DNA from: Chryseobacterium koreense CCUG 49689
GTDB taxonomy: Bacteria; Bacteroidota; Bacteroidia; Flavobacteriales; Weeksellaceae
Length of the DNA stretch: 64,000 bases
Reading direction: 5' to 3'
Assembly: GCF_001045435.1 (NCBI RefSeq)
Contig: NZ_LFNG01000004.1
Coordinates: 186,001 to 250,000 of the forward strand
The stretch's first letter is position 1, and each line of letters starts with the position of its first letter. Below the pieces are notes generated by a model. That model had not been told where the DNA came from. It worked only from the letters and a program-made list of their open reading frames with translations, and did no database searches. Shown here piece after piece: positions 1-64,000 of this stretch. The translations under genes were made by a program, and so were the position numbers.

Positions 1-2
1 AT

Positions 3-224
3 ACCTGTGATATCCGTTCAGGAAATTTGTTCAGATTCTTAAGGGAAAGCAAAAGTTACGACACCGTGGAAATCATGCTGCACCCGAGTATCAATGGTTT
101 AGACAGCGACGAATATTTGCAAAAACTAGATCCAAGATTCGTTTCCTTTTTTAAAGATATTTCGCGAACTACGGAATTAGAACTCTGTTTTGATAAAGAA
201 TTTGAGGCTTTTGAAAGGCTTTGA
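3..224 (+). CDS. C-terminal end of a possible ChbG/YdjC-like deacetylase (partial)
   Basis: The frame is open from the left edge, so only the last ~74 residues are present. The string VEIMLHPSINGLDSDEYLQ resembles the E-hydrophobic-HP signature near the C-terminus of YdjC/ChbG or other polysaccharide deacetylases, which would suit a sugar-modifying enzyme in a glycan locus. This rests on one short motif and the context. The stop overlaps the proposed TTG start of the next gene, so the two are probably co-transcribed. It could equally be the end of another hydrolase. Confidence 0.4.
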   Translation, partial: TCDIRSGNLFRFLRESKSYDTVEIMLHPSINGLDSDEYLQKLDPRFVSFFKDISRTTELELCFDKEFEAFERL

Positions 225-1054
225 TAAACAATTGCTATAAATCGGCAGACTTTTTCTATTTTTGTTCAAAGCAAAACACAGTGAATGAAATTTTACGTAT
301 TTCAAAAACCTTTTTCGGGTATCTGAAAAGGCCGCGCCTTTACCCTGAACTGGGAAGAAAAATCATCAAAAATATCTTCAGCAGGAATGCCGCATTCCGG
401 GGGAAAGAAAAAACTTTTCTTTGGGCATCGGCAAAAGCGATTTCGCCAGAAGAGGCATTAAAGATTCTTTTTGGTTTCGAAATGAAGCCGTTCTCTGAAC
501 TTTTCCCGGAAGAATTAAAAGCCGCTCAGCAAAAGGAAAAATCCTGCCCGATAAAAATGGGTGGAGCGGGAGCGTTGGAACTGATTTATTCGGCATGTGA
601 ATTTACCCATGCGAAAAATGTGGTGGAAACCGGAGTTGCTTACGGGTGGTCTTCTTTTGCGGCATTGCTTTCTCTGGCTAAAAGAAACGGAACGCTTTAC
701 AGTTCGGATATGCCCTATTTGGATCAAAACGGTGACCAATATGTTGGCTGCGTGGTTCCGGAAAAATTGAAATCCAACTGGAAACTTTTTCGGCATGCAG
801 ATAAGGAATCCTTACCTAAAATCTTCGGTGAAGCTCATGAGTTTGATGTGGTTCATTATGATTCCGATAAAGCTTATGAGGGAATGAGTTGGGCATATTC
901 ACAACTTTATCCGAGATTGAGAGCGGGCGGCGTTTTTATCAGCGATGATATTAACGACAATTCGGCGTTCCAGGATTTCTGTGAAAAGAATGGTATTGAA
1001 CCTACCGTGGTGGATTTTGAAGGAAAATTTGTCGGGATTTTTTTAAAAAACTAA
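221..1054 (+). CDS. Class I SAM-dependent methyltransferase (Methyltransf_24-like)
   Basis: The central part reads VVETGVAYGWSSFAALLSLA, a motif I (E-x-G-x-x-x-G-x-S) for S-adenosylmethionine binding. It is followed by FDVVHYDSDKAYEGMSWAY and RAGGVFISDDI, the pattern of the methyltransferase-24 group often found in polysaccharide and rhamnolipid clusters. The likely role is O-methylation of a sugar or a related small substrate in the cytoplasm. The start is uncertain: TTG at 221 overlaps the upstream stop, GTG at 281 is an alternative, and no in-frame ATG occurs before residue ~87. It lies just 4 bases before the next gene. Confidence 0.7.
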   Translation: MINNCYKSADFFYFCSKQNTVNEILRISKTFFGYLKRPRLYPELGRKIIKNIFSRNAAFRGKEKTFLWASAKAISPEEALKILFGFEMKPFSELFPEELKAAQQKEKSCPIKMGGAGALELIYSACEFTHAKNVVETGVAYGWSSFAALLSLAKRNGTLYSSDMPYLDQNGDQYVGCVVPEKLKSNWKLFRHADKESLPKIFGEAHEFDVVHYDSDKAYEGMSWAYSQLYPRLRAGGVFISDDINDNSAFQDFCEKNGIEPTVVDFEGKFVGIFLKN

Positions 1055-1058
1055 TGAT

Positions 1059-2015
1059 ATGAAAAAAGTTTTTATCATTATTTCCGCCTATAATGAGCAG
1101 GAAAATATTCTGCCTTTGATTGATGCGCTGAAGGAAAATCTCGACGGTAAGGATTTCCTCTATGAAATGGTCTTTGTGAATGACGGTTCCAAAGATTTGA
1201 CTTTGTCCGTTTTATTGGAATCGCAAAAAACGATTCCGAATATCACCATCGTCAATCAATCCAAAAATTTCGGACACGAAATCGCGATGACCGCAGGTTT
1301 GAATTATGTCGCTGAGGAAATCAAAAATAAATCGGATGAATTTGCGGTCGTTTTCATGGATGCCGATTTGCAGCATCCACCGGAATTGGTCTTCAAAATG
1401 ATCAATCTATGGCTAAATGGCCGAAAACTGGTGCTCACAAAAAGAATTGATAACCAAGGTAAAGGGTGGAAATACAAAATACTAGGCAATATTTATTACT
1501 GGATTCTGAACTCGTTTTCTGATCTGAAAATCCCGCGGAATATGCCGGATTTCAGGTTGCTCGATAAGAAATACGTTCTTTGGATTAATAGACTGAATGA
1601 AACAGACAGGATGTTTCGCGGAATGCTCTCTTTGGTTGGTATGCAAGATGCGCAGATCATTGAGTTTGCTGCGCCGAAGAGATATGCGGGAACCACCAAA
1701 TACAATTTTCTGAAACTGTATAAGTTGGCTATTGACAGTGTGATACAGTTTTCGGTGAAACCATTGCGTGTCGCATTTGGTGTTGGTGTTTTGGGATGTT
1801 TGTTTTCGTTCGGAGTATTATTCTATTCCATTTATCGAAGTTATTGGTATGGCGAAGACAAAACGGGATTTTTGACTTTGCTTTCGATCACTACCTTTTT
1901 CAGCTCCATTACGATTATTTTTCTGGGCGTGATTGGTGAATACATTGGCAGAATCCACATTGAGGTGAAGAATCGGCCACTTTACTATAATGAAATCATC
2001 AAAAATGAAAATTAG
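1059..2015 (+). CDS. Family 2 glycosyltransferase, DPM1/GtrB-like, two C-terminal membrane helices
   Basis: The N-terminal GT-A domain has the nucleotide-binding string VNDGSKDLT and the metal-binding DAD in FMDADLQHPPEL. Two hydrophobic helices follow at roughly residues 235-255 and 270-295 (ending IGEYIGRIHIEVKNRP), the layout of GtrB/ArnC-type polyprenyl-phosphate glycosyltransferases. Such enzymes move a sugar from a nucleotide donor onto undecaprenyl phosphate at the inner membrane. At 318 residues it has the usual family length. The downstream membrane protein overlaps its stop, so a lipid-sugar donor could be used by that protein; this partnership is inference. Confidence 0.85.
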   Translation: MKKVFIIISAYNEQENILPLIDALKENLDGKDFLYEMVFVNDGSKDLTLSVLLESQKTIPNITIVNQSKNFGHEIAMTAGLNYVAEEIKNKSDEFAVVFMDADLQHPPELVFKMINLWLNGRKLVLTKRIDNQGKGWKYKILGNIYYWILNSFSDLKIPRNMPDFRLLDKKYVLWINRLNETDRMFRGMLSLVGMQDAQIIEFAAPKRYAGTTKYNFLKLYKLAIDSVIQFSVKPLRVAFGVGVLGCLFSFGVLFYSIYRSYWYGEDKTGFLTLLSITTFFSSITIIFLGVIGEYIGRIHIEVKNRPLYYNEIIKNEN

Positions 2016-3324
2016 TTTTTTTGATGTTTTTACCTTGTGCATGGTTTTTTGCTGTGTTCTTTTTTGCGGTTTTTTTTATCCGGTTCTTCGCGACCAGTTC
2101 TATTATCTGGGAGGTTATACCAATCCTTTTGTGGAATATTACCATTCCTATTTAGAGACGAACCCCAGAATTGGACAGTTTTTTTCAAATCTGGTCGGGC
2201 GAAACAGATGGTTGCAGCCCATTTTTGCGGTTATGCTTTTTACTTCGTTTTTTTGGTTGATCTATAGGGTGGTTTTCAGAAGAAGTATCGAGTTTCAAAA
2301 AACACCTATCAGAAATTTTTTGGGGCTGATCGCAGGATTTGTTTTCCTGATCAACTATTTCGGGGAAATGTTTTTTTATGTTCCCTACAGTGGAAATTAC
2401 ACATTCACCCACATTTTTTCGTTTGGCTATCTTTTTTTGATTATCGACGAATTTGTTTACCAAAAAGCTTGGTTAGATGAAAAGGAATTGGCGATTTGGT
2501 TCTTGATCTTGATCGGGATTTTTACCGGACTTGGAAACGAGCACACGATTCCTCTTGTGTTAGCAGCTTTTGTTTTATTTTCCGTCGTGAATTATGTGAA
2601 GTTGCGAAAATTGCCAAACAAGAAATTGCTCATTTTATCAATTGCAGTTCTGTTTGGTTATCTGCTGTTGTTTTTTGCACCTGCCAATTCGGTGAGATAT
2701 CATTTTGTGGGAGAAGAACCCTACAGTCTTAATGCTGCGCAATATCTTGAAAACTGGAAGATGCTTTTCAAAATGTATTATTACTATAATTTCGAATTGG
2801 CTTCCCTTCTGGTTTTGTTCCCTTTTTTGGTTTTTTATTTTAGAAAAAAAATAGAAAAAAAGGAACTTCATAGAATCGTTTTGTTCTCCGTTGCAGGGAT
2901 ATTTGGTTTGTTTGTTGATGCGTATTCGCCACTTTTCGGAACCCGCGTCCTTTTTTTTAGCAACATTTGTTTTATCACCTCAATTTTTATCTTTTTTTCA
3001 CAAATAATAGTTTTTCTTAAAACCAAAATTTTTCATTTCGTGTTGAATATTTTTTTGCTGATGTTCTTTTTTTTCGCGGCTGTGGTTTCCTTTCATGCTT
3101 ATAGAAATTATGAAATGGTCACTTCGCAGATTGAGTTTCAAAGGAAAAAGTCGCCCGATGTGGTGCTAGAATCCGGATTCAATTATCGGTTTTCAAAATA
3201 CCTAGATAGAAAAGTGTTGTTGGAAACAGGAGAAAATTATATTGATTGCAATCCGGCGAAAGATACTTCGGTGGAAAGGAATTTGAAAAGGCATTACCGG
3301 CTGAAAACGATCTCTATCAAATAG
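2005..3324 (+). CDS. Polytopic membrane protein (DUF6056-like), possible GT-C glycosyltransferase
   Basis: About ten to eleven hydrophobic helices cover almost the whole protein, with a soluble C-terminal tail of ~70 residues. The architecture resembles DUF6056/GtrC-like proteins that may act as integral-membrane glycosyltransferases using a polyprenyl-phosphate sugar. Two ATG codons are in frame, at 1990 and 2005; the second is preferred because it overlaps the upstream stop only slightly. It follows the GtrB-like gene, a common pairing in glycan side-branch modification. It ends only 7 bases before the end of the opposing operon. No catalytic motif is identifiable by eye, so the enzymatic role is inferred. 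Confidence 0.6.
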   Translation: MKISFFDVFTLCMVFCCVLFCGFFYPVLRDQFYYLGGYTNPFVEYYHSYLETNPRIGQFFSNLVGRNRWLQPIFAVMLFTSFFWLIYRVVFRRSIEFQKTPIRNFLGLIAGFVFLINYFGEMFFYVPYSGNYTFTHIFSFGYLFLIIDEFVYQKAWLDEKELAIWFLILIGIFTGLGNEHTIPLVLAAFVLFSVVNYVKLRKLPNKKLLILSIAVLFGYLLLFFAPANSVRYHFVGEEPYSLNAAQYLENWKMLFKMYYYYNFELASLLVLFPFLVFYFRKKIEKKELHRIVLFSVAGIFGLFVDAYSPLFGTRVLFFSNICFITSIFIFFSQIIVFLKTKIFHFVLNIFLLMFFFFAAVVSFHAYRNYEMVTSQIEFQRKKSPDVVLESGFNYRFSKYLDRKVLLETGENYIDCNPAKDTSVERNLKRHYRLKTISIK

Positions 3325-3331
3325 TTCCGAC

Positions 3332-4276
3332 TCATCTTTGGAATAAAGTTTTTCTGAAGTTGATATTGTATAATCCGCTCCGCATACTCTTAAAATCCAA
3401 AACCAGATACTTCAGAATCATTCCCCATTTTTTGAAGAAAGGGGAGTGCGCGATTTCAAAACTGCGATGGATTCTGGTGATGTGCAGCAATTCTTCTTTC
3501 GGCATTTTAGGTTCTTTTTCTGCCCAATTTTTCAGGTGCTTCCAAAGCAATACCCTTGTTTTTGCCGGTTTCACTTTCCCTGAATCCAGCTGTGAAATTC
3601 TGTTGCTTTCATGCACCCCGCGAACTGCTACCGGCTGATCCAAAATTCCGGGATAAAGATTGGTATAAAATGCCAATCTCATCAAAAAATCGGTATCCTG
3701 ATGAAGTTTTAAATCGGTTTTCATCAGCAAGTCCATTTTTTCTAATGCCGATTTTCTAATGGTTAATGCATCAATGCTGAACAACCCGAAACTTCCTCTC
3801 ATACCGATCAAACCGGGGAAAACATCTTCCGGAGGATGGGTTTCATAAACTGTGGCGAGTTTTTCTTGGTAAATGTGGTAAAACTGTTCTTTCGCCTTTT
3901 CTGACCAATAATGAACGCCAATTGCGCCATAAACGCCATCTGCATGCGGATTTTGAAATACTGTTTTTTCAGCATCAAAACGGTTGGGAAGATAAAAATC
4001 GTCTGCATCCAGAAAAGCGATGAAATCTCCGGTCGCATTTCGCATTCCAACATTCCGGCTTTCTCCCGCACCGTGATTTCCCTTGTCGGGATGCTGAAAC
4101 AGCTTCACTCGTTCAAATTGCTCAACCAGTTTTTCGCATACTTCCAAAGCGTTGTCCGGAGATTGGTCTTCCACCAAAATCACTTCCGAAACCTCCTGGA
4201 ACTGCAAAGCAGATTCCACAGCTTGAGCCACGTATTTTTCGGCATTGTAAACGGGGATGATCACGGAGATTTTCAT
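3332..4276 (-). CDS. Family 2 glycosyltransferase (paralogue A)
   Basis: It opens with MKISVIIPVYNAEKYVAQAV, followed by ILVEDQSPDN and FLDADDFYLPNRF, the donor-binding and DXD motifs of a GT-A family 2 transferase. At 314 residues it has no membrane helix, so it is a cytoplasmic or membrane-associated enzyme adding one sugar to a lipid-linked glycan. It is clearly paralogous to the next gene upstream (the stretch LFQHPDKGNHGAG is identical), which suggests a tandem duplication. It is the last gene of the long minus-strand operon and converges with the plus-strand group. Donor and acceptor cannot be read from the sequence. Confidence 0.85.
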   Translation of the reverse strand: MKISVIIPVYNAEKYVAQAVESALQFQEVSEVILVEDQSPDNALEVCEKLVEQFERVKLFQHPDKGNHGAGESRNVGMRNATGDFIAFLDADDFYLPNRFDAEKTVFQNPHADGVYGAIGVHYWSEKAKEQFYHIYQEKLATVYETHPPEDVFPGLIGMRGSFGLFSIDALTIRKSALEKMDLLMKTDLKLHQDTDFLMRLAFYTNLYPGILDQPVAVRGVHESNRISQLDSGKVKPAKTRVLLWKHLKNWAEKEPKMPKEELLHITRIHRSFEIAHSPFFKKWGMILKYLVLDFKSMRSGLYNINFRKTLFQR

Positions 4277-4310
4277 TGGTGTTTTGTAATTGTAGTATTT
4301 GGCTGAAAAA

Positions 4311-5240
4311 CTATTTGCAGTAGGTGAAACGGTATCTTGTTTTTAAAAATTTCGGATTTCTTATTACGGTCAAAATAATACCAAGAATTTTCGGCAGTCC
4401 TTTTTTCAAGGATAATTCAAAAGACTTTTTCTTCAATGAAAGATGGTCCAGATATTCTTTTCTGATGTCCTGCCCTTTTGACCATTCGTAAACTGAGTTC
4501 CACAACAGTGATTGCCGCTGATTGTATTGTTCAGAATAAAGTTGGATTTTCGTGATCCGGTTGTCATCGTGAACGCCGCGAATTGCTACTGCTTCCGAAA
4601 TATTTCCCGATTTCAGATGGCAGTGGTATGAAAGCTTAATGATAAAGTCTGAATCCTGATGAACACGCAGATTTTCATTGAATCTTAAATTGTTTTTTCT
4701 GATGCATTCCGTCCTGACCGTCAAACCATCCAAATGAAAAAAAGTCCCGAAATCGTTGTTCATTCCGAGTAATCCATAAAAAATATCTTTTCCTTCTGCG
4801 GGCTTTTTCACGGTAGTCAGTTCGGTGTTTTTGAATTTTGCCCGAAACTCATCTTTTCCTTTTTCAGTCAGAAATTCTGTTCCTATTGCATTGAAAACCC
4901 CTTCAATTCTTTCCTCTTTAAATAGCTTCTTGTCCTCAGCAAAACGATTCGGAAGATAGTAGTCATCGGCATCCAGAAATGCGATGAATTCTTGGGAGGC
5001 TTTTTCTATCCCTAAATTTCTTGATGCTCCCGCTCCGTGATTTCCTTTATCCGGATGTTGGAAGAGCTTGACCTTTTCAAACTTCTCCTCCAAATTTCTG
5101 CCAATTTCCAACGAGTCGTCAGTGGATTGGTCTTCAATCAAAAGGATTTCCTTTACTTCTGCAAACTGCAAAGCGGAACTTACTGCTTTTTCTAGAAAAG
5201 CAGCAGCGTTGTAAACGGGGATGATTACGGAGATGTTCAC
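4311..5240 (-). CDS. Family 2 glycosyltransferase (paralogue B)
   Basis: This protein has the same architecture as its downstream neighbour: MNISVIIPVYNAAAFLEKAV, LIEDQSTDD and FLDADDYYLPNRF with a DXD motif near residue 95. Similarity runs over the whole length, for example LRVHQDSDFIIKLSYH here against LKLHQDTDFLMRLAFY in paralogue A, so the pair arose by duplication and may add successive residues of one glycan. It begins 15 bases downstream of asnB in the operon direction, consistent with co-transcription. The sugar added is unknown. Confidence 0.85.
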   Translation of the reverse strand: MNISVIIPVYNAAAFLEKAVSSALQFAEVKEILLIEDQSTDDSLEIGRNLEEKFEKVKLFQHPDKGNHGAGASRNLGIEKASQEFIAFLDADDYYLPNRFAEDKKLFKEERIEGVFNAIGTEFLTEKGKDEFRAKFKNTELTTVKKPAEGKDIFYGLLGMNNDFGTFFHLDGLTVRTECIRKNNLRFNENLRVHQDSDFIIKLSYHCHLKSGNISEAVAIRGVHDDNRITKIQLYSEQYNQRQSLLWNSVYEWSKGQDIRKEYLDHLSLKKKSFELSLKKGLPKILGIILTVIRNPKFLKTRYRFTYCK

Positions 5241-5255
5241 GATTTACATTAAGGT

Positions 5256-7055
5256 TTAAGGGTTTTGCGGTTTGGCGTTTTCTGCCCAAATCGCCAATTG
5301 AAGCAAATTCCAATGCTGCTTGCCTTTGTTCAGAAACTTTTGCGTCTCCTTAAAATTAATGAAATCAAAAATTGGCGAGGATTTGTTTTGCAGCAAATCA
5401 TCCGCCAAATCGATCAGGCTTTTTTCCTCGAACCAATCTTCAACGGAGGAGCCGAATCCCTGTTTTTGGCGATTCCGAATGGTTTCCGTCCAGTATTTCC
5501 CCATCGCTTCGCGAAGGATGATTTTGTCGTTTTCAGTATTGATTTTGAGGTTTTCCGGAAGTTGGATGCAGAATTCTGCGAAATCTTTATCCAAAAACGG
5601 AGTTCTTACTTCCAGTGAATTGGCCATCGCCATTCGGTCGGATTTCACCAGCATATTCCCGGGAACATATTTCTCTATATCGGTTCGCATGATGTCGTTC
5701 AGCGAATCGGGATTTGCCTTGAAACTGTAATTTTGATGGTATGCTGAAGCAATTCCCAAATATTGGATTTCCGATTTATTGAAGTAGTTTCTCACTTGAT
5801 GCTGATGGAAATCCAGGATGTTTTTATGGGCAATATTTTCTTTAGTCAAATAAGACGTTTTGCGAAATTTCCCAAACTGCTTCAAGCCGAATTTCACCAA
5901 AGCATTGTGATAACTGAAATGGTTTCTTAATTGGTTTTCAACTTGATAGAAATTGTATCCGCCAAAAAGTTCGTCACCTGCATCGCCGGACAAAACCACT
6001 TTTAGATGTCTTGCCGCCGCTTCGCAAATTTTGAATTGCGGAATAAAGCTCATATCTGCAAAAGGCTCATCAAAAAAAGGGGAAATCTTTAGAAGCTCAT
6101 TCGCGATATTTCCTCGGTTTTCGTAGATTTCGATATGGTTGGTTTTGTATTTTCGGGCAATTTCCTCAGCAAATTTCAGTTCGCTGTCTTCCCCGGAATA
6201 TCCGAAACTGATGGTGGTCTGTTTGTCCTTAAACTCGTTCGCCATTGCCACAATGGTGGATGAATCCAAACCGCCGCTCAAAAAACTGCCCACTTCCACA
6301 TCGGCGATTAATTGCTTTTGGACGGCCTTTTTTAATAATGTCGTAAATTCTTCTTTGGCTTCGGAAAGCGAGATATTCAAGTCGGTTTTTGGGATTTCGT
6401 AATATCTTTCCACAGAAACCTTACCTTGGGAATAGATCAAAAAATGTGCGGGAGGAAGCGTGAAAATATTAGAGTAAATGCTTTGAAAGGCACTCACATA
6501 GCCGTATTGCAGAAAGTGATAAAGCGCTTCCTGATTGATTTTCGGATCCACCAAACCGGAGGCTAAAATCGCCTTGATTTCCGATGCGAAAATAAATTCA
6601 CCGTTTCTTCCGGTTGCATAATAAAATGGTTTTTCGCCAAAACGATCTCTTGCGCAAAAAAGCTCCTGTTTTTCCTCGTCCCAGATTGCGAAAGCAAACA
6701 TTCCCGGAAGTTCATTCAGCAATTTGGTTCCGGATTTTTGATACATTGCCAAAATGAGTTCCGTGTCTGAAGTGCCGCGATACGGATAATCGGAAAATTT
6801 TTTCTTTAAATCCTGAAAACCATAGATTTCGCCGTTCAAAACGATACATTCATTTCCCGTATTCGAAAACATCGGCTGTTTCCCGGTTTCTGAGTGGTCG
6901 ATAATGGAAAGTCTTCGATGACCGAGTGCCGCGTTTTCAAAAAATTCATGATGCCCGGAATCGGGACCGCGATGAATGAGGGCGTTGGTCATTTTCTGGA
7001 TTTGCCCAGAATGGTTTTTGGCGTTGGGCGATATGATTCCGGCAATTCCGCACAT
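5256..7055 (-). CDS. asnB: Asparagine synthase-type glutamine amidotransferase
   Basis: The N-terminus MCGIAGIISP exposes Cys2, the class II glutamine amidotransferase nucleophile, and the usual LNGEIYGFQDL follows. The C-terminal synthetase domain carries the PP-loop SFLSGGLDSSTIVAM near residue 260 and LSGDAGDELFGGYNFY. At 599 residues it is full length. AsnB homologues in O-antigen and capsule loci (WbpS, WbtH type) amidate uronic acids, and ugd in this operon could supply the uronate. That role is inference; a housekeeping asparagine synthetase cannot be excluded. The gene directly upstream is an unrelated ATPase, and a relic of an asnB-like start lies beyond it. Confidence 0.9.
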   Translation of the reverse strand: MCGIAGIISPNAKNHSGQIQKMTNALIHRGPDSGHHEFFENAALGHRRLSIIDHSETGKQPMFSNTGNECIVLNGEIYGFQDLKKKFSDYPYRGTSDTELILAMYQKSGTKLLNELPGMFAFAIWDEEKQELFCARDRFGEKPFYYATGRNGEFIFASEIKAILASGLVDPKINQEALYHFLQYGYVSAFQSIYSNIFTLPPAHFLIYSQGKVSVERYYEIPKTDLNISLSEAKEEFTTLLKKAVQKQLIADVEVGSFLSGGLDSSTIVAMANEFKDKQTTISFGYSGEDSELKFAEEIARKYKTNHIEIYENRGNIANELLKISPFFDEPFADMSFIPQFKICEAAARHLKVVLSGDAGDELFGGYNFYQVENQLRNHFSYHNALVKFGLKQFGKFRKTSYLTKENIAHKNILDFHQHQVRNYFNKSEIQYLGIASAYHQNYSFKANPDSLNDIMRTDIEKYVPGNMLVKSDRMAMANSLEVRTPFLDKDFAEFCIQLPENLKINTENDKIILREAMGKYWTETIRNRQKQGFGSSVEDWFEEKSLIDLADDLLQNKSSPIFDFINFKETQKFLNKGKQHWNLLQLAIWAENAKPQNP

Positions 7056-7066
7056 GGTTTTGGTGT

Positions 7067-8377
7067 TTAGATGTCGTTCATTGAATAACCCTTAAAATCA
7101 AAATGGTAATCAGGGAATTTCTTAATCAATTTTTCCGCTTTTTTTTCCAGCGCAGAAATACTAATGTTTTTGGGGTTTCTTTTTACTTCGGCAATCAGCA
7201 TGGTTTTTTCCAATGCATTTTCTGCTACAATATCAATCTCATTCAGATTGTTTTTTTCCCAATAGGTTCCTATTCTTGAAAATTTCTTTGTCTCCTGTAG
7301 CTGATCCCGAAAGTACTGTTCAAGTACCGCGCCAGTAAAGGTCGCATAATTGCGGTCGACAATAGTCCGCACGAAATCCAGATTTTCTATTTCAACCGCA
7401 CTTTGATATTTGAAGATGAACCGGAACCAAAAATGCAGAAACTGATCGCGGATTCTGTATTTGATATTTCGGCTTCCTGGTTTTGCATCGAAGGGAATAA
7501 CCCTGTTAATCAATTCGTAATCCTTTTCCAGACGCTCTAGGAATCCGCCCACTGTTGTTCCCATCACCGATTCAATTTCAGGTCGGGAAGTTTTGGAAGA
7601 GGCAATGAGCGAAAGAATTGAAAAGTAGTTTCCGTAATCTTTTCCGAATTCTTCAATCAGCACATTTTTGCCTTCATCAAGAAATAGCGAATTTTCCTTC
7701 AGTACTTCATTCAATATTTTTTCAGAGGTAAAGGCACCGGCTTCCATCAGGATTTCGATGTATTTTGCGGTTCCCCCAGTAATCACATAAAGCGTGAGAA
7801 GGTCTTCGGCGGTGTATTGGGGATGGTAATCACCTAGAATTTTTTTCAATGTTACGGTATCAAACTTTTTCACCGTAATTCTGTGGTTTGCTCTTCCAAA
7901 CAGCGGTTCCTTGCTGTTTTCAAATATTTTCGACATCATCGAATATACTGAACCACATAGAATCAGGTTCATTTTACTTTCCTGTTTATGGCTGTCCCAC
8001 AAGTTTTGCATTTCACTGTAAACGGAAGAATTCACCGAATAAAACTCCTGAAATTCATCAATGATCAGCGTAAAATGTTTAGATTTTGAAAGGTTCAAAA
8101 GATTTCCAAAAAGGTCTCTAAATGTATTGATCTGCCCAAAAATTTCTACATTCAGTTTCTGTTCGATTTCTGCGGTGAACTCGGAGCAGAGGAGGGCTTC
8201 ATTTTTGCGACCGACAAAAAAATAGAGATACAAATGTGGTTCTACTGCTTTTTTTAAGAGACTGGTTTTTCCTACGCGACGTCTGCCAACCACGAAGGTC
8301 ATCTGTGCCTGCTTCAGTGATTGCTTTCTGATAGCATCCAGTTGTTCGATTTCTATTTCCCTGTTGTAAAACTTCAT
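7067..8377 (-). CDS. AAA-type ATPase with DUF234-like C-terminal domain
   Basis: The P-loop FVVGRRRVGKTSLLKKAV lies at residues ~29-46 and the Walker B LIIDEFQEF near 103. The C-terminal part contains IGTYWEKNNLNEIDIVAENA followed by LIAEVKRNPK, an E...D...E-x-K arrangement typical of the PD-(D/E)XK-like DUF234 domain of archaeal-type ATPases. These are often solitary, mobile genes of unknown function, sometimes suggested as defence or toxin-antitoxin-like. The protein has no link to glycan synthesis and splits the operon between asnB and the FkbM gene. Repeated sequence on its upstream side supports insertion by transfer. Confidence 0.8.
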   Translation of the reverse strand: MKFYNREIEIEQLDAIRKQSLKQAQMTFVVGRRRVGKTSLLKKAVEPHLYLYFFVGRKNEALLCSEFTAEIEQKLNVEIFGQINTFRDLFGNLLNLSKSKHFTLIIDEFQEFYSVNSSVYSEMQNLWDSHKQESKMNLILCGSVYSMMSKIFENSKEPLFGRANHRITVKKFDTVTLKKILGDYHPQYTAEDLLTLYVITGGTAKYIEILMEAGAFTSEKILNEVLKENSLFLDEGKNVLIEEFGKDYGNYFSILSLIASSKTSRPEIESVMGTTVGGFLERLEKDYELINRVIPFDAKPGSRNIKYRIRDQFLHFWFRFIFKYQSAVEIENLDFVRTIVDRNYATFTGAVLEQYFRDQLQETKKFSRIGTYWEKNNLNEIDIVAENALEKTMLIAEVKRNPKNISISALEKKAEKLIKKFPDYHFDFKGYSMNDI

Positions 8378-8379
8378 TA

Positions 8380-8411
8380 TTGTACTGATGGTTACTGTAA
8401 CCGTGGTTACG
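8380..8411. repeat. 32-bp imperfect direct repeat, copy 1
   Basis: This copy begins TTGTACTGATGG and contains the palindrome GGTTACTGTAACC. It matches 28 of 32 positions with copy 2 at 8484-8515. The two copies bracket the asnB-like relic, directly upstream of the ATPase gene. They may be operators or traces of the rearrangement that brought the ATPase gene in. Confidence 0.75.
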
Positions 8412-8440
8412 CTAATGCAAATATATAGTAAATGATGAAT

Positions 8441-8470
8441 TTATGCAAAGATTCCTGAGATTCCGCACAT
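8441..8470 (-). pseudogene. Nine-codon relic of an asnB-like start
   Basis: On the minus strand an ATG at 8470 begins the reading frame MCGISGIFA followed by a stop. This matches the diagnostic N-terminus of AsnB-type amidotransferases (MCGIAGI in the intact gene whose ATG is at 7055). The bases just upstream of both ATGs also agree (a CCAAAAC block). The relic therefore looks like the displaced 5' end of an asnB-like gene, separated from the intact copy by the ATPase gene. Chance cannot be fully excluded for such a short match. Confidence 0.6.
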
Positions 8471-8483
8471 TGTTTTGGCTTTC

Positions 8484-8515
8484 TTGTAATGATGGTTATT
8501 GTAATAGTGGTTACG
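8484..8515. repeat. 32-bp imperfect direct repeat, copy 2
   Basis: This is the second copy of the repeat at 8380-8411, beginning TTGTAATGATGG and ending GTGGTTACG, with four mismatches. It lies 104 bases from copy 1. The remainder of the 8378-8630 gap, apart from the relic, shows no coding potential. Confidence 0.75.
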
Positions 8516-8630
8516 ATATGTATATTTATCGGTATTTGCAGAGCGGTGTGAAGATGATTTGGTGATTTTCTTAACTGGTTGTGCTCTTCAGATAAATCTA
8601 TTTTGAATTAATACCGCACTGTATATATGT

Positions 8631-9452
8631 TCATTTTGGTATGCAAATCCAGTTGTCTGTTTCATAGATTTCTTCTGGTCTTTTAAAACTAAGGATTTTG
8701 TCGAGTCTTTGACTTTCTATTTCATATTGATTTTCAATAAAAAAACTGACCAGATCTTTGGCTTTAAAAGTTCCTTCGGTATCGATGTTGCTCGGACAAA
8801 ATTCAAGGAAAATAATCGGCCTGTTTTTAACGAAGAAATCCCTGTTTCCAAGAATTACTTTTGCTTCGAATCCTTCAACATCGATCTTTACTACATCGAC
8901 TTTTACATCATTTGATATAATATCCGCTATTTTGCTTGTATGTACTTTGATAGGAGTACGGTTTTCAGCCAGAATTGAAAGAAATGAGCTTGAACCTGCA
9001 TTTTTTGAAGAGAAGTAGATGGTTTTTTCAGAGTTTTCATCACTGATCGCAGTGTTATGCAACTCAATGTTCTCATATCTATTTGCAGAAATACTTTGCT
9101 TAAATTCTGAATAAATCGCTGGAATGGGTTCAAATGCATAAATTTTTTTACAGTAAGGCGCGAGTAAGAGACTGTGTTGGCCAATGTTTCCACCAATGTC
9201 TAGCATTGTTTTCTCCGGTGATAAGTGTTCACGAATTTTACGGATGATGTCTTTTTCATAGATGCCCTGGTCAAAAATATATTGGTCAACATAGCCAAAC
9301 TTTTTGTTGAGGAAAATTTTTACTTTACGCCCTTCATAGTTCATCGTGAATAAAGTTCGGTTGTCCAAAAAGGTTTTGTTTCTTTTCCTCTTTATAAAAC
9401 TGCTAACGCCTTCCTGGAAGAGGATTGATTTTATTGATCTTAGTAAATTCAT
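8631..9452 (-). CDS. FkbM-family SAM-dependent methyltransferase
   Basis: MLDIGGNIGQHSLLLAPYC at about residues 91-109 is the FkbM version of SAM motif I. YAFEPIPAIYSEF and VDVVKIDVEGFEAKVILG follow, the two further hallmark strings of the family, and FLEFCPSN lies near the C-terminus. FkbM-type enzymes O-methylate sugars and polyketides, so it probably caps or decorates the exported glycan. At 273 residues it is of normal length. A second FkbM gene of the operon lies at 14883-15719; the two share motifs but differ elsewhere. Confidence 0.85.
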   Translation of the reverse strand: MNLLRSIKSILFQEGVSSFIKRKRNKTFLDNRTLFTMNYEGRKVKIFLNKKFGYVDQYIFDQGIYEKDIIRKIREHLSPEKTMLDIGGNIGQHSLLLAPYCKKIYAFEPIPAIYSEFKQSISANRYENIELHNTAISDENSEKTIYFSSKNAGSSSFLSILAENRTPIKVHTSKIADIISNDVKVDVVKIDVEGFEAKVILGNRDFFVKNRPIIFLEFCPSNIDTEGTFKAKDLVSFFIENQYEIESQRLDKILSFKRPEEIYETDNWICIPK

Positions 9453-9462
9453 GACAATTATT

Positions 9463-10428
9463 CTATAGGTTCAAAAATATGTTTTTAAACCTCTCCATCA
9501 CCGGCTCCGGCAGAAACTTTTCGTAAGATTTTTTAGCGAAAAGCGTTAGGTCGGCTTCCAGAAGAATCTGTTTCAGTTCTTTTTGATTATGGTACAAATA
9601 AGCGTCATTTCCCAATTCCATCAAATGTGCTTTTTCCGGCGAATCTGCAAAAGTGATGACGGGTTTTCCTTTGAGGGCAAATTCCGCAACGGTGATTCCG
9701 AAAGTTTCACCCCGTTCGCGCGCATGCAGTAGTGCATTGCAGGTATTGATGAATTTTAATTTGTATAAAATGCTGTTGCTCGGTGGCAGAAAAATAATAT
9801 TTTTCAAATCAGATTTCCACCATCTTTTCTTGATGAACGAATCCACTCCCATGAAGATGAAAAAATATTCCCGATATTTTCCGGCAATTTCCTCCACCGT
9901 TTTTTGCGCAAATTGAATGTTAAAGCTTTGCGACCCTCCGAAATATCCGAAAACTTTCGCATTTTTCGGGATATTTAATTCTTTCCTTAAATCTTCGTGA
10001 GTATCCTGCTCAAAATTGACCATGTGCGGAACGAAAGGATATTTTCCGCCGGTCATTTCCAGAGCCAGCCATTCCGAAACATAAGCGTAAACATCTCCAT
10101 GCGGTTCGAAATGTTTGAAAACCGCATGAACCGCAGTTTTACATTCTTTGGAAACGATTCCATCATGGTCGCCATTCTTTATGGCATACAAAAGTTCCAC
10201 GTTGTTTTTTTGGATAAACGAATCCACTTCCGAAAAGTCGTCATAGCCGAAAACTTCAAAGCGCGATCTGAATTTTTCAATTCCTAAAGGATGGTTGGTT
10301 TTGCAGTTTTTATCGAACGCAATCACGGATTCGTTTCCCAGAATTTTCTCGTTGAAATCCGCATAATCATATAGCGCGATGGAGGTTCCGCGGTAATTCA
10401 GCTCGTTTTCATGGAAGAGGATTTTCAT
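9463..10428 (-). CDS. GT4-like glycosyltransferase (GT-B fold)
   Basis: The C-terminal half has FGYFGGSQSFNIQFAQKTV (start of the second Rossmann domain) and later RERGETFGITVAEFALKGKPVITF, the E-x7-E donor-sugar region of GT4/GT1-type transferases. The N-terminus, MKILFHENELNYRGTSIALY, fits the acceptor domain. At 321 residues it is somewhat short for the family. Its start overlaps the stop of the upstream gene by 4 bases, so translation is coupled. It probably adds one sugar to the lipid-linked glycan; the donor is unknown. Confidence 0.75.
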   Translation of the reverse strand: MKILFHENELNYRGTSIALYDYADFNEKILGNESVIAFDKNCKTNHPLGIEKFRSRFEVFGYDDFSEVDSFIQKNNVELLYAIKNGDHDGIVSKECKTAVHAVFKHFEPHGDVYAYVSEWLALEMTGGKYPFVPHMVNFEQDTHEDLRKELNIPKNAKVFGYFGGSQSFNIQFAQKTVEEIAGKYREYFFIFMGVDSFIKKRWWKSDLKNIIFLPPSNSILYKLKFINTCNALLHARERGETFGITVAEFALKGKPVITFADSPEKAHLMELGNDAYLYHNQKELKQILLEADLTLFAKKSYEKFLPEPVMERFKNIFLNL

Positions 10429-11225
10429 GGGAAAAGTTTTTTGAACCCTGTTTTTATTTTTTTGCTAATGTTGGATAAGATAGAGATTTGTGGATATTTT
10501 TCCAAATCGTGATGCGTGAACAAACCTTCTCCCTGCGCAATTTTGAACGGCTGTTTCACCCACCATTCCGCAATATCTCTTTCGAAATGTTCAGATGAGG
10601 TCGCAATTTTAGCGATATTTTTCGCAAAGAATTCTTTTTTCAGCAGGAAGGGATTGTTTGTCCAGTTCGCCCATCTTGCGGTGGTGATGAAGTATGCTCC
10701 CTGTTTTTGGATTTTATCGGGAAACTCCGCTGCAGGATCCAGCCAATAAAGCGATTCCAGCAAATGGGGCGATTTCGCTTTGTGCCAATCATCATAATAG
10801 TTGAGTTCGTTTCCTTTGTGACGAAGTGAATGAATGGGATGTCCGGGATTTTTTCTGCTTCTGTATCGCACGATGTCGAAACCGTTTTCTAAAAGTTCAA
10901 TGCCGGAATTTAACCTTGACTTTAAAGTTGCTTTGTTTTCAATAAGTTCCCAATCATGTTCCAGAAAAAGGACGGTTTCATATTTGGCGTTTTCAATGAG
11001 TTTGGTGATGCCTTTTCCAATCCCGATGTTTTCCTTCAAACCGATGAATTTCACATGGTATTGATTTGCAGTGGATTGATCTTTTTCGGAAACTTCTTGA
11101 AATAGAATCGTGATATCATCTGAAAAATCCAACATGCCATTCCTCTGATAAGAAGCCAAAGTGTTTTTCAGTGTTTTGCCACTGTTCCAGGAAAGGATGC
11201 AAATGCTTATCGGTGGATTCATCAT
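10425..11225 (-). CDS. Family 2-like glycosyltransferase, divergent
   Basis: ISICILSWNSGKTLKNTLAS at the N-terminus and ETVLFLEHDWELIENKAT near residue 95 give the GT-A pattern, with EHDW standing where DXD normally lies. The protein ends at 266 residues with no membrane segment. The tail GEGLFTHHDLEKYPQISIL may be acceptor-specific. The ORF is embedded among other transferases and coupled to the next gene by a 4-base overlap. The unusual metal-binding motif makes the assignment less firm than for its neighbours. Confidence 0.65.
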   Translation of the reverse strand: MMNPPISICILSWNSGKTLKNTLASYQRNGMLDFSDDITILFQEVSEKDQSTANQYHVKFIGLKENIGIGKGITKLIENAKYETVLFLEHDWELIENKATLKSRLNSGIELLENGFDIVRYRSRKNPGHPIHSLRHKGNELNYYDDWHKAKSPHLLESLYWLDPAAEFPDKIQKQGAYFITTARWANWTNNPFLLKKEFFAKNIAKIATSSEHFERDIAEWWVKQPFKIAQGEGLFTHHDLEKYPQISILSNISKKIKTGFKKLFP

Positions 11226-11243
11226 GTGTTTTCGTTTTCTTGT

Positions 11244-12167
11244 TCAAGATTTTTTCAGCTTCAGCAACATCAATTTCAGCTTCATTTTTCGGCTTTTTTC
11301 ACTCCTTATTTGCTCTTTGAAAAAGTCACTGTTTTCCAAAATTACATCGAGGTTTCCGGAATCTCTTTGCTCGTTGTAGAGGATGGTTTTGGTTCCCGAA
11401 ATATAGGTTTGCAGTTCCTGCGGATTTTTTCGGATTTGAATCATGGCATCAATCAACTTCCAAGAATTAATTCTGTTGCTGATGCTTTTGTGATCTGCTT
11501 TTTGGCTGATTTTATTTTCCCCGTCTTTTCTGTGAAGAGAACCGCAATACTCCAAAATCCGCAAATTATTGCAATTGCTGATGATCCTGAAAAAGAATTC
11601 GCCGTCTTGATTGACCCGCAAATTTTCATTCCAAAGTCCTGCGATTGCCACCAAATCCCGCTTTACCAGATAACAGGACGGAAAACTGAACTCGCCCAGT
11701 TCTCCCATTTTGTTCAATAGCTCAATGCCTTTATGTGGCGCTGCTTTTACCAGACGGTTTCGCTCCGGGAAATGGGTGTTTGCGGAGTCAAAATAAATCC
11801 AGCTGCTTAAAATGAGGTCTGCATTTTCTTCGGAAAGCAATTGTATTTCCTTTTGCAAAAGGTCTTTCGCGATCAGGTCGTCACTATCCAGCCATTTCAC
11901 ATAATTTCCGGTTGATTGCAGAAAGCCAAAATTTCTTGCGCCGTTGCCGCCGGATTTCCGTTCAGTTGGTCTTTGATGAAATTTGAATCGGGAATCTTTT
12001 TGCGAATATTGATGTGCAACTTTTGGGGTGTGGTCTGAACTTCCATCGTCCACAATGATGCATTCCCAGTTTTCATAAGTCTGGCTCAACACGGAGTCCA
12101 ACGTTTCGGGCAGCAAATCTGTACGATTATAGGTGGGAATGATGATGGAAATTAAGTTAGACTGCAT
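11244..12167 (-). CDS. Family 2 glycosyltransferase
   Basis: LISIIIPTYNRTDLLPETLD, CIIVDDGSSDHTPKVAHQYS and VKWLDSDDLIAKDLLQKEI are the classical GT-A nucleotide-binding and DXD motifs. At 307 residues with a charged C-terminal tail, it has no membrane helices. It lies 18 bases upstream of the previous gene in operon order and 5 bases downstream of the methyltransferase-like gene, so it belongs to the same transcript. It adds one sugar in repeat-unit or side-chain assembly; specificity is not predictable by eye. Confidence 0.85.
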   Translation of the reverse strand: MQSNLISIIIPTYNRTDLLPETLDSVLSQTYENWECIIVDDGSSDHTPKVAHQYSQKDSRFKFHQRPTERKSGGNGARNFGFLQSTGNYVKWLDSDDLIAKDLLQKEIQLLSEENADLILSSWIYFDSANTHFPERNRLVKAAPHKGIELLNKMGELGEFSFPSCYLVKRDLVAIAGLWNENLRVNQDGEFFFRIISNCNNLRILEYCGSLHRKDGENKISQKADHKSISNRINSWKLIDAMIQIRKNPQELQTYISGTKTILYNEQRDSGNLDVILENSDFFKEQIRSEKSRKMKLKLMLLKLKKS

Positions 12168-12172
12168 GGGTT

Positions 12173-12913
12173 CTACAAAGTTGTGAAGTATTTATTTTGC
12201 TCGCTTACCACCACTGCTACAGATTTTTCTCCTCGATATATTCCGGTTTCTGAAGTGATTCCTTTTTGTTTCAGTAGATTTTCAATATCATTCAGGGTGT
12301 CTTTTTCGCCGGCTCTGTCGTAATCGTCTAGAATAATAATGAAATCATCATCTTTTTGCAAATTTGTCAACAAACCCACAATATCATATCGCGAGTACCT
12401 CTCACATCCAAAAGGACCGTCAATGACATAAAGGTCGTATTTTCCTGTAACGGTATTTTCAATATTTTGATAAGAAAGGACATCAAACCCTTTCACATTT
12501 TTGGTGGTTAAAGGAAAAATCATGATTTGACTTTCTTTGGAGAGCTCAAATGATTTTTCAAAGTTTTTTCGCCAATTTTCGTCGTGTTCCACAATGGTGT
12601 GCAAATTCTCATGCCACTCATTTTTAATGAAAGTGGAAATGAATTTGGAAGATTCGCCCAATCCAAATTCTAAGATTCGCTTAGGTCTTTTGTCGGTCAT
12701 TATGCGAAAAAGCACATAAAAAAATGCGTAACTTCCTGCAAAGCGACCAATATTCAGGGGAAGCGATTTAATTTCACGATTTCCTTTGATGGAATCATGG
12801 TAAATATTTGCCCAGATGGTTTCATATTGCAGATCCATTATTTTTTTTTGGTGGCGCTGGATGTCTTTGATTCTCAAAGTCAGATTAGTGGCATAGGAAA
12901 AAAGGTTTTTCAT
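12173..12913 (-). CDS. SAM methyltransferase-fold protein of unknown substrate
   Basis: RILEFGLGESSKFISTFIKN near residue 78 resembles SAM motif I (E-x-G-x-G-x-S), and YDLYVIDGPFGCERYSRYDI resembles the motif found in class I methyltransferase-like proteins of glycan loci. The first ~35 residues are basic and possibly membrane-associated. The protein is 246 residues long. The location between glycosyltransferases supports sugar modification, but the catalytic role and substrate are unproven. It may instead be a structural relative without methyltransferase activity. Confidence 0.55.
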   Translation of the reverse strand: MKNLFSYATNLTLRIKDIQRHQKKIMDLQYETIWANIYHDSIKGNREIKSLPLNIGRFAGSYAFFYVLFRIMTDKRPKRILEFGLGESSKFISTFIKNEWHENLHTIVEHDENWRKNFEKSFELSKESQIMIFPLTTKNVKGFDVLSYQNIENTVTGKYDLYVIDGPFGCERYSRYDIVGLLTNLQKDDDFIIILDDYDRAGEKDTLNDIENLLKQKGITSETGIYRGEKSVAVVVSEQNKYFTTL

Positions 12914-12951
12914 CGAAAATGTGGATTAGGATTGGTGTGTTATTCTTCTGA

Positions 12952-13902
12952 TCAAAGATTTAAAAACGGATGTTTTTCCTTCAAAATGATTTCTCTCTTT
13001 TGCACAATATCAGGAAACCGTGTAGAGAAAAACTGATACAATTGGTAATAATATTTGGATTCCTCCAATCTTCCTTTTAATGCAAGTTTAATGATATTGC
13101 TGAAAAATTCCTTTTTTTCTTTCTTTAAGTCGAAATCGGAAGCGGGATCAAAATATCTGTTTTCCCGTTGTTTTCTTGCGGAAATCCTGCTCTCGGCGAG
13201 CATTTCTTGTTTGGTTTTCGGCTCTTTTTTGTACAATCCCTGCACGGTATCATGAACCACACTGCTTTCCGTGCACACCAAAATTTTCAAATTCCGAAAA
13301 CGAACGCGGTTGACATACTCGAAATCTTCACCGTAATGGAAAATGTACGGATTGAATCCGCCAATTTCAACTATGGTCTTTTTAGGGATCAACCAATGTG
13401 CGGCATTGACGAAATCGACCTCATAAAATGATTTCGCATTTCCTAAATAAAGATCTGAAATGATTCTGTTGCGACCGGTATTTTTGCCAAGATATCTTTC
13501 AAAATTGAAGTCCAGTTTTTGCCCGGTTCCGTCCAAATGCATCGGACTAAGTATTCCGATTTCCTTCTTGTCCGGATAATTCTCATAAGCTTCCATAAGT
13601 TTAGCAAATGTATCTTGGAAAATCCAGGCATCCTGGTTCATCAGGTAAAAGAAGTCTGCCCCATTTTTATACGCTTTTTCGATTCCCAGATTATTGGCTT
13701 TCCCAAAACCTAAATTTTCTTCGGACTGAATAAATTCTATTTCTGGAAAATTGGTTTTAATGAAATCTTGGGTTCCATCTCCGGAGCCATTATCGACCAC
13801 GATGCAATTCACGGGAGTGGCTGATTTTCTCAAACTTGAAAAACATCTTTCTGCCCATTTCATGGCGTTGTAGGTGACAATGATGACGGAGATTTTTGGC
13901 AT
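12952..13902 (-). CDS. Family 2 glycosyltransferase, rhamnosyltransferase-like
   Basis: KISVIIVTYNAMKWAERCFS, CIVVDNGSGDGTQDFIKTNF and FFYLMNQDAWIFQDTF give a GT-A fold of the WbbL/rhamnosyltransferase subgroup, which typically has VDNxSxDGT and N-x-D instead of the common DXD. GEDFEYVNRVRFRNLKILV is the usual acceptor-side ED motif of these inverting enzymes. At 316 residues it is full length. The activity is therefore probably transfer of a deoxyhexose such as rhamnose, although no dTDP-rhamnose genes are in the window. Confidence 0.8.
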   Translation of the reverse strand: MPKISVIIVTYNAMKWAERCFSSLRKSATPVNCIVVDNGSGDGTQDFIKTNFPEIEFIQSEENLGFGKANNLGIEKAYKNGADFFYLMNQDAWIFQDTFAKLMEAYENYPDKKEIGILSPMHLDGTGQKLDFNFERYLGKNTGRNRIISDLYLGNAKSFYEVDFVNAAHWLIPKKTIVEIGGFNPYIFHYGEDFEYVNRVRFRNLKILVCTESSVVHDTVQGLYKKEPKTKQEMLAESRISARKQRENRYFDPASDFDLKKEKKEFFSNIIKLALKGRLEESKYYYQLYQFFSTRFPDIVQKREIILKEKHPFLNL

Positions 13903-13953
13903 AAATTCTTTAAGACATTTGAAATTTACAAATTAATCACCAATTGAAAAAGC

Positions 13954-14886
13954 TCACGAAAAAAAATCTTTCCACCTGAAACCATATCTGTTGTTCCACC
14001 ACCAAACCAATTGAACATATTTTCTTTTGAAAAAAGGCAGTTGTGAAAAGTAGTAGTCTCTCTGCTGCTTTAGCTTATGCAAAATGATCCTATTTATTTT
14101 TTCTTGGGAGCTGAACTGAAAATCCTGGTTCCAATATTCCAAGGCTGCATTGTAAAAATTGATTCTCAATCGCGGACCTGCATGATCAAACTTGCTGAAT
14201 TCTTTTTGTTTGGCGGCACGTATCGAAAAGTCTGTGCCGATTTGTTGGGCATCATGAAGTCGATAGATTGCAAGCGGTTTGCGGATGATTCCAAGTTTTT
14301 CTTCCAACGCGAAATAAAGCCCAAGTTGTCGGTCATGAAGAAATTTGGAGGAAGCCTTGTCAAAACGAATCGGTTCATTCCTCTTTCGGAAAGCAAATCC
14401 CGCTCCGGTGACGATATTCCCTCGGAAAAGCAAACGATCGATCATGCTCATGTGGTTGAGTTCATCGGGGTCGAAATTCAGGGTGTACCAGTTCGTGAAA
14501 TCCAGAATGGTTTCGTCTTTCATGAGAAGCAAATCATGGCACAATGCGTCCATACTGGGATTTTCATCAAAATAGGATTTGATGTTTTCGGTCTTCTCGG
14601 GCAACCACAAGTCATCCTGGTCGGAAAGGATGATGATATCTTTTGTGCAAAGGTTGATGGCTTTTTCAAAGTTTCGGATGACCTGCAGTGTTTGCTCATT
14701 TCTGAAAACACGAAAAATCTTGGGATATCTGTTTTGGAAATTGGTGAGTATTTCCCAGGTGTGATCAGTTGAGCCATCATCACAAACCACAATTTCATCC
14801 ACCGGAAGATGCTGCGAAAGAATACTTTCCAGCTGTTGGGCAACAAACTTTTCGCCATTGAATGTGCAGAGTGCAACTGAAATCAT
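13954..14886 (-). CDS. Family 2 glycosyltransferase (SDQDDxW subgroup)
   Basis: ISVALCTFNGEKFVAQQLES, IVVCDDGSTDHTWEIL and ILSDQDDLWLPEK are characteristic of the RfbF/alpha-rhamnosyltransferase-like GT2 subgroup, in which the DXD is embedded in SDQDDxW. The C-terminal third is basic and aromatic, as is usual for membrane-interface transferases. Its start overlaps the stop of the FkbM gene by 4 bases, so they are translationally coupled. The gap of 51 bases before the next gene shows nothing notable. Confidence 0.85.
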   Translation of the reverse strand: MISVALCTFNGEKFVAQQLESILSQHLPVDEIVVCDDGSTDHTWEILTNFQNRYPKIFRVFRNEQTLQVIRNFEKAINLCTKDIIILSDQDDLWLPEKTENIKSYFDENPSMDALCHDLLLMKDETILDFTNWYTLNFDPDELNHMSMIDRLLFRGNIVTGAGFAFRKRNEPIRFDKASSKFLHDRQLGLYFALEEKLGIIRKPLAIYRLHDAQQIGTDFSIRAAKQKEFSKFDHAGPRLRINFYNAALEYWNQDFQFSSQEKINRIILHKLKQQRDYYFSQLPFFKRKYVQLVWWWNNRYGFRWKDFFS

Positions 14887-15719
14887 TTTCTGTAAGCAAA
14901 AATATTAAGCTGCTGGTTGAAATTTTTTGGATTTTCCCGCCGGAATGGAAACTCGATCGTTTCGCCGGCCAATCTGATATAGTATTGAAAACCTGCGTTC
15001 TTCAGGAGGTTCAGGATTTCTCCCAGATTTTGCTCCTCTCCTATGATTCCGTGGTATTCCAGGAATAAATTCTTGACATTTTTCAGACGGTCTTTGATAT
15101 GAAAAATCACCTTGTTTTCTGCTCCTTCAATGTCTAATTTGAGAAAATCGACCGGCTCTTCCAAATACTTGTTCAGATCAACCGCGTTTACTTTGATAAT
15201 ATTATTGTGATTCCCAAAATCCGTAACAGAGGAGCCTGCTAATGCTCCTTCAGAATAGAATTCCAATGTAGTGTCTTCAGTCCAAACGGCTTCCTTTTTA
15301 ATCTGTACATTTTCCTCATTCGGTAGAGAAGGGATATTTTTACTTAAAATGTCGAAAATTCTTTCATCTGGTTCAAATGCCAGTATTTTTGCAAGTGGAT
15401 ACAGCTTCTTAAAATAATAGATACTTAAGCCAATATTAGCACCACAATCGATAATATAGGGTTTTTCTTCATCTGTGGTAAAAGAATAGATTTCTTGGCC
15501 GAAAATTTCGTCAATGGAGTGAACCATAGATGGTCCGTGCGAAAAATAAAATGATTTGCCAAAGAAGGTGGCGTCACTTTCCGTAAAGGATCGGAATGAC
15601 ATTAAACGCATTCGTTCTGCCGGCGAAATACCTGTTTTTGGGTTGACCAGGTTTCTTGTTAATTCAGTATGTCTCTCTCTTTTATAAGCTTGCAACAGAG
15701 ATCTAATTTTATTCATCAT
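14883..15719 (-). CDS. FkbM-family SAM-dependent methyltransferase
   Basis: IDCGANIGLSIYYFKKLYP at about residues 88-106, ILAFEPDERIFDILSKNI and VDFLKLDIEGAENKVIFH are the three FkbM hallmark strings. It is 278 residues long. It lies immediately downstream of the exporter ATPase gene (2-base gap), so its product could methylate the growing glycan. Chain-terminal methylation is a known length-control signal for polysaccharides exported by Wzm/Wzt transporters with a C-terminal binding domain, such as the neighbour here; linking the two is inference. Confidence 0.85.
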   Translation of the reverse strand: MMNKIRSLLQAYKRERHTELTRNLVNPKTGISPAERMRLMSFRSFTESDATFFGKSFYFSHGPSMVHSIDEIFGQEIYSFTTDEEKPYIIDCGANIGLSIYYFKKLYPLAKILAFEPDERIFDILSKNIPSLPNEENVQIKKEAVWTEDTTLEFYSEGALAGSSVTDFGNHNNIIKVNAVDLNKYLEEPVDFLKLDIEGAENKVIFHIKDRLKNVKNLFLEYHGIIGEEQNLGEILNLLKNAGFQYYIRLAGETIEFPFRRENPKNFNQQLNIFAYRK

Positions 15720-15721
15720 AA

Positions 15722-16948
15722 TTATTTCCAGGTAAATCTTCCAAATACGGATCCGTAATCGTATTCGCCATGTTTGGCAAGATAGGAATCAGAATCAACC
15801 ACGGTGAATTTGCAAACATCTTCGGCCACATCAATTTGTGCAACTTTTGGTTTATTGATAAATGCATGAATGGAATAGTTTCCCCTGACCAGCGTTTTCG
15901 GGTCAATTGAGAGCGTCATGGTCTCTTCAATCAAATCCCTTTCGCAAGAAAACACCCTTCTCTTTCTTGAATCAAGAATCGATACAAAAAAACTACAATT
16001 GGGAATTGTTTCATTAATGCCGATAGCTATGCTGAATTCAATGGGTTCATCATAGGAGAATTCTTTCGAAACTTCACCATTTGATTTCACCACTTTGATT
16101 TGCTTGATAAACATTGGTTTTTTGCTGTGGTCTGACCTGTTTAAATAAACTACATCGTCATTGTCGGCATTGAGGTAAGTGGAAACCGTTTCCCTGATTT
16201 TGCCCTTGTATTCCACAATCCCTTGGTTCAGCAAAATCCCTTGGTCACATAATTGCGAAACGGCATTCAGGTCATGGCTCACGAAGAGCACGGTCCTTCC
16301 TTCTCCCTTGCTTACATCGCCCATTTTCCCGAGACATTTTTTTTGAAACTCCGCATCTCCCACTGCCAATACTTCGTCGACAATCAATATTTCGGATTCC
16401 AAATGGGCCGCAACCGCAAATGCCAAACGGACATACATTCCTGAAGAATAGCGTTTCACCGGGGTATCGATGTATCTTTCAACTCCTGAAAAATCCACGA
16501 TTTCATCAAACTTCCTATTGATTTCTTTTCGGGTCATTCCCAGGATCGCACCATTCAAATAAATATTTTCCCGGCCGGTCATTTCTGGGTGGAATCCGGT
16601 CCCCACTTCCAAAAGAGATACGATTCTTCCGTTGGTGTAAATTTTTCCGGTGGTAGGTTTGGTAACTTTGCTCAAAAGTTTTAACAATGTTGATTTTCCT
16701 GCACCATTTCTTCCGATAATTCCCACCGCGTCTCCCTGTTCGATCTCGAAGTTGATGTCCCGCAAAGACCACACGTAATCGGAGTTGCCTTTGGTGGAGC
16801 GGTCGTTTGCCTCTCCGATTTTCAAGTAAGGATCTTCCTTTCCGCGAAACAGGGCCCACAATCGGTTCAGGTCATGCGAAAGCGTTCCGGTTCCAATTTG
16901 CCCGAGACGGTACTGTTTTGATATGTTTTCCGCTTTTAAAGCCAGCAT
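15722..16948 (-). CDS. wzt: Polysaccharide ABC exporter, ATP-binding subunit with C-terminal glycan-binding domain
   Basis: Walker A GIIGRNGAGKSTLLKLL lies near residue 80, the signature region RYSSGMYVRLAFAVAAH near 165, Walker B EILIVDEVLAVGD near 185 and the switch His in FVSHDLNAVSQL. Residues ~265-408 form an extra beta-rich domain, as in Wzt proteins that recognise the modified non-reducing end of the glycan before export. It pairs with the permease gene 50 bases upstream in operon order. Together they move the lipid-linked polysaccharide across the inner membrane. Length and layout are normal for the O8/O9-type Wzt family. Confidence 0.9.
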   Translation of the reverse strand: MLALKAENISKQYRLGQIGTGTLSHDLNRLWALFRGKEDPYLKIGEANDRSTKGNSDYVWSLRDINFEIEQGDAVGIIGRNGAGKSTLLKLLSKVTKPTTGKIYTNGRIVSLLEVGTGFHPEMTGRENIYLNGAILGMTRKEINRKFDEIVDFSGVERYIDTPVKRYSSGMYVRLAFAVAAHLESEILIVDEVLAVGDAEFQKKCLGKMGDVSKGEGRTVLFVSHDLNAVSQLCDQGILLNQGIVEYKGKIRETVSTYLNADNDDVVYLNRSDHSKKPMFIKQIKVVKSNGEVSKEFSYDEPIEFSIAIGINETIPNCSFFVSILDSRKRRVFSCERDLIEETMTLSIDPKTLVRGNYSIHAFINKPKVAQIDVAEDVCKFTVVDSDSYLAKHGEYDYGSVFGRFTWK

Positions 16949-16998
16949 ATTTTATTTGTTCTCTGTTGTTCAATTCAATACTTCTTGGCAATCGCTTA

Positions 16999-17871
16999 TT
17001 ATACCGTGTCCATGAAACTTTTTTCCACTTTATTGAATATGATGGTTCCCATGGCTAAAATAATGAAAATTATCAAGGTGCTGATTCCCAACATTAAAGC
17101 TGAAAAATCTCCTTTGCCGAGCCAGCCGTATTTGAAACATTCAAAAATACCGGTAAGTGGATTGCCCATCGCTAATTTTTTCCAGATTCCGGAAAGTGCA
17201 GAAACCGGATAAATTACCGGTGTAGCATACATATAAAGACTGACTCCAAATCCCAAAAGCATGTTGAGGTCGCGGTATTTAGTGGTCATCGCAGAAAAAA
17301 TCATTCCCGCTCCCAAAGCAAACGCCGCCATCAATAAAATAAGAAACGGAGTCGCCAAGATCCATAAATTTGGGTGAACCTCGCCTTGGTACCAATAGTA
17401 AAAGAAAAAGCAAAGAAAAAGCAGAAACTGTACGCCAAACTTCATCAGGTTAGAAATTACGACCGAAATCGGAGTGACCAACCGCGGAAAATATACCTTT
17501 CCAAAAATGGACGCATTTCCGGTAAAGGTGGAGGATGTCCCAGTCAGACAGCTTGAAAAATAATTCCATAAAGTGACTCCCACCAGATAAAATAAAATCT
17601 TGGGAGCACCGTCTGTGGGAAGCTTCGCCAGATTTCCAAACACCAAGATGTAAACCAGCGTGGTGAAAATCGGGTTGATAAAAAACCAAACCGGACCCAA
17701 GATTGTCTGCTTGAAACTGGAAACGAAATCCCGCTTCACGAACATGTACACCAAATCCTTGTAACGCCAGACTTCGCCAAGTTTCAGTTCGAAAACGGAA
17801 TGGTGGGATTCAATGGTTTCTGTCCATTGCTGTTGTGGTTCGGTCATTTGTGCGCAATGTATTTTTAACAA
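16999..17871 (-). CDS. wzm: Polysaccharide ABC exporter, permease subunit
   Basis: Six hydrophobic helices follow an amphipathic N-terminus with VWRYKDLVYMFVKRDFVSSF, the typical gate-helix region of ABC-2 type permeases of the Wzm/KpsM/RfbA group. FKQTILGPVWFFINPIFTTL is another conserved element. At 290 residues the size fits. It forms the transmembrane channel for the ATPase encoded just downstream. The pair makes this locus an ABC-transporter-dependent glycan pathway rather than a Wzx/Wzy one; no wzx or wzy is seen here. Confidence 0.9.
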   Translation of the reverse strand: MLKIHCAQMTEPQQQWTETIESHHSVFELKLGEVWRYKDLVYMFVKRDFVSSFKQTILGPVWFFINPIFTTLVYILVFGNLAKLPTDGAPKILFYLVGVTLWNYFSSCLTGTSSTFTGNASIFGKVYFPRLVTPISVVISNLMKFGVQFLLFLCFFFYYWYQGEVHPNLWILATPFLILLMAAFALGAGMIFSAMTTKYRDLNMLLGFGVSLYMYATPVIYPVSALSGIWKKLAMGNPLTGIFECFKYGWLGKGDFSALMLGISTLIIFIILAMGTIIFNKVEKSFMDTV

Positions 17872-17883
17872 AAATAAAGTAAA

Positions 17884-18858
17884 TTATCCAATTCTCTGAA
17901 ACGCTGTCCTTCCAAGGAAGAGAGAAGTCAAAAATAACGGTACGTAAAGGCGGGCTTCATAAAGAATTCCTGCATAAAAGCACATCAAAATGTAGGGAAT
18001 TGCAAACAAATGGAAAACAAAGATATTTCGAACCGCGGTTTTGTCTTTGGCAATGATGATGGAGAGCGTAAAAAACACCACCCAAAACAAGATTCCAAAC
18101 AAATTCCGGTAAAGGGTGAAGTTGCGGAACAGCAGATTGCTGTCATTGGTGGAAAAAACCCCGAAATAGATCCGCACTCCAAAATAAACCGCCATAAAAG
18201 AAAGAGCCAGCCAGAAAACTGGCAGTATGGATTTCTTGTGCAGCCCATATTTCGAGAAGAGCAAAGTGGCGGCAAGTGAAATAGAAAGTGCCGAAGATTC
18301 CCGGTTCAAAGATGAAACCACCATAATCAAAATGAGGACCGCCAAGGTTGACCATGTCTCCTTCTCCATATATTTCAGCAATACGGCAAAAAACAGGAGC
18401 AGAAAAAAATAGCTGCTGCAATCATAGGGAACAATAACGAATTGGGTAATTATGATGGCAAAAAGAGATGCCACAACCAACAGTATTTTTTCTGAACCAC
18501 TTGCCACAAAATTTTTGCTTTCGGTGATCAGCACCATCACCGCTGCAGAAAGCATCGTGAAAAAAGTATTAAGAATCGCAAATGAGAGATACAGGACGGG
18601 ATCGCCACTTTTGTCCCAAAGAAAGGTCTGCACCTTGTTTTTAACTGGCAGAGATTGGATCAGTGTGTAAACCGAATCCAGCATAGCACTGCTCAAAATC
18701 CGATACCGGTAAATCCCGTTGTAATACTGCTTTTGGAAATTTTCGGGATTAAATAAAACCGAGGAATACACATTTGCAAATGAAAAATAAACAAAGACAC
18801 TCACGGTAAACGCCAGTATTACAGCGAAAATCAGTTTGAAAGTGAGGTTGGGCTTCAA
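17884..18858 (-). CDS. Polytopic membrane protein of unknown function
   Basis: About eight or nine hydrophobic segments span the 324 residues, starting with LIFAVILAFTVSVFVYFSFA, and the loops are short. No catalytic motif is recognisable. Size and position in a glycan locus would suit an acyltransferase-like, polymerase-like or GT-C protein. The family cannot be named from the sequence alone. It lies 12 bases from wzm and 32 from ugd, so it is part of the operon. Confidence 0.6.
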   Translation of the reverse strand: MKPNLTFKLIFAVILAFTVSVFVYFSFANVYSSVLFNPENFQKQYYNGIYRYRILSSAMLDSVYTLIQSLPVKNKVQTFLWDKSGDPVLYLSFAILNTFFTMLSAAVMVLITESKNFVASGSEKILLVVASLFAIIITQFVIVPYDCSSYFFLLLFFAVLLKYMEKETWSTLAVLILIMVVSSLNRESSALSISLAATLLFSKYGLHKKSILPVFWLALSFMAVYFGVRIYFGVFSTNDSNLLFRNFTLYRNLFGILFWVVFFTLSIIIAKDKTAVRNIFVFHLFAIPYILMCFYAGILYEARLYVPLFLTSLFLGRTAFQRIG

Positions 18859-18890
18859 TTGCAGCTTTCTTAATTCGTGATGATGTGGAC

Positions 18891-20201
18891 TTATTTCACT
18901 GTCTTTCTTCCGATCGACTTATAATAGAACCCAGAGTTTTCCACCTTTTCGATGGCGAACATATTTCTACCGTCGAAGATAGCTCTGTTTCTCATTTTTT
19001 TTGCCATCAATTCGAAATTTGGATTTTTGAACTCGCTCCATTCCGTAGCGATTAAAAGGGCATCGGCGTTTTCCAGAGCGGAATACATGTCTTTGGCATA
19101 GGATATTTGGTCGCCCAAGATTTTCTTCACATTTCCTTCAGCGATGGAATCATAAGCGGTGATTTCGGCACCTTTTTCTAGGAGCATCTTAATATTATCT
19201 AAAGAGGAAGCTTCCCTTATGTCATCGGTATTTGCTTTAAAGGCAAGTCCCCACAAAGCAATTTTTTTCCCCTTTAAATCTCCGCCAAAATAATTTTCGA
19301 TTTCAGACACCAGAATGGTTTTTTGGTTTTGGTTCACCTTTTCGGTGGCCTCCAGAATTTGAAAATCAAAATCTTCCTGCTTTCCGGATTTGATCAGTGC
19401 TTTCACATCTTTTGGAAAGCAGCTTCCGCCATAGCCGATTCCGGGGAAAAGGAAACGGTGCCCGATTCGATCGTCACTTCCCATTCCGAGGCGCACTTTG
19501 TCCACATCGGCACCCACTTTTTCGCAATAATTGGCGATTTCATTCATGAAGGTGATTTTCACGGCGAGGAAAGAGTTTGCCGCATATTTGGTCAACTCAG
19601 AGGATTTCTCGTCCATGAAAATAATGGGAATGCCCGTGTTGGTGAACGGTTGGTAAATCTGGGCCATGATTTCTTTGGCTTTTTCGGAACTGCTTCCCAC
19701 GATGACTCTCGCAGGATTCATCGAATCTTCCAGAGCAAAACCTTCGCGCAAAAATTCGGGATTGGACACCACATCGAAAGGAATTTTGGTTTTCGCGGAA
19801 ATGGTTTCGCGAACTCTTTCTGCGGTTCCCACAGGAACAGTAGATTTATTGACAATGACTTTATAGCTGGTCATCATTTCGCCAATATCATTGGAAACCT
19901 GCAAGACATAGGACAAATCGGCAGAGCCGTCTTCTCCGGGTGGAGTGGGTAAAGCCAGAAAGATGACCTCACTTTTATCCAAAGCTTCTTTTAAATCGGT
20001 AGTGAAAAATAATCTTTGCGCCTGGATATTTCGCAGGAACATTTCTTCCAGATTCGGTTCGTAGATGGGAACGATGCCGTTTCGCATTCCTTCCACTTTT
20101 TTTTCGTCAATATCCACACAATAGACATTGTTTCCCAATTCTGCTAAAGTTGTTCCGGTGACCAAACCCACGTAACCGGTTCCTACAATTGTGATATTCA
20201 T
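18891..20201 (-). CDS. ugd: UDP-glucose 6-dehydrogenase
   Basis: MNITIVGTGYVGLVTGTTLA is the NAD-binding Rossmann motif. GIGYGGSCFPKDVKALI near residue 261 contains the catalytic Cys, and the C-terminal domain has ALWGLAFKANTDDIREASSL. The enzyme oxidises UDP-glucose to UDP-glucuronate with two NAD+. At 436 residues it is standard for the bacterial family; UDP-N-acetyl-hexosamine dehydrogenases are related but usually differ in these strings. It is the first gene of the minus-strand operon. Its upstream DNA holds a possible -7 box that coincides with the likely ICE attachment core. Confidence 0.9.
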   Translation of the reverse strand: MNITIVGTGYVGLVTGTTLAELGNNVYCVDIDEKKVEGMRNGIVPIYEPNLEEMFLRNIQAQRLFFTTDLKEALDKSEVIFLALPTPPGEDGSADLSYVLQVSNDIGEMMTSYKVIVNKSTVPVGTAERVRETISAKTKIPFDVVSNPEFLREGFALEDSMNPARVIVGSSSEKAKEIMAQIYQPFTNTGIPIIFMDEKSSELTKYAANSFLAVKITFMNEIANYCEKVGADVDKVRLGMGSDDRIGHRFLFPGIGYGGSCFPKDVKALIKSGKQEDFDFQILEATEKVNQNQKTILVSEIENYFGGDLKGKKIALWGLAFKANTDDIREASSLDNIKMLLEKGAEITAYDSIAEGNVKKILGDQISYAKDMYSALENADALLIATEWSEFKNPNFELMAKKMRNRAIFDGRNMFAIEKVENSGFYYKSIGRKTVK

Positions 20202-20391
20202 CTATGATTTACTCAAATTCATGGACAAAAATAGGGAAAAATTGTCGTAACTTGTTCCGTTTACAGGAATTGATGAAAGACCGCTGTAGAAAGTTCCTTA
20301 ATTCGTAAAATCACACGGCTCTGATTTTCAAAGATTTAATTTTCGTGACGAATAAATTTTTTGCTTTTTGAAATAAAAAGATTAATAAAAA

Positions 20392-20401
20392 GCAAAAGTA
20401 C
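20392..20401 (-). other. Candidate attL core of the ICE (GTANNTTTGC type)
   Basis: On the minus strand the bases are GTACTTTTGC, an exact fit to GTANNTTTGC, the core described for CTnDOT-family integration. It lies 233 bases before the integrase start, about where the left junction of such elements lies. The same bases also fit a Bacteroidota -7 promoter box (TAnnTTTG) pointing towards ugd. The rest of 20202-20634 is AT-rich, shows no gene, and presumably holds integrase arm sites. The right junction is not in the window, so this is unproven. Confidence 0.5.
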
Positions 20402-20634
20402 GCAAAGCGATTAAAACCGCTACTATACAATGCTTTATAAATGTGTAGTCTTAGTTTGGAACTCGGTGTCTGATAGGTTTTGGGCTTAAATTGACAAGGT
20501 TAGGTTACTAATTCGTTACCGATTGATAAAGGCAACTATATAGCTTAACTGATTATATTTCAGTCTTTTGCACCCTTTTTTATATTCCCTTGTAACTCAA
20601 TGTAATTTAATTTTAAACGTTAAACATTTGAGTT

Positions 20635-21885
20635 ATGGAGCAGACAAAAAAATCGACGTTCAAACTGCTTTTCTATTTGAAAAAGAACGAACTGAAAAAG
20701 AACGGTAATGCCCCGGTTATGGCACGTATTACCATTGATGGAACACCGAAAACTTTCGGGACAAAGTTAGAAATTAACCCTAATAGTTGGGATTTAAAAC
20801 ACGGACGGGTTCAGGGCAAAAGTGCCACAGCTTTGAGCATCAACCAAAAGCTGGACAATATACGGGGACGTATCGACAAGATTTATGAAGATATGCTGAA
20901 GCACGAGGGCTTTGCAACTGCCCAAAAAGTAAAGCTCTCTTTTCTCGGTGTTGGTGTAATGGATGATGCCATATTGAAAGTTTTTAACGACCAGAATGTT
21001 GAATTTAAAAGATTGGTTGATAAAGAGGAGCGTTCACAAGGAACTTACAACAAATACATCACTGTTTACAATCATCTTACGGAATTTATAAAAGAGCGTT
21101 ATCACAGGGAAGATATGGCATTTCGGGAACTGACGGCAGATTTTATCCGTGAGTTTGACTTTTACCTCCGCTACGATAAGCAATGCGCCCATAACACGGT
21201 TTGGATTTACACAATGCCTGTTATTGCTTTGGCTGAACTGGCTATCAAAAAAGGGCTGATACGTGATAATCCTTTTGAGGATTACGAAATAAGTATGGAA
21301 GAAACCGACAGAGGGTACATACTGAAAGAAGACGTTGAAAAGCTGATGATGTGTCAGGTTCCGCATAAAAGATATGAACTTGTAAAAGATATTTTTATTT
21401 TCAGTTGCTTTACAGGATTGGCTTACGCTGATATTAAGAAATTGACAAGAAGCAATATTCAATCATTCTTTGACGGTCATCAATGGATTATCAGCCGGAG
21501 AAAGAAATCTGATGTTGCTTCCAATGTTCGGTTAATGGAAATCCCTAAACGTATCATTGAGAAATATCAGGGTACAACAAGGAATGAATTTATCTTTCCG
21601 GTTCCTACCAATGCAACCTGCAATACGCACATAGGTAAATTGGTTGAAAAGGCAGAGATTATCACGGAGCAAAAAGTAACCTTTCACACCGCAAGACATA
21701 CTTTTGGAACAATGTTTCTGACCGAGGGCGTACCGCTTGAAAGCCTTAGCAAAATGATGGGGCATAAAAACATTTCCACCACACAAATTTATGCTAAAAT
21801 CACAAGCCAAAAAATCAGCAAGGATATGGATTTGGTTACACCGAAATTCAAAGCAATGGAAGAGGCATTTATGATGGCAATCTAA
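20635..21885 (+). CDS. int: Tyrosine recombinase (IntDOT-like ICE integrase)
   Basis: Residues ~1-100 form an arm-DNA-binding domain, ~105-210 a SAM-like core-binding domain and the rest the catalytic domain. HTARHTFGTMFL near residue 351 gives the HxxRH box and GHKNISTTQIYAKI the GH and nucleophilic Tyr (~386). The first catalytic arginine, normally in TGLR, is replaced: the sequence is FTGLAYADIKKL. IntDOT of CTnDOT likewise lacks that arginine, so this is a lineage trait rather than a defect. The gene reads inwards from the left end and is followed by a strong terminator. Confidence 0.9.
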   Translation: MEQTKKSTFKLLFYLKKNELKKNGNAPVMARITIDGTPKTFGTKLEINPNSWDLKHGRVQGKSATALSINQKLDNIRGRIDKIYEDMLKHEGFATAQKVKLSFLGVGVMDDAILKVFNDQNVEFKRLVDKEERSQGTYNKYITVYNHLTEFIKERYHREDMAFRELTADFIREFDFYLRYDKQCAHNTVWIYTMPVIALAELAIKKGLIRDNPFEDYEISMEETDRGYILKEDVEKLMMCQVPHKRYELVKDIFIFSCFTGLAYADIKKLTRSNIQSFFDGHQWIISRRKKSDVASNVRLMEIPKRIIEKYQGTTRNEFIFPVPTNATCNTHIGKLVEKAEIITEQKVTFHTARHTFGTMFLTEGVPLESLSKMMGHKNISTTQIYAKITSQKISKDMDLVTPKFKAMEEAFMMAI

Positions 21886-21907
21886 TCCGCTTTTATCTAA
21901 CCACAAG

Positions 21908-21936
21908 AAGCAGAACTTAACGGTTCTGCTTTTTTT
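21908..21936 (+). terminator. Rho-independent terminator of int
   Basis: AAGCAGAAC, loop TTAACG, GTTCTGCTT form a perfect 9-bp stem followed by a run of T. It lies 22 bases after the integrase stop and so ends its transcript. The remaining gap to 22299 contains no convincing gene; a 62-codon open frame there has no family features. Confidence 0.85.
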
Positions 21937-22299
21937 ATGCCCATACTTTTTTATTACTCCTCCTTTGTTTCAGACTATTGAAGCCTGTTCATAATTGACA
22001 TAAAAATTAGGAATAGAAAATTTCCACAATCAACCGGTAAAAAGGCAGCTAAGTTATAGCGGGCAGCCATCGCACACACCCACCAATAAAAAAAACGAAT
22101 GAACGGTTTCCCCCTAAAGGAACCCCCATTAAATCATTTTTTTTCTTGGTCATCGCTGTTGCCCGCTTGGATTATCTGCTTTCTTTTTTCCGGTTTTTCT
22201 TTTGGAAAATATTATGCGAAGCGGAGCAGACCACAACAGGAAGCAGGAAGCGAGAAAAGCGAACGTAACAAAATGTCAAACTTTTAAAACAGAACGATT

Positions 22300-22692
22300 A
22301 TGAACATCATCGGACGACTAACAAGGGATGCGGAAGTAAGAACCCTTAACAACGACAAGCAAGTAGTAAACTTTTCGGTAGCGAGCAACGAAAGCTACAA
22401 GAACAAACAAGGCGAGCGTGTAGAGCAAACGACCTACTTCGATTGTGCCTACTGGCTATCTGCAAACGTGGCAAGACTGCTGACAAAAGGCACATTGGTA
22501 GAACTCACAGGGCGAGTGAATACACGAGCGTGGATAGGCAAAGACGGCGAAGCACATTCGGGGCTGAACTTTCATACCTCACAAATCAAACTGCACGGAG
22601 GTAGCAGGAGAGCCGAAACCATACAAGCTACTGCACAAGCCGAGAACAACAAGGTTACAGCACAGGGAGCAGATGACGACCTCCCATTCTAA
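22300..22692 (+). CDS. ssb: Single-stranded DNA-binding protein
   Basis: MNIIGRLTRDAEVRTLNNDK and VVNFSVASNESYKNKQGERV are the start of a bacterial SSB OB-fold, and the acidic tail ends DDDLPF, the standard C-terminal protein-interaction motif. At 130 residues it is a normal, slightly short element-borne SSB. ICE-encoded SSBs coat the transferred strand and support re-synthesis in the recipient. It starts a run of co-oriented genes reaching 25560. Confidence 0.95.
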   Translation: MNIIGRLTRDAEVRTLNNDKQVVNFSVASNESYKNKQGERVEQTTYFDCAYWLSANVARLLTKGTLVELTGRVNTRAWIGKDGEAHSGLNFHTSQIKLHGGSRRAETIQATAQAENNKVTAQGADDDLPF

Positions 22693-22734
22693 CAACGAGT
22701 ATTCAATCATTTTTTAACATCAAAATTTATCAAA

Positions 22735-23808
22735 ATGGCACATAACATTCATTTCAACGAGCAAACAGGAAAGCACAGTTTCTTTTCAGTACAGCAAAAA
22801 GCGTGGCACGGTTTGGGGCAAATCGTAGAGCAATACCCAACGAGCGAGGAAGCTATCAAATACGCAGGGTTAGATTACGATGTCGTAAAATCCCCACTGT
22901 TTACCAAAGGTTCGGGCATTATCGAAACTGCCAACGGTATAGAAATAGGTAGCACCGAATTAGAAGTACCTAACTATTTCGCTAACATACGCACCGATAA
23001 CAATGCAGTATTGGGTGTAGTCGGTAAGGATTACCACATTGTACAAAATCGGGAAGCCTTTAATTTTTTTGATGCTATTGTAGGTGGTGGCGAAGGTATC
23101 CTGTACGAAACCGCAGGGGCATTGGGCAAAGGGGAACGCATCTTTATCACTGCCAAACTGCCCGATTATATCCGTGTAGGCAATGGCGATGATGTAACGG
23201 AAAAGTACATTTTTCTAACCACTTCGCACGATGGTAGCGGAAGTATTACCGCAGCATTTACGCCTATCCGTATCGTATGCCAAAACACGCTGAATGCCTC
23301 ACTACGCAGTATGACCAATGTAGTCCGTATCAAACATACTTCGGGAGCAAAACAACGTATCGAGAACGCCCACAAGATTATGGGGCTTGCCAACACATTG
23401 AGCAACCAATTAGAGGGCATTTTCAATAATTGGACAAAGGTAAAAGTATCAGACCGAGAAGTAAGAAAGCTAATCCAGTTGGCACTTTGCCCGAACAAAG
23501 AAACACTTGACCTTATCAACAAAGGGGCTGACGATGAAGTTTCCACCGTGTTCAAAAACGTGGTTGATAATGCGCTTCTATATGCTATGACAGATGATGC
23601 ACAACAGATGAACACGACCAAAGGGACTTTGTTCGGAGCATACAACGCTGTTACAGGCTACTTTCAGAATGTACGCAATTACAAAGATGATGAAGCCAAA
23701 TTACAGAGCATTGTATTGGGTGGTACTGCCCAACTCAAATCACAGAAAGCATTTGAATTGTGTACCGCATTTGCTTTGGACGGTGCGGAAATCCTAAACC
23801 TTAATTAG
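22735..23808 (+). CDS. DUF932 (phage/plasmid-like TIGR03299) protein
   Basis: MAHNIHFNEQTGKHSFFSVQ and KAWHGLGQIVEQYPTSEEAI are typical of the DUF932 family found on phages and conjugative elements. GKDYHIVQNREAFNFFDAIV and FTPIRIVCQNTLNASLRSM are further conserved strings. At 357 residues it is complete. The biochemical function is not established; it may take part in DNA metabolism or establishment. It follows ssb by 42 bases and precedes small unknown genes, a pattern recurring in Bacteroidota ICEs. Confidence 0.8.
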   Translation: MAHNIHFNEQTGKHSFFSVQQKAWHGLGQIVEQYPTSEEAIKYAGLDYDVVKSPLFTKGSGIIETANGIEIGSTELEVPNYFANIRTDNNAVLGVVGKDYHIVQNREAFNFFDAIVGGGEGILYETAGALGKGERIFITAKLPDYIRVGNGDDVTEKYIFLTTSHDGSGSITAAFTPIRIVCQNTLNASLRSMTNVVRIKHTSGAKQRIENAHKIMGLANTLSNQLEGIFNNWTKVKVSDREVRKLIQLALCPNKETLDLINKGADDEVSTVFKNVVDNALLYAMTDDAQQMNTTKGTLFGAYNAVTGYFQNVRNYKDDEAKLQSIVLGGTAQLKSQKAFELCTAFALDGAEILNLN

Positions 23809-23860
23809 ATAACAACAGGCTACCGCCTTAAATGGTGGTAGCCTACTATAAAACAACAAT

Positions 23861-24271
23861 ATGAAAGCATTACATAAAATGGACAACTTAGATAAAGGCG
23901 AATTGCTTTGCAGGCTATTCCCCGAAGAAATGGCGAACATTCAGAACGCCGTAAAAAAGCAGTGCGAATACTTTCTGAAAAATGAAATTACCATTCGTGA
24001 GGGTTGGTATCAAAAGGGCTTTTTTACCGCAGAATTTTGGTACAGGCTTGTGCAGGATGCACACAGGATAATCGAGAAGAACGAGGACAAACTTCTCAAA
24101 AAACCACGCTGGTTTGCAGACCATTTTTTTGACGGATACAACGCAATATTTGCGATGCACTGCCTTATCGAATATGCACAGACAGAGGACTGTAAACCCA
24201 ATCTAAAACAGGCTATACACCTAATATTCGGAAGTGAGCCTTTATTAAAAATAACCTTAAACGATAAATAA
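23861..24271 (+). CDS. Hypothetical ICE protein
   Basis: The 136-residue protein is mostly alpha-helical in appearance, with many Lys/Glu residues, and opens MKALHKMDNLDKGELLCRLF. It has no signal peptide, membrane segment or motif that I recognise. It ends 2 bases before the next gene, so it is in the same transcript as the 22300-25560 set. Small proteins in this ICE position are often establishment or anti-host functions, but nothing in the sequence proves that here. Confidence 0.6.
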   Translation: MKALHKMDNLDKGELLCRLFPEEMANIQNAVKKQCEYFLKNEITIREGWYQKGFFTAEFWYRLVQDAHRIIEKNEDKLLKKPRWFADHFFDGYNAIFAMHCLIEYAQTEDCKPNLKQAIHLIFGSEPLLKITLNDK

Positions 24272-24273
24272 TT

Positions 24274-24762
24274 ATGCCAAATTGGTGCAACAATACGGTT
24301 GTCTTCGAGGGGAAGCCTGAAGCAATCGAACAGGTAACACAGCTATTCAAATCAATGGCTGAAAGAGAAAGGAAAGAGAATTGCGGACAACTGCCCGATT
24401 TCATAGACGACAGTAACGGCGGATATTTCTTTGAGGTTTACGAAAGCGATACGGGAATATTCAATTATCAAACAAAATGGTCGCCAAATGCGGAAGCAGT
24501 TAAGCAGATAGCCGAGCATTACAACATAGATTTCCAATTGGATTATGAGGAATTAGGTTGTTTGGTATATGGCAGGACAATGTTTTCTGACAAGCTACTC
24601 ATAGATATTTATCTGGAAGACGAAGATTTTGACAGCTACGAATTAGACAAGGAAACAGACACCTACCATTTTGAGGGCAAGGAGTACGACAGCGAATGGG
24701 AAATACTCGACACTCTATTAGAACGTAAAATCGAAAATCAGTTAAACACCATTAAAATTTAG
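24274..24762 (+). CDS. Api92-like/YubB (DUF1281) protein
   Basis: The N-terminus MPNWCNNTVVFEGKPEAIEQ carries the diagnostic MPNWCxN string of Api92/YubB-type proteins, a ferredoxin-like fold found on phages and conjugative plasmids near anti-restriction genes. At 162 residues, the C-terminal half is acidic (LEDEDFDSYELDKETD). No activity is established for the family. The gene lies in the leading region next to ssb, where plasmids often put establishment functions. Confidence 0.75.
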   Translation: MPNWCNNTVVFEGKPEAIEQVTQLFKSMAERERKENCGQLPDFIDDSNGGYFFEVYESDTGIFNYQTKWSPNAEAVKQIAEHYNIDFQLDYEELGCLVYGRTMFSDKLLIDIYLEDEDFDSYELDKETDTYHFEGKEYDSEWEILDTLLERKIENQLNTIKI

Positions 24763-24766
24763 AACG

Positions 24767-25204
24767 ATGAAACTATCCGATAAAGCGACAGCACATATTT
24801 TGGTTAAAGCCAACACCAATAGCGAATGGGATAATTGCGAGTTTGCAATTATCCATCTATCCGAAGAATGGAAACAGGAACAGGCAAAACGGCTTGCATT
24901 GGTTAAGCCGTTAGAGGGCAATCATTATTTCTGCTCAATGAACTACTATGATACGGCAGTAGATTTTTATTGCACAGGCGAAGACGATACCCCGAACATT
25001 GAAGAAATGCTAAACGATAAAGAATGGGCATTTGTGGAGCTTGACGAGGGGGAGCAGGAAATGTTTACCGCACCCGAAAACCGATTGGACTGTTACAGGC
25101 TTGTATTGCGTGCAAACGGTACAGGCTACTATACAGCATACGGCAAGCACACCAGCGAGGAATTTTGGACGGAAGAATTTTCATTAATCCAATTAACGGC
25201 TTAA
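24767..25204 (+). CDS. Hypothetical ICE protein, acidic
   Basis: A 145-residue acidic soluble protein that opens MKLSDKATAHILVKANTNSE. Acidic stretches such as ELDEGEQEM and GEDDTPNIEEML could suggest DNA mimicry as in some anti-restriction proteins, but this is speculation from composition only. No family is recognised. It lies 4 bases after the Api92-like gene and is followed by another small gene. Confidence 0.6.
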   Translation: MKLSDKATAHILVKANTNSEWDNCEFAIIHLSEEWKQEQAKRLALVKPLEGNHYFCSMNYYDTAVDFYCTGEDDTPNIEEMLNDKEWAFVELDEGEQEMFTAPENRLDCYRLVLRANGTGYYTAYGKHTSEEFWTEEFSLIQLTA

Positions 25205-25227
25205 TCAATAAACCCCAATTTCAATTT

Positions 25228-25560
25228 ATGACACGTTCAAATCTTCATATCAAATTGAGCAACGGCAAATCTCTTATTTGCGTTGCCGACAGCAGCAGCG
25301 CACCCGAACAGGGATATATCGTTGAAAGGCTTTTTTTGCCTTTGTTATCCCTTGACAACAGTGAGCAAGAACTCGAAATGCTTACGGAGCATTGTACAAT
25401 GGATGAAAGGCGGATAAACGCAGACTACCGCTATTTAATAGACCTTACCACCAAAGAAGTAAAGTTCTTTGAAGAGCATTACAGCTACACAAAAGACACG
25501 TTCAGGAAAGGCAAGGATATAACGGAACGTTATGACGAGTATTTAAAAACCATAAGCTAA
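25228..25560 (+). CDS. Hypothetical small ICE protein
   Basis: Starting at the ATG at 25228 (MTRSNLHIKLSNGKSLICVA) the protein has 110 residues; an upstream in-frame extension overlaps the previous gene and is less likely. It is small and soluble, with no motif recognised. It is the last gene of the ssb-led set and is followed by paired hairpins that look like a transcript end. Confidence 0.6.
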   Translation: MTRSNLHIKLSNGKSLICVADSSSAPEQGYIVERLFLPLLSLDNSEQELEMLTEHCTMDERRINADYRYLIDLTTKEVKFFEEHYSYTKDTFRKGKDITERYDEYLKTIS

Positions 25561-25567
25561 AATAGCA

Positions 25568-25634
25568 GCCGCCTGACCCGAAAAGTCGGGCGGCAAAAAG
25601 ACAGATCCTCCCGATGGTTGGGCAGTCTTTTTGC
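25568..25634 (+). terminator. Two adjacent hairpins ending the ssb-led operon
   Basis: The first hairpin pairs GCCGCC..CCCGA with TCGGGCGGC (25568-25594). The second closes with AAAGAC and GTCTTT and ends in a T run (to about 25634). Together they probably stop the transcript of the preceding genes. The following gap to 25810 contains no convincing gene. Confidence 0.6.
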
Positions 25635-25810
25635 TTTAAATTGGTGCAATCCCCTTTAGCAAAATGCGCCCTTACACAAATCCTTTCTTTTCCATTTTAC
25701 CAAACAGGTTGCGACATTATTGCTTGGGATATTCATTATCCCATAATTTATTATTGGGGGATTACTTTCTTTCGTGAGTTCTGCGGAAAAGAAAGTAACA
25801 AAGAAACCTG

Positions 25811-26533
25811 TTATTGCGGAAACTGTTTATAGTATTCTTTTGCAATTTCGGCTACGCCAGCACTAAAATAATGTCCTCCATCATTTATAACGGTTATGGC
25901 TTTTTTAAGTTCTTCGGGGTCTGCGCCTTTCAGTATATACCCTTTTACGCCACGCTGAAGCATCTTTACTACATCCTGTACATCATCATTAATGCTAAAA
26001 GCCAGGACTTTGGTTTGCGGATATTTTTCATTCAATGCTTTAGCGGTTTCAAAACCATTCATTACCGGCATATTTATATCAACAACCATTACATCGGGAA
26101 CAACTTCGATTTCCTCCATTTTTTTCATTGCCATTTTTCCATTCTCGGCTTCAAAAAGTATTTCAAAACCGAAACCCATTAGAAAATCACAAATACCCTT
26201 TCTAAGCATATCGTGGTCATCTATCATCCCTACCTTTATTATTTGTTCTTTGCTCATTTTCTTTTTGCTTAGTTTGATGAGGTTAAAAAATCCGTTGGGA
26301 GCTTTAGATAAATTCGGAGTTCGAGTAACGTAAGGTATTCCTTTATCGACCTCAATGTCCCTGACTTTAAAACGGTCAAGCCAATCTTTAAAGTGTGCTA
26401 TCTCGTTAGGTTTAAAATGTACAATTTCCCCGTTTTTAAGGGATATGATAAAAACATCAATGCAGAGAGAGAACGCTGATAATTGCGTAGCAGGGTGGTC
26501 AAATTCGGGGTAAAAAATATCCTTGCCGTCCAT
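25811..26533 (-). CDS. Response-regulator receiver protein with extra N-terminal domain, no output domain
   Basis: Residues ~97-215 are a CheY-like receiver: acidic pocket MIDDHD (105-108), phospho-acceptor Asp152 in VVDINMPVMNGFETA, and the conserved Ser/Lys region VLAFSINDD and GYILKGAD. The first ~92 residues form an unrelated N-terminal region (DIFYPEFDHPATQLSAF) with no match known to me; an in-frame Met at 93 has only a weak ribosome site. There is no HTH output domain after the receiver, although the tail looks like a LuxR-type regulator cut short. No partner kinase is in the window. It probably acts in ICE regulation, preceded by a long structured leader. Confidence 0.75.
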   Translation of the reverse strand: MDGKDIFYPEFDHPATQLSAFSLCIDVFIISLKNGEIVHFKPNEIAHFKDWLDRFKVRDIEVDKGIPYVTRTPNLSKAPNGFFNLIKLSKKKMSKEQIIKVGMIDDHDMLRKGICDFLMGFGFEILFEAENGKMAMKKMEEIEVVPDVMVVDINMPVMNGFETAKALNEKYPQTKVLAFSINDDVQDVVKMLQRGVKGYILKGADPEELKKAITVINDGGHYFSAGVAEIAKEYYKQFPQ

Positions 26534-26766
26534 AACTCTTAATGTTTATCAAGTTAGTGGAACCTGCAAAAAAAAGAGGCGCAGGCAACCACACTTACTG
26601 GCATTAAGGCACTGGTACGCCTGACCCCCAAATAAGCGAGCGCCCACGCCATAACGTGAGCGTTCTTACTTATTCGTTCCGGGGTTTTAAAAATTACCAG
26701 TTTCTAATGCGGAACTTAAAGCAAAAACAACTTTAAGTATTTTCTATATTTTCGACAACAAAGATA
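26534..26766 (-). promoter_or_regulatory. Promoter and structured attenuator-like leader of the response regulator
   Basis: A -7-like box TATCTTTG lies at 26759-26766 on the minus strand, so the leader would be ~220 nt long. It contains a long imperfect stem-loop (about 26627-26691, with AATAAG/CTTATT and CACG/CGTG pairings). A second stem (AGGCG..CGCCT, about 26576-26624) follows, ending in a run of eight T on the minus strand, 35 bases before the ATG. This order, stem then terminator-like stem, is what an attenuator would look like. It may alternatively be just the terminator of the HTH pair upstream. Confidence 0.45.
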
Positions 26767-26813
26767 CTAAACTCGTCCTTTTTTGACAGCATATAATACA
26801 AAAAAGATTACAG

Positions 26814-27107
26814 TCAAACAATTTTTTGTGAAATGTAATTTTGCTCCAGTATAGTCAGGATATCGCTTTCCTTATAAATAATCTTACCGCCTATTTGTAT
26901 ATACGGCAGTATATTATCATCACGGTACTGCTGTAAAGTGCGTTTGCTGATATGGAGCAGCTTGCACACATCTTCGCCCGAAAGGTAAATTTCTCCGTTC
27001 ATTACAGGGCGGTAGTTTTTCAATATGCTTTCGATACGGGTTCTTAGCTGTGTTATCATTTCCTGATGGGCAATGATTTCTTCATTGTCATTCGTGAATA
27101 AATCCAT
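26814..27107 (-). CDS. Helix-turn-helix protein, excisionase-like (HTH_17)
   Basis: LSGEDVCKLLHISKRTLQQYRDDNILPYIQIGGKIIYKESD is the MerR/excisionase-type HTH found in pairs in CTnDOT-like ICEs. The chosen start is the ATG at 27107 (MDLFTNDNEE), because a longer version would overlap the upstream gene by 68 bases; even so the two overlap by 20. These proteins bind DNA and help excision or regulate it. The gene precedes the leader of the response regulator. Confidence 0.8.
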   Translation of the reverse strand: MDLFTNDNEEIIAHQEMITQLRTRIESILKNYRPVMNGEIYLSGEDVCKLLHISKRTLQQYRDDNILPYIQIGGKIIYKESDILTILEQNYISQKIV

Positions 27108-27399
27108 TTTCGGCAGTATTGTACGGTTGTCCGGCTTCGAGCAAAGCCTGTACATCCGAGCGTTTATAATAATTTTTACGGTTCAGTCTGGAATAAGGCA
27201 ATAACCCTTTGTCCTTATACGTCTGCAAAGTCCGCTTGGTAATGTTCATCATCAAACACACTTCCTGGTTATCGAGCCATTGCTCTTGCGCAAAAATTGG
27301 CGTGTATTTCTGCGTGGCATTTTCGGTAAGTTCCAAAAGTGCTTTCAGCTCATTCTTCATTCCGTCCAGTGCGGATTTTTGTATTGCGATTACTTCCAT
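27088..27399 (-). CDS. Helix-turn-helix protein, excisionase-like (HTH_17)
   Basis: WLDNQEVCLMMNITKRTLQT and YKDKGLLPYSRLNRKNYYKR give the HTH and wing of the same family as the neighbour; the two are clearly paralogous. At 103 residues it is normal in length. It is the first of a two-gene unit whose upstream region contains the 10-bp-periodic GCCAAAC repeats, suggesting control by the same factor as the tra genes. Likely functions are recombination directionality and transcriptional control, as for Xis2c/Xis2d of CTnDOT; the pairing is known, the assignment here is inferred. Confidence 0.85.
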   Translation of the reverse strand: MEVIAIQKSALDGMKNELKALLELTENATQKYTPIFAQEQWLDNQEVCLMMNITKRTLQTYKDKGLLPYSRLNRKNYYKRSDVQALLEAGQPYNTAENGFIHE

Positions 27400-27462
27400 T
27401 GTTTGCTCAATTTTGCTATGGAAGTTGAATTTATAAAGGCTTAGTACGGCATTGGGGAAAGT

Positions 27463-27497
27463 TGCAGGGTTTGGCTTTGAGAGGTAGCGTTTGGCGA
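27463..27497 (-). promoter_or_regulatory. 10-bp-periodic GCCAAAC array upstream of the HTH pair
   Basis: On the minus strand the region reads as ten-base units: GCCAAACGCT, ACCTCTCAAA, GCCAAACCCT, GCAAC. Similar arrays occur upstream of traE, traA and the coupling protein, always in the sense direction of the ICE gene. It lies 64-98 bases upstream of the ATG at 27399. Binding of a regulator on one face of the helix is the natural reading. Confidence 0.5.
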
Positions 27498-27520
27498 TTT
27501 ACTAAGCCGTAAATAAAAAA

Positions 27521-27546
27521 ATCGGATAGCTTTTGGGCTATCCGAT
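27521..27546 (-). terminator. Rho-independent terminator
   Basis: A perfect 10-bp stem, ATCGGATAGC paired with GCTATCCGAT, is followed on the minus strand by six T. It lies 28 bases after the stop of the 27574-27855 gene and ends the traE-traQ-side transcript. Confidence 0.85.
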
Positions 27547-27573
27547 TTGCTTAAAAAATGTATGCTGTAATAA

Positions 27574-27855
27574 CTATCTGCGTTCGGCAGGTTGTTCTAT
27601 TTTTACTTCAGGTTGTTGTTTTTCTTTTTTCTCACGCCAATAAACCCACAGCGACAACAGACCGAAAATAATCAGCCCGTAAGCTATCCATTTACCGACC
27701 CTTTCCACGAATTTAATGAAAACCGAACTTTCATAAGATGAGAAGCCCTCTGCTCCCATAGGGCTGCGCCTGTAAAACTTTCTCCGGTTAATCCAGTAGC
27801 GAAGTCCCAGTCCTGCAACCAAAAATATAATACCTATTACCAATGATGCAACCAT
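27574..27855 (-). CDS. Small two-helix membrane protein conserved in tra regions
   Basis: The 93-residue protein has two hydrophobic helices (ASLVIGIIFLVAGLGLRYW and WIAYGLIIFGLLSLWVYW) and a charged tail. It lies at the downstream end of the tra region and before a terminator. Genes like this occur at the end of CTnDOT-type tra operons with no known function; this is recalled from gene context, not proven here. Confidence 0.55.
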   Translation of the reverse strand: MVASLVIGIIFLVAGLGLRYWINRRKFYRRSPMGAEGFSSYESSVFIKFVERVGKWIAYGLIIFGLLSLWVYWREKKEKQQPEVKIEQPAERR

Positions 27856-27907
27856 ACCAAAAATACTTTATTTCCACTGTTTGAATTTACGAAAAATATC
27901 CGTGGCA

Positions 27908-28444
27908 TTATTCAATTTCAAACTCTTTCGGATACCGAACTACACCGCTTACATTTTGCAGCGCATTTTGCGATAGTTCTATTGCCATACAGTTTTCTTC
28001 AGGAACTTCAAATGGCAGCTTTATCCCAAATTCTTTGGTCAGCTTATAGCCAAACTTAGGGTAATAGTTTTCGTGTCCTAACAGCATCACAGAGCCAAAG
28101 CCCATTTTTTTTGCTATATCGTGGGCAGCTTGTATGAGTTTGCCGCCAATACCTTTTCCCTGATAATTCGGCAACACAGCAACAGGGGCTAACGCAAGCG
28201 AGGTGTAAGTGTTTTTATCCTTGTCTTCAATATTAATTTTTGTGAGCAATATATATCCCGCAATTTGATTATCTACTTCGGCAATAAGTGATAATTCGGG
28301 GACAAACGCATCAGAATTGCGTAACCGTTCCACCAAGAACTGTTCTTTATGGTCGCTCAATTCCTCGTTTTCAAAAGCCAGGCGAATGAGTTCAAAAACT
28401 TTTTTGAAATCTTCCTTTTCTTCCTTTCTAATTTTTATTTCCAT
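27908..28444 (-). CDS. GNAT-family N-acetyltransferase (YhbS-like)
   Basis: Residues ~75-140 include LALAPVAVLPNYQGKGIGGK, with the acetyl-CoA loop Q/R-x-x-G-x-G/A (QGKGIGGKLI), and VMLLGHENYYPKFGYK, the YhbS-type string. The start at 28444 (MEIKIRKEEKEDF) is preferred to a longer frame that would begin 48 bases upstream inside a hairpin. At 178 residues it is complete. The substrate is unknown. It sits as cargo after traQ and is bracketed by similar terminator hairpins. Confidence 0.75.
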   Translation of the reverse strand: MEIKIRKEEKEDFKKVFELIRLAFENEELSDHKEQFLVERLRNSDAFVPELSLIAEVDNQIAGYILLTKINIEDKDKNTYTSLALAPVAVLPNYQGKGIGGKLIQAAHDIAKKMGFGSVMLLGHENYYPKFGYKLTKEFGIKLPFEVPEENCMAIELSQNALQNVSGVVRYPKEFEIE

Positions 28445-28476
28445 AGTCTGTAAAATCAGCAGTTTTATAAAATGCG

Positions 28477-28506
28477 AAAACGGCTTACCCAAAAAGGCAA
28501 GCCGCT
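28477..28506 (-). terminator. Terminator-like hairpin upstream of GNAT gene
   Basis: CGGCTTACC pairs with GGCAAGCCG (8 of 9) and is followed on the minus strand by T-rich sequence. It shares the 15-base string AAAACGGCTTACCCA with the hairpin at 28627. Confidence 0.6.
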
Positions 28507-28626
28507 TTCATTGTTTATGGAAATAATAACTTACTCAAATTTGGTAAACCGAAAGGATAATACCCTTTTTCATTATTGCAAGGATAAGAAATTATTTCTT
28601 TAGCAACTATCGAATTTAAAATTAAA

Positions 28627-28653
28627 AACGGCTTACCCATCAGATAAGCCGTT
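28627..28653 (-). terminator. Rho-independent terminator of the tra operon after traQ
   Basis: AACGGCTTA and TAAGCCGTT form a perfect 9-bp stem, followed on the minus strand by a T run. It lies 24 bases after the traQ stop, so it probably ends the transfer operon. Confidence 0.8.
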
Positions 28654-28676
28654 ATTTATGAATTGGAATACTGCTC

Positions 28677-29126
28677 TTAATCGCTGCTGTTAAACTGAAA
28701 AGTTATCTGCTTTTCGTTCCCGAAGCTGTCCGAAATCCAAACATCAAAAGATTGTGATACGGCAGACGTTGACGTGTAATACAGCCTGAACTGCTCCGTT
28801 GGTAACTGGTACAGGTCGTTGGGCTGATACGGCGGCTCATTGTAGTATTGCAACGTTCCCTGACCATCAAACTGGAAGTAGCGAAGAAAATACTGCGTGT
28901 TGCTGTAATTGCCTGTACGCTGTATGGTAATGCGTATTTCTACGGTTTGTCCGTTGGCAACATCTTTAGGCACTGGCATTACATTGACCTCGAAAGGAAA
29001 ATTGTTCTGTATTTCGAGTTCATCATCTTTGCTGCAAGATACCAACGTAACCGAAGCTGTGAGGATTGCCAGGAATATATATAATGGCAGTAGCCCTGTT
29101 CTGAATTTATTGAATATTGCTATCAT
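28677..29126 (-). CDS. traQ: TraQ/DUF3872 conjugal transfer lipoprotein
   Basis: The N-terminus has a signal peptide ending in a lipobox (LTASVTLVSC), so a lipid-anchored periplasmic or outer-membrane protein is expected. The body matches DUF3872 (for example TVEIRITIQRTGNYSNTQYF and DSFGNEKQITFQFNSSD), the family of CTnDOT TraQ. It is 149 residues long. It is the last of the tra genes here and is followed by a terminator. Its role in the transfer machine is not known in detail. Confidence 0.8.
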   Translation of the reverse strand: MIAIFNKFRTGLLPLYIFLAILTASVTLVSCSKDDELEIQNNFPFEVNVMPVPKDVANGQTVEIRITIQRTGNYSNTQYFLRYFQFDGQGTLQYYNEPPYQPNDLYQLPTEQFRLYYTSTSAVSQSFDVWISDSFGNEKQITFQFNSSD

Positions 29127-29139
29127 CGTTTTTTACGTT

Positions 29140-29700
29140 TTAAAAGTTAAACCTTAATCCCACACCTGCCGACGGTCGGAACTGTCGTAAATCCGTACCC
29201 CAAAAGACTTTTGTACGCCCTTGCAGGACTAATACAAATCGGTCAGAAAGGTACGTTTCAAAGGTCAGTCGTCCGCCAGCTCCGTAAATGAAATTGTCCT
29301 CGTCCAATATCTTCGCTCCGTCATACAACATCGGTTCGCCACGGTTGATGCTTTCATAACCTGCTACGGCGGTTATTCCGGCATTCAGCGTGATGTTCTT
29401 CCGGGCATCGCCCAAAAGGAAGAAGCTGTAACCGCCCTCGGCTGTAAAAGTTTCCTGCGGGATGCGGAGGTCTTTATAATCGTGGTATTGGTGCGTATAT
29501 TCCAACGCCCAAAGCTGGTAATTGCCGTTCTTACCGTTCACGGTCATACCGATATTGATATAATAATCGTTGCCGATTTTATCATCGGACAGCACACCAA
29601 CATTTACTTCCAACCCTTTCTGTTTCGGCAGCATTCGCTGTGCCTGTGTCGTTGTGATACCCATTAAAACGAGCATCACGGTATAGATATACTTTTTCAT
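29140..29700 (-). CDS. traO: TraO, conjugal transfer outer-membrane-type protein
   Basis: A signal peptide (MKKYIYTVMLVLMGITTTQA) is followed by alternating beta-rich sequence ending SAGVGLRFNF, a C-terminal aromatic typical of outer-membrane beta-barrels. The order traN-traO-traQ is that of CTnDOT, supporting the name. At 186 residues it fits the family. The 14-base gap to traQ places it in the same transcript. Confidence 0.85.
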   Translation of the reverse strand: MKKYIYTVMLVLMGITTTQAQRMLPKQKGLEVNVGVLSDDKIGNDYYINIGMTVNGKNGNYQLWALEYTHQYHDYKDLRIPQETFTAEGGYSFFLLGDARKNITLNAGITAVAGYESINRGEPMLYDGAKILDEDNFIYGAGGRLTFETYLSDRFVLVLQGRTKVFWGTDLRQFRPSAGVGLRFNF

Positions 29701-29727
29701 TTTATTACTGTTGTTTTAAATGGGTTA

Positions 29728-30621
29728 TTAAAATTTCAGGTGCATATCGTCAATCAAACGAGCCTTGATTAAATCCGAATTTTCCACCTGCAATGTTTGA
29801 TGCCTGCCGCCGTTCTTCTCGAAAATCTCAATCAGAAGTATCTTATCATCGGCAATGGTAAATTGGTCTAAGAGGAATACATTTTGCTCGGTAGATTTTC
29901 CTTTTATGCCGTCCAATGGTTTGTAAGTCCTAAGCGGTGTCAAAGGAATTTCCTGCACTACGGTACGTTTGGCAACCTTTTTATCCACCACTTTGAAATT
30001 GATAAAATCAATCTCAAACGGAACATTGGTTTTGTTACGCAGTTCGGTATGGAAATAGTATTTGCCGTTGTGTATGTAAATGCCTTTGAGGATAAACTGA
30101 ATGCCGAAACTCTTAGCCCCGATATGCTTTACAATGCGCTTGTCTTTCTTGTAAATGGTTTCCAGTAACAAGCCTGCCAGTGAGGGCGAATTGTTGCCCA
30201 ATTCTTCAAAAAGCACATCGTTTCCGTTGGTTCTATCTACTGATTTTTGCATTGTTAGCAGGTCATAGCTTGTTGCTTCAGGGTAGGAACTGTAATACAC
30301 ACTGAAACTGTAAAAACGTCCATCATTGGTAATTACTGAAAAATTCGTTTCCGGTTCAAAGTTCCTTACCGATGCTTTTACTCGTAGTACGTTTTCCGCA
30401 TCTTCGGCTTTACCTGCAATCAGGTATTCGCTTCCCAAATCCACGTAACGAATGGCAGTCGGGAAAATCAAGTGCGAAGTTTTATCGTAGGTTACTTCCA
30501 TTTTGTATGGTTCTATCTTGCCCAATGCAAGCGGAGTTCTGATGCTGTCCTGCGCAAAAGAATTTACGGCTAAGCCGATAGTCAGAGCAAATGCCCAAAG
30601 TGTTTTAAAAAGATTTTTCAT
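29728..30621 (-). CDS. traN: TraN, conjugative transposon protein (DUF4138, VirB9-like)
   Basis: A signal peptide (TLWAFALTIGLAVNSFAQ) precedes a beta-rich body containing YDKTSHLIFPTAIRYVDLGS, the conserved TraN/DUF4138 string. The family is the Bacteroidota counterpart of VirB9, forming part of the outer-membrane core of the type IV secretion channel. At 297 residues it is normal. It lies between traM and traO as in CTnDOT. Confidence 0.88.
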   Translation of the reverse strand: MKNLFKTLWAFALTIGLAVNSFAQDSIRTPLALGKIEPYKMEVTYDKTSHLIFPTAIRYVDLGSEYLIAGKAEDAENVLRVKASVRNFEPETNFSVITNDGRFYSFSVYYSSYPEATSYDLLTMQKSVDRTNGNDVLFEELGNNSPSLAGLLLETIYKKDKRIVKHIGAKSFGIQFILKGIYIHNGKYYFHTELRNKTNVPFEIDFINFKVVDKKVAKRTVVQEIPLTPLRTYKPLDGIKGKSTEQNVFLLDQFTIADDKILLIEIFEKNGGRHQTLQVENSDLIKARLIDDMHLKF

Positions 30622-30644
30622 TATAAAATTATTTTAGTTTAACA

Positions 30645-31985
30645 TTATTGTTTTGATACAAGGAAGACCTGATGCCCTGCTTTGAGCGTAACCTTTGGTG
30701 TACGTACTTTCTTTGCGAAATAGCCCGAAATTCCTTGTACAATGCCTCTGCTTAAATCGGCAGCAACCTGTTGTCCGGCATTCTGCGTAAGCATCACGCT
30801 CGTTCCTCCTGTCTGGCTCATATTGCCCGCCATTTCGGTAAGTGCGTTCATTTCGGGCGAATACGGAACGTACAAGCCTTGCTGCCCGTCCAAATCGTAA
30901 ATGGTAATATCTACGGGAATGATATTACCCTCCAGTTCTACCGAAGTAACCTTTAGCTGTAAACGACCGCCCTGAAACTTGGCATTCGCCGTTACGATAG
31001 TTCCTTTGGGAATGGTACGATTAGGCGTTTTGGCAGGCTCTAATAAACGAAGCCTTACGCCCGTTTCCCCAACAACGGTTTGTGCATCGTGTACGCAGGC
31101 TTTGATGCTGTTTTTCGGCTGTACCACCTGTTCAGTAGAACCTGCGGTATAGAAGCCCCTGTTTTTGGTCTGGTTTAAATCGTTCAAAAATTCGCTGTCT
31201 GTTGGCTCACGATACAAGGCTGATACGGTGTTTTTCCTTGTGGGCGTAAATGATACAAAATGCTCTTTTTGGCTGGCAGTCGAAGCTCCCGAAGCTGTAC
31301 CGTTTGTGGGTGTGGCTTCTCCATTGCTGCTATTACCTTGCGGAAGATATTTTGCAGCCATTTGATAGGATTTCTCCATCAGGGCAAGCTGGTCATCTAC
31401 TGTTGTTGCTTTAGGTACATCTTTATCAGCCAGTTTTTCTTTTAGCTCATCCAATTGCCTGCGGAGTTCCATTGTTTCTGCATTGTCGTTATTATAGAAT
31501 GAGCCTAACGTGCTTTGTGTATTTCGGTAGCTGTTCAAGGCAGGATTGCCATAACGTCCCGAATTTCTGCCACTGCCATAGCCGTTGCTTTCTTCCTCTT
31601 CTACAAAATCTTCTTCGCTCTTGGCGTTGGCAGATGAGCTGTCCTCATTCCAATAATCGGATAGCGTGGTAAGGGCATTGCGTTTCTCCTGGTCTTTTTG
31701 TTCCAGCATTTCCTGCTCATACGCTTTGCCTTTGCTGTCGGGCATTCCTGCCCCGGTAGCTTGTGGAACAGCATCGTTCAGCCCGATGTTTTCGACCTCT
31801 TTTTTATCCTTTGACGGTTTAAAGATGAGGTACATACAGCCTAAGAAGACAATCGCCATCAAACCGAATATCAAGGGCTTTTTAAGGCGGTCTTTGCTGT
31901 TCTTTTTATCATCCAGCAGATTGGATGCTTTACTTTGGTCGCCTTCCTCAACGAGAATGCTGACCCTTTTTTCATTTTCTTTCAT
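30645..31985 (-). CDS. traM: TraM, conjugative transposon protein (VirB10-like)
   Basis: A single N-terminal membrane helix (PLIFGLMAIVFLGCMYLIF, ~36-54) follows a charged cytoplasmic start. A long Gln/Asn/Ser-rich linker comes next, and then a C-terminal VirB10-like domain (TVVGETGVRLRLLEPAKTPN to VTLKAGHQVFLVSKQ). VirB10-type proteins link inner and outer membranes in the channel. At 446 residues it agrees with CTnDOT TraM. Its start overlaps the stop of the upstream small gene by 14 bases. Confidence 0.88.
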   Translation of the reverse strand: MKENEKRVSILVEEGDQSKASNLLDDKKNSKDRLKKPLIFGLMAIVFLGCMYLIFKPSKDKKEVENIGLNDAVPQATGAGMPDSKGKAYEQEMLEQKDQEKRNALTTLSDYWNEDSSSANAKSEEDFVEEEESNGYGSGRNSGRYGNPALNSYRNTQSTLGSFYNNDNAETMELRRQLDELKEKLADKDVPKATTVDDQLALMEKSYQMAAKYLPQGNSSNGEATPTNGTASGASTASQKEHFVSFTPTRKNTVSALYREPTDSEFLNDLNQTKNRGFYTAGSTEQVVQPKNSIKACVHDAQTVVGETGVRLRLLEPAKTPNRTIPKGTIVTANAKFQGGRLQLKVTSVELEGNIIPVDITIYDLDGQQGLYVPYSPEMNALTEMAGNMSQTGGTSVMLTQNAGQQVAADLSRGIVQGISGYFAKKVRTPKVTLKAGHQVFLVSKQ

Positions 31986-32256
31986 AAAACTGATTTTTTA
32001 AAATTGTTGATACACTATCCTGCAACCTTGCAGGATTTTTACTTTTGAGGACAGGGTTCTCGATATGCCTGATGTTGATGGTATCATTCGGCTTGCCCGT
32101 ATCGTACACTACTTTGCCAATAACCCCTGCCGTAAGCAAGAGATAACCCACAAAAAAGTACAACGTGTATTGATGCTGCTTGCGCACTGGCAAAGCCCGC
32201 CAACGCTCATCGAGCTTATCAAAAAACCTGTCCATAGTTGCTCTTAATTTTTTCAT
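31972..32256 (-). CDS. traL: DUF3989 family small membrane protein (TraL)
   Basis: A single hydrophobic helix (YTLYFFVGYLLLTAGVIGKV) in the middle, with a basic N-terminus and polar C-terminus, matches TraL/DUF3989. At 94 residues it is of usual size. Position between traK and traM, and the overlap with traM, agree with CTnDOT order. Function in the channel is not known. Confidence 0.8.
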   Translation of the reverse strand: MKKLRATMDRFFDKLDERWRALPVRKQHQYTLYFFVGYLLLTAGVIGKVVYDTGKPNDTINIRHIENPVLKSKNPARLQDSVSTILKNQFYERK

Positions 32257-32273
32257 ACTTTAATGATTTTCGG

Positions 32274-32708
32274 TTATCGCATTTTAAACCGCCTTTTCGG
32301 GGAAGACAACTGTTCTTTAGGTTTGTCAGACACTTGGGCAATGGCTTCTTTCCTTGTCGGAACCGAGCTTGTAGAGAGGTCTGTCAGTTTGGATTGTTTC
32401 AATAATTGCCCGTATTGGTCTATCCTTTCAATATTCATCTTCTGTACATCAAAAAGACCGTCTTCATACTTTACCCACATATTGCATTCAACCTTTGGCT
32501 TATCATCGCCATTCCATTGCAGGTAAGTTGTCAGCATCATAATGTTGGGCAACATCGGTTTATCCATCCCATTTTTACAAGCCTCTAAAAACCTGCTGAT
32601 GCTGTCTTTGATTTTGTCGGCATAAGCTGCCTCCGTTTGGAAATAACCGTCATACCCTTTATCGGTCAGCGTTTTTGCGAATGCGTCTAAATCAAGTAAC
32701 TGTTTCAT
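32274..32708 (-). CDS. Hypothetical tra-region protein
   Basis: This 144-residue protein is soluble with a basic C-terminus (SSPKRRFKMR). It lies between traK and traL with 11- and 17-base gaps, so it is co-transcribed. It has no counterpart in the minimal CTnDOT gene list that I can name. Nothing in the sequence identifies it. Confidence 0.6.
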   Translation of the reverse strand: MKQLLDLDAFAKTLTDKGYDGYFQTEAAYADKIKDSISRFLEACKNGMDKPMLPNIMMLTTYLQWNGDDKPKVECNMWVKYEDGLFDVQKMNIERIDQYGQLLKQSKLTDLSTSSVPTRKEAIAQVSDKPKEQLSSPKRRFKMR

Positions 32709-32719
32709 ATCCTTAATTT

Positions 32720-33343
32720 TTAGCGTTCGATAACTTCGATGTCTTTGTTTTCTACTACCGCAAACTTTTCGATGTTAAATCCCTGCGGGTTGTTATCCGA
32801 ACGAACGGAGTTGACGAGATAGCAGGAAGTAATCAGGTTACGGCGTGTTACGTTGCTCGAACGGATGATGAACTGTTTGGCATAGGTGCGCACTGCATAG
32901 GGGTAATTGTCGAAATTGCACACCACACTATCTACCTCAATTCGTTGCTGAACATTACCCGAAATGATACGGCTGTAATAGCCCTTTTCAGACAGGTCTT
33001 TGTAATAGTCGAAAGCTGATTTATCGGCAAGGTTGAACGCCCTGCTCATATTGCTTTCAATAGCGTTCTTATCGGGTGCAAGCGTGAAGAACAATTCGTG
33101 AAATCTCCTGACGTGTTCCCTTGCTTCCACAGGTCGGTTAATACTGGCATCCTGCGACAAGGCAAGCATCAGTGATTTGCCATTATCCAGCACATAGATT
33201 TTTTGCCTTTGTTCATTTGCAAAGCTGTACGATTTCCACACGGCAAATCCTACTACGCCTATGCAGAGAACGGCAAACACGATGGCATATAAACGTATCT
33301 GCCGAAAGCTGTTTTCTATATTTCTTAGCGTTTTAAATTCCAT
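32720..33343 (-). CDS. traK: TraK, conjugative transposon protein (VirB8-like)
   Basis: It starts MEFKTLRNIENSFRQIRLYA, with a membrane helix at residues ~17-36 (YAIVFAVLCIGVVGFAVWKS) followed by a periplasmic domain. This is the layout of VirB8-like TraK proteins. At 207 residues it is normal. VirB8-type proteins assemble the inner-membrane complex of type IV secretion. It lies between traJ and the unnamed gene. Confidence 0.88.
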   Translation of the reverse strand: MEFKTLRNIENSFRQIRLYAIVFAVLCIGVVGFAVWKSYSFANEQRQKIYVLDNGKSLMLALSQDASINRPVEAREHVRRFHELFFTLAPDKNAIESNMSRAFNLADKSAFDYYKDLSEKGYYSRIISGNVQQRIEVDSVVCNFDNYPYAVRTYAKQFIIRSSNVTRRNLITSCYLVNSVRSDNNPQGFNIEKFAVVENKDIEVIER

Positions 33344-33368
33344 TTTTAAGAATGATTATTGTTTTACA

Positions 33369-34364
33369 TTATTTTTTAAGTAACTGACCGCCGATGTTTC
33401 CAACCGTTGAACCAGCTCCGGCTCCGGCAAGGTTTCCTGCTTTCATTGCTGTTGAGTTTACATTGCGGGTAAAGTTTCCTGCGCCTCCAGCTTGGATTAC
33501 CCAGCCTGTTACTGTCGGGATAGTGAAGTACCCGATGATGCCGATAATCATAAAGATGATGTACACCGTATTGGAGGTGTCGGGTATATAGGTCGGGTCT
33601 GAAAGCATTGCTATATCCTTTTCCAGTATCAGCGATTGTATCCTTGCCAGCATCGAACTGAACAAATCGGAAACAGGCAACCACAGGTAAACGCTCACAT
33701 ACCTCGTGAGCCACTGCGTGAGCGTGGACTGAAAGCCGTCCCATACGGAAATTGCAAAGGCAATCGGTCCGAGTATGGAGAGGACTATCAGGAAAAATGT
33801 TCTTATGGTATCAATAACCAAAGCCGCCGCCTGAAAGAGTATCTCCAGTAGATTGCGAAACCAATCCTTTATGGCTTTTTCTATTTGATAAGCACCCCTG
33901 TCCATATACATACCCGCCATCGTGCCGATGTCGGAGGGCGACCAGCCCAATTCATCCAGCTTCTTGTCAAACTCTTCGTCCGATACCATATAGGCGGTTT
34001 CGGGATTTCTGACCATTGCTTCATATTCCAGTTGGTCTTTCTGCTGTTGCAGCTTGTTCAGGTCAAGCACCTGGTCTTCGAGTATGGAATGTGTTCCCGT
34101 TACAACGGGGCTTAGCACTGCATTGATAGTTCCCAATACAATGGTTGGGAAAAACATAATGCAAAGCCCCAAAGCAAACGGGCGTAACAATGGGAACATA
34201 TCAATAGGTTCGGCACGGCTTAAAGCCTGCCAAACCTTTAATGCCACATAGAATAATGCACCCAATCCCGCAAGACCTTTAGCCACTGCCGCCATATCGC
34301 CTGCAAGCGGCATCATATCGTCATAAAGCGAACGCAGGAGTTCGTGAAGATTATCCCATTCCAT
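33369..34364 (-). CDS. traJ: TraJ, polytopic conjugative transposon protein (VirB6-like)
   Basis: Several long hydrophobic segments separated by hydrophilic loops (for example VAKGLAGLGALFYVALKVWQ and IIFMIIGIIGYFTIPTVTGW) identify the VirB6-like TraJ. The C-terminal tail is Gly/Ala/Asn-rich. At 331 residues it agrees with the family. It is thought to form part of the inner-membrane channel. It begins 2 bases after the DUF4141 gene. Confidence 0.88.
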   Translation of the reverse strand: MEWDNLHELLRSLYDDMMPLAGDMAAVAKGLAGLGALFYVALKVWQALSRAEPIDMFPLLRPFALGLCIMFFPTIVLGTINAVLSPVVTGTHSILEDQVLDLNKLQQQKDQLEYEAMVRNPETAYMVSDEEFDKKLDELGWSPSDIGTMAGMYMDRGAYQIEKAIKDWFRNLLEILFQAAALVIDTIRTFFLIVLSILGPIAFAISVWDGFQSTLTQWLTRYVSVYLWLPVSDLFSSMLARIQSLILEKDIAMLSDPTYIPDTSNTVYIIFMIIGIIGYFTIPTVTGWVIQAGGAGNFTRNVNSTAMKAGNLAGAGAGSTVGNIGGQLLKK

Positions 34365-34366
34365 TG

Positions 34367-34999
34367 TTACCAGTATTTTTGGTTAGCAGTTCCGTATAGG
34401 TCAAGCACCCTTTTGGCATCGTTTTTCTTTTTCGCTCTCAGGTAGCTTACAGAAATATTTTTGTTGGTGTAATAGCGTACAAGACTGTGGTAGTCTTTTA
34501 CTTCTTTGTACACACGGTCGATGATGTCCATACGCTCTTTGTCGTTCAGCGAAAGGCTGGATGAGGTTACGATTTGCTTCAGTTCTTTCAGCAGTTCGGT
34601 ACTTTCATTGAGCAATGCGGAGTAGCCGTTACCGATAGCGGTCAGCTCTTGCGGCGAGAAATTGGGGTCGTTCATCATCTTGCCGAAATTCTGCACGTAC
34701 ATTTCCGAAACATCGCCTACCAGCAAAACCGTTTGCTGCACCTTACGGGCATCTTTCACAAGGTTGTTGACGGCTTTCAGCTTGTCGTAATATTCCTTGC
34801 CCTGTTCGTACACTTTCTTCACTTCGTTGAAGTTCTTAACCACATTGCTTACGGTGGAAGAAGTCTGTACGATTTCATTCGCACTGTTGAGAATGCCCGA
34901 TGCAAGGTTTGCGGGGTCGGTTACTACCCATTGGGCTTTTGCGGACGGTGCAACGGCAAGCATTAGTGCCGTACACACCATAAAAAGGATTTTTTTCAT
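34367..34999 (-). CDS. traI: DUF4141 conjugal transfer protein (TraI-like)
   Basis: The signal peptide MKKILFMVCTALMLAVAPSA is followed by a helical, coiled-coil-prone body (YEQGKEYYDKLKAVNNLVKD). This is the DUF4141 pattern of CTnDOT TraI, positioned between traG and traJ. At 210 residues it is normal. It resembles VirB5-like periplasmic proteins in layout, an inference only. Confidence 0.8.
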   Translation of the reverse strand: MKKILFMVCTALMLAVAPSAKAQWVVTDPANLASGILNSANEIVQTSSTVSNVVKNFNEVKKVYEQGKEYYDKLKAVNNLVKDARKVQQTVLLVGDVSEMYVQNFGKMMNDPNFSPQELTAIGNGYSALLNESTELLKELKQIVTSSSLSLNDKERMDIIDRVYKEVKDYHSLVRYYTNKNISVSYLRAKKKNDAKRVLDLYGTANQKYW

Positions 35000-35026
35000 T
35001 TTCTTGAAATTTTAAATTGTTAATGA

Positions 35027-38000
35027 CTATTGATTTGAATTGTCACGCCGTTGCATAGCGATATGCTTAATGGCGAGTTCCACGTTTCCGTCCAGTTCAG
35101 CAGCGAGCTGCATTACTTCCATTTTTTCGGTTTCTTCGGTGGTATAGGCGAGGTATTCCTCCAAACTAACTTCGGTGGCATAGACTGCCGAGTGCGTACC
35201 ACCTAAACCAATCCAGACTTCTTTGTAAAGCCTTGATGGGTCGTTGTTCATATTGATAGAAAGTACCTGCCCTTTCTCCTTATCGGTAAGCCCCAGCATT
35301 GCCTGTATATCGTCAAACTTATTCATATACTTGCGCTGGTCTAAGAGGATTTTACAATCGGAGTTGTTGATGATACTTTCTTTCACAATGGGCGACTGGA
35401 TAATATCATCGACCTCTTGCGTTACGACAATCGCTTCTCCGAAGAATTTGCGAACGGTCTTAAGTAGGCTAAGCATCCAGCGCCTTTTCGTATTGCTACG
35501 GTAGGTTTCCAAACACTCGCCCCCGAACCGGACTTACACGTCTCCGCGTATCCGGCTCTCCACTAATCTTGTCAGTCTAATGTTCCGTTATGGATTTTCT
35601 GATGACAGCTGTGGCATACAGCAACGGTCTTTCTTCTTCTCGCAATCATGTGTCTTTCCCAACTCTTTTTACCTTCAAGGTTTTTGAGTTTTCGCACATG
35701 GTGCATCACAAGCTTTTCCGTAGCTCCACATATTTCGCATTTCTCAGCTTTTAGCCTGTCTATAAGGCTTGTCCTACCTGCATCAAAGATGGAATAGGGT
35801 AAAATATCAAAGCCAGCGTCTGTCATCGGGTTCTTTCTTTTGAACCCCAAGTCGTAGAAGTATCTCTCTTTTACAACACCAGATTTAGTGGTAAACCTTA
35901 CTGTAAATTTTCCATTTCTACGATACTTGGCGTTTATCTTTCTCGTTGAACTTTTATATTTCCCAGCAAAGGTTTTGTACATACTGTACTCCATTATAAA
36001 CCTGAAGTTGTGCAGTTCAGAACAGTTGTTAGCAATAGAGAAGTAATTGTAGAACCCTCGAATTTCCCGATTATATCGGTCAAGAATTTCAAGGTCGTCA
36101 TTGAATATAAGTCCAGACCTGCTTTTTGGTTTCCAAATTTCCTTTCCATTTGGGTATCGGAATTCCAATACGCCATAGTCAAGTAATTTATTCCTCATTG
36201 TTTCTGTACTCAATTTGAGATATACCCTTTTTCCATAGGTTCTTCTCAAACGACCTGCAATATCTCTTCGCTGTGCGTTGGATTTTCTCACAAAGATTTC
36301 ATAACCAAGAAAATGTGCTGAATCTTCCGTGTGGGTAATGAGAGTTTTCTCATCTGACAGTTCCACCTTGAGCTTTTCATTAAGGAAATTTTTAATATCT
36401 TCCTTGACTGCTTTAGCATCTTGTTTACTGCCTATTATCCCAATTAGGAAATCATCTGCATATCTGACATATTTCAATCTCTTATAATCTGTGTCCATTT
36501 CCTCAGAGCTTGGGTACATTGCACGTTCCTTATCTTCTGCTTTGATCTGTTGGATCAAAACCGCTTTTTCATTTTCGTCTTCTACATACCTTAGTTTTCT
36601 TACAGTTCTTCTTCTAGCATTTTCAAAATCCATACGGACTCTACTTGGTCTGCGTTTTTCTCCCTTATCGAATTTTGTGATGTACTCTTTTATGTATTTG
36701 TCTAATCTGTCGAGGTAAATATTTGCCAGTAATGGACTAACAATACCTCCCTGCGGTGTTCCGCTATACGTTTTATTAAATTTCCAATCTTCGATGTAAC
36801 CTGCATTCAGAAACTTTCTGATTAGCCTTATAAATCTATCGTCGGAGATATGTTCTTTAAGTATGCCTATCAGCACATCATGACTGATGTTATCAAAGAA
36901 TCCTTTTATATCTCCTTCAATGAACCATTTGGCTCCATTGAATGACTTCTGAATCTGAGCCAGCGCAGTGTGACAACTACGATTTGGACGGAAACCGTGT
37001 GAGGTATATTCAAAACGTCCCTCATAAATAGCTTCCAAAATCATTCTTATCACTTCCTGCACTAATTTGTCATCAAAAGCAGGTATGCCAAGGGGGCGCA
37101 TCTTACCGTTTTTTTTCGGTATATAAATTCTCCTCGATGGCTGGGGCTGATAGCTTTCATCTTTTAATGAGGCTATCAGCTTTTCAATCCGAGATAAACT
37201 CATATTGTCAATACTTTGACCGTCTGAACCTTCCGTCATATTACCTTCTTTTGCATAAATGCGTTGATAGGCAACATAGAACATCTCTTCATTGAACAGA
37301 ATCCTGTAAAGCCTTTCAAACCTGTAGCTTGAAGTTTTACTGTGTTCCATTAGACTGTTTAATACTCTTTCTGGATTTCTCATAATGTCTCTCACATTTT
37401 CCTTTAATCGTATTAATAAAAATTAGCTGCTTCCCTTCGCCATGTACAAGGCTTTCCCTTGCTCGGACTACTACGAAAGCTCCGTTACCATGTCGGATAT
37501 TCAGAGAGCTTTACTCTCATAGCCTTTTGGCATTCCGATTTAGGTAATCCCCGTTTGCGACTTAATAACTATTGGCACGATGGATTGTCGGATACGACTT
37601 CCGTCCTTTGTACGCTTACTGCGACTGCGCTGTAATAAGTTCCTGCTCCAACCATACCAATTCACTGGTGGAGTATTACAGTATGACGATTGATAGCTAT
37701 CTTACGCCATAATTTCAAGTGGAATCGCTTGGACTATCGTTTAATCAATTCGGATTTTATCCTCATATCCATCTTTTCATCTTGCCATTCAGTAGCAGTC
37801 TGATAGCTAACTGACTTATGACTTTACCGACATGCTTCACTCCCTGTCCAGTTTCCCTTTCAGATAAGTCGGTTGATGATAGGTTTTTAAAGAACACTAA
37901 CCTAATCTCTTGCCAAAGAGATATTTACTAAGCCGCCTGTACGGGCGCACAGAGGTACTTGATGTATTCCGCCATTCCCTCTTTGGCAATCGCTTTCCAA

Positions 38001-40018
38001 GCCTCTTCAATCAGGATGAGCTTACGGATACCTTTCAGTCGGCGCATCTTGTTGATGAACACCTCCATAATGATAATCGTGACTATGGGAAAGAGGATTT
38101 TGTGGTCTTTGATGGCATCAATTTCAAACACGATAAAGCGTTTGGAAAGCAGGTCTAACTGCTTGTTTGAGTTCAGCAGGTAATCGTATTCGCCGCCTTT
38201 GTAATAAGGCTCTAATACGTTGAGGAAATTGGCAATGTCAAAGTCTTTTTCCCTTACCTGCTTTTGCTCCAATACCTTGCGGTAATCGCCTTTTACATAC
38301 TCGTAGAAGCCGTTAAATGATGGGTACACGTTTTCCGTTTTGATACGCTCGATATAACCGCTAACGGCATTGGATAATGCCACTTCTTCCGAACGGGTCG
38401 GCGGTTCATCGTCCCTTTTCCAAAGCGTTAGTATCAAAGTTTTGATACTTTCACGCTTTTCAATATCGAACACGCCGTCATCGGTATAAAAAGGGTTAAA
38501 GGCAATGGGATTGTCTTCGGTATAGGTAAAATAAACCCCGTCTTCGCCTTTGGTTTTCCCCTTAATCAATTCGCACAAACCCTGATAGGAATTACCCGTA
38601 TCTACCAACAGTACGTGTGCGCCCTGCTCGAAATACTGCCTTACCATATGGTTTGTGAAGAACGATTTACCCGAACCTGACGGACCAAGAATGAATTTGT
38701 TCCGGTTCGTGATAATGCCACGCTTCATTGGCAAATCTGATATATCCAAATGGATAGGCTTGCCTGTAAGCCTGTCCGCCATTTTTACCCCGAATGGGGA
38801 CGGCGAATTGTGGTAATTGGTTTCTTCGGTAAAGAAGCATAAGGCTGGCTCTATGAACGTGTAAAAACTTTCCTCTGCCGGAAAGTCGCCGGCATTGCCC
38901 GGCATTCCAGCCCAATACAACGTGGCAACATCCGTAGTGTTGTGGCGTGGCTTACACTCCATCAGTGCTAACGCACTACCGCAATCATTCTTTAGCTGTT
39001 TGAGTTCGGCAGGGTCTTCCGACCACGCCATAATATTAAAATGCGCACGAACAGAGGAAAGCCCGAACGAATGTGCTTCGTTCAGGTACTTTTCTATCCA
39101 CTCTTTGTTGATTTGGTTGGCACGGCTGTACCGAGCCAATGAGTGCATATTCCTTGCTGATTTTTCAAACTTTTGCAGGTTCGCTTCGCTGTTATCCAAA
39201 AACAAATACTGGTTGTAGATATGGTTGCAGCTCAACAACAACCCCACAGGTGCAGCGAACGACAAACGGCAGTCGCTACGGTCGGTAGATAGCTTTTCAA
39301 AACGTGTATCTGCCGATACCGTTCCGGGCAAATCGTCCGTATCGGACAGGGTGTGCAAAGACAACCTTTTGTTTCCGATACGGACTTCTTCAGCACCGAG
39401 TGCGATGTCCTGCATCGGCGTTCCTGCTTCCCTCGAAAGGGTAAAATACTGTTCCAGCAATCCTTGCTTTTCATTTGTACCGATGATGTCTTCTTCGCTC
39501 AATCGTTGCAGGCTCACAAAACCGCTATCGTTCACAATACGCTCAAACTGTGCTACGGCTTCCATAAAGCGATGTATCGCTTCCTTATCCCTGATTTCCT
39601 TTGGTATGAGTGTGCCTTTGCAAAGCGAACTGAAGTTGCTTTGCATACGCATACGCTCTTTGGTGGTTTTTGTCAGGAACAGGTAGCAATAGTGGTTCAG
39701 GAATGGTCGCTCGTTGAAATGGCGTTGATAAGATTTCGATAAAAAACTCTGATCTTCCTGTGCCAAATCGGGGGCGTAGCTTTCTTTGATGTACCAATCC
39801 TGTTTGTGAATGACCGTAAAATCGGGTAAGGTCTTAATCGCCTTGTGCCAAGCGGAGTGAATGGCTTCATATTCCGCAGAAGCTACCGTGAACAGTTCCG
39901 GTAAACGCACTTCAAAACAGGCGGTAATGTCCGCATCTTTGGAAAGTATGCAGTTGTTCTCTACTGCCAGCAATGGAAATTTGCTTTCCAAAGTGGAGGT
40001 CTTTGCTACATTTCTCAT
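35027..40018 (-). CDS. traG: TraG, VirB4-like conjugation ATPase, split by a group II intron
   Basis: Exon 1 is 37951-40018 and exon 2 is 35027-35463; the intron occupies 35464-37950. Joining them restores one frame of 834 residues, the size of CTnDOT TraG. Walker A ILGPSGSGKSFFTNHM lies near residue 443 and Walker B KLILIEEAWKAI near 670. Exon 1 ends after MAEYIKYL plus one base, and exon 2 supplies the two bases completing a Phe codon, then KTVRKFFGEAIVV. Unspliced, translation would stop 5 codons into the intron. TraG powers assembly of the transfer channel, so conjugation should depend on splicing. Confidence 0.85.
35525..35558 (-). ncRNA. Group II intron domain V
   Basis: The minus strand begins GAGCCGGATACGCGGAGACG and ends GTCCGGTTC: a 34-base hairpin with the GAGCC start and GGTTC end and a central GAGA tetraloop. 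This is the catalytic domain V and the most conserved part of these introns. Confidence 0.85.
35572..37395 (-). CDS. ltrA: Group II intron reverse transcriptase/maturase (LtrA-type) with HNH domain
   Basis: Residues ~60-380 are a reverse transcriptase with GTPQGGIVSPLLANIYLDRL and the catalytic YVRYADDFLIG. A maturase X domain follows, then an HNH endonuclease with paired cysteines CEICGATEKLVMHHVRKLKN and VAVCHSCHQKIHNG. At 607 residues it is complete. It helps the intron fold and splice and drives retrohoming. Because the motifs are intact, the intron may still be mobile. Confidence 0.92.
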   Translation of the reverse strand: MRDIMRNPERVLNSLMEHSKTSSYRFERLYRILFNEEMFYVAYQRIYAKEGNMTEGSDGQSIDNMSLSRIEKLIASLKDESYQPQPSRRIYIPKKNGKMRPLGIPAFDDKLVQEVIRMILEAIYEGRFEYTSHGFRPNRSCHTALAQIQKSFNGAKWFIEGDIKGFFDNISHDVLIGILKEHISDDRFIRLIRKFLNAGYIEDWKFNKTYSGTPQGGIVSPLLANIYLDRLDKYIKEYITKFDKGEKRRPSRVRMDFENARRRTVRKLRYVEDENEKAVLIQQIKAEDKERAMYPSSEEMDTDYKRLKYVRYADDFLIGIIGSKQDAKAVKEDIKNFLNEKLKVELSDEKTLITHTEDSAHFLGYEIFVRKSNAQRRDIAGRLRRTYGKRVYLKLSTETMRNKLLDYGVLEFRYPNGKEIWKPKSRSGLIFNDDLEILDRYNREIRGFYNYFSIANNCSELHNFRFIMEYSMYKTFAGKYKSSTRKINAKYRRNGKFTVRFTTKSGVVKERYFYDLGFKRKNPMTDAGFDILPYSIFDAGRTSLIDRLKAEKCEICGATEKLVMHHVRKLKNLEGKKSWERHMIARRRKTVAVCHSCHQKIHNGTLD

Positions 40019-40347
40019 ACGGCTTTTGGTTTAGAAGTGAATTTTAAATACCTGTGTACAGGCTTGCGGCAGATGATGTATCGAGGATGCCGTTTTCTTG
40101 CACCCACTTTCATCAGCCCGTGTTCGCCGTACTTTTGGTTCAGTGAAAAGGTCTGCCATACGATGAGCGAAGCACCCCCTGCTCCGATGAACAGGCAGAT
40201 GTAAGAGTTTACGCCTGCCATATACAGTATCATCACGAGAATAAGCGTACCGAGCAGTCCGCCTGCGAAAATGAACAGGTATTGCGCTTTCAATCCTTTG
40301 AACTCTACTGTACGCCCAATGCCTTTGTTAATATTGTAACTATTCAT
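40015..40347 (-). CDS. traF: TraF (DUF4133), VirB3-like small membrane protein
   Basis: From the ATG at 40347 the protein is MNSYNINKGIGRTVEFKGLK, with two adjacent hydrophobic helices, and 110 residues. A longer frame would overlap traE, so this start is preferred. The stop overlaps the traG start by 4 bases. DUF4133 proteins are the TraF of CTnDOT and resemble VirB3, helping the VirB4-like ATPase sit at the membrane. Confidence 0.85.
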   Translation of the reverse strand: MNSYNINKGIGRTVEFKGLKAQYLFIFAGGLLGTLILVMILYMAGVNSYICLFIGAGGASLIVWQTFSLNQKYGEHGLMKVGARKRHPRYIICRKPVHRYLKFTSKPKAV

Positions 40348-40357
40348 AAGCAAAGGA

Positions 40358-40663
40358 TTACAGGAAGAATGAACGCAGGATGGTAGCGGCAACAATCAGG
40401 AAGATACACGCACCAAACCAGCTTGCCGCAGTCTTGCTCGTGTCAGGGTCGCCGGAGCTGAATTTGTTATACACCTTAACGCCTCCGATGAGCCCAACCA
40501 CCGCACCGATGGCGTAGATTAATTGGGTGGCGGGGTCGAAATAGCTTGTTACCATTTGAGTAGCTTCGTTGATACCTGCCGAACCGTTTCCCTGTGCGAA
40601 CGCACCAATTCCTGACAGCATCGCCACGGCTGCCAGCAAAACTTTTTTTCTCTGTTTTTCCAT
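40358..40663 (-). CDS. traE: TraE (DUF4134), small membrane protein
   Basis: The signal peptide MEKQRKKVLLAAVAMLSGIG is followed by two helices (LIYAIGAVVGLIGGVKVYNK and ACIFLIVAATILRSFFL). This is the DUF4134/TraE pattern of 101 residues, VirB2-like in layout. It is the first gene of the traE-Q transcript. A repeat array lies 91-125 bases upstream, and beyond it a divergent defence-like operon starts. Confidence 0.88.
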   Translation of the reverse strand: MEKQRKKVLLAAVAMLSGIGAFAQGNGSAGINEATQMVTSYFDPATQLIYAIGAVVGLIGGVKVYNKFSSGDPDTSKTAASWFGACIFLIVAATILRSFFL

Positions 40664-40753
40664 AATTGAAACACATTTATTTGTTACATTTTATCCCGCA
40701 CCTTGCGAGCTTTCGGGACAAATGTCTTGTGGAAAAAGAGGCGTTATAAGAAA

Positions 40754-40788
40754 GTGGCAGTCAAAGGAAGTGTTTGGCTGTGAGTGGC
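40754..40788 (-). promoter_or_regulatory. 10-bp-periodic GCCAAACACT array upstream of traE
   Basis: On the minus strand it reads as units GCCACTCACA, GCCAAACACT, TCCTTTGACT, GCCAC. It is followed by TTTCTTATAA, much like the sequence after the matching array ahead of the coupling protein. It is 91-125 bases from the traE ATG. Confidence 0.55.
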
Positions 40789-40852
40789 TTTGTTGGTGGG
40801 AATTTTCAGAACGAGAGTGGAAATTTTCAAATGCTTTTTATACAATTTACAG

Positions 40853-40883
40853 TTGGTTCAATGCAACTTTTAAATTACATTTG
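40853..40883 (+). promoter_or_regulatory. Promoter of the ABC-3C-like operon
   Basis: TTGG at 40853-40856 and TACATTTG at 40876-40883 are 19 bases apart and fit the Bacteroidota -33 (TTTG) and -7 (TAnnTTTG) pattern. The ATG of the first gene is 38 bases after the -7 box. The operon therefore has its own promoter, pointing away from traE. Confidence 0.65.
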
Positions 40884-40920
40884 TACATTCGTAATAAAGT
40901 CAATTTTAATCCTTTTTGAG

Positions 40921-41136
40921 ATGAAAATATCAGGCAGACATATTGGAGAAATGCTGAAGGAAGCCAGAGAACAAAGACAGCTAACTCAAGAACAATTAGC
41001 CCAAAAAGTGGGTAAGAAAAGGAGTTACATTTCTAAGGTTGAAACTGATTATGGCAATAATATCAAACTTCAAACCCTTAAAGAGATAGTAGAAAAGGGA
41101 TTTGACGGTACAGTTAAAATTAATTTGGAACTCTGA
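40921..41136 (+). CDS. XRE-family helix-turn-helix regulator
   Basis: The start at ATG 40921 follows the promoter; an upstream extension would run through the promoter and is rejected. The 71-residue protein contains HIGEMLKEAREQRQLTQEQL and KKRSYISKVETDYGNNIKLQ, a Cro/C1-type HTH. It ends 7 bases before the next gene, so it is probably the autoregulator of the five-gene operon, as in many conflict systems. Confidence 0.85.
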   Translation: MKISGRHIGEMLKEAREQRQLTQEQLAQKVGKKRSYISKVETDYGNNIKLQTLKEIVEKGFDGTVKINLEL

Positions 41137-41143
41137 TTTGTAT

Positions 41144-42040
41144 ATGGATAAATTATTGAAGAACGCTTTTAAAATGCAAATTCAATCCAAAGAAGGATTT
41201 GAGTTCGAAGAATTTATTGATGAACTGTTTCTTTTGAAATATGGCGTTGATAACTATACGCCCATTAGAAGGAATAAGGATAAAGGCAATGACGGTACTA
41301 TTTTACCCGAACAAAAAATATTGGCTTGTTACGCACCAAGAAAATATAGCAAAACTGATTTTGAAACGAAAGTTTTAGGGGCAACAAACAAAGAAGGAGA
41401 TTTCGAAAAATACCAGAAAAACTGGAAAGACAAATTTCCAAATTGGGAAATGTACGTAAACCACGAAGTATCACCGGAACAATTTACGCTAATTCAGAGT
41501 TTGGACGGCGATACTTCGATTAAGGGTATAGACCAAATTCTTTCTATTGTTGATGAACTTGTATCAAGTAAAAAAAGAAAACTTGCAGCTTATTTGGGGA
41601 TTGAGAACTTTTTTATACAGGACTATATTCAGGAAATTATTAATGACTTATTGAATGCTTCAAGCGAAGAAGATAAGGCTCTGCATTTCGACAGGAAATC
41701 ATTAGTCCCTCCCCAAAAGAAAATCGAACTCAACTTTGAGCAGGAAGATTGGGATGGAATGAACTCGGAAATGGTACTGGTTATGGCAGAATTTAACACG
41801 ATTACCAATATACTTTCGGGATATAACGATGATGAGATTAATACCCTGAAAAGAAGAGTTATAAATGATTACAATAAACTTTCAGGAAATTTCAAGGATA
41901 GATTATATAATCTAACCGACCAATATACAACAGCATATGGAAACATTAAAGATGATGAATATGTGAAGTGTGTAAAATCTATATTGCTTTATATGTTTGA
42001 GCAGTGTTTAATAGGCAGAAAAACAGAAAATGAACTATGA
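41144..42040 (+). CDS. ABC-3C-like third component, nuclease-like N-terminus
   Basis: The ATG at 41144 (MDKLLKNAFKMQIQSKEG) gives 298 residues. An E-rich helix is followed by GNDG (48-51) and CYAP (62-65); the strings echo a restriction-nuclease-like N-terminal domain of ABC-3C effector proteins, but the usual Q/E-x-K is replaced by CYAP. The C-terminal half is helical and would be the ABC-3C-specific domain. The name is assigned from neighbours and general layout, with a search needed. Its stop overlaps the next start by 4 bases. Confidence 0.5.
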   Translation: MDKLLKNAFKMQIQSKEGFEFEEFIDELFLLKYGVDNYTPIRRNKDKGNDGTILPEQKILACYAPRKYSKTDFETKVLGATNKEGDFEKYQKNWKDKFPNWEMYVNHEVSPEQFTLIQSLDGDTSIKGIDQILSIVDELVSSKKRKLAAYLGIENFFIQDYIQEIINDLLNASSEEDKALHFDRKSLVPPQKKIELNFEQEDWDGMNSEMVLVMAEFNTITNILSGYNDDEINTLKRRVINDYNKLSGNFKDRLYNLTDQYTTAYGNIKDDEYVKCVKSILLYMFEQCLIGRKTENEL

Positions 42041-42327
42041 TATTACCGCAGCCAGAAAGCAATCTTAAAACCAATCTTATGGTATTGGGAGCAGATATTA
42101 TTAGTATTATGGGCAATTCCCCTTTTAAAAACAAATATACCATCGTGGATGATATAATGAATAAGTTTTTAAACAGGGATAAAGATAGAACACCCGACCT
42201 TTTTCTGTATGCTTTAACCTTTTTGCATACAATTGGCAGTATTGAGAAAAAAGGATATAAAATTAAATTGGTAAAGAAAGAAAGCCAAGAAGAAAATCAA
42301 ACAAGTTTATTCGACAATGTTAATTAG
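42037..42327 (+). CDS. ABC-3C-like middle component (MC6-like)
   Basis: The 96-residue protein begins MILPQPESNLKTNLMVLGAD and continues LFLYALTFLHTIGSIEKKGY, the layout of the small middle components of ABC-3C systems (possibly MC6). It overlaps both neighbours (4 and 11 bases), so the three products are made in step, as expected for a complex. No catalytic motif is expected or seen. The family assignment is from recall. Confidence 0.5.
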   Translation: MILPQPESNLKTNLMVLGADIISIMGNSPFKNKYTIVDDIMNKFLNRDKDRTPDLFLYALTFLHTIGSIEKKGYKIKLVKKESQEENQTSLFDNVN

Positions 42328-44092
42328 AATATATTCAGAAACCAACCTTATAGATGCTGTTCCATTTCACAATGGAATAAACATCATATTGGGCAAATAC
42401 TCTGGGGATAAAGAAGCACGAGGGATTAATGGTATTGGCAAATCTACGTTGGTCAGGCTTGTTGATTTTACCTTACTAAGCGGTAAAGCAGAAAAAAGAT
42501 TTGCTCAAAAAAAGTATGACTTTTTACGTGAGGATGAACACACGATTACTTTAGAAATTGAAGTACAGGAACAAAAATATTTTCTCAAGAGGGGCTTTGC
42601 CGATACAAAAAAAATATTTTTCGGGAAGCGACCGGATGCTCTCGATGAATATGAAAAATCTGAAATGCCGAAATTGCTGGAAGGGATATTTTTTCCGACA
42701 GAGAACAACGAAGTATTCTTTGAGGGAAAAAGATATGGAACGTTGATGGAATTTTTTGTTAAGGATGACTTGCAAAGTCAGCAGAGAGTTGACCCTTTAA
42801 ATTTTGTTTCTTATAACGCCAATGCAAGAGAAAAGGCGTTGTATAATTTTTATTTGCTTAATCTCCCGACTAAAACACTTTTAAAATATAACGAAGTTTC
42901 TTCTGAATATGAAAGATACAATAATACAGTAAAATCATTATCAGAAAAGGTTAAGGCAGATACAGGGAAAGATATTCAGGAGTTTAGAACCGAGCGGCTA
43001 AAAATCGAAAAAGATATTGTAGCACTTGAGAATAGCCTGAAAGAGTACAACTTTCTTGCTAATCACAAAGAGATAGAGCAAAAGCTAAATCAGGTTATAT
43101 CTGAAATTAACGAGCAATCTGTCATCTATCATAATACAAACCGTAAATTAGAAAAACTCAAATCCTCTTACAATGATGTAACATCTATCGACCTGGACAA
43201 AATTCGTAAGCTCTACAATGAAACCGTATCTACATTTGGCAACTTTGTAAAAAAGAGTTTAGATGAAGTTATAGACTTTAAAAAACAACTTCTGGCGAAT
43301 AGAAATAAATATTTATTGGAAGAAGAAAAGAAATTACAATCATCAATAGACCAAAGTTTAACACAGCTTGAAAAATTAGAAAAGAACAGGAGCCAATTAT
43401 TTTCATTGCTAAAAGAGAGAGGTGCATTGGACAGGATTGAGAGTACCTACGAAAGATTAGTGAATGAAAAAACACTTTTAGAACGGAACACCTCAATTGT
43501 AAGGGAAATTGACGAAATAGAGGAAATATTAGGAAATTCCAATATTGTCATTGCAGAATTAAAGAGAGATATTGTTAGTGAACTAAATAAGCAACAAACC
43601 TATCTTGATGAGTTGAGATTATTATTTCAGCAAATTCTTGAAAATGCTATCTATTTGGATGAAGAATTTGATAATTCTTATTTTAATATCACATTAAACT
43701 CTACTTCGCCAAGAAATCAGTTGCCATTTAAAATAAGTCTGGAAATTCCAAAAGCAGATGCTTTGGGACAGGAACGTTTGAAAATTGTAGCGTATGATTT
43801 AATGGTATTCTTAAAAAGCAGGATTGATAAACGCAATATCCCTGATTTTCTTGTACACGATGGTGTATTTCACGCCATATCATACAAAACAATATCCAAT
43901 GTCCTGAACTATATGTACCACAAATCGAACGAGCTGCATAACTTTCAATATATACTTACTTTCAATGAAGATGAAATTGATTTAAACGGCGATGAAAATA
44001 AGTTTGGAAAGTTTGATTTTGATTGGTCAAAACAAGTGATTGCTGAATATTCAGATACCGAACAGGAAACAATTTTTAAACGATTTTTTTAG
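42317..44092 (+). CDS. ABC-type SMC-like ATPase with DUF2326-like C-terminus
   Basis: Walker A GINGIGKSTLVRLVDF is at residues ~36-50. A coiled-coil region (~190-430) separates it from a C-terminal domain with FLVHDGVFHAISYKTISNVL and YILTFNEDEIDLN, which fits DUF2326. This is the RecN/SMC-like ATPase of ABC-3C systems. At 591 residues it is normal. The next gene begins on the base after its stop, so translation is coupled. Confidence 0.75.
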   Translation: MLIRIYSETNLIDAVPFHNGINIILGKYSGDKEARGINGIGKSTLVRLVDFTLLSGKAEKRFAQKKYDFLREDEHTITLEIEVQEQKYFLKRGFADTKKIFFGKRPDALDEYEKSEMPKLLEGIFFPTENNEVFFEGKRYGTLMEFFVKDDLQSQQRVDPLNFVSYNANAREKALYNFYLLNLPTKTLLKYNEVSSEYERYNNTVKSLSEKVKADTGKDIQEFRTERLKIEKDIVALENSLKEYNFLANHKEIEQKLNQVISEINEQSVIYHNTNRKLEKLKSSYNDVTSIDLDKIRKLYNETVSTFGNFVKKSLDEVIDFKKQLLANRNKYLLEEEKKLQSSIDQSLTQLEKLEKNRSQLFSLLKERGALDRIESTYERLVNEKTLLERNTSIVREIDEIEEILGNSNIVIAELKRDIVSELNKQQTYLDELRLLFQQILENAIYLDEEFDNSYFNITLNSTSPRNQLPFKISLEIPKADALGQERLKIVAYDLMVFLKSRIDKRNIPDFLVHDGVFHAISYKTISNVLNYMYHKSNELHNFQYILTFNEDEIDLNGDENKFGKFDFDWSKQVIAEYSDTEQETIFKRFF

Positions 44093-44905
44093 ATGGCGAA
44101 CTATCAACTACCTCCTTTAAAAGATGAAAGGTTATTTGAGGAACTTACTTGTGATTTATTCAATTTTGTAGAGAATACTTCGTCATATGAGAATACAGAC
44201 TTTCAGACGTTTGGTGTAAAAGGACAAAATCAGAAAGGAATTGATGTCTTTTCTACTAAAACCAAAACGGTTATTCAATGCAAATTGAAGAGCATTGGAA
44301 GAAAGGATGAAACTATCAGGAAAAATCTAATTCAGGATATAAACACCGATTTAGAAAAATCGAGGGACTTAGCTATTGATTTCGACAAATTTGTTTTTGT
44401 TTCTACCTTCCGTGACGATGTGCAAATACAGGAATACCTCAATCAAATCAGAAAAGAAAAGGAACTTCCATTTCATTTATATTATTGGGGATGGGACACC
44501 GTTACAAAGCATATTGAACAATCAGAGGCTTTGCTACATAAGTATTTTCCAAAGTTTGTAAAAAAATCCAAGCCTGTAAAAGCAAAAATTGAATTACCTG
44601 ACGGAGCATTGGGGAAAGAGCTTTCTAAGAAGAACTATATTGATTATTTAAAAAAAAGATATGGCGATTGGAAACAAATTGAACTAAGTAAAAAGGGAGA
44701 AAAATTCAACTGGGCTGCTTTTACTATTTCATTATCTAAAAGATATAAAGCATCAGGAATTAATTATATTGATGTTCGGCATTTTGATGATTTAGCATCC
44801 TATCTAAAAAGCCGGATTGATTGCACAATTATGGGAAAAGTGAACAAGTCTAAAGGAATAAAAAACTATTCTGCGTTTGAAGAGTTCTCGGAAAACGGAA
44901 TTTAA
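44093..44905 (+). CDS. Mrr-like PD-(D/E)XK restriction-type endonuclease
   Basis: FEELTCDLFNFVE, then GID (Asp51) and VIQCKLK (Gln62-x-Lys64), reproduce the E...D...Q-x-K core of Mrr-type nucleases. At 270 residues, the C-terminal part (residues ~150-270) is helical with no known motif. It is the last gene of the operon and is coupled to the ATPase (TAGATG). It probably is the effector that cuts DNA or RNA, or a fourth component beyond the standard three. Confidence 0.7.
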   Translation: MANYQLPPLKDERLFEELTCDLFNFVENTSSYENTDFQTFGVKGQNQKGIDVFSTKTKTVIQCKLKSIGRKDETIRKNLIQDINTDLEKSRDLAIDFDKFVFVSTFRDDVQIQEYLNQIRKEKELPFHLYYWGWDTVTKHIEQSEALLHKYFPKFVKKSKPVKAKIELPDGALGKELSKKNYIDYLKKRYGDWKQIELSKKGEKFNWAAFTISLSKRYKASGINYIDVRHFDDLASYLKSRIDCTIMGKVNKSKGIKNYSAFEEFSENGI

Positions 44906-44921
44906 AAAGACAAAGGGAAGT

Positions 44922-45557
44922 CTATAAGAACTCCCCAATGTCAAAATTCCCCAAATCATTTTTCCGCAAGGTGGAAGAACCGGGTTCTGTTTCAGTTGAA
45001 AGGCTACTATCCAAAAGCTCGGCTATCTTTCGGGAAGCATCCGCCACAGAATTTTCCAATAGGCTGAATAGTTCGGTTCCCTGTAATTTCTGAACTATGG
45101 CTACCGCTGTTTCCTTTTGGGCTGTTTCCAATTTTTCTTTTTGGAGCAATACCCCCACGGAGCTTAGTTCTTCGAAGGTAACCCCTTGGGCAAAACCGTC
45201 ATCGCCATTGGGTATTCCGTACCTGTTCCAGTCTTCTTCCTCATCTTCCAAATCAGGTATATTGCTGAAAACTTCGTCCAGTTCTTCCTGCGGAATTTGA
45301 ATGCTGACGTTTTCGTTTTCGTCATATTCAATGTCTAAATTATCAAGGTTTATCTCCACTTCCTCTATTTGGCTTTCATTGGCAGTGTTTGGCACTGAAT
45401 GGCTTAATTTCGGTTTAGGCTGCCCCATAATATCGGGAAGGTGCGGATTGATTTTTCCCTTTGTCGGCTTTTGCTCCGACCTTTTCTTAATGACAATCTT
45501 GTCCTGCAAAAGCAAGGCAATGACTATCAGCAGGCATATTACAATTACAATCTCCAT
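44922..45557 (-). CDS. TraC-like hypothetical tra protein
   Basis: One N-terminal membrane helix (VIVICLLIVIALLLQDKIV) precedes a highly acidic body (for example DLEDEEEDWN). It follows traB in the same order as CTnDOT traC, so it is named by position only. Its 3' end faces the nuclease gene 16 bases away. A copy of the 10-bp-periodic motif lies inside its coding sequence at 45378-45403. Confidence 0.6.
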   Translation of the reverse strand: MEIVIVICLLIVIALLLQDKIVIKKRSEQKPTKGKINPHLPDIMGQPKPKLSHSVPNTANESQIEEVEINLDNLDIEYDENENVSIQIPQEELDEVFSNIPDLEDEEEDWNRYGIPNGDDGFAQGVTFEELSSVGVLLQKEKLETAQKETAVAIVQKLQGTELFSLLENSVADASRKIAELLDSSLSTETEPGSSTLRKNDLGNFDIGEFL

Positions 45558-45568
45558 AGCTCCAATTA

Positions 45569-46003
45569 TTAAATGGGTTTATACTTATCGTTATAGCTCT
45601 TGGTAATCTGTTCGCCAAATTCCTGAAAGTGATAATCCAACAGGTTATCCAAATAAGCGTAAATACTAATCTTGTCTTCACCAATTACTTGTATAATACG
45701 TGTCAGCTTTTCGTGAAACTCTGGTCGGATATAGACCGTTTTCCCATCACGGGCATTGGTTTCCGACTTTTTGAAAAAGATACTTTCGTAATCGGCTTCG
45801 GTTGCCTTTTTGGTCCTGCTCTTCTCTTTAACCGCAGGCTTTTCCCTTGTCGGTTCTTCCCGCACACTTACTTTCTGCTCCGGTTCATCGGCGGTTTCTG
45901 GCGGAAGCTGTAAGCCCTCTTTTTTTACACCATCTACCATCAGGTTCATCATCAGCTCCTCGTTAATATCGGGCGTTACTTTTTTCTTATTGTCTTTCTC
46001 CAT
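45569..46003 (-). CDS. traB: TraB (DUF3408), conjugal transfer protein
   Basis: The acidic/basic N-terminus is followed by KTVYIRPEFHEKLTRIIQVI, the DUF3408 region, which looks like a ribbon-helix-helix fold. At 144 residues it is normal for the family. It is next to traA, like ParB-type partners beside ParA-type proteins, which suggests DNA binding; this is inference. Confidence 0.8.
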   Translation of the reverse strand: MEKDNKKKVTPDINEELMMNLMVDGVKKEGLQLPPETADEPEQKVSVREEPTREKPAVKEKSRTKKATEADYESIFFKKSETNARDGKTVYIRPEFHEKLTRIIQVIGEDKISIYAYLDNLLDYHFQEFGEQITKSYNDKYKPI

Positions 46004-46007
46004 AGGA

Positions 46008-46775
46008 CTATAATTGAATGATTTTTAAAAATTCGCTCATAAACTCGTCCAACTGGCAGGCTTTCATCAGCCGCTCATCGGGCGGCATCAGGGTTGAGCG
46101 AAATATGGTTTTGCTGTTTACTTCGCTTTCCTTGCGGAAGCGTGTGCTGTTTTTGATTTGGCTTTGCATCAGGCTTAACCCTAACTGTTCGATAAGCTGA
46201 TTATATATACCGTATAGCGGGGTACTTTCCCTTCCATCCACTTGGTTCCAAAACAGGTTAATGGTTTTTATATCGGTTTCTCCTTTCTTCATAATCACGT
46301 CCTGCAAAAGCTGTGTGAAAATGAGCGTACTTTCCATTACCACACGGTCTGCCGTAATGGGCGTAAAAATGTGGTGCATTCCTGCCAGTGCTTTCAGGAT
46401 GCCGGGTGTGTTCACCGTTCCGGGCAGGTCAAAGAATACCACATCAAGTGGCACTGAAGAGCTGCTTACAAATTCGTGGGCTTCTTCCAGTACGCTGTTT
46501 GCCTTGTGCTGTATTATTGGATAGGCTTTTTTGTTGATAGTGGTAAATTGTTTGTACGCCAGCTTTTTCAAAGCCTCGTTTTCCATTATCATTTTCAAAT
46601 CACGGTCTTTCATTTTCATCAGGCTGTGCTGTGGAAAATCCGCATCGAATACGGCAACATTGTAGCCTAACCGGTAGTGCATTGTACTTGCAACAAGCGT
46701 AGTAAAGGTGCTTTTACCTACACCGCCTTTTTGGGATGAAAAGGCGATAAATACTGGTTTTTGTTTTTCGTTCAT
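46008..46775 (-). CDS. traA: TraA, ParA-family ATPase
   Basis: FIAFSSQKGGVGKSTFTTLV at residues ~9-28 is the deviant Walker A, and DVVFFDLPGTVNTPGILKAL the Walker B region, of ParA/MinD proteins. At 255 residues it is a normal TraA of Bacteroidota conjugative elements. It is thought to help position or mobilise DNA. It is the first gene of the traA-B-C unit, with the 4-base-periodic tract directly upstream. Confidence 0.88.
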   Translation of the reverse strand: MNEKQKPVFIAFSSQKGGVGKSTFTTLVASTMHYRLGYNVAVFDADFPQHSLMKMKDRDLKMIMENEALKKLAYKQFTTINKKAYPIIQHKANSVLEEAHEFVSSSSVPLDVVFFDLPGTVNTPGILKALAGMHHIFTPITADRVVMESTLIFTQLLQDVIMKKGETDIKTINLFWNQVDGRESTPLYGIYNQLIEQLGLSLMQSQIKNSTRFRKESEVNSKTIFRSTLMPPDERLMKACQLDEFMSEFLKIIQL

Positions 46776-46777
46776 AT

Positions 46778-47157
46778 TACAACTGTTTTTACTTATTTAT
46801 ATACTCAATTACTTATGTCCGTATCTCCGCAGGCTTCTACCTATATCATCCTGTACATAGGCATATAGGTATGTAATTACTTAGGCAGGTATGCGCTCCA
46901 TTAGCGATGTACCTGAATACTTCTTTAGGATTGTATGCAGATATGCAGGTTTGCATCTGCATATCTGCCGATATGCGTACCTGCATTTTTACTTGCTCAA
47001 CTATCTGTTCAGGTATGTCGGCAGGTATTTTTCTATCTCCGTACAATTGCACTTAGCTACTTTTTTAATCAGGTACTTATGTTGTTACCTGCATACTTAT
47101 CTGCGCCCTTATCTCTGTTTCTATGTACAAAGAAATGCAGATAGATAGGTGCTTATT
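46778..47157. repeat. ~380 bp tract with 4-base periodicity
   Basis: From 46778 the bases split into tetranucleotides beginning with T or C, most often TA: taca, tact, tatg, tatc, tacc, tagg. From 46802 I counted 42 of about 88 words beginning TA, with hardly any TA in other phases. The pattern ends near 47157, where the 10-bp array starts. It is not a 3-base (coding) rhythm, and the open frames across it are by-products. Confidence 0.75.
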
Positions 47158-47162
47158 TCATT

Positions 47163-47197
47163 GTGGCAGTGTTTGGCGTTCAAAGGCAGTATTTGTC
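47163..47197 (-). promoter_or_regulatory. 10-bp-periodic GCCAAACACT array between traA and mobA
   Basis: On the minus strand the units are GACAAATACT, GCCTTTGAAC, GCCAAACACT, GCCAC. They are oriented towards traA, but 388 bases from its ATG, with the periodic tract in between. Confidence 0.5.
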
Positions 47198-47284
47198 CGG
47201 GTATCGCATTGCAATACTCTTAATAAGAGGTAGTTACTTTGTAGAATGATTTTTATTAACGGATTTATGCAAGCATATTTTGAC

Positions 47285-47450
47285 AAATCGGAAAAAATGG
47301 GGAACGGCATCGAGCCGTTTTTCCCTGTTACATTCAATCCGTCCCGCAGGGCGGATTTTTGTGTTCAACAGAACACGGCAAGTTGTGTTCTCAGCATCTC
47401 AAAAGTATTTTCCGATGCAGAACAACTTGCCCTTGCAGGGGGCTGGAAAA
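47285..47450 (+). other. Candidate oriT region upstream of mobA
   Basis: Several inverted repeats cluster here: GAACGGC/GCCGTTTTTC, AATCCG/CGGATT around CCCGCAGGG, GAACAC/GTGTTC, and GGCAAGTTGT (47377-47386) with ACAACTTGCC (47422-47431). The palindrome CCCTTGCAGGG lies next to the last. Such clusters just before the relaxase genes are typical of origins of transfer. The nick site is not identifiable by eye. Confidence 0.45.
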
Positions 47451-47496
47451 CACCTTCCGAAGTCAGGGTTTTGTATAGGTTAAAAATGGATTTATT

Positions 47497-47943
47497 ATGA
47501 ACGAGAACAACAAAAGACAAGTGAGAAAACCCATTGGTCGTCCACTTAAAACAGACCCAGCGATATTCAGGTATTCGCTTTCTCTTAACGAAGAGGAAAA
47601 CGCCAAGTTTCTTGCCCTGTTTGACCAGTCGAATATGGATGTAAAGGCACACTTTATCAAATCCCGCATCTTTGACAAGACGATAAAGACCATTCAGATT
47701 GACAAAGGAACGGTTGATTTTTATATGCGGCTGACCTCTTTTCACAGCCAGTTCCGCAACGTTGGCGTGAATTACAACCAGATTATTAAGCTGCTTTACA
47801 AGAATTTTTCACAGAAAAAAGCATCGGCTTACCTCTTTAAGCTGGAAAAACAGACGGCTGAAATGGCGATGTTATGTAGAAAAATCATTGAACTGACCGA
47901 AGAATTTGAAGCAAAATACCTCAAAAACCATTCTAAAAAGTGA
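47497..47943 (+). CDS. mobA: Mobilisation accessory protein, MobC/MobA-type
   Basis: Basic N-terminus (NNKRQVRKPIGRPLKTDP) and a helical body with FHSQFRNVGVNYNQIIKLLY, the relaxosome accessory (MobC) string. At 148 residues it is normal. It binds oriT and recruits the relaxase. Its stop overlaps the GTG start of mobB. The probable oriT lies immediately upstream. Confidence 0.8.
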   Translation: MNENNKRQVRKPIGRPLKTDPAIFRYSLSLNEEENAKFLALFDQSNMDVKAHFIKSRIFDKTIKTIQIDKGTVDFYMRLTSFHSQFRNVGVNYNQIIKLLYKNFSQKKASAYLFKLEKQTAEMAMLCRKIIELTEEFEAKYLKNHSKK

Positions 47944-49226
47944 TAGCAAAAATCGGTAGGAGCGGAAATTTATATGGTGCATTGGCATACAATAACCTGA
48001 AAATTGAAAAAGAAAACGGACAAATTCTGTTTGCCAATAAGATGATTGAAACCGCAAGCGGTCAATATACGGTTGCGCAATTAGCCCAATCTTTCGCTCC
48101 TTATCTGATAGCCAACCGCAATACCGAGAAACATACGCTGCATATTTCGCTCAATCCCGACCCGAAAGACATCGTAAATGATGATAAATTTCGGGAAATG
48201 GCACAGCAGTATATGCGGGAAATGGGTTACGGCGAGCAGCCTTTTATTGTATTCAAGCATACTGATATTGACCGCAGCCACATTCACATCGTATCGGTAT
48301 GTGTGGACGAGCAGGGCAAAAAGATTTCGGACAAATTTGAGAAAATGCGGTCGATGAATGTATGCCGGGAACTGGAAAAACAATATCATTTAATACCGGC
48401 TACGGACAAAGAACGTAACCAGACTGATAAGGTTTTCCGTCCGGTAGATTATCGGGCGGGCGATGTAAAAAGCCAAATAGCTTCGGTCGTTCGCCACCTG
48501 CCGAACTACTACCAATACCAAACTTTGGGCGAATACAATGCCCTGCTTTCCCTGTTCAATATTACCACCGAGAAAATAGAGGGCGAATTACAAGGAAAAA
48601 TGCAGCAGGGCTTATTATATATTCCGTTGAATGAAAAAGGCGAAAGAGCCGGGCATCCGTTCAAGGCTTCCTTGTTTGGCAAGAGCGCAGGGCTTCCGGC
48701 TTTGGAATTGCATTTTGCGAAATGCAAAACGGCATTGAAAGACAATCCTACCAAGCAGACCCTAAAATCTGCCGTTACCATAGCCCTGAAAACCACAAGC
48801 GATGAACAGGCATTTAAAAAGCAGTTAGGAGAACAGGGCATTAACATAGTAGTGCGCCGGAATGATACAGGACGTATTTACGGTATCACTTTTATTGACC
48901 ACAATTCCAAAACGGTTTGGAACGGTTCACGTTTAGCAACAGAGCTTTCTGCCAATACCTTTAATGATTACTGGAATAACAACATTAAGCCGGAGATAAA
49001 AGAGCCTGATAAGCTAATACCGAAAATAGCAAGGACAAATGATGCAGATCTTCCTGCGGAAGAACCCCACCATTTGTTTGATTTTGTTACTACCGATAAA
49101 AATGAAGACGGGTTGGTTGAAGCGTTGGGCGGTTTGCTCATTCCCGAAGCACAGGGCGAGGATTACGAGGAACAGGATTTTGCCAATAGAATGAAAAAGA
49201 AAAGGAAGCGCAAACGAGGTCAGTAA
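47940..49226 (+). CDS. mobB: Relaxase (MobB, Bacteroidota MOBP-like)
   Basis: The start is GTG, overlapping mobA. The relaxase motifs are HTLHISLNPDPKD (near 72) and KHTDIDRSHIHIVSVCVDEQ (near 106), containing HxDxxxxHxH, the metal-binding histidines. The catalytic Tyr is probably Y14 or Y20 near the N-terminus. At 428 residues it is normal; the C-terminal tail is charged and ends in a Lys/Arg-rich stretch. It nicks oriT and leads the strand into the recipient with TraG-type ATPases and the coupling protein. Confidence 0.88.
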   Translation: MIAKIGRSGNLYGALAYNNLKIEKENGQILFANKMIETASGQYTVAQLAQSFAPYLIANRNTEKHTLHISLNPDPKDIVNDDKFREMAQQYMREMGYGEQPFIVFKHTDIDRSHIHIVSVCVDEQGKKISDKFEKMRSMNVCRELEKQYHLIPATDKERNQTDKVFRPVDYRAGDVKSQIASVVRHLPNYYQYQTLGEYNALLSLFNITTEKIEGELQGKMQQGLLYIPLNEKGERAGHPFKASLFGKSAGLPALELHFAKCKTALKDNPTKQTLKSAVTIALKTTSDEQAFKKQLGEQGINIVVRRNDTGRIYGITFIDHNSKTVWNGSRLATELSANTFNDYWNNNIKPEIKEPDKLIPKIARTNDADLPAEEPHHLFDFVTTDKNEDGLVEALGGLLIPEAQGEDYEEQDFANRMKKKRKRKRGQ

Positions 49227-49244
49227 CAGGTTTTTCTTTGCCTA

Positions 49245-49802
49245 TTATGTAGAAACTTTCAGCCCCAACGCATAGCTCCAATGCAAAATCTTAGGTGCAG
49301 TAGGTGTTTTGAATTGATAAATACCGTAGATGTATAATGCGGAAAGTACAAACGCTCCCCAGCTTAGCCCGATACACCATATACTATCTCGTTCTGTCAC
49401 GCTGAACATACCAGCTACTATTGATTTTATAATGAATGCAGGAACAATGCAGCATAATAAAACACAGATAGCCCACGGTAATATCCATAGCCTCTGGTTC
49501 TTTCTCCGTAATCCTATAATAGTTCCTTTCAAAAAATAAACGATGCAGAAGATGAGGTAGGCAAATAATAGGGAGAATGCCCAAATCTTAAAGTTATCAG
49601 TTTCTTTGCCCCACAATTTTTGCGACAGCAAAAACCCGGCGTAAAAGAACACGCCGAAAATAGCCGCTATTTTTAAGCCGAAAAGAAAAAACTTTATTAT
49701 CCCAGACATTAATCCGGTGGCAGCTTGGCTTTCACCTCTTTTCCGAATTTCATATTCTTCTTCAGTTTCTCCGGGATAAGCATCAGGATTATTCCAATTC
49801 AT
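49245..49802 (-). CDS. Hypothetical membrane protein
   Basis: Four or five hydrophobic helices follow an acidic N-terminus (MNWNNPDAYPGETEEEYEIR). It is 185 residues long and has no recognisable motif. It lies on the opposite strand between mobB and the coupling protein gene, converging with mobB. It may belong to an unrelated unit; its role is unknown. Confidence 0.6.
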   Translation of the reverse strand: MNWNNPDAYPGETEEEYEIRKRGESQAATGLMSGIIKFFLFGLKIAAIFGVFFYAGFLLSQKLWGKETDNFKIWAFSLLFAYLIFCIVYFLKGTIIGLRRKNQRLWILPWAICVLLCCIVPAFIIKSIVAGMFSVTERDSIWCIGLSWGAFVLSALYIYGIYQFKTPTAPKILHWSYALGLKVST

Positions 49803-49928
49803 AGCATTCCTCTTTTAAATCTTGCTTGTTCCAACAGACGAGAATAGCAAAATGGTTTTCACGAGTATAAATTTAAAAAAAATCATTGGATTACCTGAAC
49901 GGTATTGAAGGCTTTATAGCCTCTTAAT

Positions 49929-49953
49929 GCCAAACACTGCCATTCACTGCCAC
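49929..49953 (+). promoter_or_regulatory. 10-bp-periodic GCCAAACACT array upstream of the coupling-protein gene
   Basis: On the plus strand the units are GCCAAACACT, GCCATTCACT, GCCAC, followed by ATTCTTATAG. The last part closely matches the sequence after the array ahead of traE. It is 63-87 bases before the ATG at 50016. It is oriented in the sense direction of the coupling-protein gene. Confidence 0.55.
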
Positions 49954-50015
49954 ATTCTTATAGCCACACAACACAGCTTCTAAATTCACGCCCGAACATT
50001 TAAAATTTTACAAAA

Positions 50016-52016
50016 ATGCAGGGAGAAGACGATTTAAGAGGACTTGCCAAGATAATGGCTTTTATGCGGGCAGTAAGCATCATCATAGTGCTGATGCACC
50101 TTTATTGGTTCTGCTACGGTTTCTTTATAGAGCGTGGCTGGACATTGGAGTTAATCAATAAAATATTAGGCAACTTTCAGCGAACGGCAGGGCTGTTTTC
50201 GCATACCTTATATACCAAAGTCTTCGCTTTGGTTTTGTTGGCTTTGAGCTGTTTGGGAACAAAGGGCGTTAAAGATGAGAAGATAACCTGGTCTAAAATC
50301 TATGTGGCTTTAGCAATCGGTATTATCCTGTTCTTTCTGAATTTCCCTTTACTAAAGCTACCGTTATTAATCGCTACATTTCTGTATATCTTAACCACAG
50401 GTTTAGGGTATATCGCCTTAATGGTCGCTGGCGTTTGGATGAGCCGTTTGCTTCGCAACAACCTGATGGACGATGTTTTCAACAACGAGAACGAGAGCTT
50501 TCAGCAGGAAACCAAGTTGATGGAAAACGAATACTCTGTCAATCTTCCCACGAAGTTTTATTACAAAGGAAAATGGAACAACGGCTGGATTAACATCGTC
50601 AATCCATTCAGGGCATCAATTGTGTTAGGCACTCCGGGTTCGGGTAAATCGTATGCGATTGTAAATAACTACATCAAGCAGCAGATAGAGAAAGGTTTCA
50701 GTATGTACATATACGATTTCAAGTTTGACGACCTTTCTACCATTGCCTACAATCATTTACTGAAGCACAGGGACAAGTACAAAGTACAGCCAAAATTTTA
50801 CGTGATAAATTTTGACGACCCACGCAAGAGCCATCGTTGCAATCCACTCAATCCCGATTTTATGACCGACATATCCGATGCTTACGAAGCGGCTTATACC
50901 ATAATGCTAAACCTCAACCGAAGCTGGATACAGAAGCAGGGCGATTTCTTCGTAGAAAGCCCAATTATCTTATTGGCTGCCATTATTTGGTATCTGAAAA
51001 TCTACGAGAATGGTAAGTATTGTACGTTCCCACACGCCATTGAATTGCTGAATAAAAAGTATTCGGACGTGTTCACGATTTTAACCTCTTACCCCGATTT
51101 GGAAAATTATTTGTCGCCCTTTATGGATGCGTGGCAAGGCGGCGCACAAGACCAGTTACAGGGACAAATTGCATCGGCAAAAATTCCTTTATCAAGAATG
51201 ATTTCGCCGAGCCTTTATTGGGTGATGACAGGCGATGATTTCACGCTCGACATCAACAATCCGAAAGAGCCGAAAATTTTATGTGTAGGCAATAACCCCG
51301 ACCGTCAAAATATCTACTCCGCAGCATTGGGCTTATACAATTCAAGAATTGTAAAGCTCATCAACAAAAAAGGACAGCTTAAAAGTTCGGTTATCATAGA
51401 CGAATTGCCCACCATTTATTTTCGGGGACTGGACAATCTTATCGCAACGGCGAGAAGTAATAAGGTAGCGGTTTGCTTGGGCTTTCAGGATTTTTCGCAA
51501 TTGACGAGGGATTACGGCGATAAAGAAAGCAAGGTAATACAGAATACCGTAGGCAATATTTTTAGTGGTCAGGTGGTTGGAGAAACGGCAAAGAGCCTAT
51601 CAGAACGCTTTGGTAAAGTGTTGCAGAAACGCCAAAGTATGACGATTAACCGCAACGATAAATCTACCTCTATCTCCACACAGTTAGACAGCCTTATTCC
51701 CGCTTCCAAAATCTCAACTTTAACGCAAGGGATGTTTGTCGGTTCTGTATCAGATAACTTTGATGAACGTATCGAGCAAAAGATTTTTCACGCCGAAATT
51801 GTGGTAGATAATGAAAAGGTAGCAGCAGAAAGCAAAGCCTATCAAAAGATACCGCAAATCTTATCTTTTGTAAATGAGCAGGGCGAGGATAAAATGAAGC
51901 AGGAAATTGAAAGCAATTACAAACAGATAAAATCTGATATACTGAATATTGTAGTCAGCGAAATGGAGCGTATCAAGAACGACCCGAACTTACAGCATTT
52001 GGTGCAGGAACAATAG
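50016..52016 (+). CDS. mobC: Type IV coupling protein (VirD4/TraG-type ATPase, MobC of Bacteroidota)
   Basis: Four N-terminal hydrophobic helices, then Walker A GTPGSGKSYAIVNNYIKQ at ~residue 208 and SVIIDELPTIYFRGLDNLIA as Walker B. At 666 residues it is complete. It docks the relaxase-DNA complex at the channel and powers transfer. The gene has its own upstream repeat array. Downstream of it the cargo begins. Confidence 0.88.
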   Translation: MQGEDDLRGLAKIMAFMRAVSIIIVLMHLYWFCYGFFIERGWTLELINKILGNFQRTAGLFSHTLYTKVFALVLLALSCLGTKGVKDEKITWSKIYVALAIGIILFFLNFPLLKLPLLIATFLYILTTGLGYIALMVAGVWMSRLLRNNLMDDVFNNENESFQQETKLMENEYSVNLPTKFYYKGKWNNGWINIVNPFRASIVLGTPGSGKSYAIVNNYIKQQIEKGFSMYIYDFKFDDLSTIAYNHLLKHRDKYKVQPKFYVINFDDPRKSHRCNPLNPDFMTDISDAYEAAYTIMLNLNRSWIQKQGDFFVESPIILLAAIIWYLKIYENGKYCTFPHAIELLNKKYSDVFTILTSYPDLENYLSPFMDAWQGGAQDQLQGQIASAKIPLSRMISPSLYWVMTGDDFTLDINNPKEPKILCVGNNPDRQNIYSAALGLYNSRIVKLINKKGQLKSSVIIDELPTIYFRGLDNLIATARSNKVAVCLGFQDFSQLTRDYGDKESKVIQNTVGNIFSGQVVGETAKSLSERFGKVLQKRQSMTINRNDKSTSISTQLDSLIPASKISTLTQGMFVGSVSDNFDERIEQKIFHAEIVVDNEKVAAESKAYQKIPQILSFVNEQGEDKMKQEIESNYKQIKSDILNIVVSEMERIKNDPNLQHLVQEQ

Positions 52017-52175
52017 CCGAATAGTGAAAGTTCTTTAAATGTTTTGGCAACAATCGCAAGAAATGCAAACTACTTCCCTCGTTTTGTAAAGTGTATGCAA
52101 TGTAAACATTCAATCTTTGCCTTAGTAAATTATTAGAAGTGCGGGGACAGCACTATAATCACTGTCGAAAATAAT

Positions 52176-52376
52176 ATGAAAGGTAAAATTGTAATGTTAA
52201 GTGCGGCTTCTGTTCTTACACTTGGAGCGGCATTGCACGTAGGACACCAACCACCTGCTGACGGTATTTGCCCTTTGGGAAAAATCATTCACGGCAAACA
52301 ATCGAGAGTTGCCGAAAGCAACAAAAAGGCGATTGAGTTTAATGCCGCAACTGAAAAACTTGTTGTTAAAAAATGA
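52176..52376 (+). CDS. Small hypothetical, possibly exported protein
   Basis: Sixty-six residues, opening MKGKIVMLSAASVLTLGAAL, which looks like a signal or membrane helix, then HVGHQPPADGICPLGK with a single Cys and two His. The arrangement might bind metal, fitting the resistance genes downstream, but this is a guess. The preceding gap (52017-52175) has a short hairpin, GTGC/GCAC around 52140-52152. Confidence 0.45.
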   Translation: MKGKIVMLSAASVLTLGAALHVGHQPPADGICPLGKIIHGKQSRVAESNKKAIEFNAATEKLVVKK

Positions 52377-52455
52377 TGAACGCAGTTACAGCAAAGAGTA
52401 ACAATATAAGGTTGCTCTTTGCTTTTTTTAATTTAATCAGCTTACATATAAAATT

Positions 52456-52704
52456 ATGTTTCACTTACATTTAGCAGGTCTTTTGACCTTTGAATTATTG
52501 ACGTTGATTGCAGCCGTTTTTTTGAGGATTTACATAGACAGGCATTCGCTTGGAAAATGGTATCGCCATTTCAGTAAAGTCGTTCTTGTGATGCTTCACC
52601 TCATCCTTGTTGCAACCATTGTTCACGGCATTATTCATCATTTTCATTCAGGGCATCATACACCGCCACACCACAACGGAATGGAGCAGCACTCAAACCA
52701 TTAG
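52456..52704 (+). CDS. Small His-rich membrane protein
   Basis: Two hydrophobic helices are followed by a His-rich tail (IIHHFHSGHHTPPHHNGMEQ), 82 residues in all. The tail looks like a metal-buffering segment. It lies before the AraC-like regulator and belongs to a group of His-rich small proteins of the metal cargo. Function and partner are not known. Confidence 0.55.
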   Translation: MFHLHLAGLLTFELLTLIAAVFLRIYIDRHSLGKWYRHFSKVVLVMLHLILVATIVHGIIHHFHSGHHTPPHHNGMEQHSNH

Positions 52705-52717
52705 CCTGTATTTTGAT

Positions 52718-52725
52718 TACCTTTG
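52718..52725 (+). promoter_or_regulatory. -7 box of the araC-like gene, possibly leaderless
   Basis: TACCTTTG fits TAnnTTTG and starts 14 bases before the ATG at 52732. The start site would fall near the start codon. No clear -33 TTTG lies at the usual distance. Confidence 0.5.
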
Positions 52726-52731
52726 TAAGCG

Positions 52732-53610
52732 ATGTTTGATATTTCAACGGAACATAAAAAGAAAATCAATGCAGTTATCAACTTCATTCAGCAAAACCCG
52801 CAAGAGGAGCTTTCGTTAGCACAACTTGCGGGCATCGCTAATTATTCGCCTTTTCATTTCCAAAAAATATTTAAGCAGGTAACTGGCGAAAGCCCGAAAC
52901 AGTTTATCATAAAGGTAAGAATGATAAATGTTGCCCATTATTTGCTCACACATACGCACAAATCCATTACCGAAATTGCACTGGATAACGGTTTTGCTTC
53001 ATCTTCTACATTTGCAAGGAGCTTTAGGAATTTCTTTGGTATTTCGGCAGAGGAATTGCGGAACATTCCGTCAAAAGACCACACGACTATTACAAAGTAC
53101 CTGAAGCATATAAAAATCAATGGGAACTTTTTCGTAAATGATAATAACGGCAGGGAAAAGGATTTGAGCATTGAAATAAAAAAAGCCCAATCGCTTAAAG
53201 TCATTTTTGTAAATGCACCTTTAACAGACATCGGAGAAATTCATAAGAGTTTCAAAAGAGTTATTCAGTTTGCAGAGGCAAGGGATTTACTGACTGTGAA
53301 CACGCAATTTGTCGGCATTGTCAATCCACACGCAGGCATATATCAGGCAGGAATAACGTTACAGGCACATCAGGAGATACCCAAAGGCATTGATATACTA
53401 AACATTGACGGCGGAAAGTTTGCCGTATGTGGCATTACAGGCGATACAAAACAAATATTCCATACTTTTCACAGCTTATACGAATGGCTGCATCAAAGCC
53501 CTTACAGGATTAAACAACCTTTTGCATTTGAGATTTTACCGCAAAGCCCGCTGACAAATCCTTACGAAAATATGGAGAGAGCAATCCATATTCCTGTTGA
53601 GCCTGTGTAA
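52732..53610 (+). CDS. AraC-family regulator with GyrI-like ligand domain
   Basis: The N-terminal ~105 residues hold the double HTH of AraC proteins (LSLAQLAGIANYSPFHFQKI and ITEIALDNGFASSSTFARSF). The rest (~140-292) is a GyrI-like/SOUL-fold effector domain (KVIFVNAPLTDIGEIHKSFK to FEILPQSPLTNPYENMERAI). At 292 residues it is normal for the Rob/SoxS-like group with C-terminal GyrI domain. As the first regulator of the metal cargo, it may control those genes; the inducer is unknown. Confidence 0.85.
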   Translation: MFDISTEHKKKINAVINFIQQNPQEELSLAQLAGIANYSPFHFQKIFKQVTGESPKQFIIKVRMINVAHYLLTHTHKSITEIALDNGFASSSTFARSFRNFFGISAEELRNIPSKDHTTITKYLKHIKINGNFFVNDNNGREKDLSIEIKKAQSLKVIFVNAPLTDIGEIHKSFKRVIQFAEARDLLTVNTQFVGIVNPHAGIYQAGITLQAHQEIPKGIDILNIDGGKFAVCGITGDTKQIFHTFHSLYEWLHQSPYRIKQPFAFEILPQSPLTNPYENMERAIHIPVEPV

Positions 53611-53707
53611 AAGGCTTTTTAAATTTAAGCATCTGCCATTGTAATATTTTATTGGGGGCTAAATTCATTTTTTTGCACCGAATTATTACCAAATGAACTT
53701 ATTTGTA

Positions 53708-53715
53708 TATCTTTG
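53708..53715 (+). promoter_or_regulatory. -7 box of the His-rich protein gene, possibly leaderless
   Basis: TATCTTTG fits TAnnTTTG and begins 13 bases before the ATG at 53721, leaving little or no room for a leader. It resembles the box ahead of the araC-like gene. Confidence 0.5.
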
Positions 53716-53720
53716 CCATA

Positions 53721-54128
53721 ATGTTGCGTAAATATATTGCCATATTGTTTTTAATTGCTGCCCAATTAGTTATTTTGGGGCACGGCATTGTATCGCACCA
53801 CCACCACGCAGATATTGCCAATGACGGGCATCAGAATGGCAACAATCATCATAACAATAGTAAAGAAACACCTTTAGAGCTTGCCTTTTCGGGTTTTATA
53901 CACGCTGGCGAACACGTATCTTTTACTAATTCAAGCGAAACCAGAATTGTTATTTCAAAGGATGATGTAAAATCAATCAAGGCTTTACCGATTGATTTCA
54001 TTCCGCCTGTTGAATATATAGTTGTCTATCAGAAACACACGTTTCCACCTGATGGACACTTTATTTATTTACCACCGCTCCTCGGAGCATACACCCTTCG
54101 GGGACCTCCCTCTTTCATCGTTGCTTAA
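53721..54128 (+). CDS. Exported His-rich hypothetical protein
   Basis: The ATG at 53721 gives MLRKYIAILFLIAAQLVILG, a signal-like helix, and then VSHHHHADIANDGHQNGNNH. At 135 residues, the second half ends YLPPLLGAYTLRGPPSFIVA. His clusters suggest binding of a transition metal in the periplasm. No family is recognised. It lies between the AraC gene and another His-containing lipoprotein. Confidence 0.55.
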   Translation: MLRKYIAILFLIAAQLVILGHGIVSHHHHADIANDGHQNGNNHHNNSKETPLELAFSGFIHAGEHVSFTNSSETRIVISKDDVKSIKALPIDFIPPVEYIVVYQKHTFPPDGHFIYLPPLLGAYTLRGPPSFIVA

Positions 54129-54214
54129 CTTTCATTCTCTGAAAGTTAAAATTTGAGTTACGCCCAATCCTACGGGCGAATTATTTCTTTTTTAATATCA
54201 AATTTATTTTAACG

Positions 54215-54478
54215 ATGAAAAAATCATTCATTATAGCGGCATTTGCTGCACTTGCGTTTACAGCTTGCAATAACAGCGAAAAATCTTCTTCGGATAATTC
54301 AAATTCAGAACAGGAACTAACAGCTCCGGCAGTCAATCAGGACAGCATTGACAAGGCTCACGGTCATTCCCACGACCCTGCGGGTAATCATACACCTGCT
54401 GACAGCACAGATAAATCTGCTGCGCAGCCTAAAGTTAATCAGGACAGCATAGACAAAGCTCACGGACACAAGCATTAA
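54215..54478 (+). CDS. Small His-containing lipoprotein with internal duplication
   Basis: MKKSFIIAAFAALAFTACNN contains a lipobox (FTAC), so the mature protein is lipid-anchored. The mature part has the repeated string VNQDSIDKAHGH, once near residue 42 and again near 75, which looks like a duplication. At 87 residues it is otherwise low complexity. It may be a periplasmic metal buffer; the role is inferred from His content and neighbours. Confidence 0.55.
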   Translation: MKKSFIIAAFAALAFTACNNSEKSSSDNSNSEQELTAPAVNQDSIDKAHGHSHDPAGNHTPADSTDKSAAQPKVNQDSIDKAHGHKH

Positions 54479-54602
54479 TCCTTTTGGGGATTACGCTTAA
54501 TCCGTGTGCATAATTGATTTCACAAACTGTACATCGTGAGATGTGTGTATTCACCTATGCACATCCTCGATGCTATGCTTTCAATTAACAAAAAATCCGG
54601 AA

Positions 54603-55286
54603 ATGAAGTATATCAAAATTTTTCTATCAATAGCCCTACTGATATTGGTTTCAGGGGCGGCGTATGCTCACGGAGTAGATGAGGATACCCAGACATTTTT
54701 AAGCGGCAATTCGGGAGTAGCTTTCGTTCCTTTTCTGTATATCGGGGCAAAGCATATGCTCACCGGGTATGACCACCTGCTCTTTCTTGTAGGCGTTATC
54801 TTTTTTCTGTATCGCCCAAAAGAAGTACTGCTTTATGTGAGTTTTTTTACCATTGGTCACAGTATTACCCTATTGCTGGGTGTATTGGCAGATATGGCAA
54901 TCAATGCCTATCTGATTGATGCCATTATTGCATTGTCTATCGTGTATAAAGGCTTCGATAATTTAGGAGGCTTTCAAAGGTTTTTAGGACGTCAGCCCAA
55001 TACCAAAGCGGCAGTCTTAATCTTTGGACTTTTTCACGGGTTTGGTTTAGCCAGTAAGTTACAGGAATTGAGCTTTGACCGAACCGGCTTATTGACCAAC
55101 CTGCTTGGCTTCAATATCGGTGTAGAGATAGGTCAGTTCATAGCCTTAGCCCTTGTATTGTTTATCATCACTAATTGGAGAAGGTCACCGAGTTTTCTAA
55201 AATTCTCAACAGTTACAAATATGTTGCTGATGGCAGCAGGCTTTTTATTATTCGGCTATCAGTTAGTCGGTTATTTTAACTCTTAA
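54603..55286 (+). CDS. HupE/UreJ-type membrane protein
   Basis: The start at 54603 (MKYIKIFLSIALLILVSGAA) gives a signal peptide, and the body shows HMLTGYDHLLFLVGVIFFLY and FTIGHSITLLLGVL, hallmark His-containing strings of HupE/UreJ_2 proteins. It has about six more helices and 227 residues. The family is linked to nickel or other metal transport. It sits in the cargo before the RND pump, so it may supply or export a metal; the metal is not determined. Confidence 0.75.
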   Translation: MKYIKIFLSIALLILVSGAAYAHGVDEDTQTFLSGNSGVAFVPFLYIGAKHMLTGYDHLLFLVGVIFFLYRPKEVLLYVSFFTIGHSITLLLGVLADMAINAYLIDAIIALSIVYKGFDNLGGFQRFLGRQPNTKAAVLIFGLFHGFGLASKLQELSFDRTGLLTNLLGFNIGVEIGQFIALALVLFIITNWRRSPSFLKFSTVTNMLLMAAGFLLFGYQLVGYFNS

Positions 55287-55297
55287 CAAATATCAAA

Positions 55298-55906
55298 ATG
55301 GCAGAAATAGCACATCAAATCTTAGATAAGAAATCCATTGTAAAGCAGGTCATTATTGCTTTGGTTATTGGAGCGGTACTCTTGGTAAGTGCCGTACTCC
55401 CGGCTGAATACGGGATAGACCCTTTGGGTATTGGCAAGGCAACAGGCTTTAGCAAGCTGTATGTTGGTGATGCAGGTACGGAAGCGTTGGCTTCGGGACC
55501 GCACAAGATACTAAAACTGGAAAATGTTGGCTCTCCGGCAGATGTTGCCAAACCAGCGGCGGCAGATAACCCGCCACCAGCCACTCAACTGGCAGAACGT
55601 ACAGACGAGGTAAGCGTGGTTATTCCGGCAGGCGAAGGATTGGAATACAAAGTAAATATGTTGAAATACGGTCAGATGAAATATGAATGGATTACCGATA
55701 AAGGTGAGCTATACTTTGACTTTCACGGCGAAGTAAAGAACAACAGCAACTACTTTGAAAGCTATACTATTGCCTATTCCAATAATATGGTCGGCTCTTT
55801 AGTCGCTCCGTTTGAAGGTCCGCAGGGCTGGTATTTCAAAAACAATTCCAATGAGAACATTACTGTTAAAATCAAAATGAAAGGACAGTATCTTCTTAAA
55901 CAATAA
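55298..55906 (+). CDS. Membrane-anchored protein before the metal pump
   Basis: An N-terminal membrane helix (QVIIALVIGAVLLVSAVL) follows a short basic start. The body has Pro/Ala-rich linkers and a beta-rich C-terminal half. At 202 residues no family is recognised; it looks like a periplasmic protein tethered to the inner membrane. It is 21 bases before the pump gene and probably helps it. The function is inferred from position. Confidence 0.55.
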   Translation: MAEIAHQILDKKSIVKQVIIALVIGAVLLVSAVLPAEYGIDPLGIGKATGFSKLYVGDAGTEALASGPHKILKLENVGSPADVAKPAAADNPPPATQLAERTDEVSVVIPAGEGLEYKVNMLKYGQMKYEWITDKGELYFDFHGEVKNNSNYFESYTIAYSNNMVGSLVAPFEGPQGWYFKNNSNENITVKIKMKGQYLLKQ

Positions 55907-55927
55907 ATATTCTAATAACATTATGAT

Positions 55928-58900
55928 ATGTTAAATAACATCATTCATTTTTCAATCAAGAATAAGTTGGTAATAGGATTATTTACCCTGGCATTAATTT
56001 GCTGGGGTTCCTATTCGCTTACCAAACTTCCTATTGATGCCACACCTGACATCACGGATAATCAGGTGATGGTCATTACTGTATCGCCTACACTGGCGGC
56101 GCAGGAAGTGGAACAGCTCGTAACCTTTCCCGTGGAGCAGACAATGGTCAGCATTCCGGGTATAAAGGATATGCGTTCCTTTTCCCGTTTTGGGCTTTCT
56201 ATTGTTACCATTGTATTTGAAGAAAAGGTAGACATCTATTGGGGCAGGCAACAGGTACAGGAAAGGCTGACTATTGCAGCTAAAAATATCCCCGAAGGGG
56301 TGGGTACGCCTGAAATGGCTCCTGTAACCACCGGTTTGGGCGAAATCTACCAATACGTTATCCATCCCAAAAAAGGCTATGAAGATAAGTACGATGCCAC
56401 AGAGTTAAGAACCATTCAGGACTGGATTATTAAACGGCAGCTATTAGGTACGCCCGGCGTGGCGGAAGTAAGTGGCTTCGGAGGGTTTGTAAAGCAATAC
56501 GAAATCGCCATTGAACCTGACAGGCTTGCCAGCCAGAACATTAATATCTCCGATATTTTCACAGCACTGGAAAAAAACAACCAAAATACGGGAGGTGCAT
56601 ATATTGATAAAGGTCCGAATGCTTTCTTTATCCGAAGCGAAGGCTTGGTAAAGAACATTGAGGAAATCAAAAAAATTGTTATAAAAACCGAGGGAGGCGT
56701 ACCCGTTTTGTTAAGAGATGTAGCCGAAGTTCGTTTTGGCAACGGTCCAAGATACGGAGCAGCCACACGTAACGGTGAGGGCGAAACCGTTACAGGTATC
56801 GTTATGATGTTGAAAGGAGCTAACTCATCGGAGGTTATTACCAATGTAAAAGAAAAGATTGCGGAAATTCAGAAAGGTTTACCCGAAGGTGTAGAAATAG
56901 AGCCTTTCCTCGACCGTAAAAAATTGGTGGACGGAGCTATTTCAACCGTTTCAACCAACCTTATTGAAGGGGCATTAATTGTAATTTTTGTATTGATACT
57001 TTTCTTAGGAAACCTGCGAGGCGGATTGGTAGTGGCTTCTGTAATTCCACTGGCAATGTTGTTTGCAATAGCAATGATGCGGGTTTTTGGAGTTTCAGGA
57101 AACCTGATGAGCTTGGGGGCAATTGACTTCGGGATAATCGTTGACGGAACGGTCATTATAGTTGAGGCGGTGTTGCATAGGATTACAGGTAGCAAGGAAC
57201 GGTACGGTGGCGTGGCTAAACTGACACAAGACCAAATGGACGAAGAAGTTTATCAGTCGTCCCGTAAGATACGTTCCGCAGCAGCATTTGGCGAGATTAT
57301 TATCTTAATCGTGTACCTGCCTTTATTAGCATTGGTAGGCGTTGAGGGTAAAATGTTTGGACCAATGGCACAAACAGTTTCTTTTGCCATTTTAGGCGCA
57401 TTCCTGTTATCGTTCACTTACGTTCCGATGATGTCTGCATTGGTGTTGAGTAAAAAGACAACGCACAAAGAAAACTTTTCGGACAGGATGATGAAAGCCA
57501 TACAGAAAGTTTATACACCTATCATTAATGGTGCGATGAAGCGAAAACTTTTGGTAGTATCGGTTGCAGTGGTATTGTTCATCATCACACTTATCACATT
57601 CAACAGAATGGGCGGTGAATTTATCCCGCAGTTGGACGAGGGCGATTTTGCAGTGGAAACAAGGGTTCCCGTGGGAAGCTCCATCACCCAAATGATAGAC
57701 GTTTCCCAAAAAGCACAAACCATTTTATTGAAGAACTATCCCGAAGTAGAACAGGTAGTAAACAAAATAGGTTCGGGTGAAATTCCGACAGACCCAATGC
57801 CTATTGAAGCGGGAGATATGGTTGTTAAGCTAAAGCCTAAAAAAGAATGGACAAGTGCAGGCGACAGAGAAGAACTGATTGAAAAAATGCAACAATCTCT
57901 ATCTGTAATCCCCAATGCAACATTCAGTTTCCAGCAACCCATACAGATGCGTTTTAACGAATTGCTTACCGGTGCTAAGCAGGATGTGGTTTTAAAAATA
58001 TACGGTGAAGATTTAGATGTGCTTTCTGACCTTGCTTCAGATGTAGGTCGGAAAATAAGAAATGTTGAGGGTGTAGAAGATTTGTATGTGGAAGAAATTA
58101 CGGGTTTACCACAAATCAGCATACAGTTTGACCGAGATAAGATAGCCCAATACGGAATGAACGTTGAGGACGTGAACAGTGCCATCGAAACAGGCTTTGC
58201 CGGTAAAGCAGCAGGTTTGGTGTACGAGGGAGAAAGACGTTTTGATTTGGTAGTACGATTGGATAATGCTTCAAGAGCAGACATTACAGATGTTCAAAAT
58301 CTATTTGTAAGTACGCCCACAGGTCAGCAAATCCCTTTAAGCGAGGTGGCGAATATTGCTTACAAACCCGGTCCGGTACAAATACAGCGAGATAATGCGA
58401 AAAGACGGATTACACTTGGTTTCAACGTAAGAAACCGAGATGTAAAAAGCATCGTAAACGATATTCAGGATATTGTGAATGCTAAGGTTAAGATGCCATC
58501 AGGCTATTATATCACCTATGGCGGGCAATTTAAAAATCTCGAAGAAGCCAACGCAAGGCTGGCAGTAGCTTTGCCTGTCGCACTATTGCTCATCCTATTG
58601 CTTTTATACTTTACATTCCGTTCGGTAAAGCAGGGCTTATTAATATTCACAGCTATTCCATTGTCTGCAATAGGCGGTGTATTTGCTCTACTTATCAGGG
58701 ATATGCCTTTCAGTATTTCTGCAGGTGTAGGTTTTATTGCGTTGTTTGGGGTTGCGGTTCTGAACGGGATTGTATTGATAGCGGAATTTAACCGATTGGC
58801 AAAAGACGGTGTAGAAGATATTTACGAAAGGGTGCGTATTGGCACTCGGGTAAGGTTAAGACCTGTATTGATGACAGCCGCCGTAGCCTCTTTAGGCTTT

Positions 58901-60322
58901 TTACCAATGGCTTTGTCCAGCTCATCAGGTGCAGAAGTACAACGCCCGTTGGCTACGGTAGTTATTGGAGGGCTGATAACGGCAACCGCTTTAACCCTTG
59001 TAGTGCTGCCGGTACTGTATATCTACTTCACTAAATCATCTTTCAAAATGCGTAAAAACAAAGCCTTACCTACCGCCATATTGCTATTGGGATTTTTCTG
59101 TTTCCCATCTGTAATGCAGGCGCAAGTACCATCCAATTCGGGAACGAGAGTGCTGACCTTGCAGCAATCTATTGACGAGGCGTTAAAAAACAACAACAGC
59201 ATCAAGATAGCGGAGTATAACATCAATGTCCAGCAGGCTTTAAAAAAAGGAAGCGTTACTATTCCTAAGACAGAAATTTCCTATACGCAGGGCGTAGTGA
59301 GTAATCCTACCATTAATGATAATTTAATCAGTGTTACACAGCGTTTTGATTTTCCAACGGTTTACGGCAACCAGTCAAAGCTGGCGCAGGAAAGAATACA
59401 AAGCAGCGAAAAATACAAAGCTGTGACCGAAAACGACCTTGTAGAAGACGTGAAGCTGGCTTACCTGCAATACCAGTACATTTTGGAAAAAAGGAAGCTG
59501 TTGTTAGAGCAGGACACCATTTTTAGTAAGCTAAGCAAAGCAAGCGACGTGAGATACCGGACAGGAGAAAGTACAAGCCTTGAAAATGCTACTTCATCTG
59601 TACAGTACCGGCAAATTCAAAATGAGCTGGAAAAGAACGAAGCCGATATAAAAATTGCCAAGCAGCTTTTACAGACATTGCTCAACACAACCGATGATAT
59701 CAGTATAGCAGATACCGCATTAGTTCCAAGAGATATATTATTGCCTATGGATAACGCATCTACTGCCAATAATCCCATCATTCAATATCTGCAACAGGAA
59801 ATCAATGTAAGCCAAAGAGAAATCTCTTTGGAGAGAAGCAAGATGCTACCGGATATTATTTTAGGTTATAACGGTCAAACCTACAAAGGCTTGCAAACAA
59901 TAAACGGTATAGACAGAACCTATACCGGAAAAGACCGGTTTAATTTTTTCCAGATTGGTGTTGCTATTCCTCTTTTCCCCGGAGGTTATAAATCCAAAAT
60001 CAATGCGGCTAAAATCAACGAGCAGATTGCACAAAAACAGGTGGAACTGACAACGATGAACCTGAACGGACAATTAAAAGAGCTGGCGCAGGAGTATGTG
60101 AAATATCAGAAGTCAATAAACTATTATCAGACACAGGCATTGCCGCAGGCAGACCTGATTATCAACAACTCGGATAAAGGTTTTAGAAGCGGTGATATTT
60201 CCTATACACAATATTTGCAAAACCTTACGCTATCCAATAACATCCATTCGGAGTATATAGACAACCTGTATAATTTCAACAGGGTCGTTATTTCCATAGA
60301 AGCAATTTCAGGTAAAAATTAA
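55928..60322 (+). CDS. czcA: CzcA/CusA-type RND metal pump fused to a TolC-type outer-membrane channel
   Basis: Residues 1-1040 form an HME-RND pump with AIDFGIIVDGTVIIVEAVLH in helix 4 (Asp400, Asp406, Glu413), the D-F-G...D...E pattern of CzcA-type pumps for divalent ions (zinc, cobalt, cadmium or nickel) rather than CusA. At Met1041 a signal-like helix (KALPTAILLLGFFCFPSVMQA) starts a C-terminal TolC-like domain (LTLQQSIDEALKNNNSIKIA and LFPGGYKSKINAAKINEQIA). The fusion of about 1464 residues recurs in Bacteroidota. The second part must be cleaved or cross the membrane differently. Confidence 0.88.
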   Translation: MLNNIIHFSIKNKLVIGLFTLALICWGSYSLTKLPIDATPDITDNQVMVITVSPTLAAQEVEQLVTFPVEQTMVSIPGIKDMRSFSRFGLSIVTIVFEEKVDIYWGRQQVQERLTIAAKNIPEGVGTPEMAPVTTGLGEIYQYVIHPKKGYEDKYDATELRTIQDWIIKRQLLGTPGVAEVSGFGGFVKQYEIAIEPDRLASQNINISDIFTALEKNNQNTGGAYIDKGPNAFFIRSEGLVKNIEEIKKIVIKTEGGVPVLLRDVAEVRFGNGPRYGAATRNGEGETVTGIVMMLKGANSSEVITNVKEKIAEIQKGLPEGVEIEPFLDRKKLVDGAISTVSTNLIEGALIVIFVLILFLGNLRGGLVVASVIPLAMLFAIAMMRVFGVSGNLMSLGAIDFGIIVDGTVIIVEAVLHRITGSKERYGGVAKLTQDQMDEEVYQSSRKIRSAAAFGEIIILIVYLPLLALVGVEGKMFGPMAQTVSFAILGAFLLSFTYVPMMSALVLSKKTTHKENFSDRMMKAIQKVYTPIINGAMKRKLLVVSVAVVLFIITLITFNRMGGEFIPQLDEGDFAVETRVPVGSSITQMIDVSQKAQTILLKNYPEVEQVVNKIGSGEIPTDPMPIEAGDMVVKLKPKKEWTSAGDREELIEKMQQSLSVIPNATFSFQQPIQMRFNELLTGAKQDVVLKIYGEDLDVLSDLASDVGRKIRNVEGVEDLYVEEITGLPQISIQFDRDKIAQYGMNVEDVNSAIETGFAGKAAGLVYEGERRFDLVVRLDNASRADITDVQNLFVSTPTGQQIPLSEVANIAYKPGPVQIQRDNAKRRITLGFNVRNRDVKSIVNDIQDIVNAKVKMPSGYYITYGGQFKNLEEANARLAVALPVALLLILLLLYFTFRSVKQGLLIFTAIPLSAIGGVFALLIRDMPFSISAGVGFIALFGVAVLNGIVLIAEFNRLAKDGVEDIYERVRIGTRVRLRPVLMTAAVASLGFLPMALSSSSGAEVQRPLATVVIGGLITATALTLVVLPVLYIYFTKSSFKMRKNKALPTAILLLGFFCFPSVMQAQVPSNSGTRVLTLQQSIDEALKNNNSIKIAEYNINVQQALKKGSVTIPKTEISYTQGVVSNPTINDNLISVTQRFDFPTVYGNQSKLAQERIQSSEKYKAVTENDLVEDVKLAYLQYQYILEKRKLLLEQDTIFSKLSKASDVRYRTGESTSLENATSSVQYRQIQNELEKNEADIKIAKQLLQTLLNTTDDISIADTALVPRDILLPMDNASTANNPIIQYLQQEINVSQREISLERSKMLPDIILGYNGQTYKGLQTINGIDRTYTGKDRFNFFQIGVAIPLFPGGYKSKINAAKINEQIAQKQVELTTMNLNGQLKELAQEYVKYQKSINYYQTQALPQADLIINNSDKGFRSGDISYTQYLQNLTLSNNIHSEYIDNLYNFNRVVISIEAISGKN

Positions 60323-60343
60323 TCATTCAAAAAAATTAAAATA

Positions 60344-61534
60344 ATGAATAGGTCATTTAAAAAATATATACCGCTCCTACTGCTATCAGCAATAGTGGTA
60401 GTATCCTGTAAGGATAAAAAAGAGCAAGCTGCCGGGGAGCAGACTACCGCAGAAAGCAAGGCGGACACAGCTTCTTCGGTCAGACAAATTACGTTTACTC
60501 CTGACCAGTATAAGCTATCAGAGATACAAACAGGTGCTATCGAATTAAGAAACCTAAGTAATATCATCAAGCTGACGGGAGCTATCGAAGCTGACCCTAA
60601 CAGTATAGCCACAGTGTCAGCACCATTGGGAGGTTATATAAAAACAGCAGGGCTGCTACCGGGGCAAGCTGTAAAAAAAGGACAGCAATTAGCCACCATT
60701 GAAAACCCGGAATTTATTACCATTCAGCAGGAATATCTGGAAAGTATCGGCAGGTTGGAATATTTATCGCAGGAATACAAAAGGCAGCAGGAATTGAGAA
60801 ACGAGGATGTGAATGCAGCAAAGACTTTTCAACAGGTAAGTTCAGATTATAATGTAATGAAAGCCCGTATTGCCGGATTAGAACAGCAAATGGCACTCAT
60901 TGGCATCAGCAGCGCAAGTTTAAAAAGCAGCAATAAAATTTCCAGAACTGCGGGCATTTATGCACCCATTTCAGGTTATATCAAAAGCAGCAATACCAAC
61001 ATTGGTAAATATGCTGCCCCTACCGATGTGCTGTTTGAGATAACAGGTACAGATGCCCTGCATCTTGCCTTAAATGCCTTTGAAAAAGACTTGGGAAAAA
61101 TTCAGGTTGGGCAAACGGTTAAGTTTTCATTATCTAATGAGAATGATTACCGCCACACAGCAAAAGTGTACTTGGTAGGTCAGGCAGCCGATGACAAAAA
61201 AATGATACCTGTGCTTTGCCGCTTTACCAAAGATGCAAAACTTTTACCGGGAATGTATGTAAAGGCGTGGGTAGAAACAGGAACGGAACAAAAGAGTGCA
61301 GTACCGAATGATGCCATTGTTCAGTTGGACGGTTTGGATTACATCATTATTCAAACAGCGGATAGTAAAGACGGCTATACCTTCCAGTTGGTACAAGTTG
61401 CCAAAGGTATGGAACAGGAAGGCTATACGGCTATCGAATTGCCTCAAAGTGTTAATCAGCAATCATTAAAGGTAGTTACTAAAAATGCTTATACCATTCT
61501 TTCGGCAATTAAAAACGCTGAAGAGGAAGAATAA
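60344..61534 (+). CDS. czcB: CzcB-type periplasmic adaptor (RND membrane fusion protein)
   Basis: A lipobox is present (AIVVVSCKDK), so the protein is a lipoprotein. The body has the lipoyl/hairpin halves APLGGYIKTAGLLPGQAVKK and APISGYIKSSNTNIGKYAAP around a helical hairpin, the adaptor layout. At 396 residues it is normal. It links the pump to the outer-membrane channel. It is 21 bases downstream of the pump gene. Confidence 0.88.
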   Translation: MNRSFKKYIPLLLLSAIVVVSCKDKKEQAAGEQTTAESKADTASSVRQITFTPDQYKLSEIQTGAIELRNLSNIIKLTGAIEADPNSIATVSAPLGGYIKTAGLLPGQAVKKGQQLATIENPEFITIQQEYLESIGRLEYLSQEYKRQQELRNEDVNAAKTFQQVSSDYNVMKARIAGLEQQMALIGISSASLKSSNKISRTAGIYAPISGYIKSSNTNIGKYAAPTDVLFEITGTDALHLALNAFEKDLGKIQVGQTVKFSLSNENDYRHTAKVYLVGQAADDKKMIPVLCRFTKDAKLLPGMYVKAWVETGTEQKSAVPNDAIVQLDGLDYIIIQTADSKDGYTFQLVQVAKGMEQEGYTAIELPQSVNQQSLKVVTKNAYTILSAIKNAEEEE

Positions 61535-61552
61535 GACAATGCTATCTACTGT

Positions 61553-61762
61553 ATGAAATCAAGAACAAATAGAAGTCGGAAAACAAGAAAGAGGAAAAAA
61601 TTTGTACCTCCTCCGAAAAGAAAAGGAGGTACAAATAACAGACCCCTATCTAAAAAGATGAAGTATGGTTTGATTGCCCTTGGGGTAGTATTGTTTATAG
61701 CATTGCTCATATTATCGGTAGTTATTTCAAACTTGGGTATATCCAAAGGGCATACCCATTAA
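61553..61762 (+). CDS. Small basic membrane protein
   Basis: The N-terminal ~40 residues are very rich in Lys/Arg, followed by one hydrophobic helix (GLIALGVVLFIALLILSVVI) and a short tail ending GHTH. At 69 residues it would be a single-pass protein with a basic cytoplasmic region. It may bind a metal or assist the pumps beside it, but no family is recognised. Confidence 0.5.
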   Translation: MKSRTNRSRKTRKRKKFVPPPKRKGGTNNRPLSKKMKYGLIALGVVLFIALLILSVVISNLGISKGHTH

Positions 61763-61774
61763 TATCATAACAAT

Positions 61775-63613
61775 ATGAACTATTTACAAACCTTTTTTTC
61801 CCGGCAATTTTTTTGGGAAATCATACGCATTATTACAGTGGGTATTGCCAGCCTGTTGTTTTATTTAGAAATTATACCACTTCCCGTCTTGCTGGCAGCT
61901 ACGGCTTTTGGTTTATACGCATTGCTAAAAACTGCCATTCTCGAATTAATCAGGGAACGGAAAATAGGTACGGAGTTATTTATTTCCATTGCCGTAATCG
62001 TATCGGTCGTTGGTAAAGAATATTTAGCGGGTTCTGTGGTGCTGATGATTATCCTGATTGCCGAATACATTGCCAGTGCAAGCGGTGAAAGAGCAAGAGC
62101 ATCTATAAAGGAACTCATCGGTTCTGTGCCACAGACAGCCATATTGAAAAAGGACGGTAACGAGCAGCCCGTATCTATTGCATCACTGACGGTGGGTGAT
62201 ATTGTGGTGGTAAAGGCTGGCGAAAAAATACCCGTTGACGGTAAGATAGTGGCGGGTTCGGGGTCTGTAAACCAAGCCCCCATAACAGGAGAAAGCGTAC
62301 CCGTAGAAAAAAATTCCGGTACAGAAGTATTTGCAGGTACAATACTGGAGTTAGGGGCTTTGGACGTAGAAATGACCAAAGCGGGAAAAGATACGGTGTT
62401 TTCACGCATTATCGCTTTGGTAGAAGAAGCAGAAAGCAGTAAAGCCCCTATTGAAAAATTAACGGATAAGGTAGCGGCGTGGCTGATACCCGTTGTTTTC
62501 GTTTTTGTATTGGGTGTTTACCTACTAACTAAAGATGTAAAGCTCGTGATAGCCCTGCTTATTTTCACTTCGCCTGCCGAATTAGGCTTAGCTACGCCTT
62601 TAGTAACCATTTCTGCCATAGCAAGAGCCGCAAGAGAAGGAATACTTGTAAAAGGCGGTAAGTTTTTGGAAGAATTGGCGAAGATAAAAACCATTGTTTT
62701 TGACAAAACAGGCACATTGACCATAGGTAAGCCTACCGTAAACAGAGTTGAAATACTCGATGACAGCTTTACTGAAAAAGAATTGGTGCAATTAGCGGCA
62801 TCAGCGGAAAACCGTTCCAGCCACCCCCTTGCCAATGCTATACTGATGTATGCGGACAATATGGGTGCTTCGTTATCAGAGCCTACGGATTTTGAGGTAT
62901 TCAAAGGGAAAGGTATCAGTGCTACCATCAACAATAAAAAAGTGCTGATAGGTAACAAAACGCTGATGGACGACCATACTATTTCCGTAACCGTCAATAG
63001 CGAAAACCTCACCGATACGGCTATCTATATGGCGGTGGATGGCAATGCGGCATCTGTGTTTTATGTGTCAGATGCGATACGTCCGGGAGCAAAGGAAATG
63101 ATTGAGGAATTGAAAAGAAGCGGTGTAGAAAACATCATTATGCTCACAGGCGACAATCCACAGACGGCAGCACACGTATCAGGACAATTAGGTATTACAT
63201 CATTCAGGGCAGATATGCTGCCTGAAGACAAAATCAAGGCGATACAGGAACTACAATCCAAAGGCGAAAAAGTAGCAATGGTTGGTGACGGCATTAACGA
63301 TGCACCTGCTTTGGTACAGGCGAATGTAGGTATTTCTATGGGCATAGTGGGTACACAAGCTGCAATGGAAGCGGCTGATATTGTATTGGTGGAAGATAAG
63401 CTGGAAAAAATAGCCCGTTCCAAAGCCATCAGTAAAAAAGCATTCAGGACAATTAAGGAAAATATCATCGGCGGTGTGGGTGTGGTACACGTTGTAGGTA
63501 TCACATTGGTGTTAACGGGAGTTTTAGGACCGGTGCAGGCAGCCATCATCCACCTGTTACCTGATACGCTGGTGTTTCTTAATTCAATCAAATTACTTAG
63601 GGTAAAAATTTAA
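61775..63613 (+). CDS. P1B-type heavy-metal ATPase, short form with SPA motif
   Basis: The phosphorylation site VFDKTGTLTIGKPTVN is at Asp310, the P1B histidine in ENRSSHPLANA near 350, and the hinge MVGDGINDAPAL near 506. The protein is 612 residues and has no N-terminal metal-binding domain. The ion-binding motif of transmembrane helix, normally CPC or SPC, is TSPAELGLATP (Ser266-Pro-Ala268), with no Cys. Co/Zn-type P1B-4 pumps use SPC. It pairs with the RND pump to remove metal from the cytoplasm; the ion is unknown. Confidence 0.85.
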   Translation: MNYLQTFFSRQFFWEIIRIITVGIASLLFYLEIIPLPVLLAATAFGLYALLKTAILELIRERKIGTELFISIAVIVSVVGKEYLAGSVVLMIILIAEYIASASGERARASIKELIGSVPQTAILKKDGNEQPVSIASLTVGDIVVVKAGEKIPVDGKIVAGSGSVNQAPITGESVPVEKNSGTEVFAGTILELGALDVEMTKAGKDTVFSRIIALVEEAESSKAPIEKLTDKVAAWLIPVVFVFVLGVYLLTKDVKLVIALLIFTSPAELGLATPLVTISAIARAAREGILVKGGKFLEELAKIKTIVFDKTGTLTIGKPTVNRVEILDDSFTEKELVQLAASAENRSSHPLANAILMYADNMGASLSEPTDFEVFKGKGISATINNKKVLIGNKTLMDDHTISVTVNSENLTDTAIYMAVDGNAASVFYVSDAIRPGAKEMIEELKRSGVENIIMLTGDNPQTAAHVSGQLGITSFRADMLPEDKIKAIQELQSKGEKVAMVGDGINDAPALVQANVGISMGIVGTQAAMEAADIVLVEDKLEKIARSKAISKKAFRTIKENIIGGVGVVHVVGITLVLTGVLGPVQAAIIHLLPDTLVFLNSIKLLRVKI

Positions 63614-63647
63614 TTCTTAATTATTCACTTTTTAAAAATCAAAAAAA

Positions 63648-64000
63648 ATGAGAAAAATCAAATCAATCGGAATGGCTTTAGTGGTTGCTATTGCAACTTT
63701 AGCAATTAGCCCTGCAATGGCTCAAAGCGGACACGGTGCAGCTCCACACGGGGGTAAAATGGTAGATATTGACAACTACCATATCGAAATGGTAAAAGCC
63801 AACAATGCGCTTACTTTTTATGTGCTGGATGCCAATGCTAAAACGTTAACCAAAACGGCTACCGGCTCGGTAGAATTTGCTTTTGAAAATGGCAGTAAAT
63901 CAACAGCTAATCTTATCGCAGGTAAAAATGGAGCATTGACAGTGGCATTGCCTAAAAATGGCATCCATACGAATTGCACCGTTACGATTACCTATGAGGG
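63648..64000 (+). CDS. Exported protein, partial at the window edge
   Basis: From the ATG at 63648 a signal peptide (MALVVAIATLAISPAMAQ) precedes SGHGAAPHGGKMVDIDNYHI, a His-containing start of the mature protein. At least 117 residues are present before the edge. It is 34 bases after the P1B gene, in the same direction. It may be a periplasmic metal-related protein; the rest is not visible. Confidence 0.6.
   Translation, partial: MRKIKSIGMALVVAIATLAISPAMAQSGHGAAPHGGKMVDIDNYHIEMVKANNALTFYVLDANAKTLTKTATGSVEFAFENGSKSTANLIAGKNGALTVALPKNGIHTNCTVTITYE

Follow-up and report, generated by a model that had tools for sequence, protein, structure and literature searches.

Arrays of 10-bp repeats stand ahead of six operons in each of seven ICEs (read over 60–104 kb each), one of which lies in the window (the whole stretch of 64,000 nucleotides analyzed here) and continues to its right. 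These arrays are predicted, with good support, to be an ICE-wide operator, because the same array recurs in the same promoter register at six operons per ICE in seven ICEs, is decayed at about half of the promoters in diverged ICEs, and has few matches in the chromosome. By its gene content, the element is a CTnDOT-like ICE of Bacteroidota. Pfam matches include Bacteroides-type tra genes (TraE/DUF4134, TraG ATPase, TraJ, TraM, TraO, and TraQ), a relaxase, and a coupling protein, and one cluster has the order RteC (PF09357), two HTH_17 genes, DUF3945/DUF4099 (orf3), and Topoisom_bac. The gene names xis2c, xis2d, orf3, and exc are putative, borrowed from CTnDOT on the basis of gene layout. No tRNA was found in the window, L014, or L015, and no direct repeat of at least 15 bp was found between the flanks compared for C4 (the ICE of the window) and C6.

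Each array consists of four 10-bp units of two kinds, GCCAAACMCT and nCCWYTSAnn, with GCCAC at the end. The original prediction had described three or more ten-base units ahead of the HTH pair, traE, traA, and the coupling protein gene, reading in the direction of each gene. All four arrays are present in the matching orientation, the repeats of ten hold with the number refined to four units per array, and the observation is real and larger than first noted. The HTH_17-pair array, refined to 27461–27495 (minus strand; GCCAAACGCT ACCTCTCAAA GCCAAACCCT GCAAC), is followed by hth2 (27088–27399, minus strand, 103 aa, HTH_17), the first gene of the pair, and by hth1 (26814–27155, minus strand, 113 aa, HTH_17), the second, whose match to the excisionase model TIGR01764 is below its cut-off. 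The positions first given for the traE and traA arrays were exact. The former (40754–40788, minus strand; GCCACTCACA GCCAAACACT TCCTTTGACT GCCAC) is upstream of traE (DUF4134; 40358–40663, minus strand), the first gene of the T4SS operon traE-traQ. The latter (47163–47197, minus strand; GACAAATACT GCCTTTGAAC GCCAAACACT GCCAC) lies in the intergenic region between traA (ParA-type ATPase; 46008–46775, minus strand, start ATG 46775) and the divergent mobA (MobC_2/Bacteroid_MobA) plus relaxase (47497–49226, plus strand). The array of the coupling protein (YWFCY, T4SS-DNA_transf; 50016–52016, plus strand) is refined to 49919–49953 (plus strand; GCCTCTTAAT GCCAAACACT GCCATTCACT GCCAC), its first unit, GCCTCTTAAT, being degenerate. 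The string WTTCTTATA was correctly seen as common to the traE and coupling-protein arrays, which are followed by TTTCTTATA and ATTCTTATA, respectively. Two more promoter arrays are located right of the window, at 75635–75669 and 80207–80241 in extended window numbering, and their operons are DUF1896-helicase and orf3-topoisomerase. One further array (45369–45403, minus strand; GCCATTCAGT GCCAAACACT GCCAATGAAA GCCAA) is inside a 211-aa tra gene; it scores 29.9–33.6 by matrix in all seven ICEs, and its +31 position is not TTYR.

The distance between array and promoter is nearly invariant. The sigma-A −7 box of Bacteroidetes is described as TAnnTTTG at −12 to −5 (PMC9723704). Its TTYR part is found exactly 31 bp after the last unit at 42 of the 43 ICE promoter arrays, the sole exception being the G110 coupling gene, with TTAC at +31. 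When all 54 sites of eight elements are taken (including seven intragenic sites and four of the C16 element), TTYR is at +31 in 43 and at the next best offset in 13, and TAnnTT is at +31 in 31 and at the next best offset in four. In the window, the −7 elements are TAAATTCA for the HTH pair (27426–27433, minus strand, TTCA starting 31 bp after the array), GACATTTG for traE (40719–40726, minus strand, TTTG at +31), TTTCTTTG for traA (47128–47135, minus strand, TTTG at +31), and again TAAATTCA for the coupling protein (49981–49988, plus strand, TTCA at +31). Among named relatives, taken as the 80 best of at least 580 and counted by distinct windows, the coupling TTCA is kept in 44 of 55, the traE TTTG in 25 of 27, and the traA TTTG in 48 of 55, after dropping rows scoring below 33 (3/58, 1/28, and 1/56, respectively). 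The eight columns +27 to +34 hold 9.5 bits over the six promoter types, against 2.3 ± 0.6 at random offsets (0/2000), with type labels taken partly from downstream sequence (one HTH-pair site, of G120, and seven intragenic sites were labeled "other", 8/50). Because sites of one promoter type are homologous, they amount to six independent cases. TTYR stands at +31 in the consensus of every type, with the TA correctly placed in four and exact TTTG only in the traE and traA types. A −33 TTTG is not clear at the array promoters, as has also been reported in Flavobacterium (PMC7366714).

With the −7 element fixed 31 bp past the last unit, the array would lie at about −74 to −40, an activator position. 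The original prediction allowed an activator or a repressor; this placement favors the activator. At traA, the promoter position would imply a leader of about 350 nt before the ATG. Toward mob, a TTTG (47238–47241, plus strand) stands at a distance of 40 bp from the opposite end of the traA array and keeps this offset in 49 of 54 distinct relatives (rows below 36 dropped; best 80 of at least 580); it is presumably the −7 element of a divergent mob promoter. The arrays could instead be repressor operators or architectural, partition- or oriT-like sites, for example for TraA (ParA-type) and the DUF3408 protein. Regular arrays are also typical of centromere-like sites, and each of the seven ICEs carries both traA and a DUF3408 gene. 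However, the distance and direction to six promoters are fixed, the array stops where the −33 region begins and leaves the core promoter uncovered, and the DUF3408 protein is only 39–79% identical to that of the window in ICEs with similar arrays, which makes this reading quite improbable.

The arrays are also largely confined to mobile elements. The 14-mer GCCAAACACTGCCA has seven copies in the 3.15-Mb genome, six in two ICEs and one on C15, and its reversed control has none; the C15 copy has no flanking units and was treated as chance. The pattern GCC-N7-GCC-N7-GCCAC has seven matches, all inside three mobile elements (reversed control, one). With one mismatch allowed, GCCAAACNCTGCMAC has 16 matches (control, 0), 12 in the C4, C6, and C16 elements and four elsewhere. 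In a 35-column matrix, whose training windows include C4, C6, and, through named records, G110 and G144 (the DUF1896 and orf3 sites come from C4 alone, the HTH-pair site from C4 and C6), ICE arrays score 29–48, whereas no position in 240 kb of chromosome exceeds 14.4 and other positions inside the ICE stretches reach up to 15.0. Near the integrase genes that were found, no array site scores 11 or higher. In 295 genomes of the class, GCCAAACNCTGCMAC matches in 31 (44 places; reversed control, six), and single 15-mers of this type outside the ICE family are mostly chance, since only L202, L203, and L217 of the 30 loci read score above 30. The motif is not equally common in the chromosome; very few matches fall in the rest of the genome.

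The likeness among the arrays might be put down to chance or to one promoter having been copied recently within the ICE. Chance is countered by the motif counts against reversed controls and by the matrix scores against chromosomal background. Duplication is countered by the little sequence that the six promoter types share between array and −7 element, by their different unit orders (ABA, BAB, and ABB), and by the register kept in part of the diverged ICEs. Such an origin is hardly conceivable.

Close relatives likewise have the motif ahead of the corresponding genes; in all seven ICEs the array is kept ahead of the HTH pair, traE, traA, the coupling protein, DUF1896-helicase, and orf3-topoisomerase. 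Of 24 promoters in six diverged ICEs, 13 have a loose array with TTYR at 30 or 31 bp, compared with 3 of 2000 random chromosomal windows; for this count, windows at traA had three times the length of the control windows, and a few of the gene starts used are approximate. No array was found at the other 11. Decayed arrays are kept in G119, G002, and G031, and more distant members of the same class, G178 and G282, have four 10-bp units of altered sequence at traA, 30 bp from TTTG. In the second G019 ICE, Xis2d is present and none of the four promoters examined yielded an array. The mobilizable-looking C16 element has arrays together with an HTH_17 pair; by matrix register, TTYR is at +31 in one of its four sites and TTTC in one more.

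As candidate factors, the original prediction had named a response regulator and the HTH proteins, and of these the HTH class is supported. The response regulator (25811–26533) is disfavored because it is poorly conserved among array-bearing ICEs: it shows 28–34% identity over about half its length in C6, G129, G144, and G120, is better conserved among the other six ICEs only in G019 (84/64) and G110 (66/62), and finds no match in what was read of five of the six diverged ICEs. An AraC-type protein (52732–53610) was set aside, being poorly conserved among ICEs with arrays. HTH_17 domains are matched in hth1 (2.6e-12), hth2 (6.1e-10), the xis2d-like gene (9.5e-10), and the xis2c-like gene (6.1e-10). 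A model of hth1 from its single sequence (mean pLDDT 63, domain about 80; no PDB match at E < 0.001) has TM scores by target of 0.73–0.79 with BldC-DNA structures, 0.66–0.68 with Pukovnik Xis, and 0.57 with RdfS, and its top-ranked PDB match is AntR (TM 0.30). Sequence search of the PDB found nothing relevant, and the hth2 model was left out for its low confidence.

On comparative grounds, the strongest individual candidate, ahead of the in-window pair, is the Xis2d-like HTH_17 protein encoded just right of the window. Among 148 genomes of the order, a coupling protein of at least 80% identity occurs in 12, and Xis2d of at least 67% identity occurs in exactly those 12, with an in-frame stop in one of them (G119). 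The same co-occurrence is seen for RteC and other core proteins and thus cannot set Xis2d apart. It counts against Xis2d that at about 70% identity it accompanies strong arrays in G128 and weak or missing ones in G031, G096, and G139. Of 30 loci read around Xis2d relatives in the class, four (L161, L162, L163, and L168) have an array by matrix and 26 do not.

Could the activator that binds the arrays be the in-window hth2-hth1 pair, and not Xis2d, with the array ahead of the pair serving its autoregulation? In each of the seven ICEs an array immediately precedes the pair, and the C16 element combines arrays with only a pair of this kind. However, hth2 of at least 89% identity is present in six of the 12 coupling-protein genomes, the pair is absent from G119, G002, and G031 with their decayed arrays, and G128 has strong arrays (34.6, 40.7, and 37.1) without a pair of this type; in 120 kb around its ICE, only the Xis2d cross-match and a weak HTH_17-like match (C3:246874) were found. 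We regard this reading as unlikely. The weak G128 match adjoins another integrase-like gene. We judge a direct role of RteC (L015 17152–17997), as the array-bound activator of every operon, similarly unlikely. All seven ICEs and the six diverged ones examined have RteC matches, and RteC of CTnDOT is reported to control excision and transfer genes (PMC1976400), but published accounts place it upstream of the excision genes. RteC is also only 27–45% identical in G031, G096, G139, and G019b, the first three of which still show a recognizable array ahead of at least one promoter, and the 35 kb read of the array-bearing C16 element yielded no RteC match.

We therefore return to Xis2d as the likeliest core factor, and consider it probable that a head-to-tail HTH_17 filament on the arrays activates the whole transfer regulon once RteC has switched on its synthesis. 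The arrays would be operators of a shared type of ICE promoter. The four units, about one per helical turn, would lie on one face of the DNA, abutting the −33 region. Element-encoded HTH_17 proteins of the excisionase/BldC winged-helix type would line up head-to-tail on the units in a short filament with a single monomer on each, and the monomer nearest the promoter would help RNA polymerase. By analogy with CTnDOT, RteC would switch on xis2c and xis2d, whose products would in turn activate, as one set, traA, traE-Q, the coupling protein, orf3-exc, DUF1896-helicase, and the HTH pair. Xis2c and hth2-hth1 would likely be partners or amplifiers, and the pair, itself behind an array, could provide positive feedback.

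A bolder version is doubtful in our view. ABA or BAB alternation is seen in five of the six promoter types and 36 of 42 labeled sites, under a loose unit-class rule without a control. Because two unit kinds alternate, two HTH_17 paralogues might occupy alternate turns as a heteromeric filament. This would be the switch of the CTnDOT superfamily as a whole, activating six operons and braking its own synthesis at xis2c, where GACAAACNCTGCCAC is only about 10 bp before TTTG. Units would have drifted with the protein (GCCA to GGACA), so that transfer codes become private, and the same code would be shared by small elements like the one on C16, letting them follow the ICE.

No description of these arrays was found in the titles and abstract beginnings searched, which covered few subscription papers. 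If the proposal is true, the arrays would allow the transfer regulon of a widespread conjugative-element family of Bacteroidota to be defined from sequence, telling which operons switch on together and which mobilizable elements are slaved to ICEs. They would also point to an activator–RNA polymerase contact at promoters with a poorly defined −33 element.

The element resembles CTnDOT, whose cascade runs from RteC through Xis2c/Xis2d/Exc to tra and mob, in the order of RteC, two HTH_17 genes, orf3, and topoisomerase, and in its tra and mob genes; an array lies in its traA/mob intergenic region. It differs in a second HTH_17 pair and in distributing its tra functions among several array promoters (six per ICE in all) that each have four tandem units, whereas the Xis2d site of CTnDOT is reportedly a dyad, not an array. 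In AcaCD/SGI1, an integrative element is said to carry promoters fitting a conjugative element's activator. The C16 element likewise has array promoters, but the regulator family is different, and trans-activation of C16 by the ICEs is no more than conceivable. For CTnDOT, the excisionases are described as activators of transfer genes (PMC9956884, PMC5729914). RdfS of ICEMlSym-R7A, described as an HTH 17-group excisionase that controls ICE excision and transfer (PMC11963761), forms head-to-tail oligomers and activates transcription. BldC, a MerR-like wHTH protein over which the hth1 model superposes for about 50 residues, is reported to occupy four direct repeats of Streptomyces smeA-sffA (about −60 to −10) with four monomers arranged head-to-tail, each a helical turn from the next (PMC5859096). 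Unlike the arrays, the BldC repeats are AT-rich, 9 bp long, and poorly conserved, and BldC is a chromosomal developmental regulator; for RdfS, the published work found no consensus motif. This contrast with the well-conserved units of the arrays counts against the filament reading. The GC-containing, strict 10-bp units here would offer a sharp operator for HTH_17 excisionases doubling as transcription activators, making the filament model directly testable through unit number, phase, and distance.

The window carries the genes of a Bacteroides-type ICE, with Pfam matches to TraQ, TraO, TraM, TraJ, TraG ATPase, DUF4134 (TraE), ParA (TraA), DUF3408, MobC_2, a relaxase and the YWFCY coupling protein. 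Domain matches just right of the window are to DUF1896 with an N6-methylase/SNF2 helicase, ORF6N, a topoisomerase, DUF3945/DUF4099, two HTH_17 genes and RteC, which is the gene layout of the CTnDOT excision cluster. Re-reading of the sequence and a matrix scan bore out the original prediction that arrays of 10-bp units lie ahead of the HTH pair (27463-27497), traE (40754-40788), traA (47163-47197) and the coupling protein gene (49929-49953), each oriented toward its gene. Each array consists of four units once degenerate units are counted and ends in GCCAC or GCAAC, and conservation within the unit peaks at its first four bases. Chance is ruled out both by whole-genome pattern controls and by the matrix scan, and four one-mismatch matches to GCCAAACNCTGCMAC lie outside the three mobile elements of this genome (C3:63392, C11:115528, C15:34058 and C21:8980). 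The arrays are real, ICE-wide and ordered.

Seven ICEs were picked for carrying hth2: the window ICE, its sister on contig C6 and five from other genomes. Each of the seven carries arrays ahead of the HTH pair, traE, traA, the coupling gene, DUF1896 and orf3, as well as one within the coding sequence of a 211-aa tra gene (window 45369-45403). Some ICEs have additional DUF1896-type array sites (G120:C1 3025440 and G186:C1 2319961), a second copy in the case of the G120 ICE. At 31 bp after the last unit (+31), TTYR is found in 42 of the 43 promoter arrays of the seven ICEs, the exception being the G110 coupling gene (TTAC), and in 43 of 54 sites when intragenic sites and those of the third element, C16, are counted (13 sites at the next-best offset). 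The motif is TTCA at the coupling gene, TTTG at traE and traA, TTCR at the HTH pair, TTTA at DUF1896 and TTCG at orf3, and four of these six types have TA four bases earlier, as in TAnnTTTG. This box is reported at -12 to -5 (PMC9723704), which would place the array at about -74 to -40 and the predicted transcription start 8 bp past the first T of TTTG. From the promoter positions, the predicted leaders are ~22-51 nt for the HTH pair, the coupling gene and traE, and ~350 nt for traA. Many imperfect GCAGGTA-like repeats were seen by eye in the traA leader (window 46775-47123). The comparison also covered the best 80 of at least 580 related loci, drawn from Flavobacteriia-, Sphingobacteria- and Chitinophagia-type records. 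Together with the window's own genome they supply 81 coupling starts, whose upstream windows reduce to 58 distinct ones, with TTCA at +31 in 44 of the 55 scored; the upstream windows are strongly changed in a few relatives (e.g., loci L082, L095 and L107).

Under a loose rule for labelling units as kind A (GCCAAACMCT) or B (nCCWYTSAnn), the order is ABA in all 21 labelled sites of the HTH pair, traA and DUF1896, BAB in all 14 labelled sites of traE and orf3, and ABB in six and BAB in one of the seven coupling sites. The alternation of two unit kinds across promoter types is a lead rather than proof, because there are only six independent types.

We then considered six diverged ICEs (G128, G002, G031, G096, G139 and a second copy in G019). 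Of the 24 promoters tested in them, 13 have a loose array followed by TTYR at 30 or 31 bp (coupling, 3/6; traE, 4/6; orf3, 3/6; traA, 3/6), none of these being in the second G019 copy. The control gave 3 in 2000 random 173-bp chromosomal windows, the traA windows being three times longer than the control's. Two genomes of the same class, G178 and G282, are presumably Bacteroidales. Their traA arrays read GACAAGCGAA GCCATCTAAA GCCATACGAA GCCAC and GACAAAACGG GACACGAAAG GACAAATCGG GACAC, respectively, each with TTTG 30 bp downstream. Arrays are also present at orf3 in both, but with other spacing to TTYR (26 and 28), and no array was seen upstream of their coupling genes. In G178, an array of different units upstream of traE (L273; G178:C3 187095) lies inside an apparent open frame with TTTG at +30, and thus an internal promoter is possible.

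On the mob side of the traA array, TTTG directed toward mob lies 40 bp from the far end of the array in 49 of 54 distinct relatives. In the stretch from the array to the presumed -7 element of mob (window 47198-47241), dyads of two alternative kinds, ACTGTnnnACAGT or GTATYGCAATGCRATAC, differing by ICE, were recognized by eye; they may represent oriT or an operator for mob. In the window ICE, a five-gene insert encoding HTH_3 and DUF2326 proteins (40774-44905), between traE and the 211-aa gene, is shared among the other six ICEs by G120 only and may be defence cargo. A 607-aa ORF within the tra operon (35572-37395) is unmatched in the other six ICEs and is an insertion.

The third element of the genome (C16, about 57800-66800; L159 and L160) encodes an integrase, an HTH_17 pair and mob genes and looks mobilizable; nothing in the 35 kb read matched the window's tra genes. 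The matrix finds four arrays there, with TTCG at +31 before the HTH pair, TTTC at one and neither at two. One of them precedes a 229-aa gene, nucleotidyltransferase-like by eye.

As to the candidate factor, the occurrence of three proteins was compared across 148 genomes of the order. The coupling protein (at least 80 % identity) is found at 15 places, spread over 12 genomes, and Xis2d, an HTH_17 protein encoded right of the window (at least 67 % identity), in exactly the same 12, the G119 copy having an in-frame stop; hth2 (at least 89 % identity) occurs in 6. RteC co-occurs too, but diverges faster. At one coupling locus per genome, the coupling array scores 38-48 in seven of the 12 and 17.7-23.3 in three, and is unrecognised in two. 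The G128 ICE has strong arrays without the HTH pair. In the stretches read, HTH_17 proteins number four per ICE in the seven ICEs and two in G096, and Xis2d is alone in five diverged ICEs. These proteins share a core around LxIS-R-LQ-YR-LPY-GK-YYK, and structure models of hth1 and hth2 both show an N-terminal helix, the hth2 model being of low confidence.

Upstream of xis2c, which encodes another of these proteins, six of the seven ICEs carry GACAAACACTGCCAC (the form in the window ICE being GACAAACTTTGCCAC), with TTTG 10 bp past GCCAC (L015, about 16940-16990; C6:188248). Here, unlike in the 31-bp class, two units stand just 10 bp ahead of TTTG, and they adjoin inverted CCAAT/ATTGG repeats. 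At this spacing the units would sit over the core promoter, which suggests feedback or RteC input.

Known regulators offer precedents for such arrays. BldC, a MerR-like wHTH regulator, is described as occupying four direct repeats with four monomers arranged head-to-tail at intervals of one turn (PMC5859096, PMC6428758). RdfS, an excisionase of the HTH 17 group, is reported to form head-to-tail oligomers and to control ICE excision and transfer (PMC11963761), and CTnDOT excisionases reportedly activate transfer genes (PMC9956884, PMC5729914). Taking these together, we infer that a Xis2d-centred filament on the arrays would activate the six operons. The arrays are a known kind of system, varied, rather than a new one.
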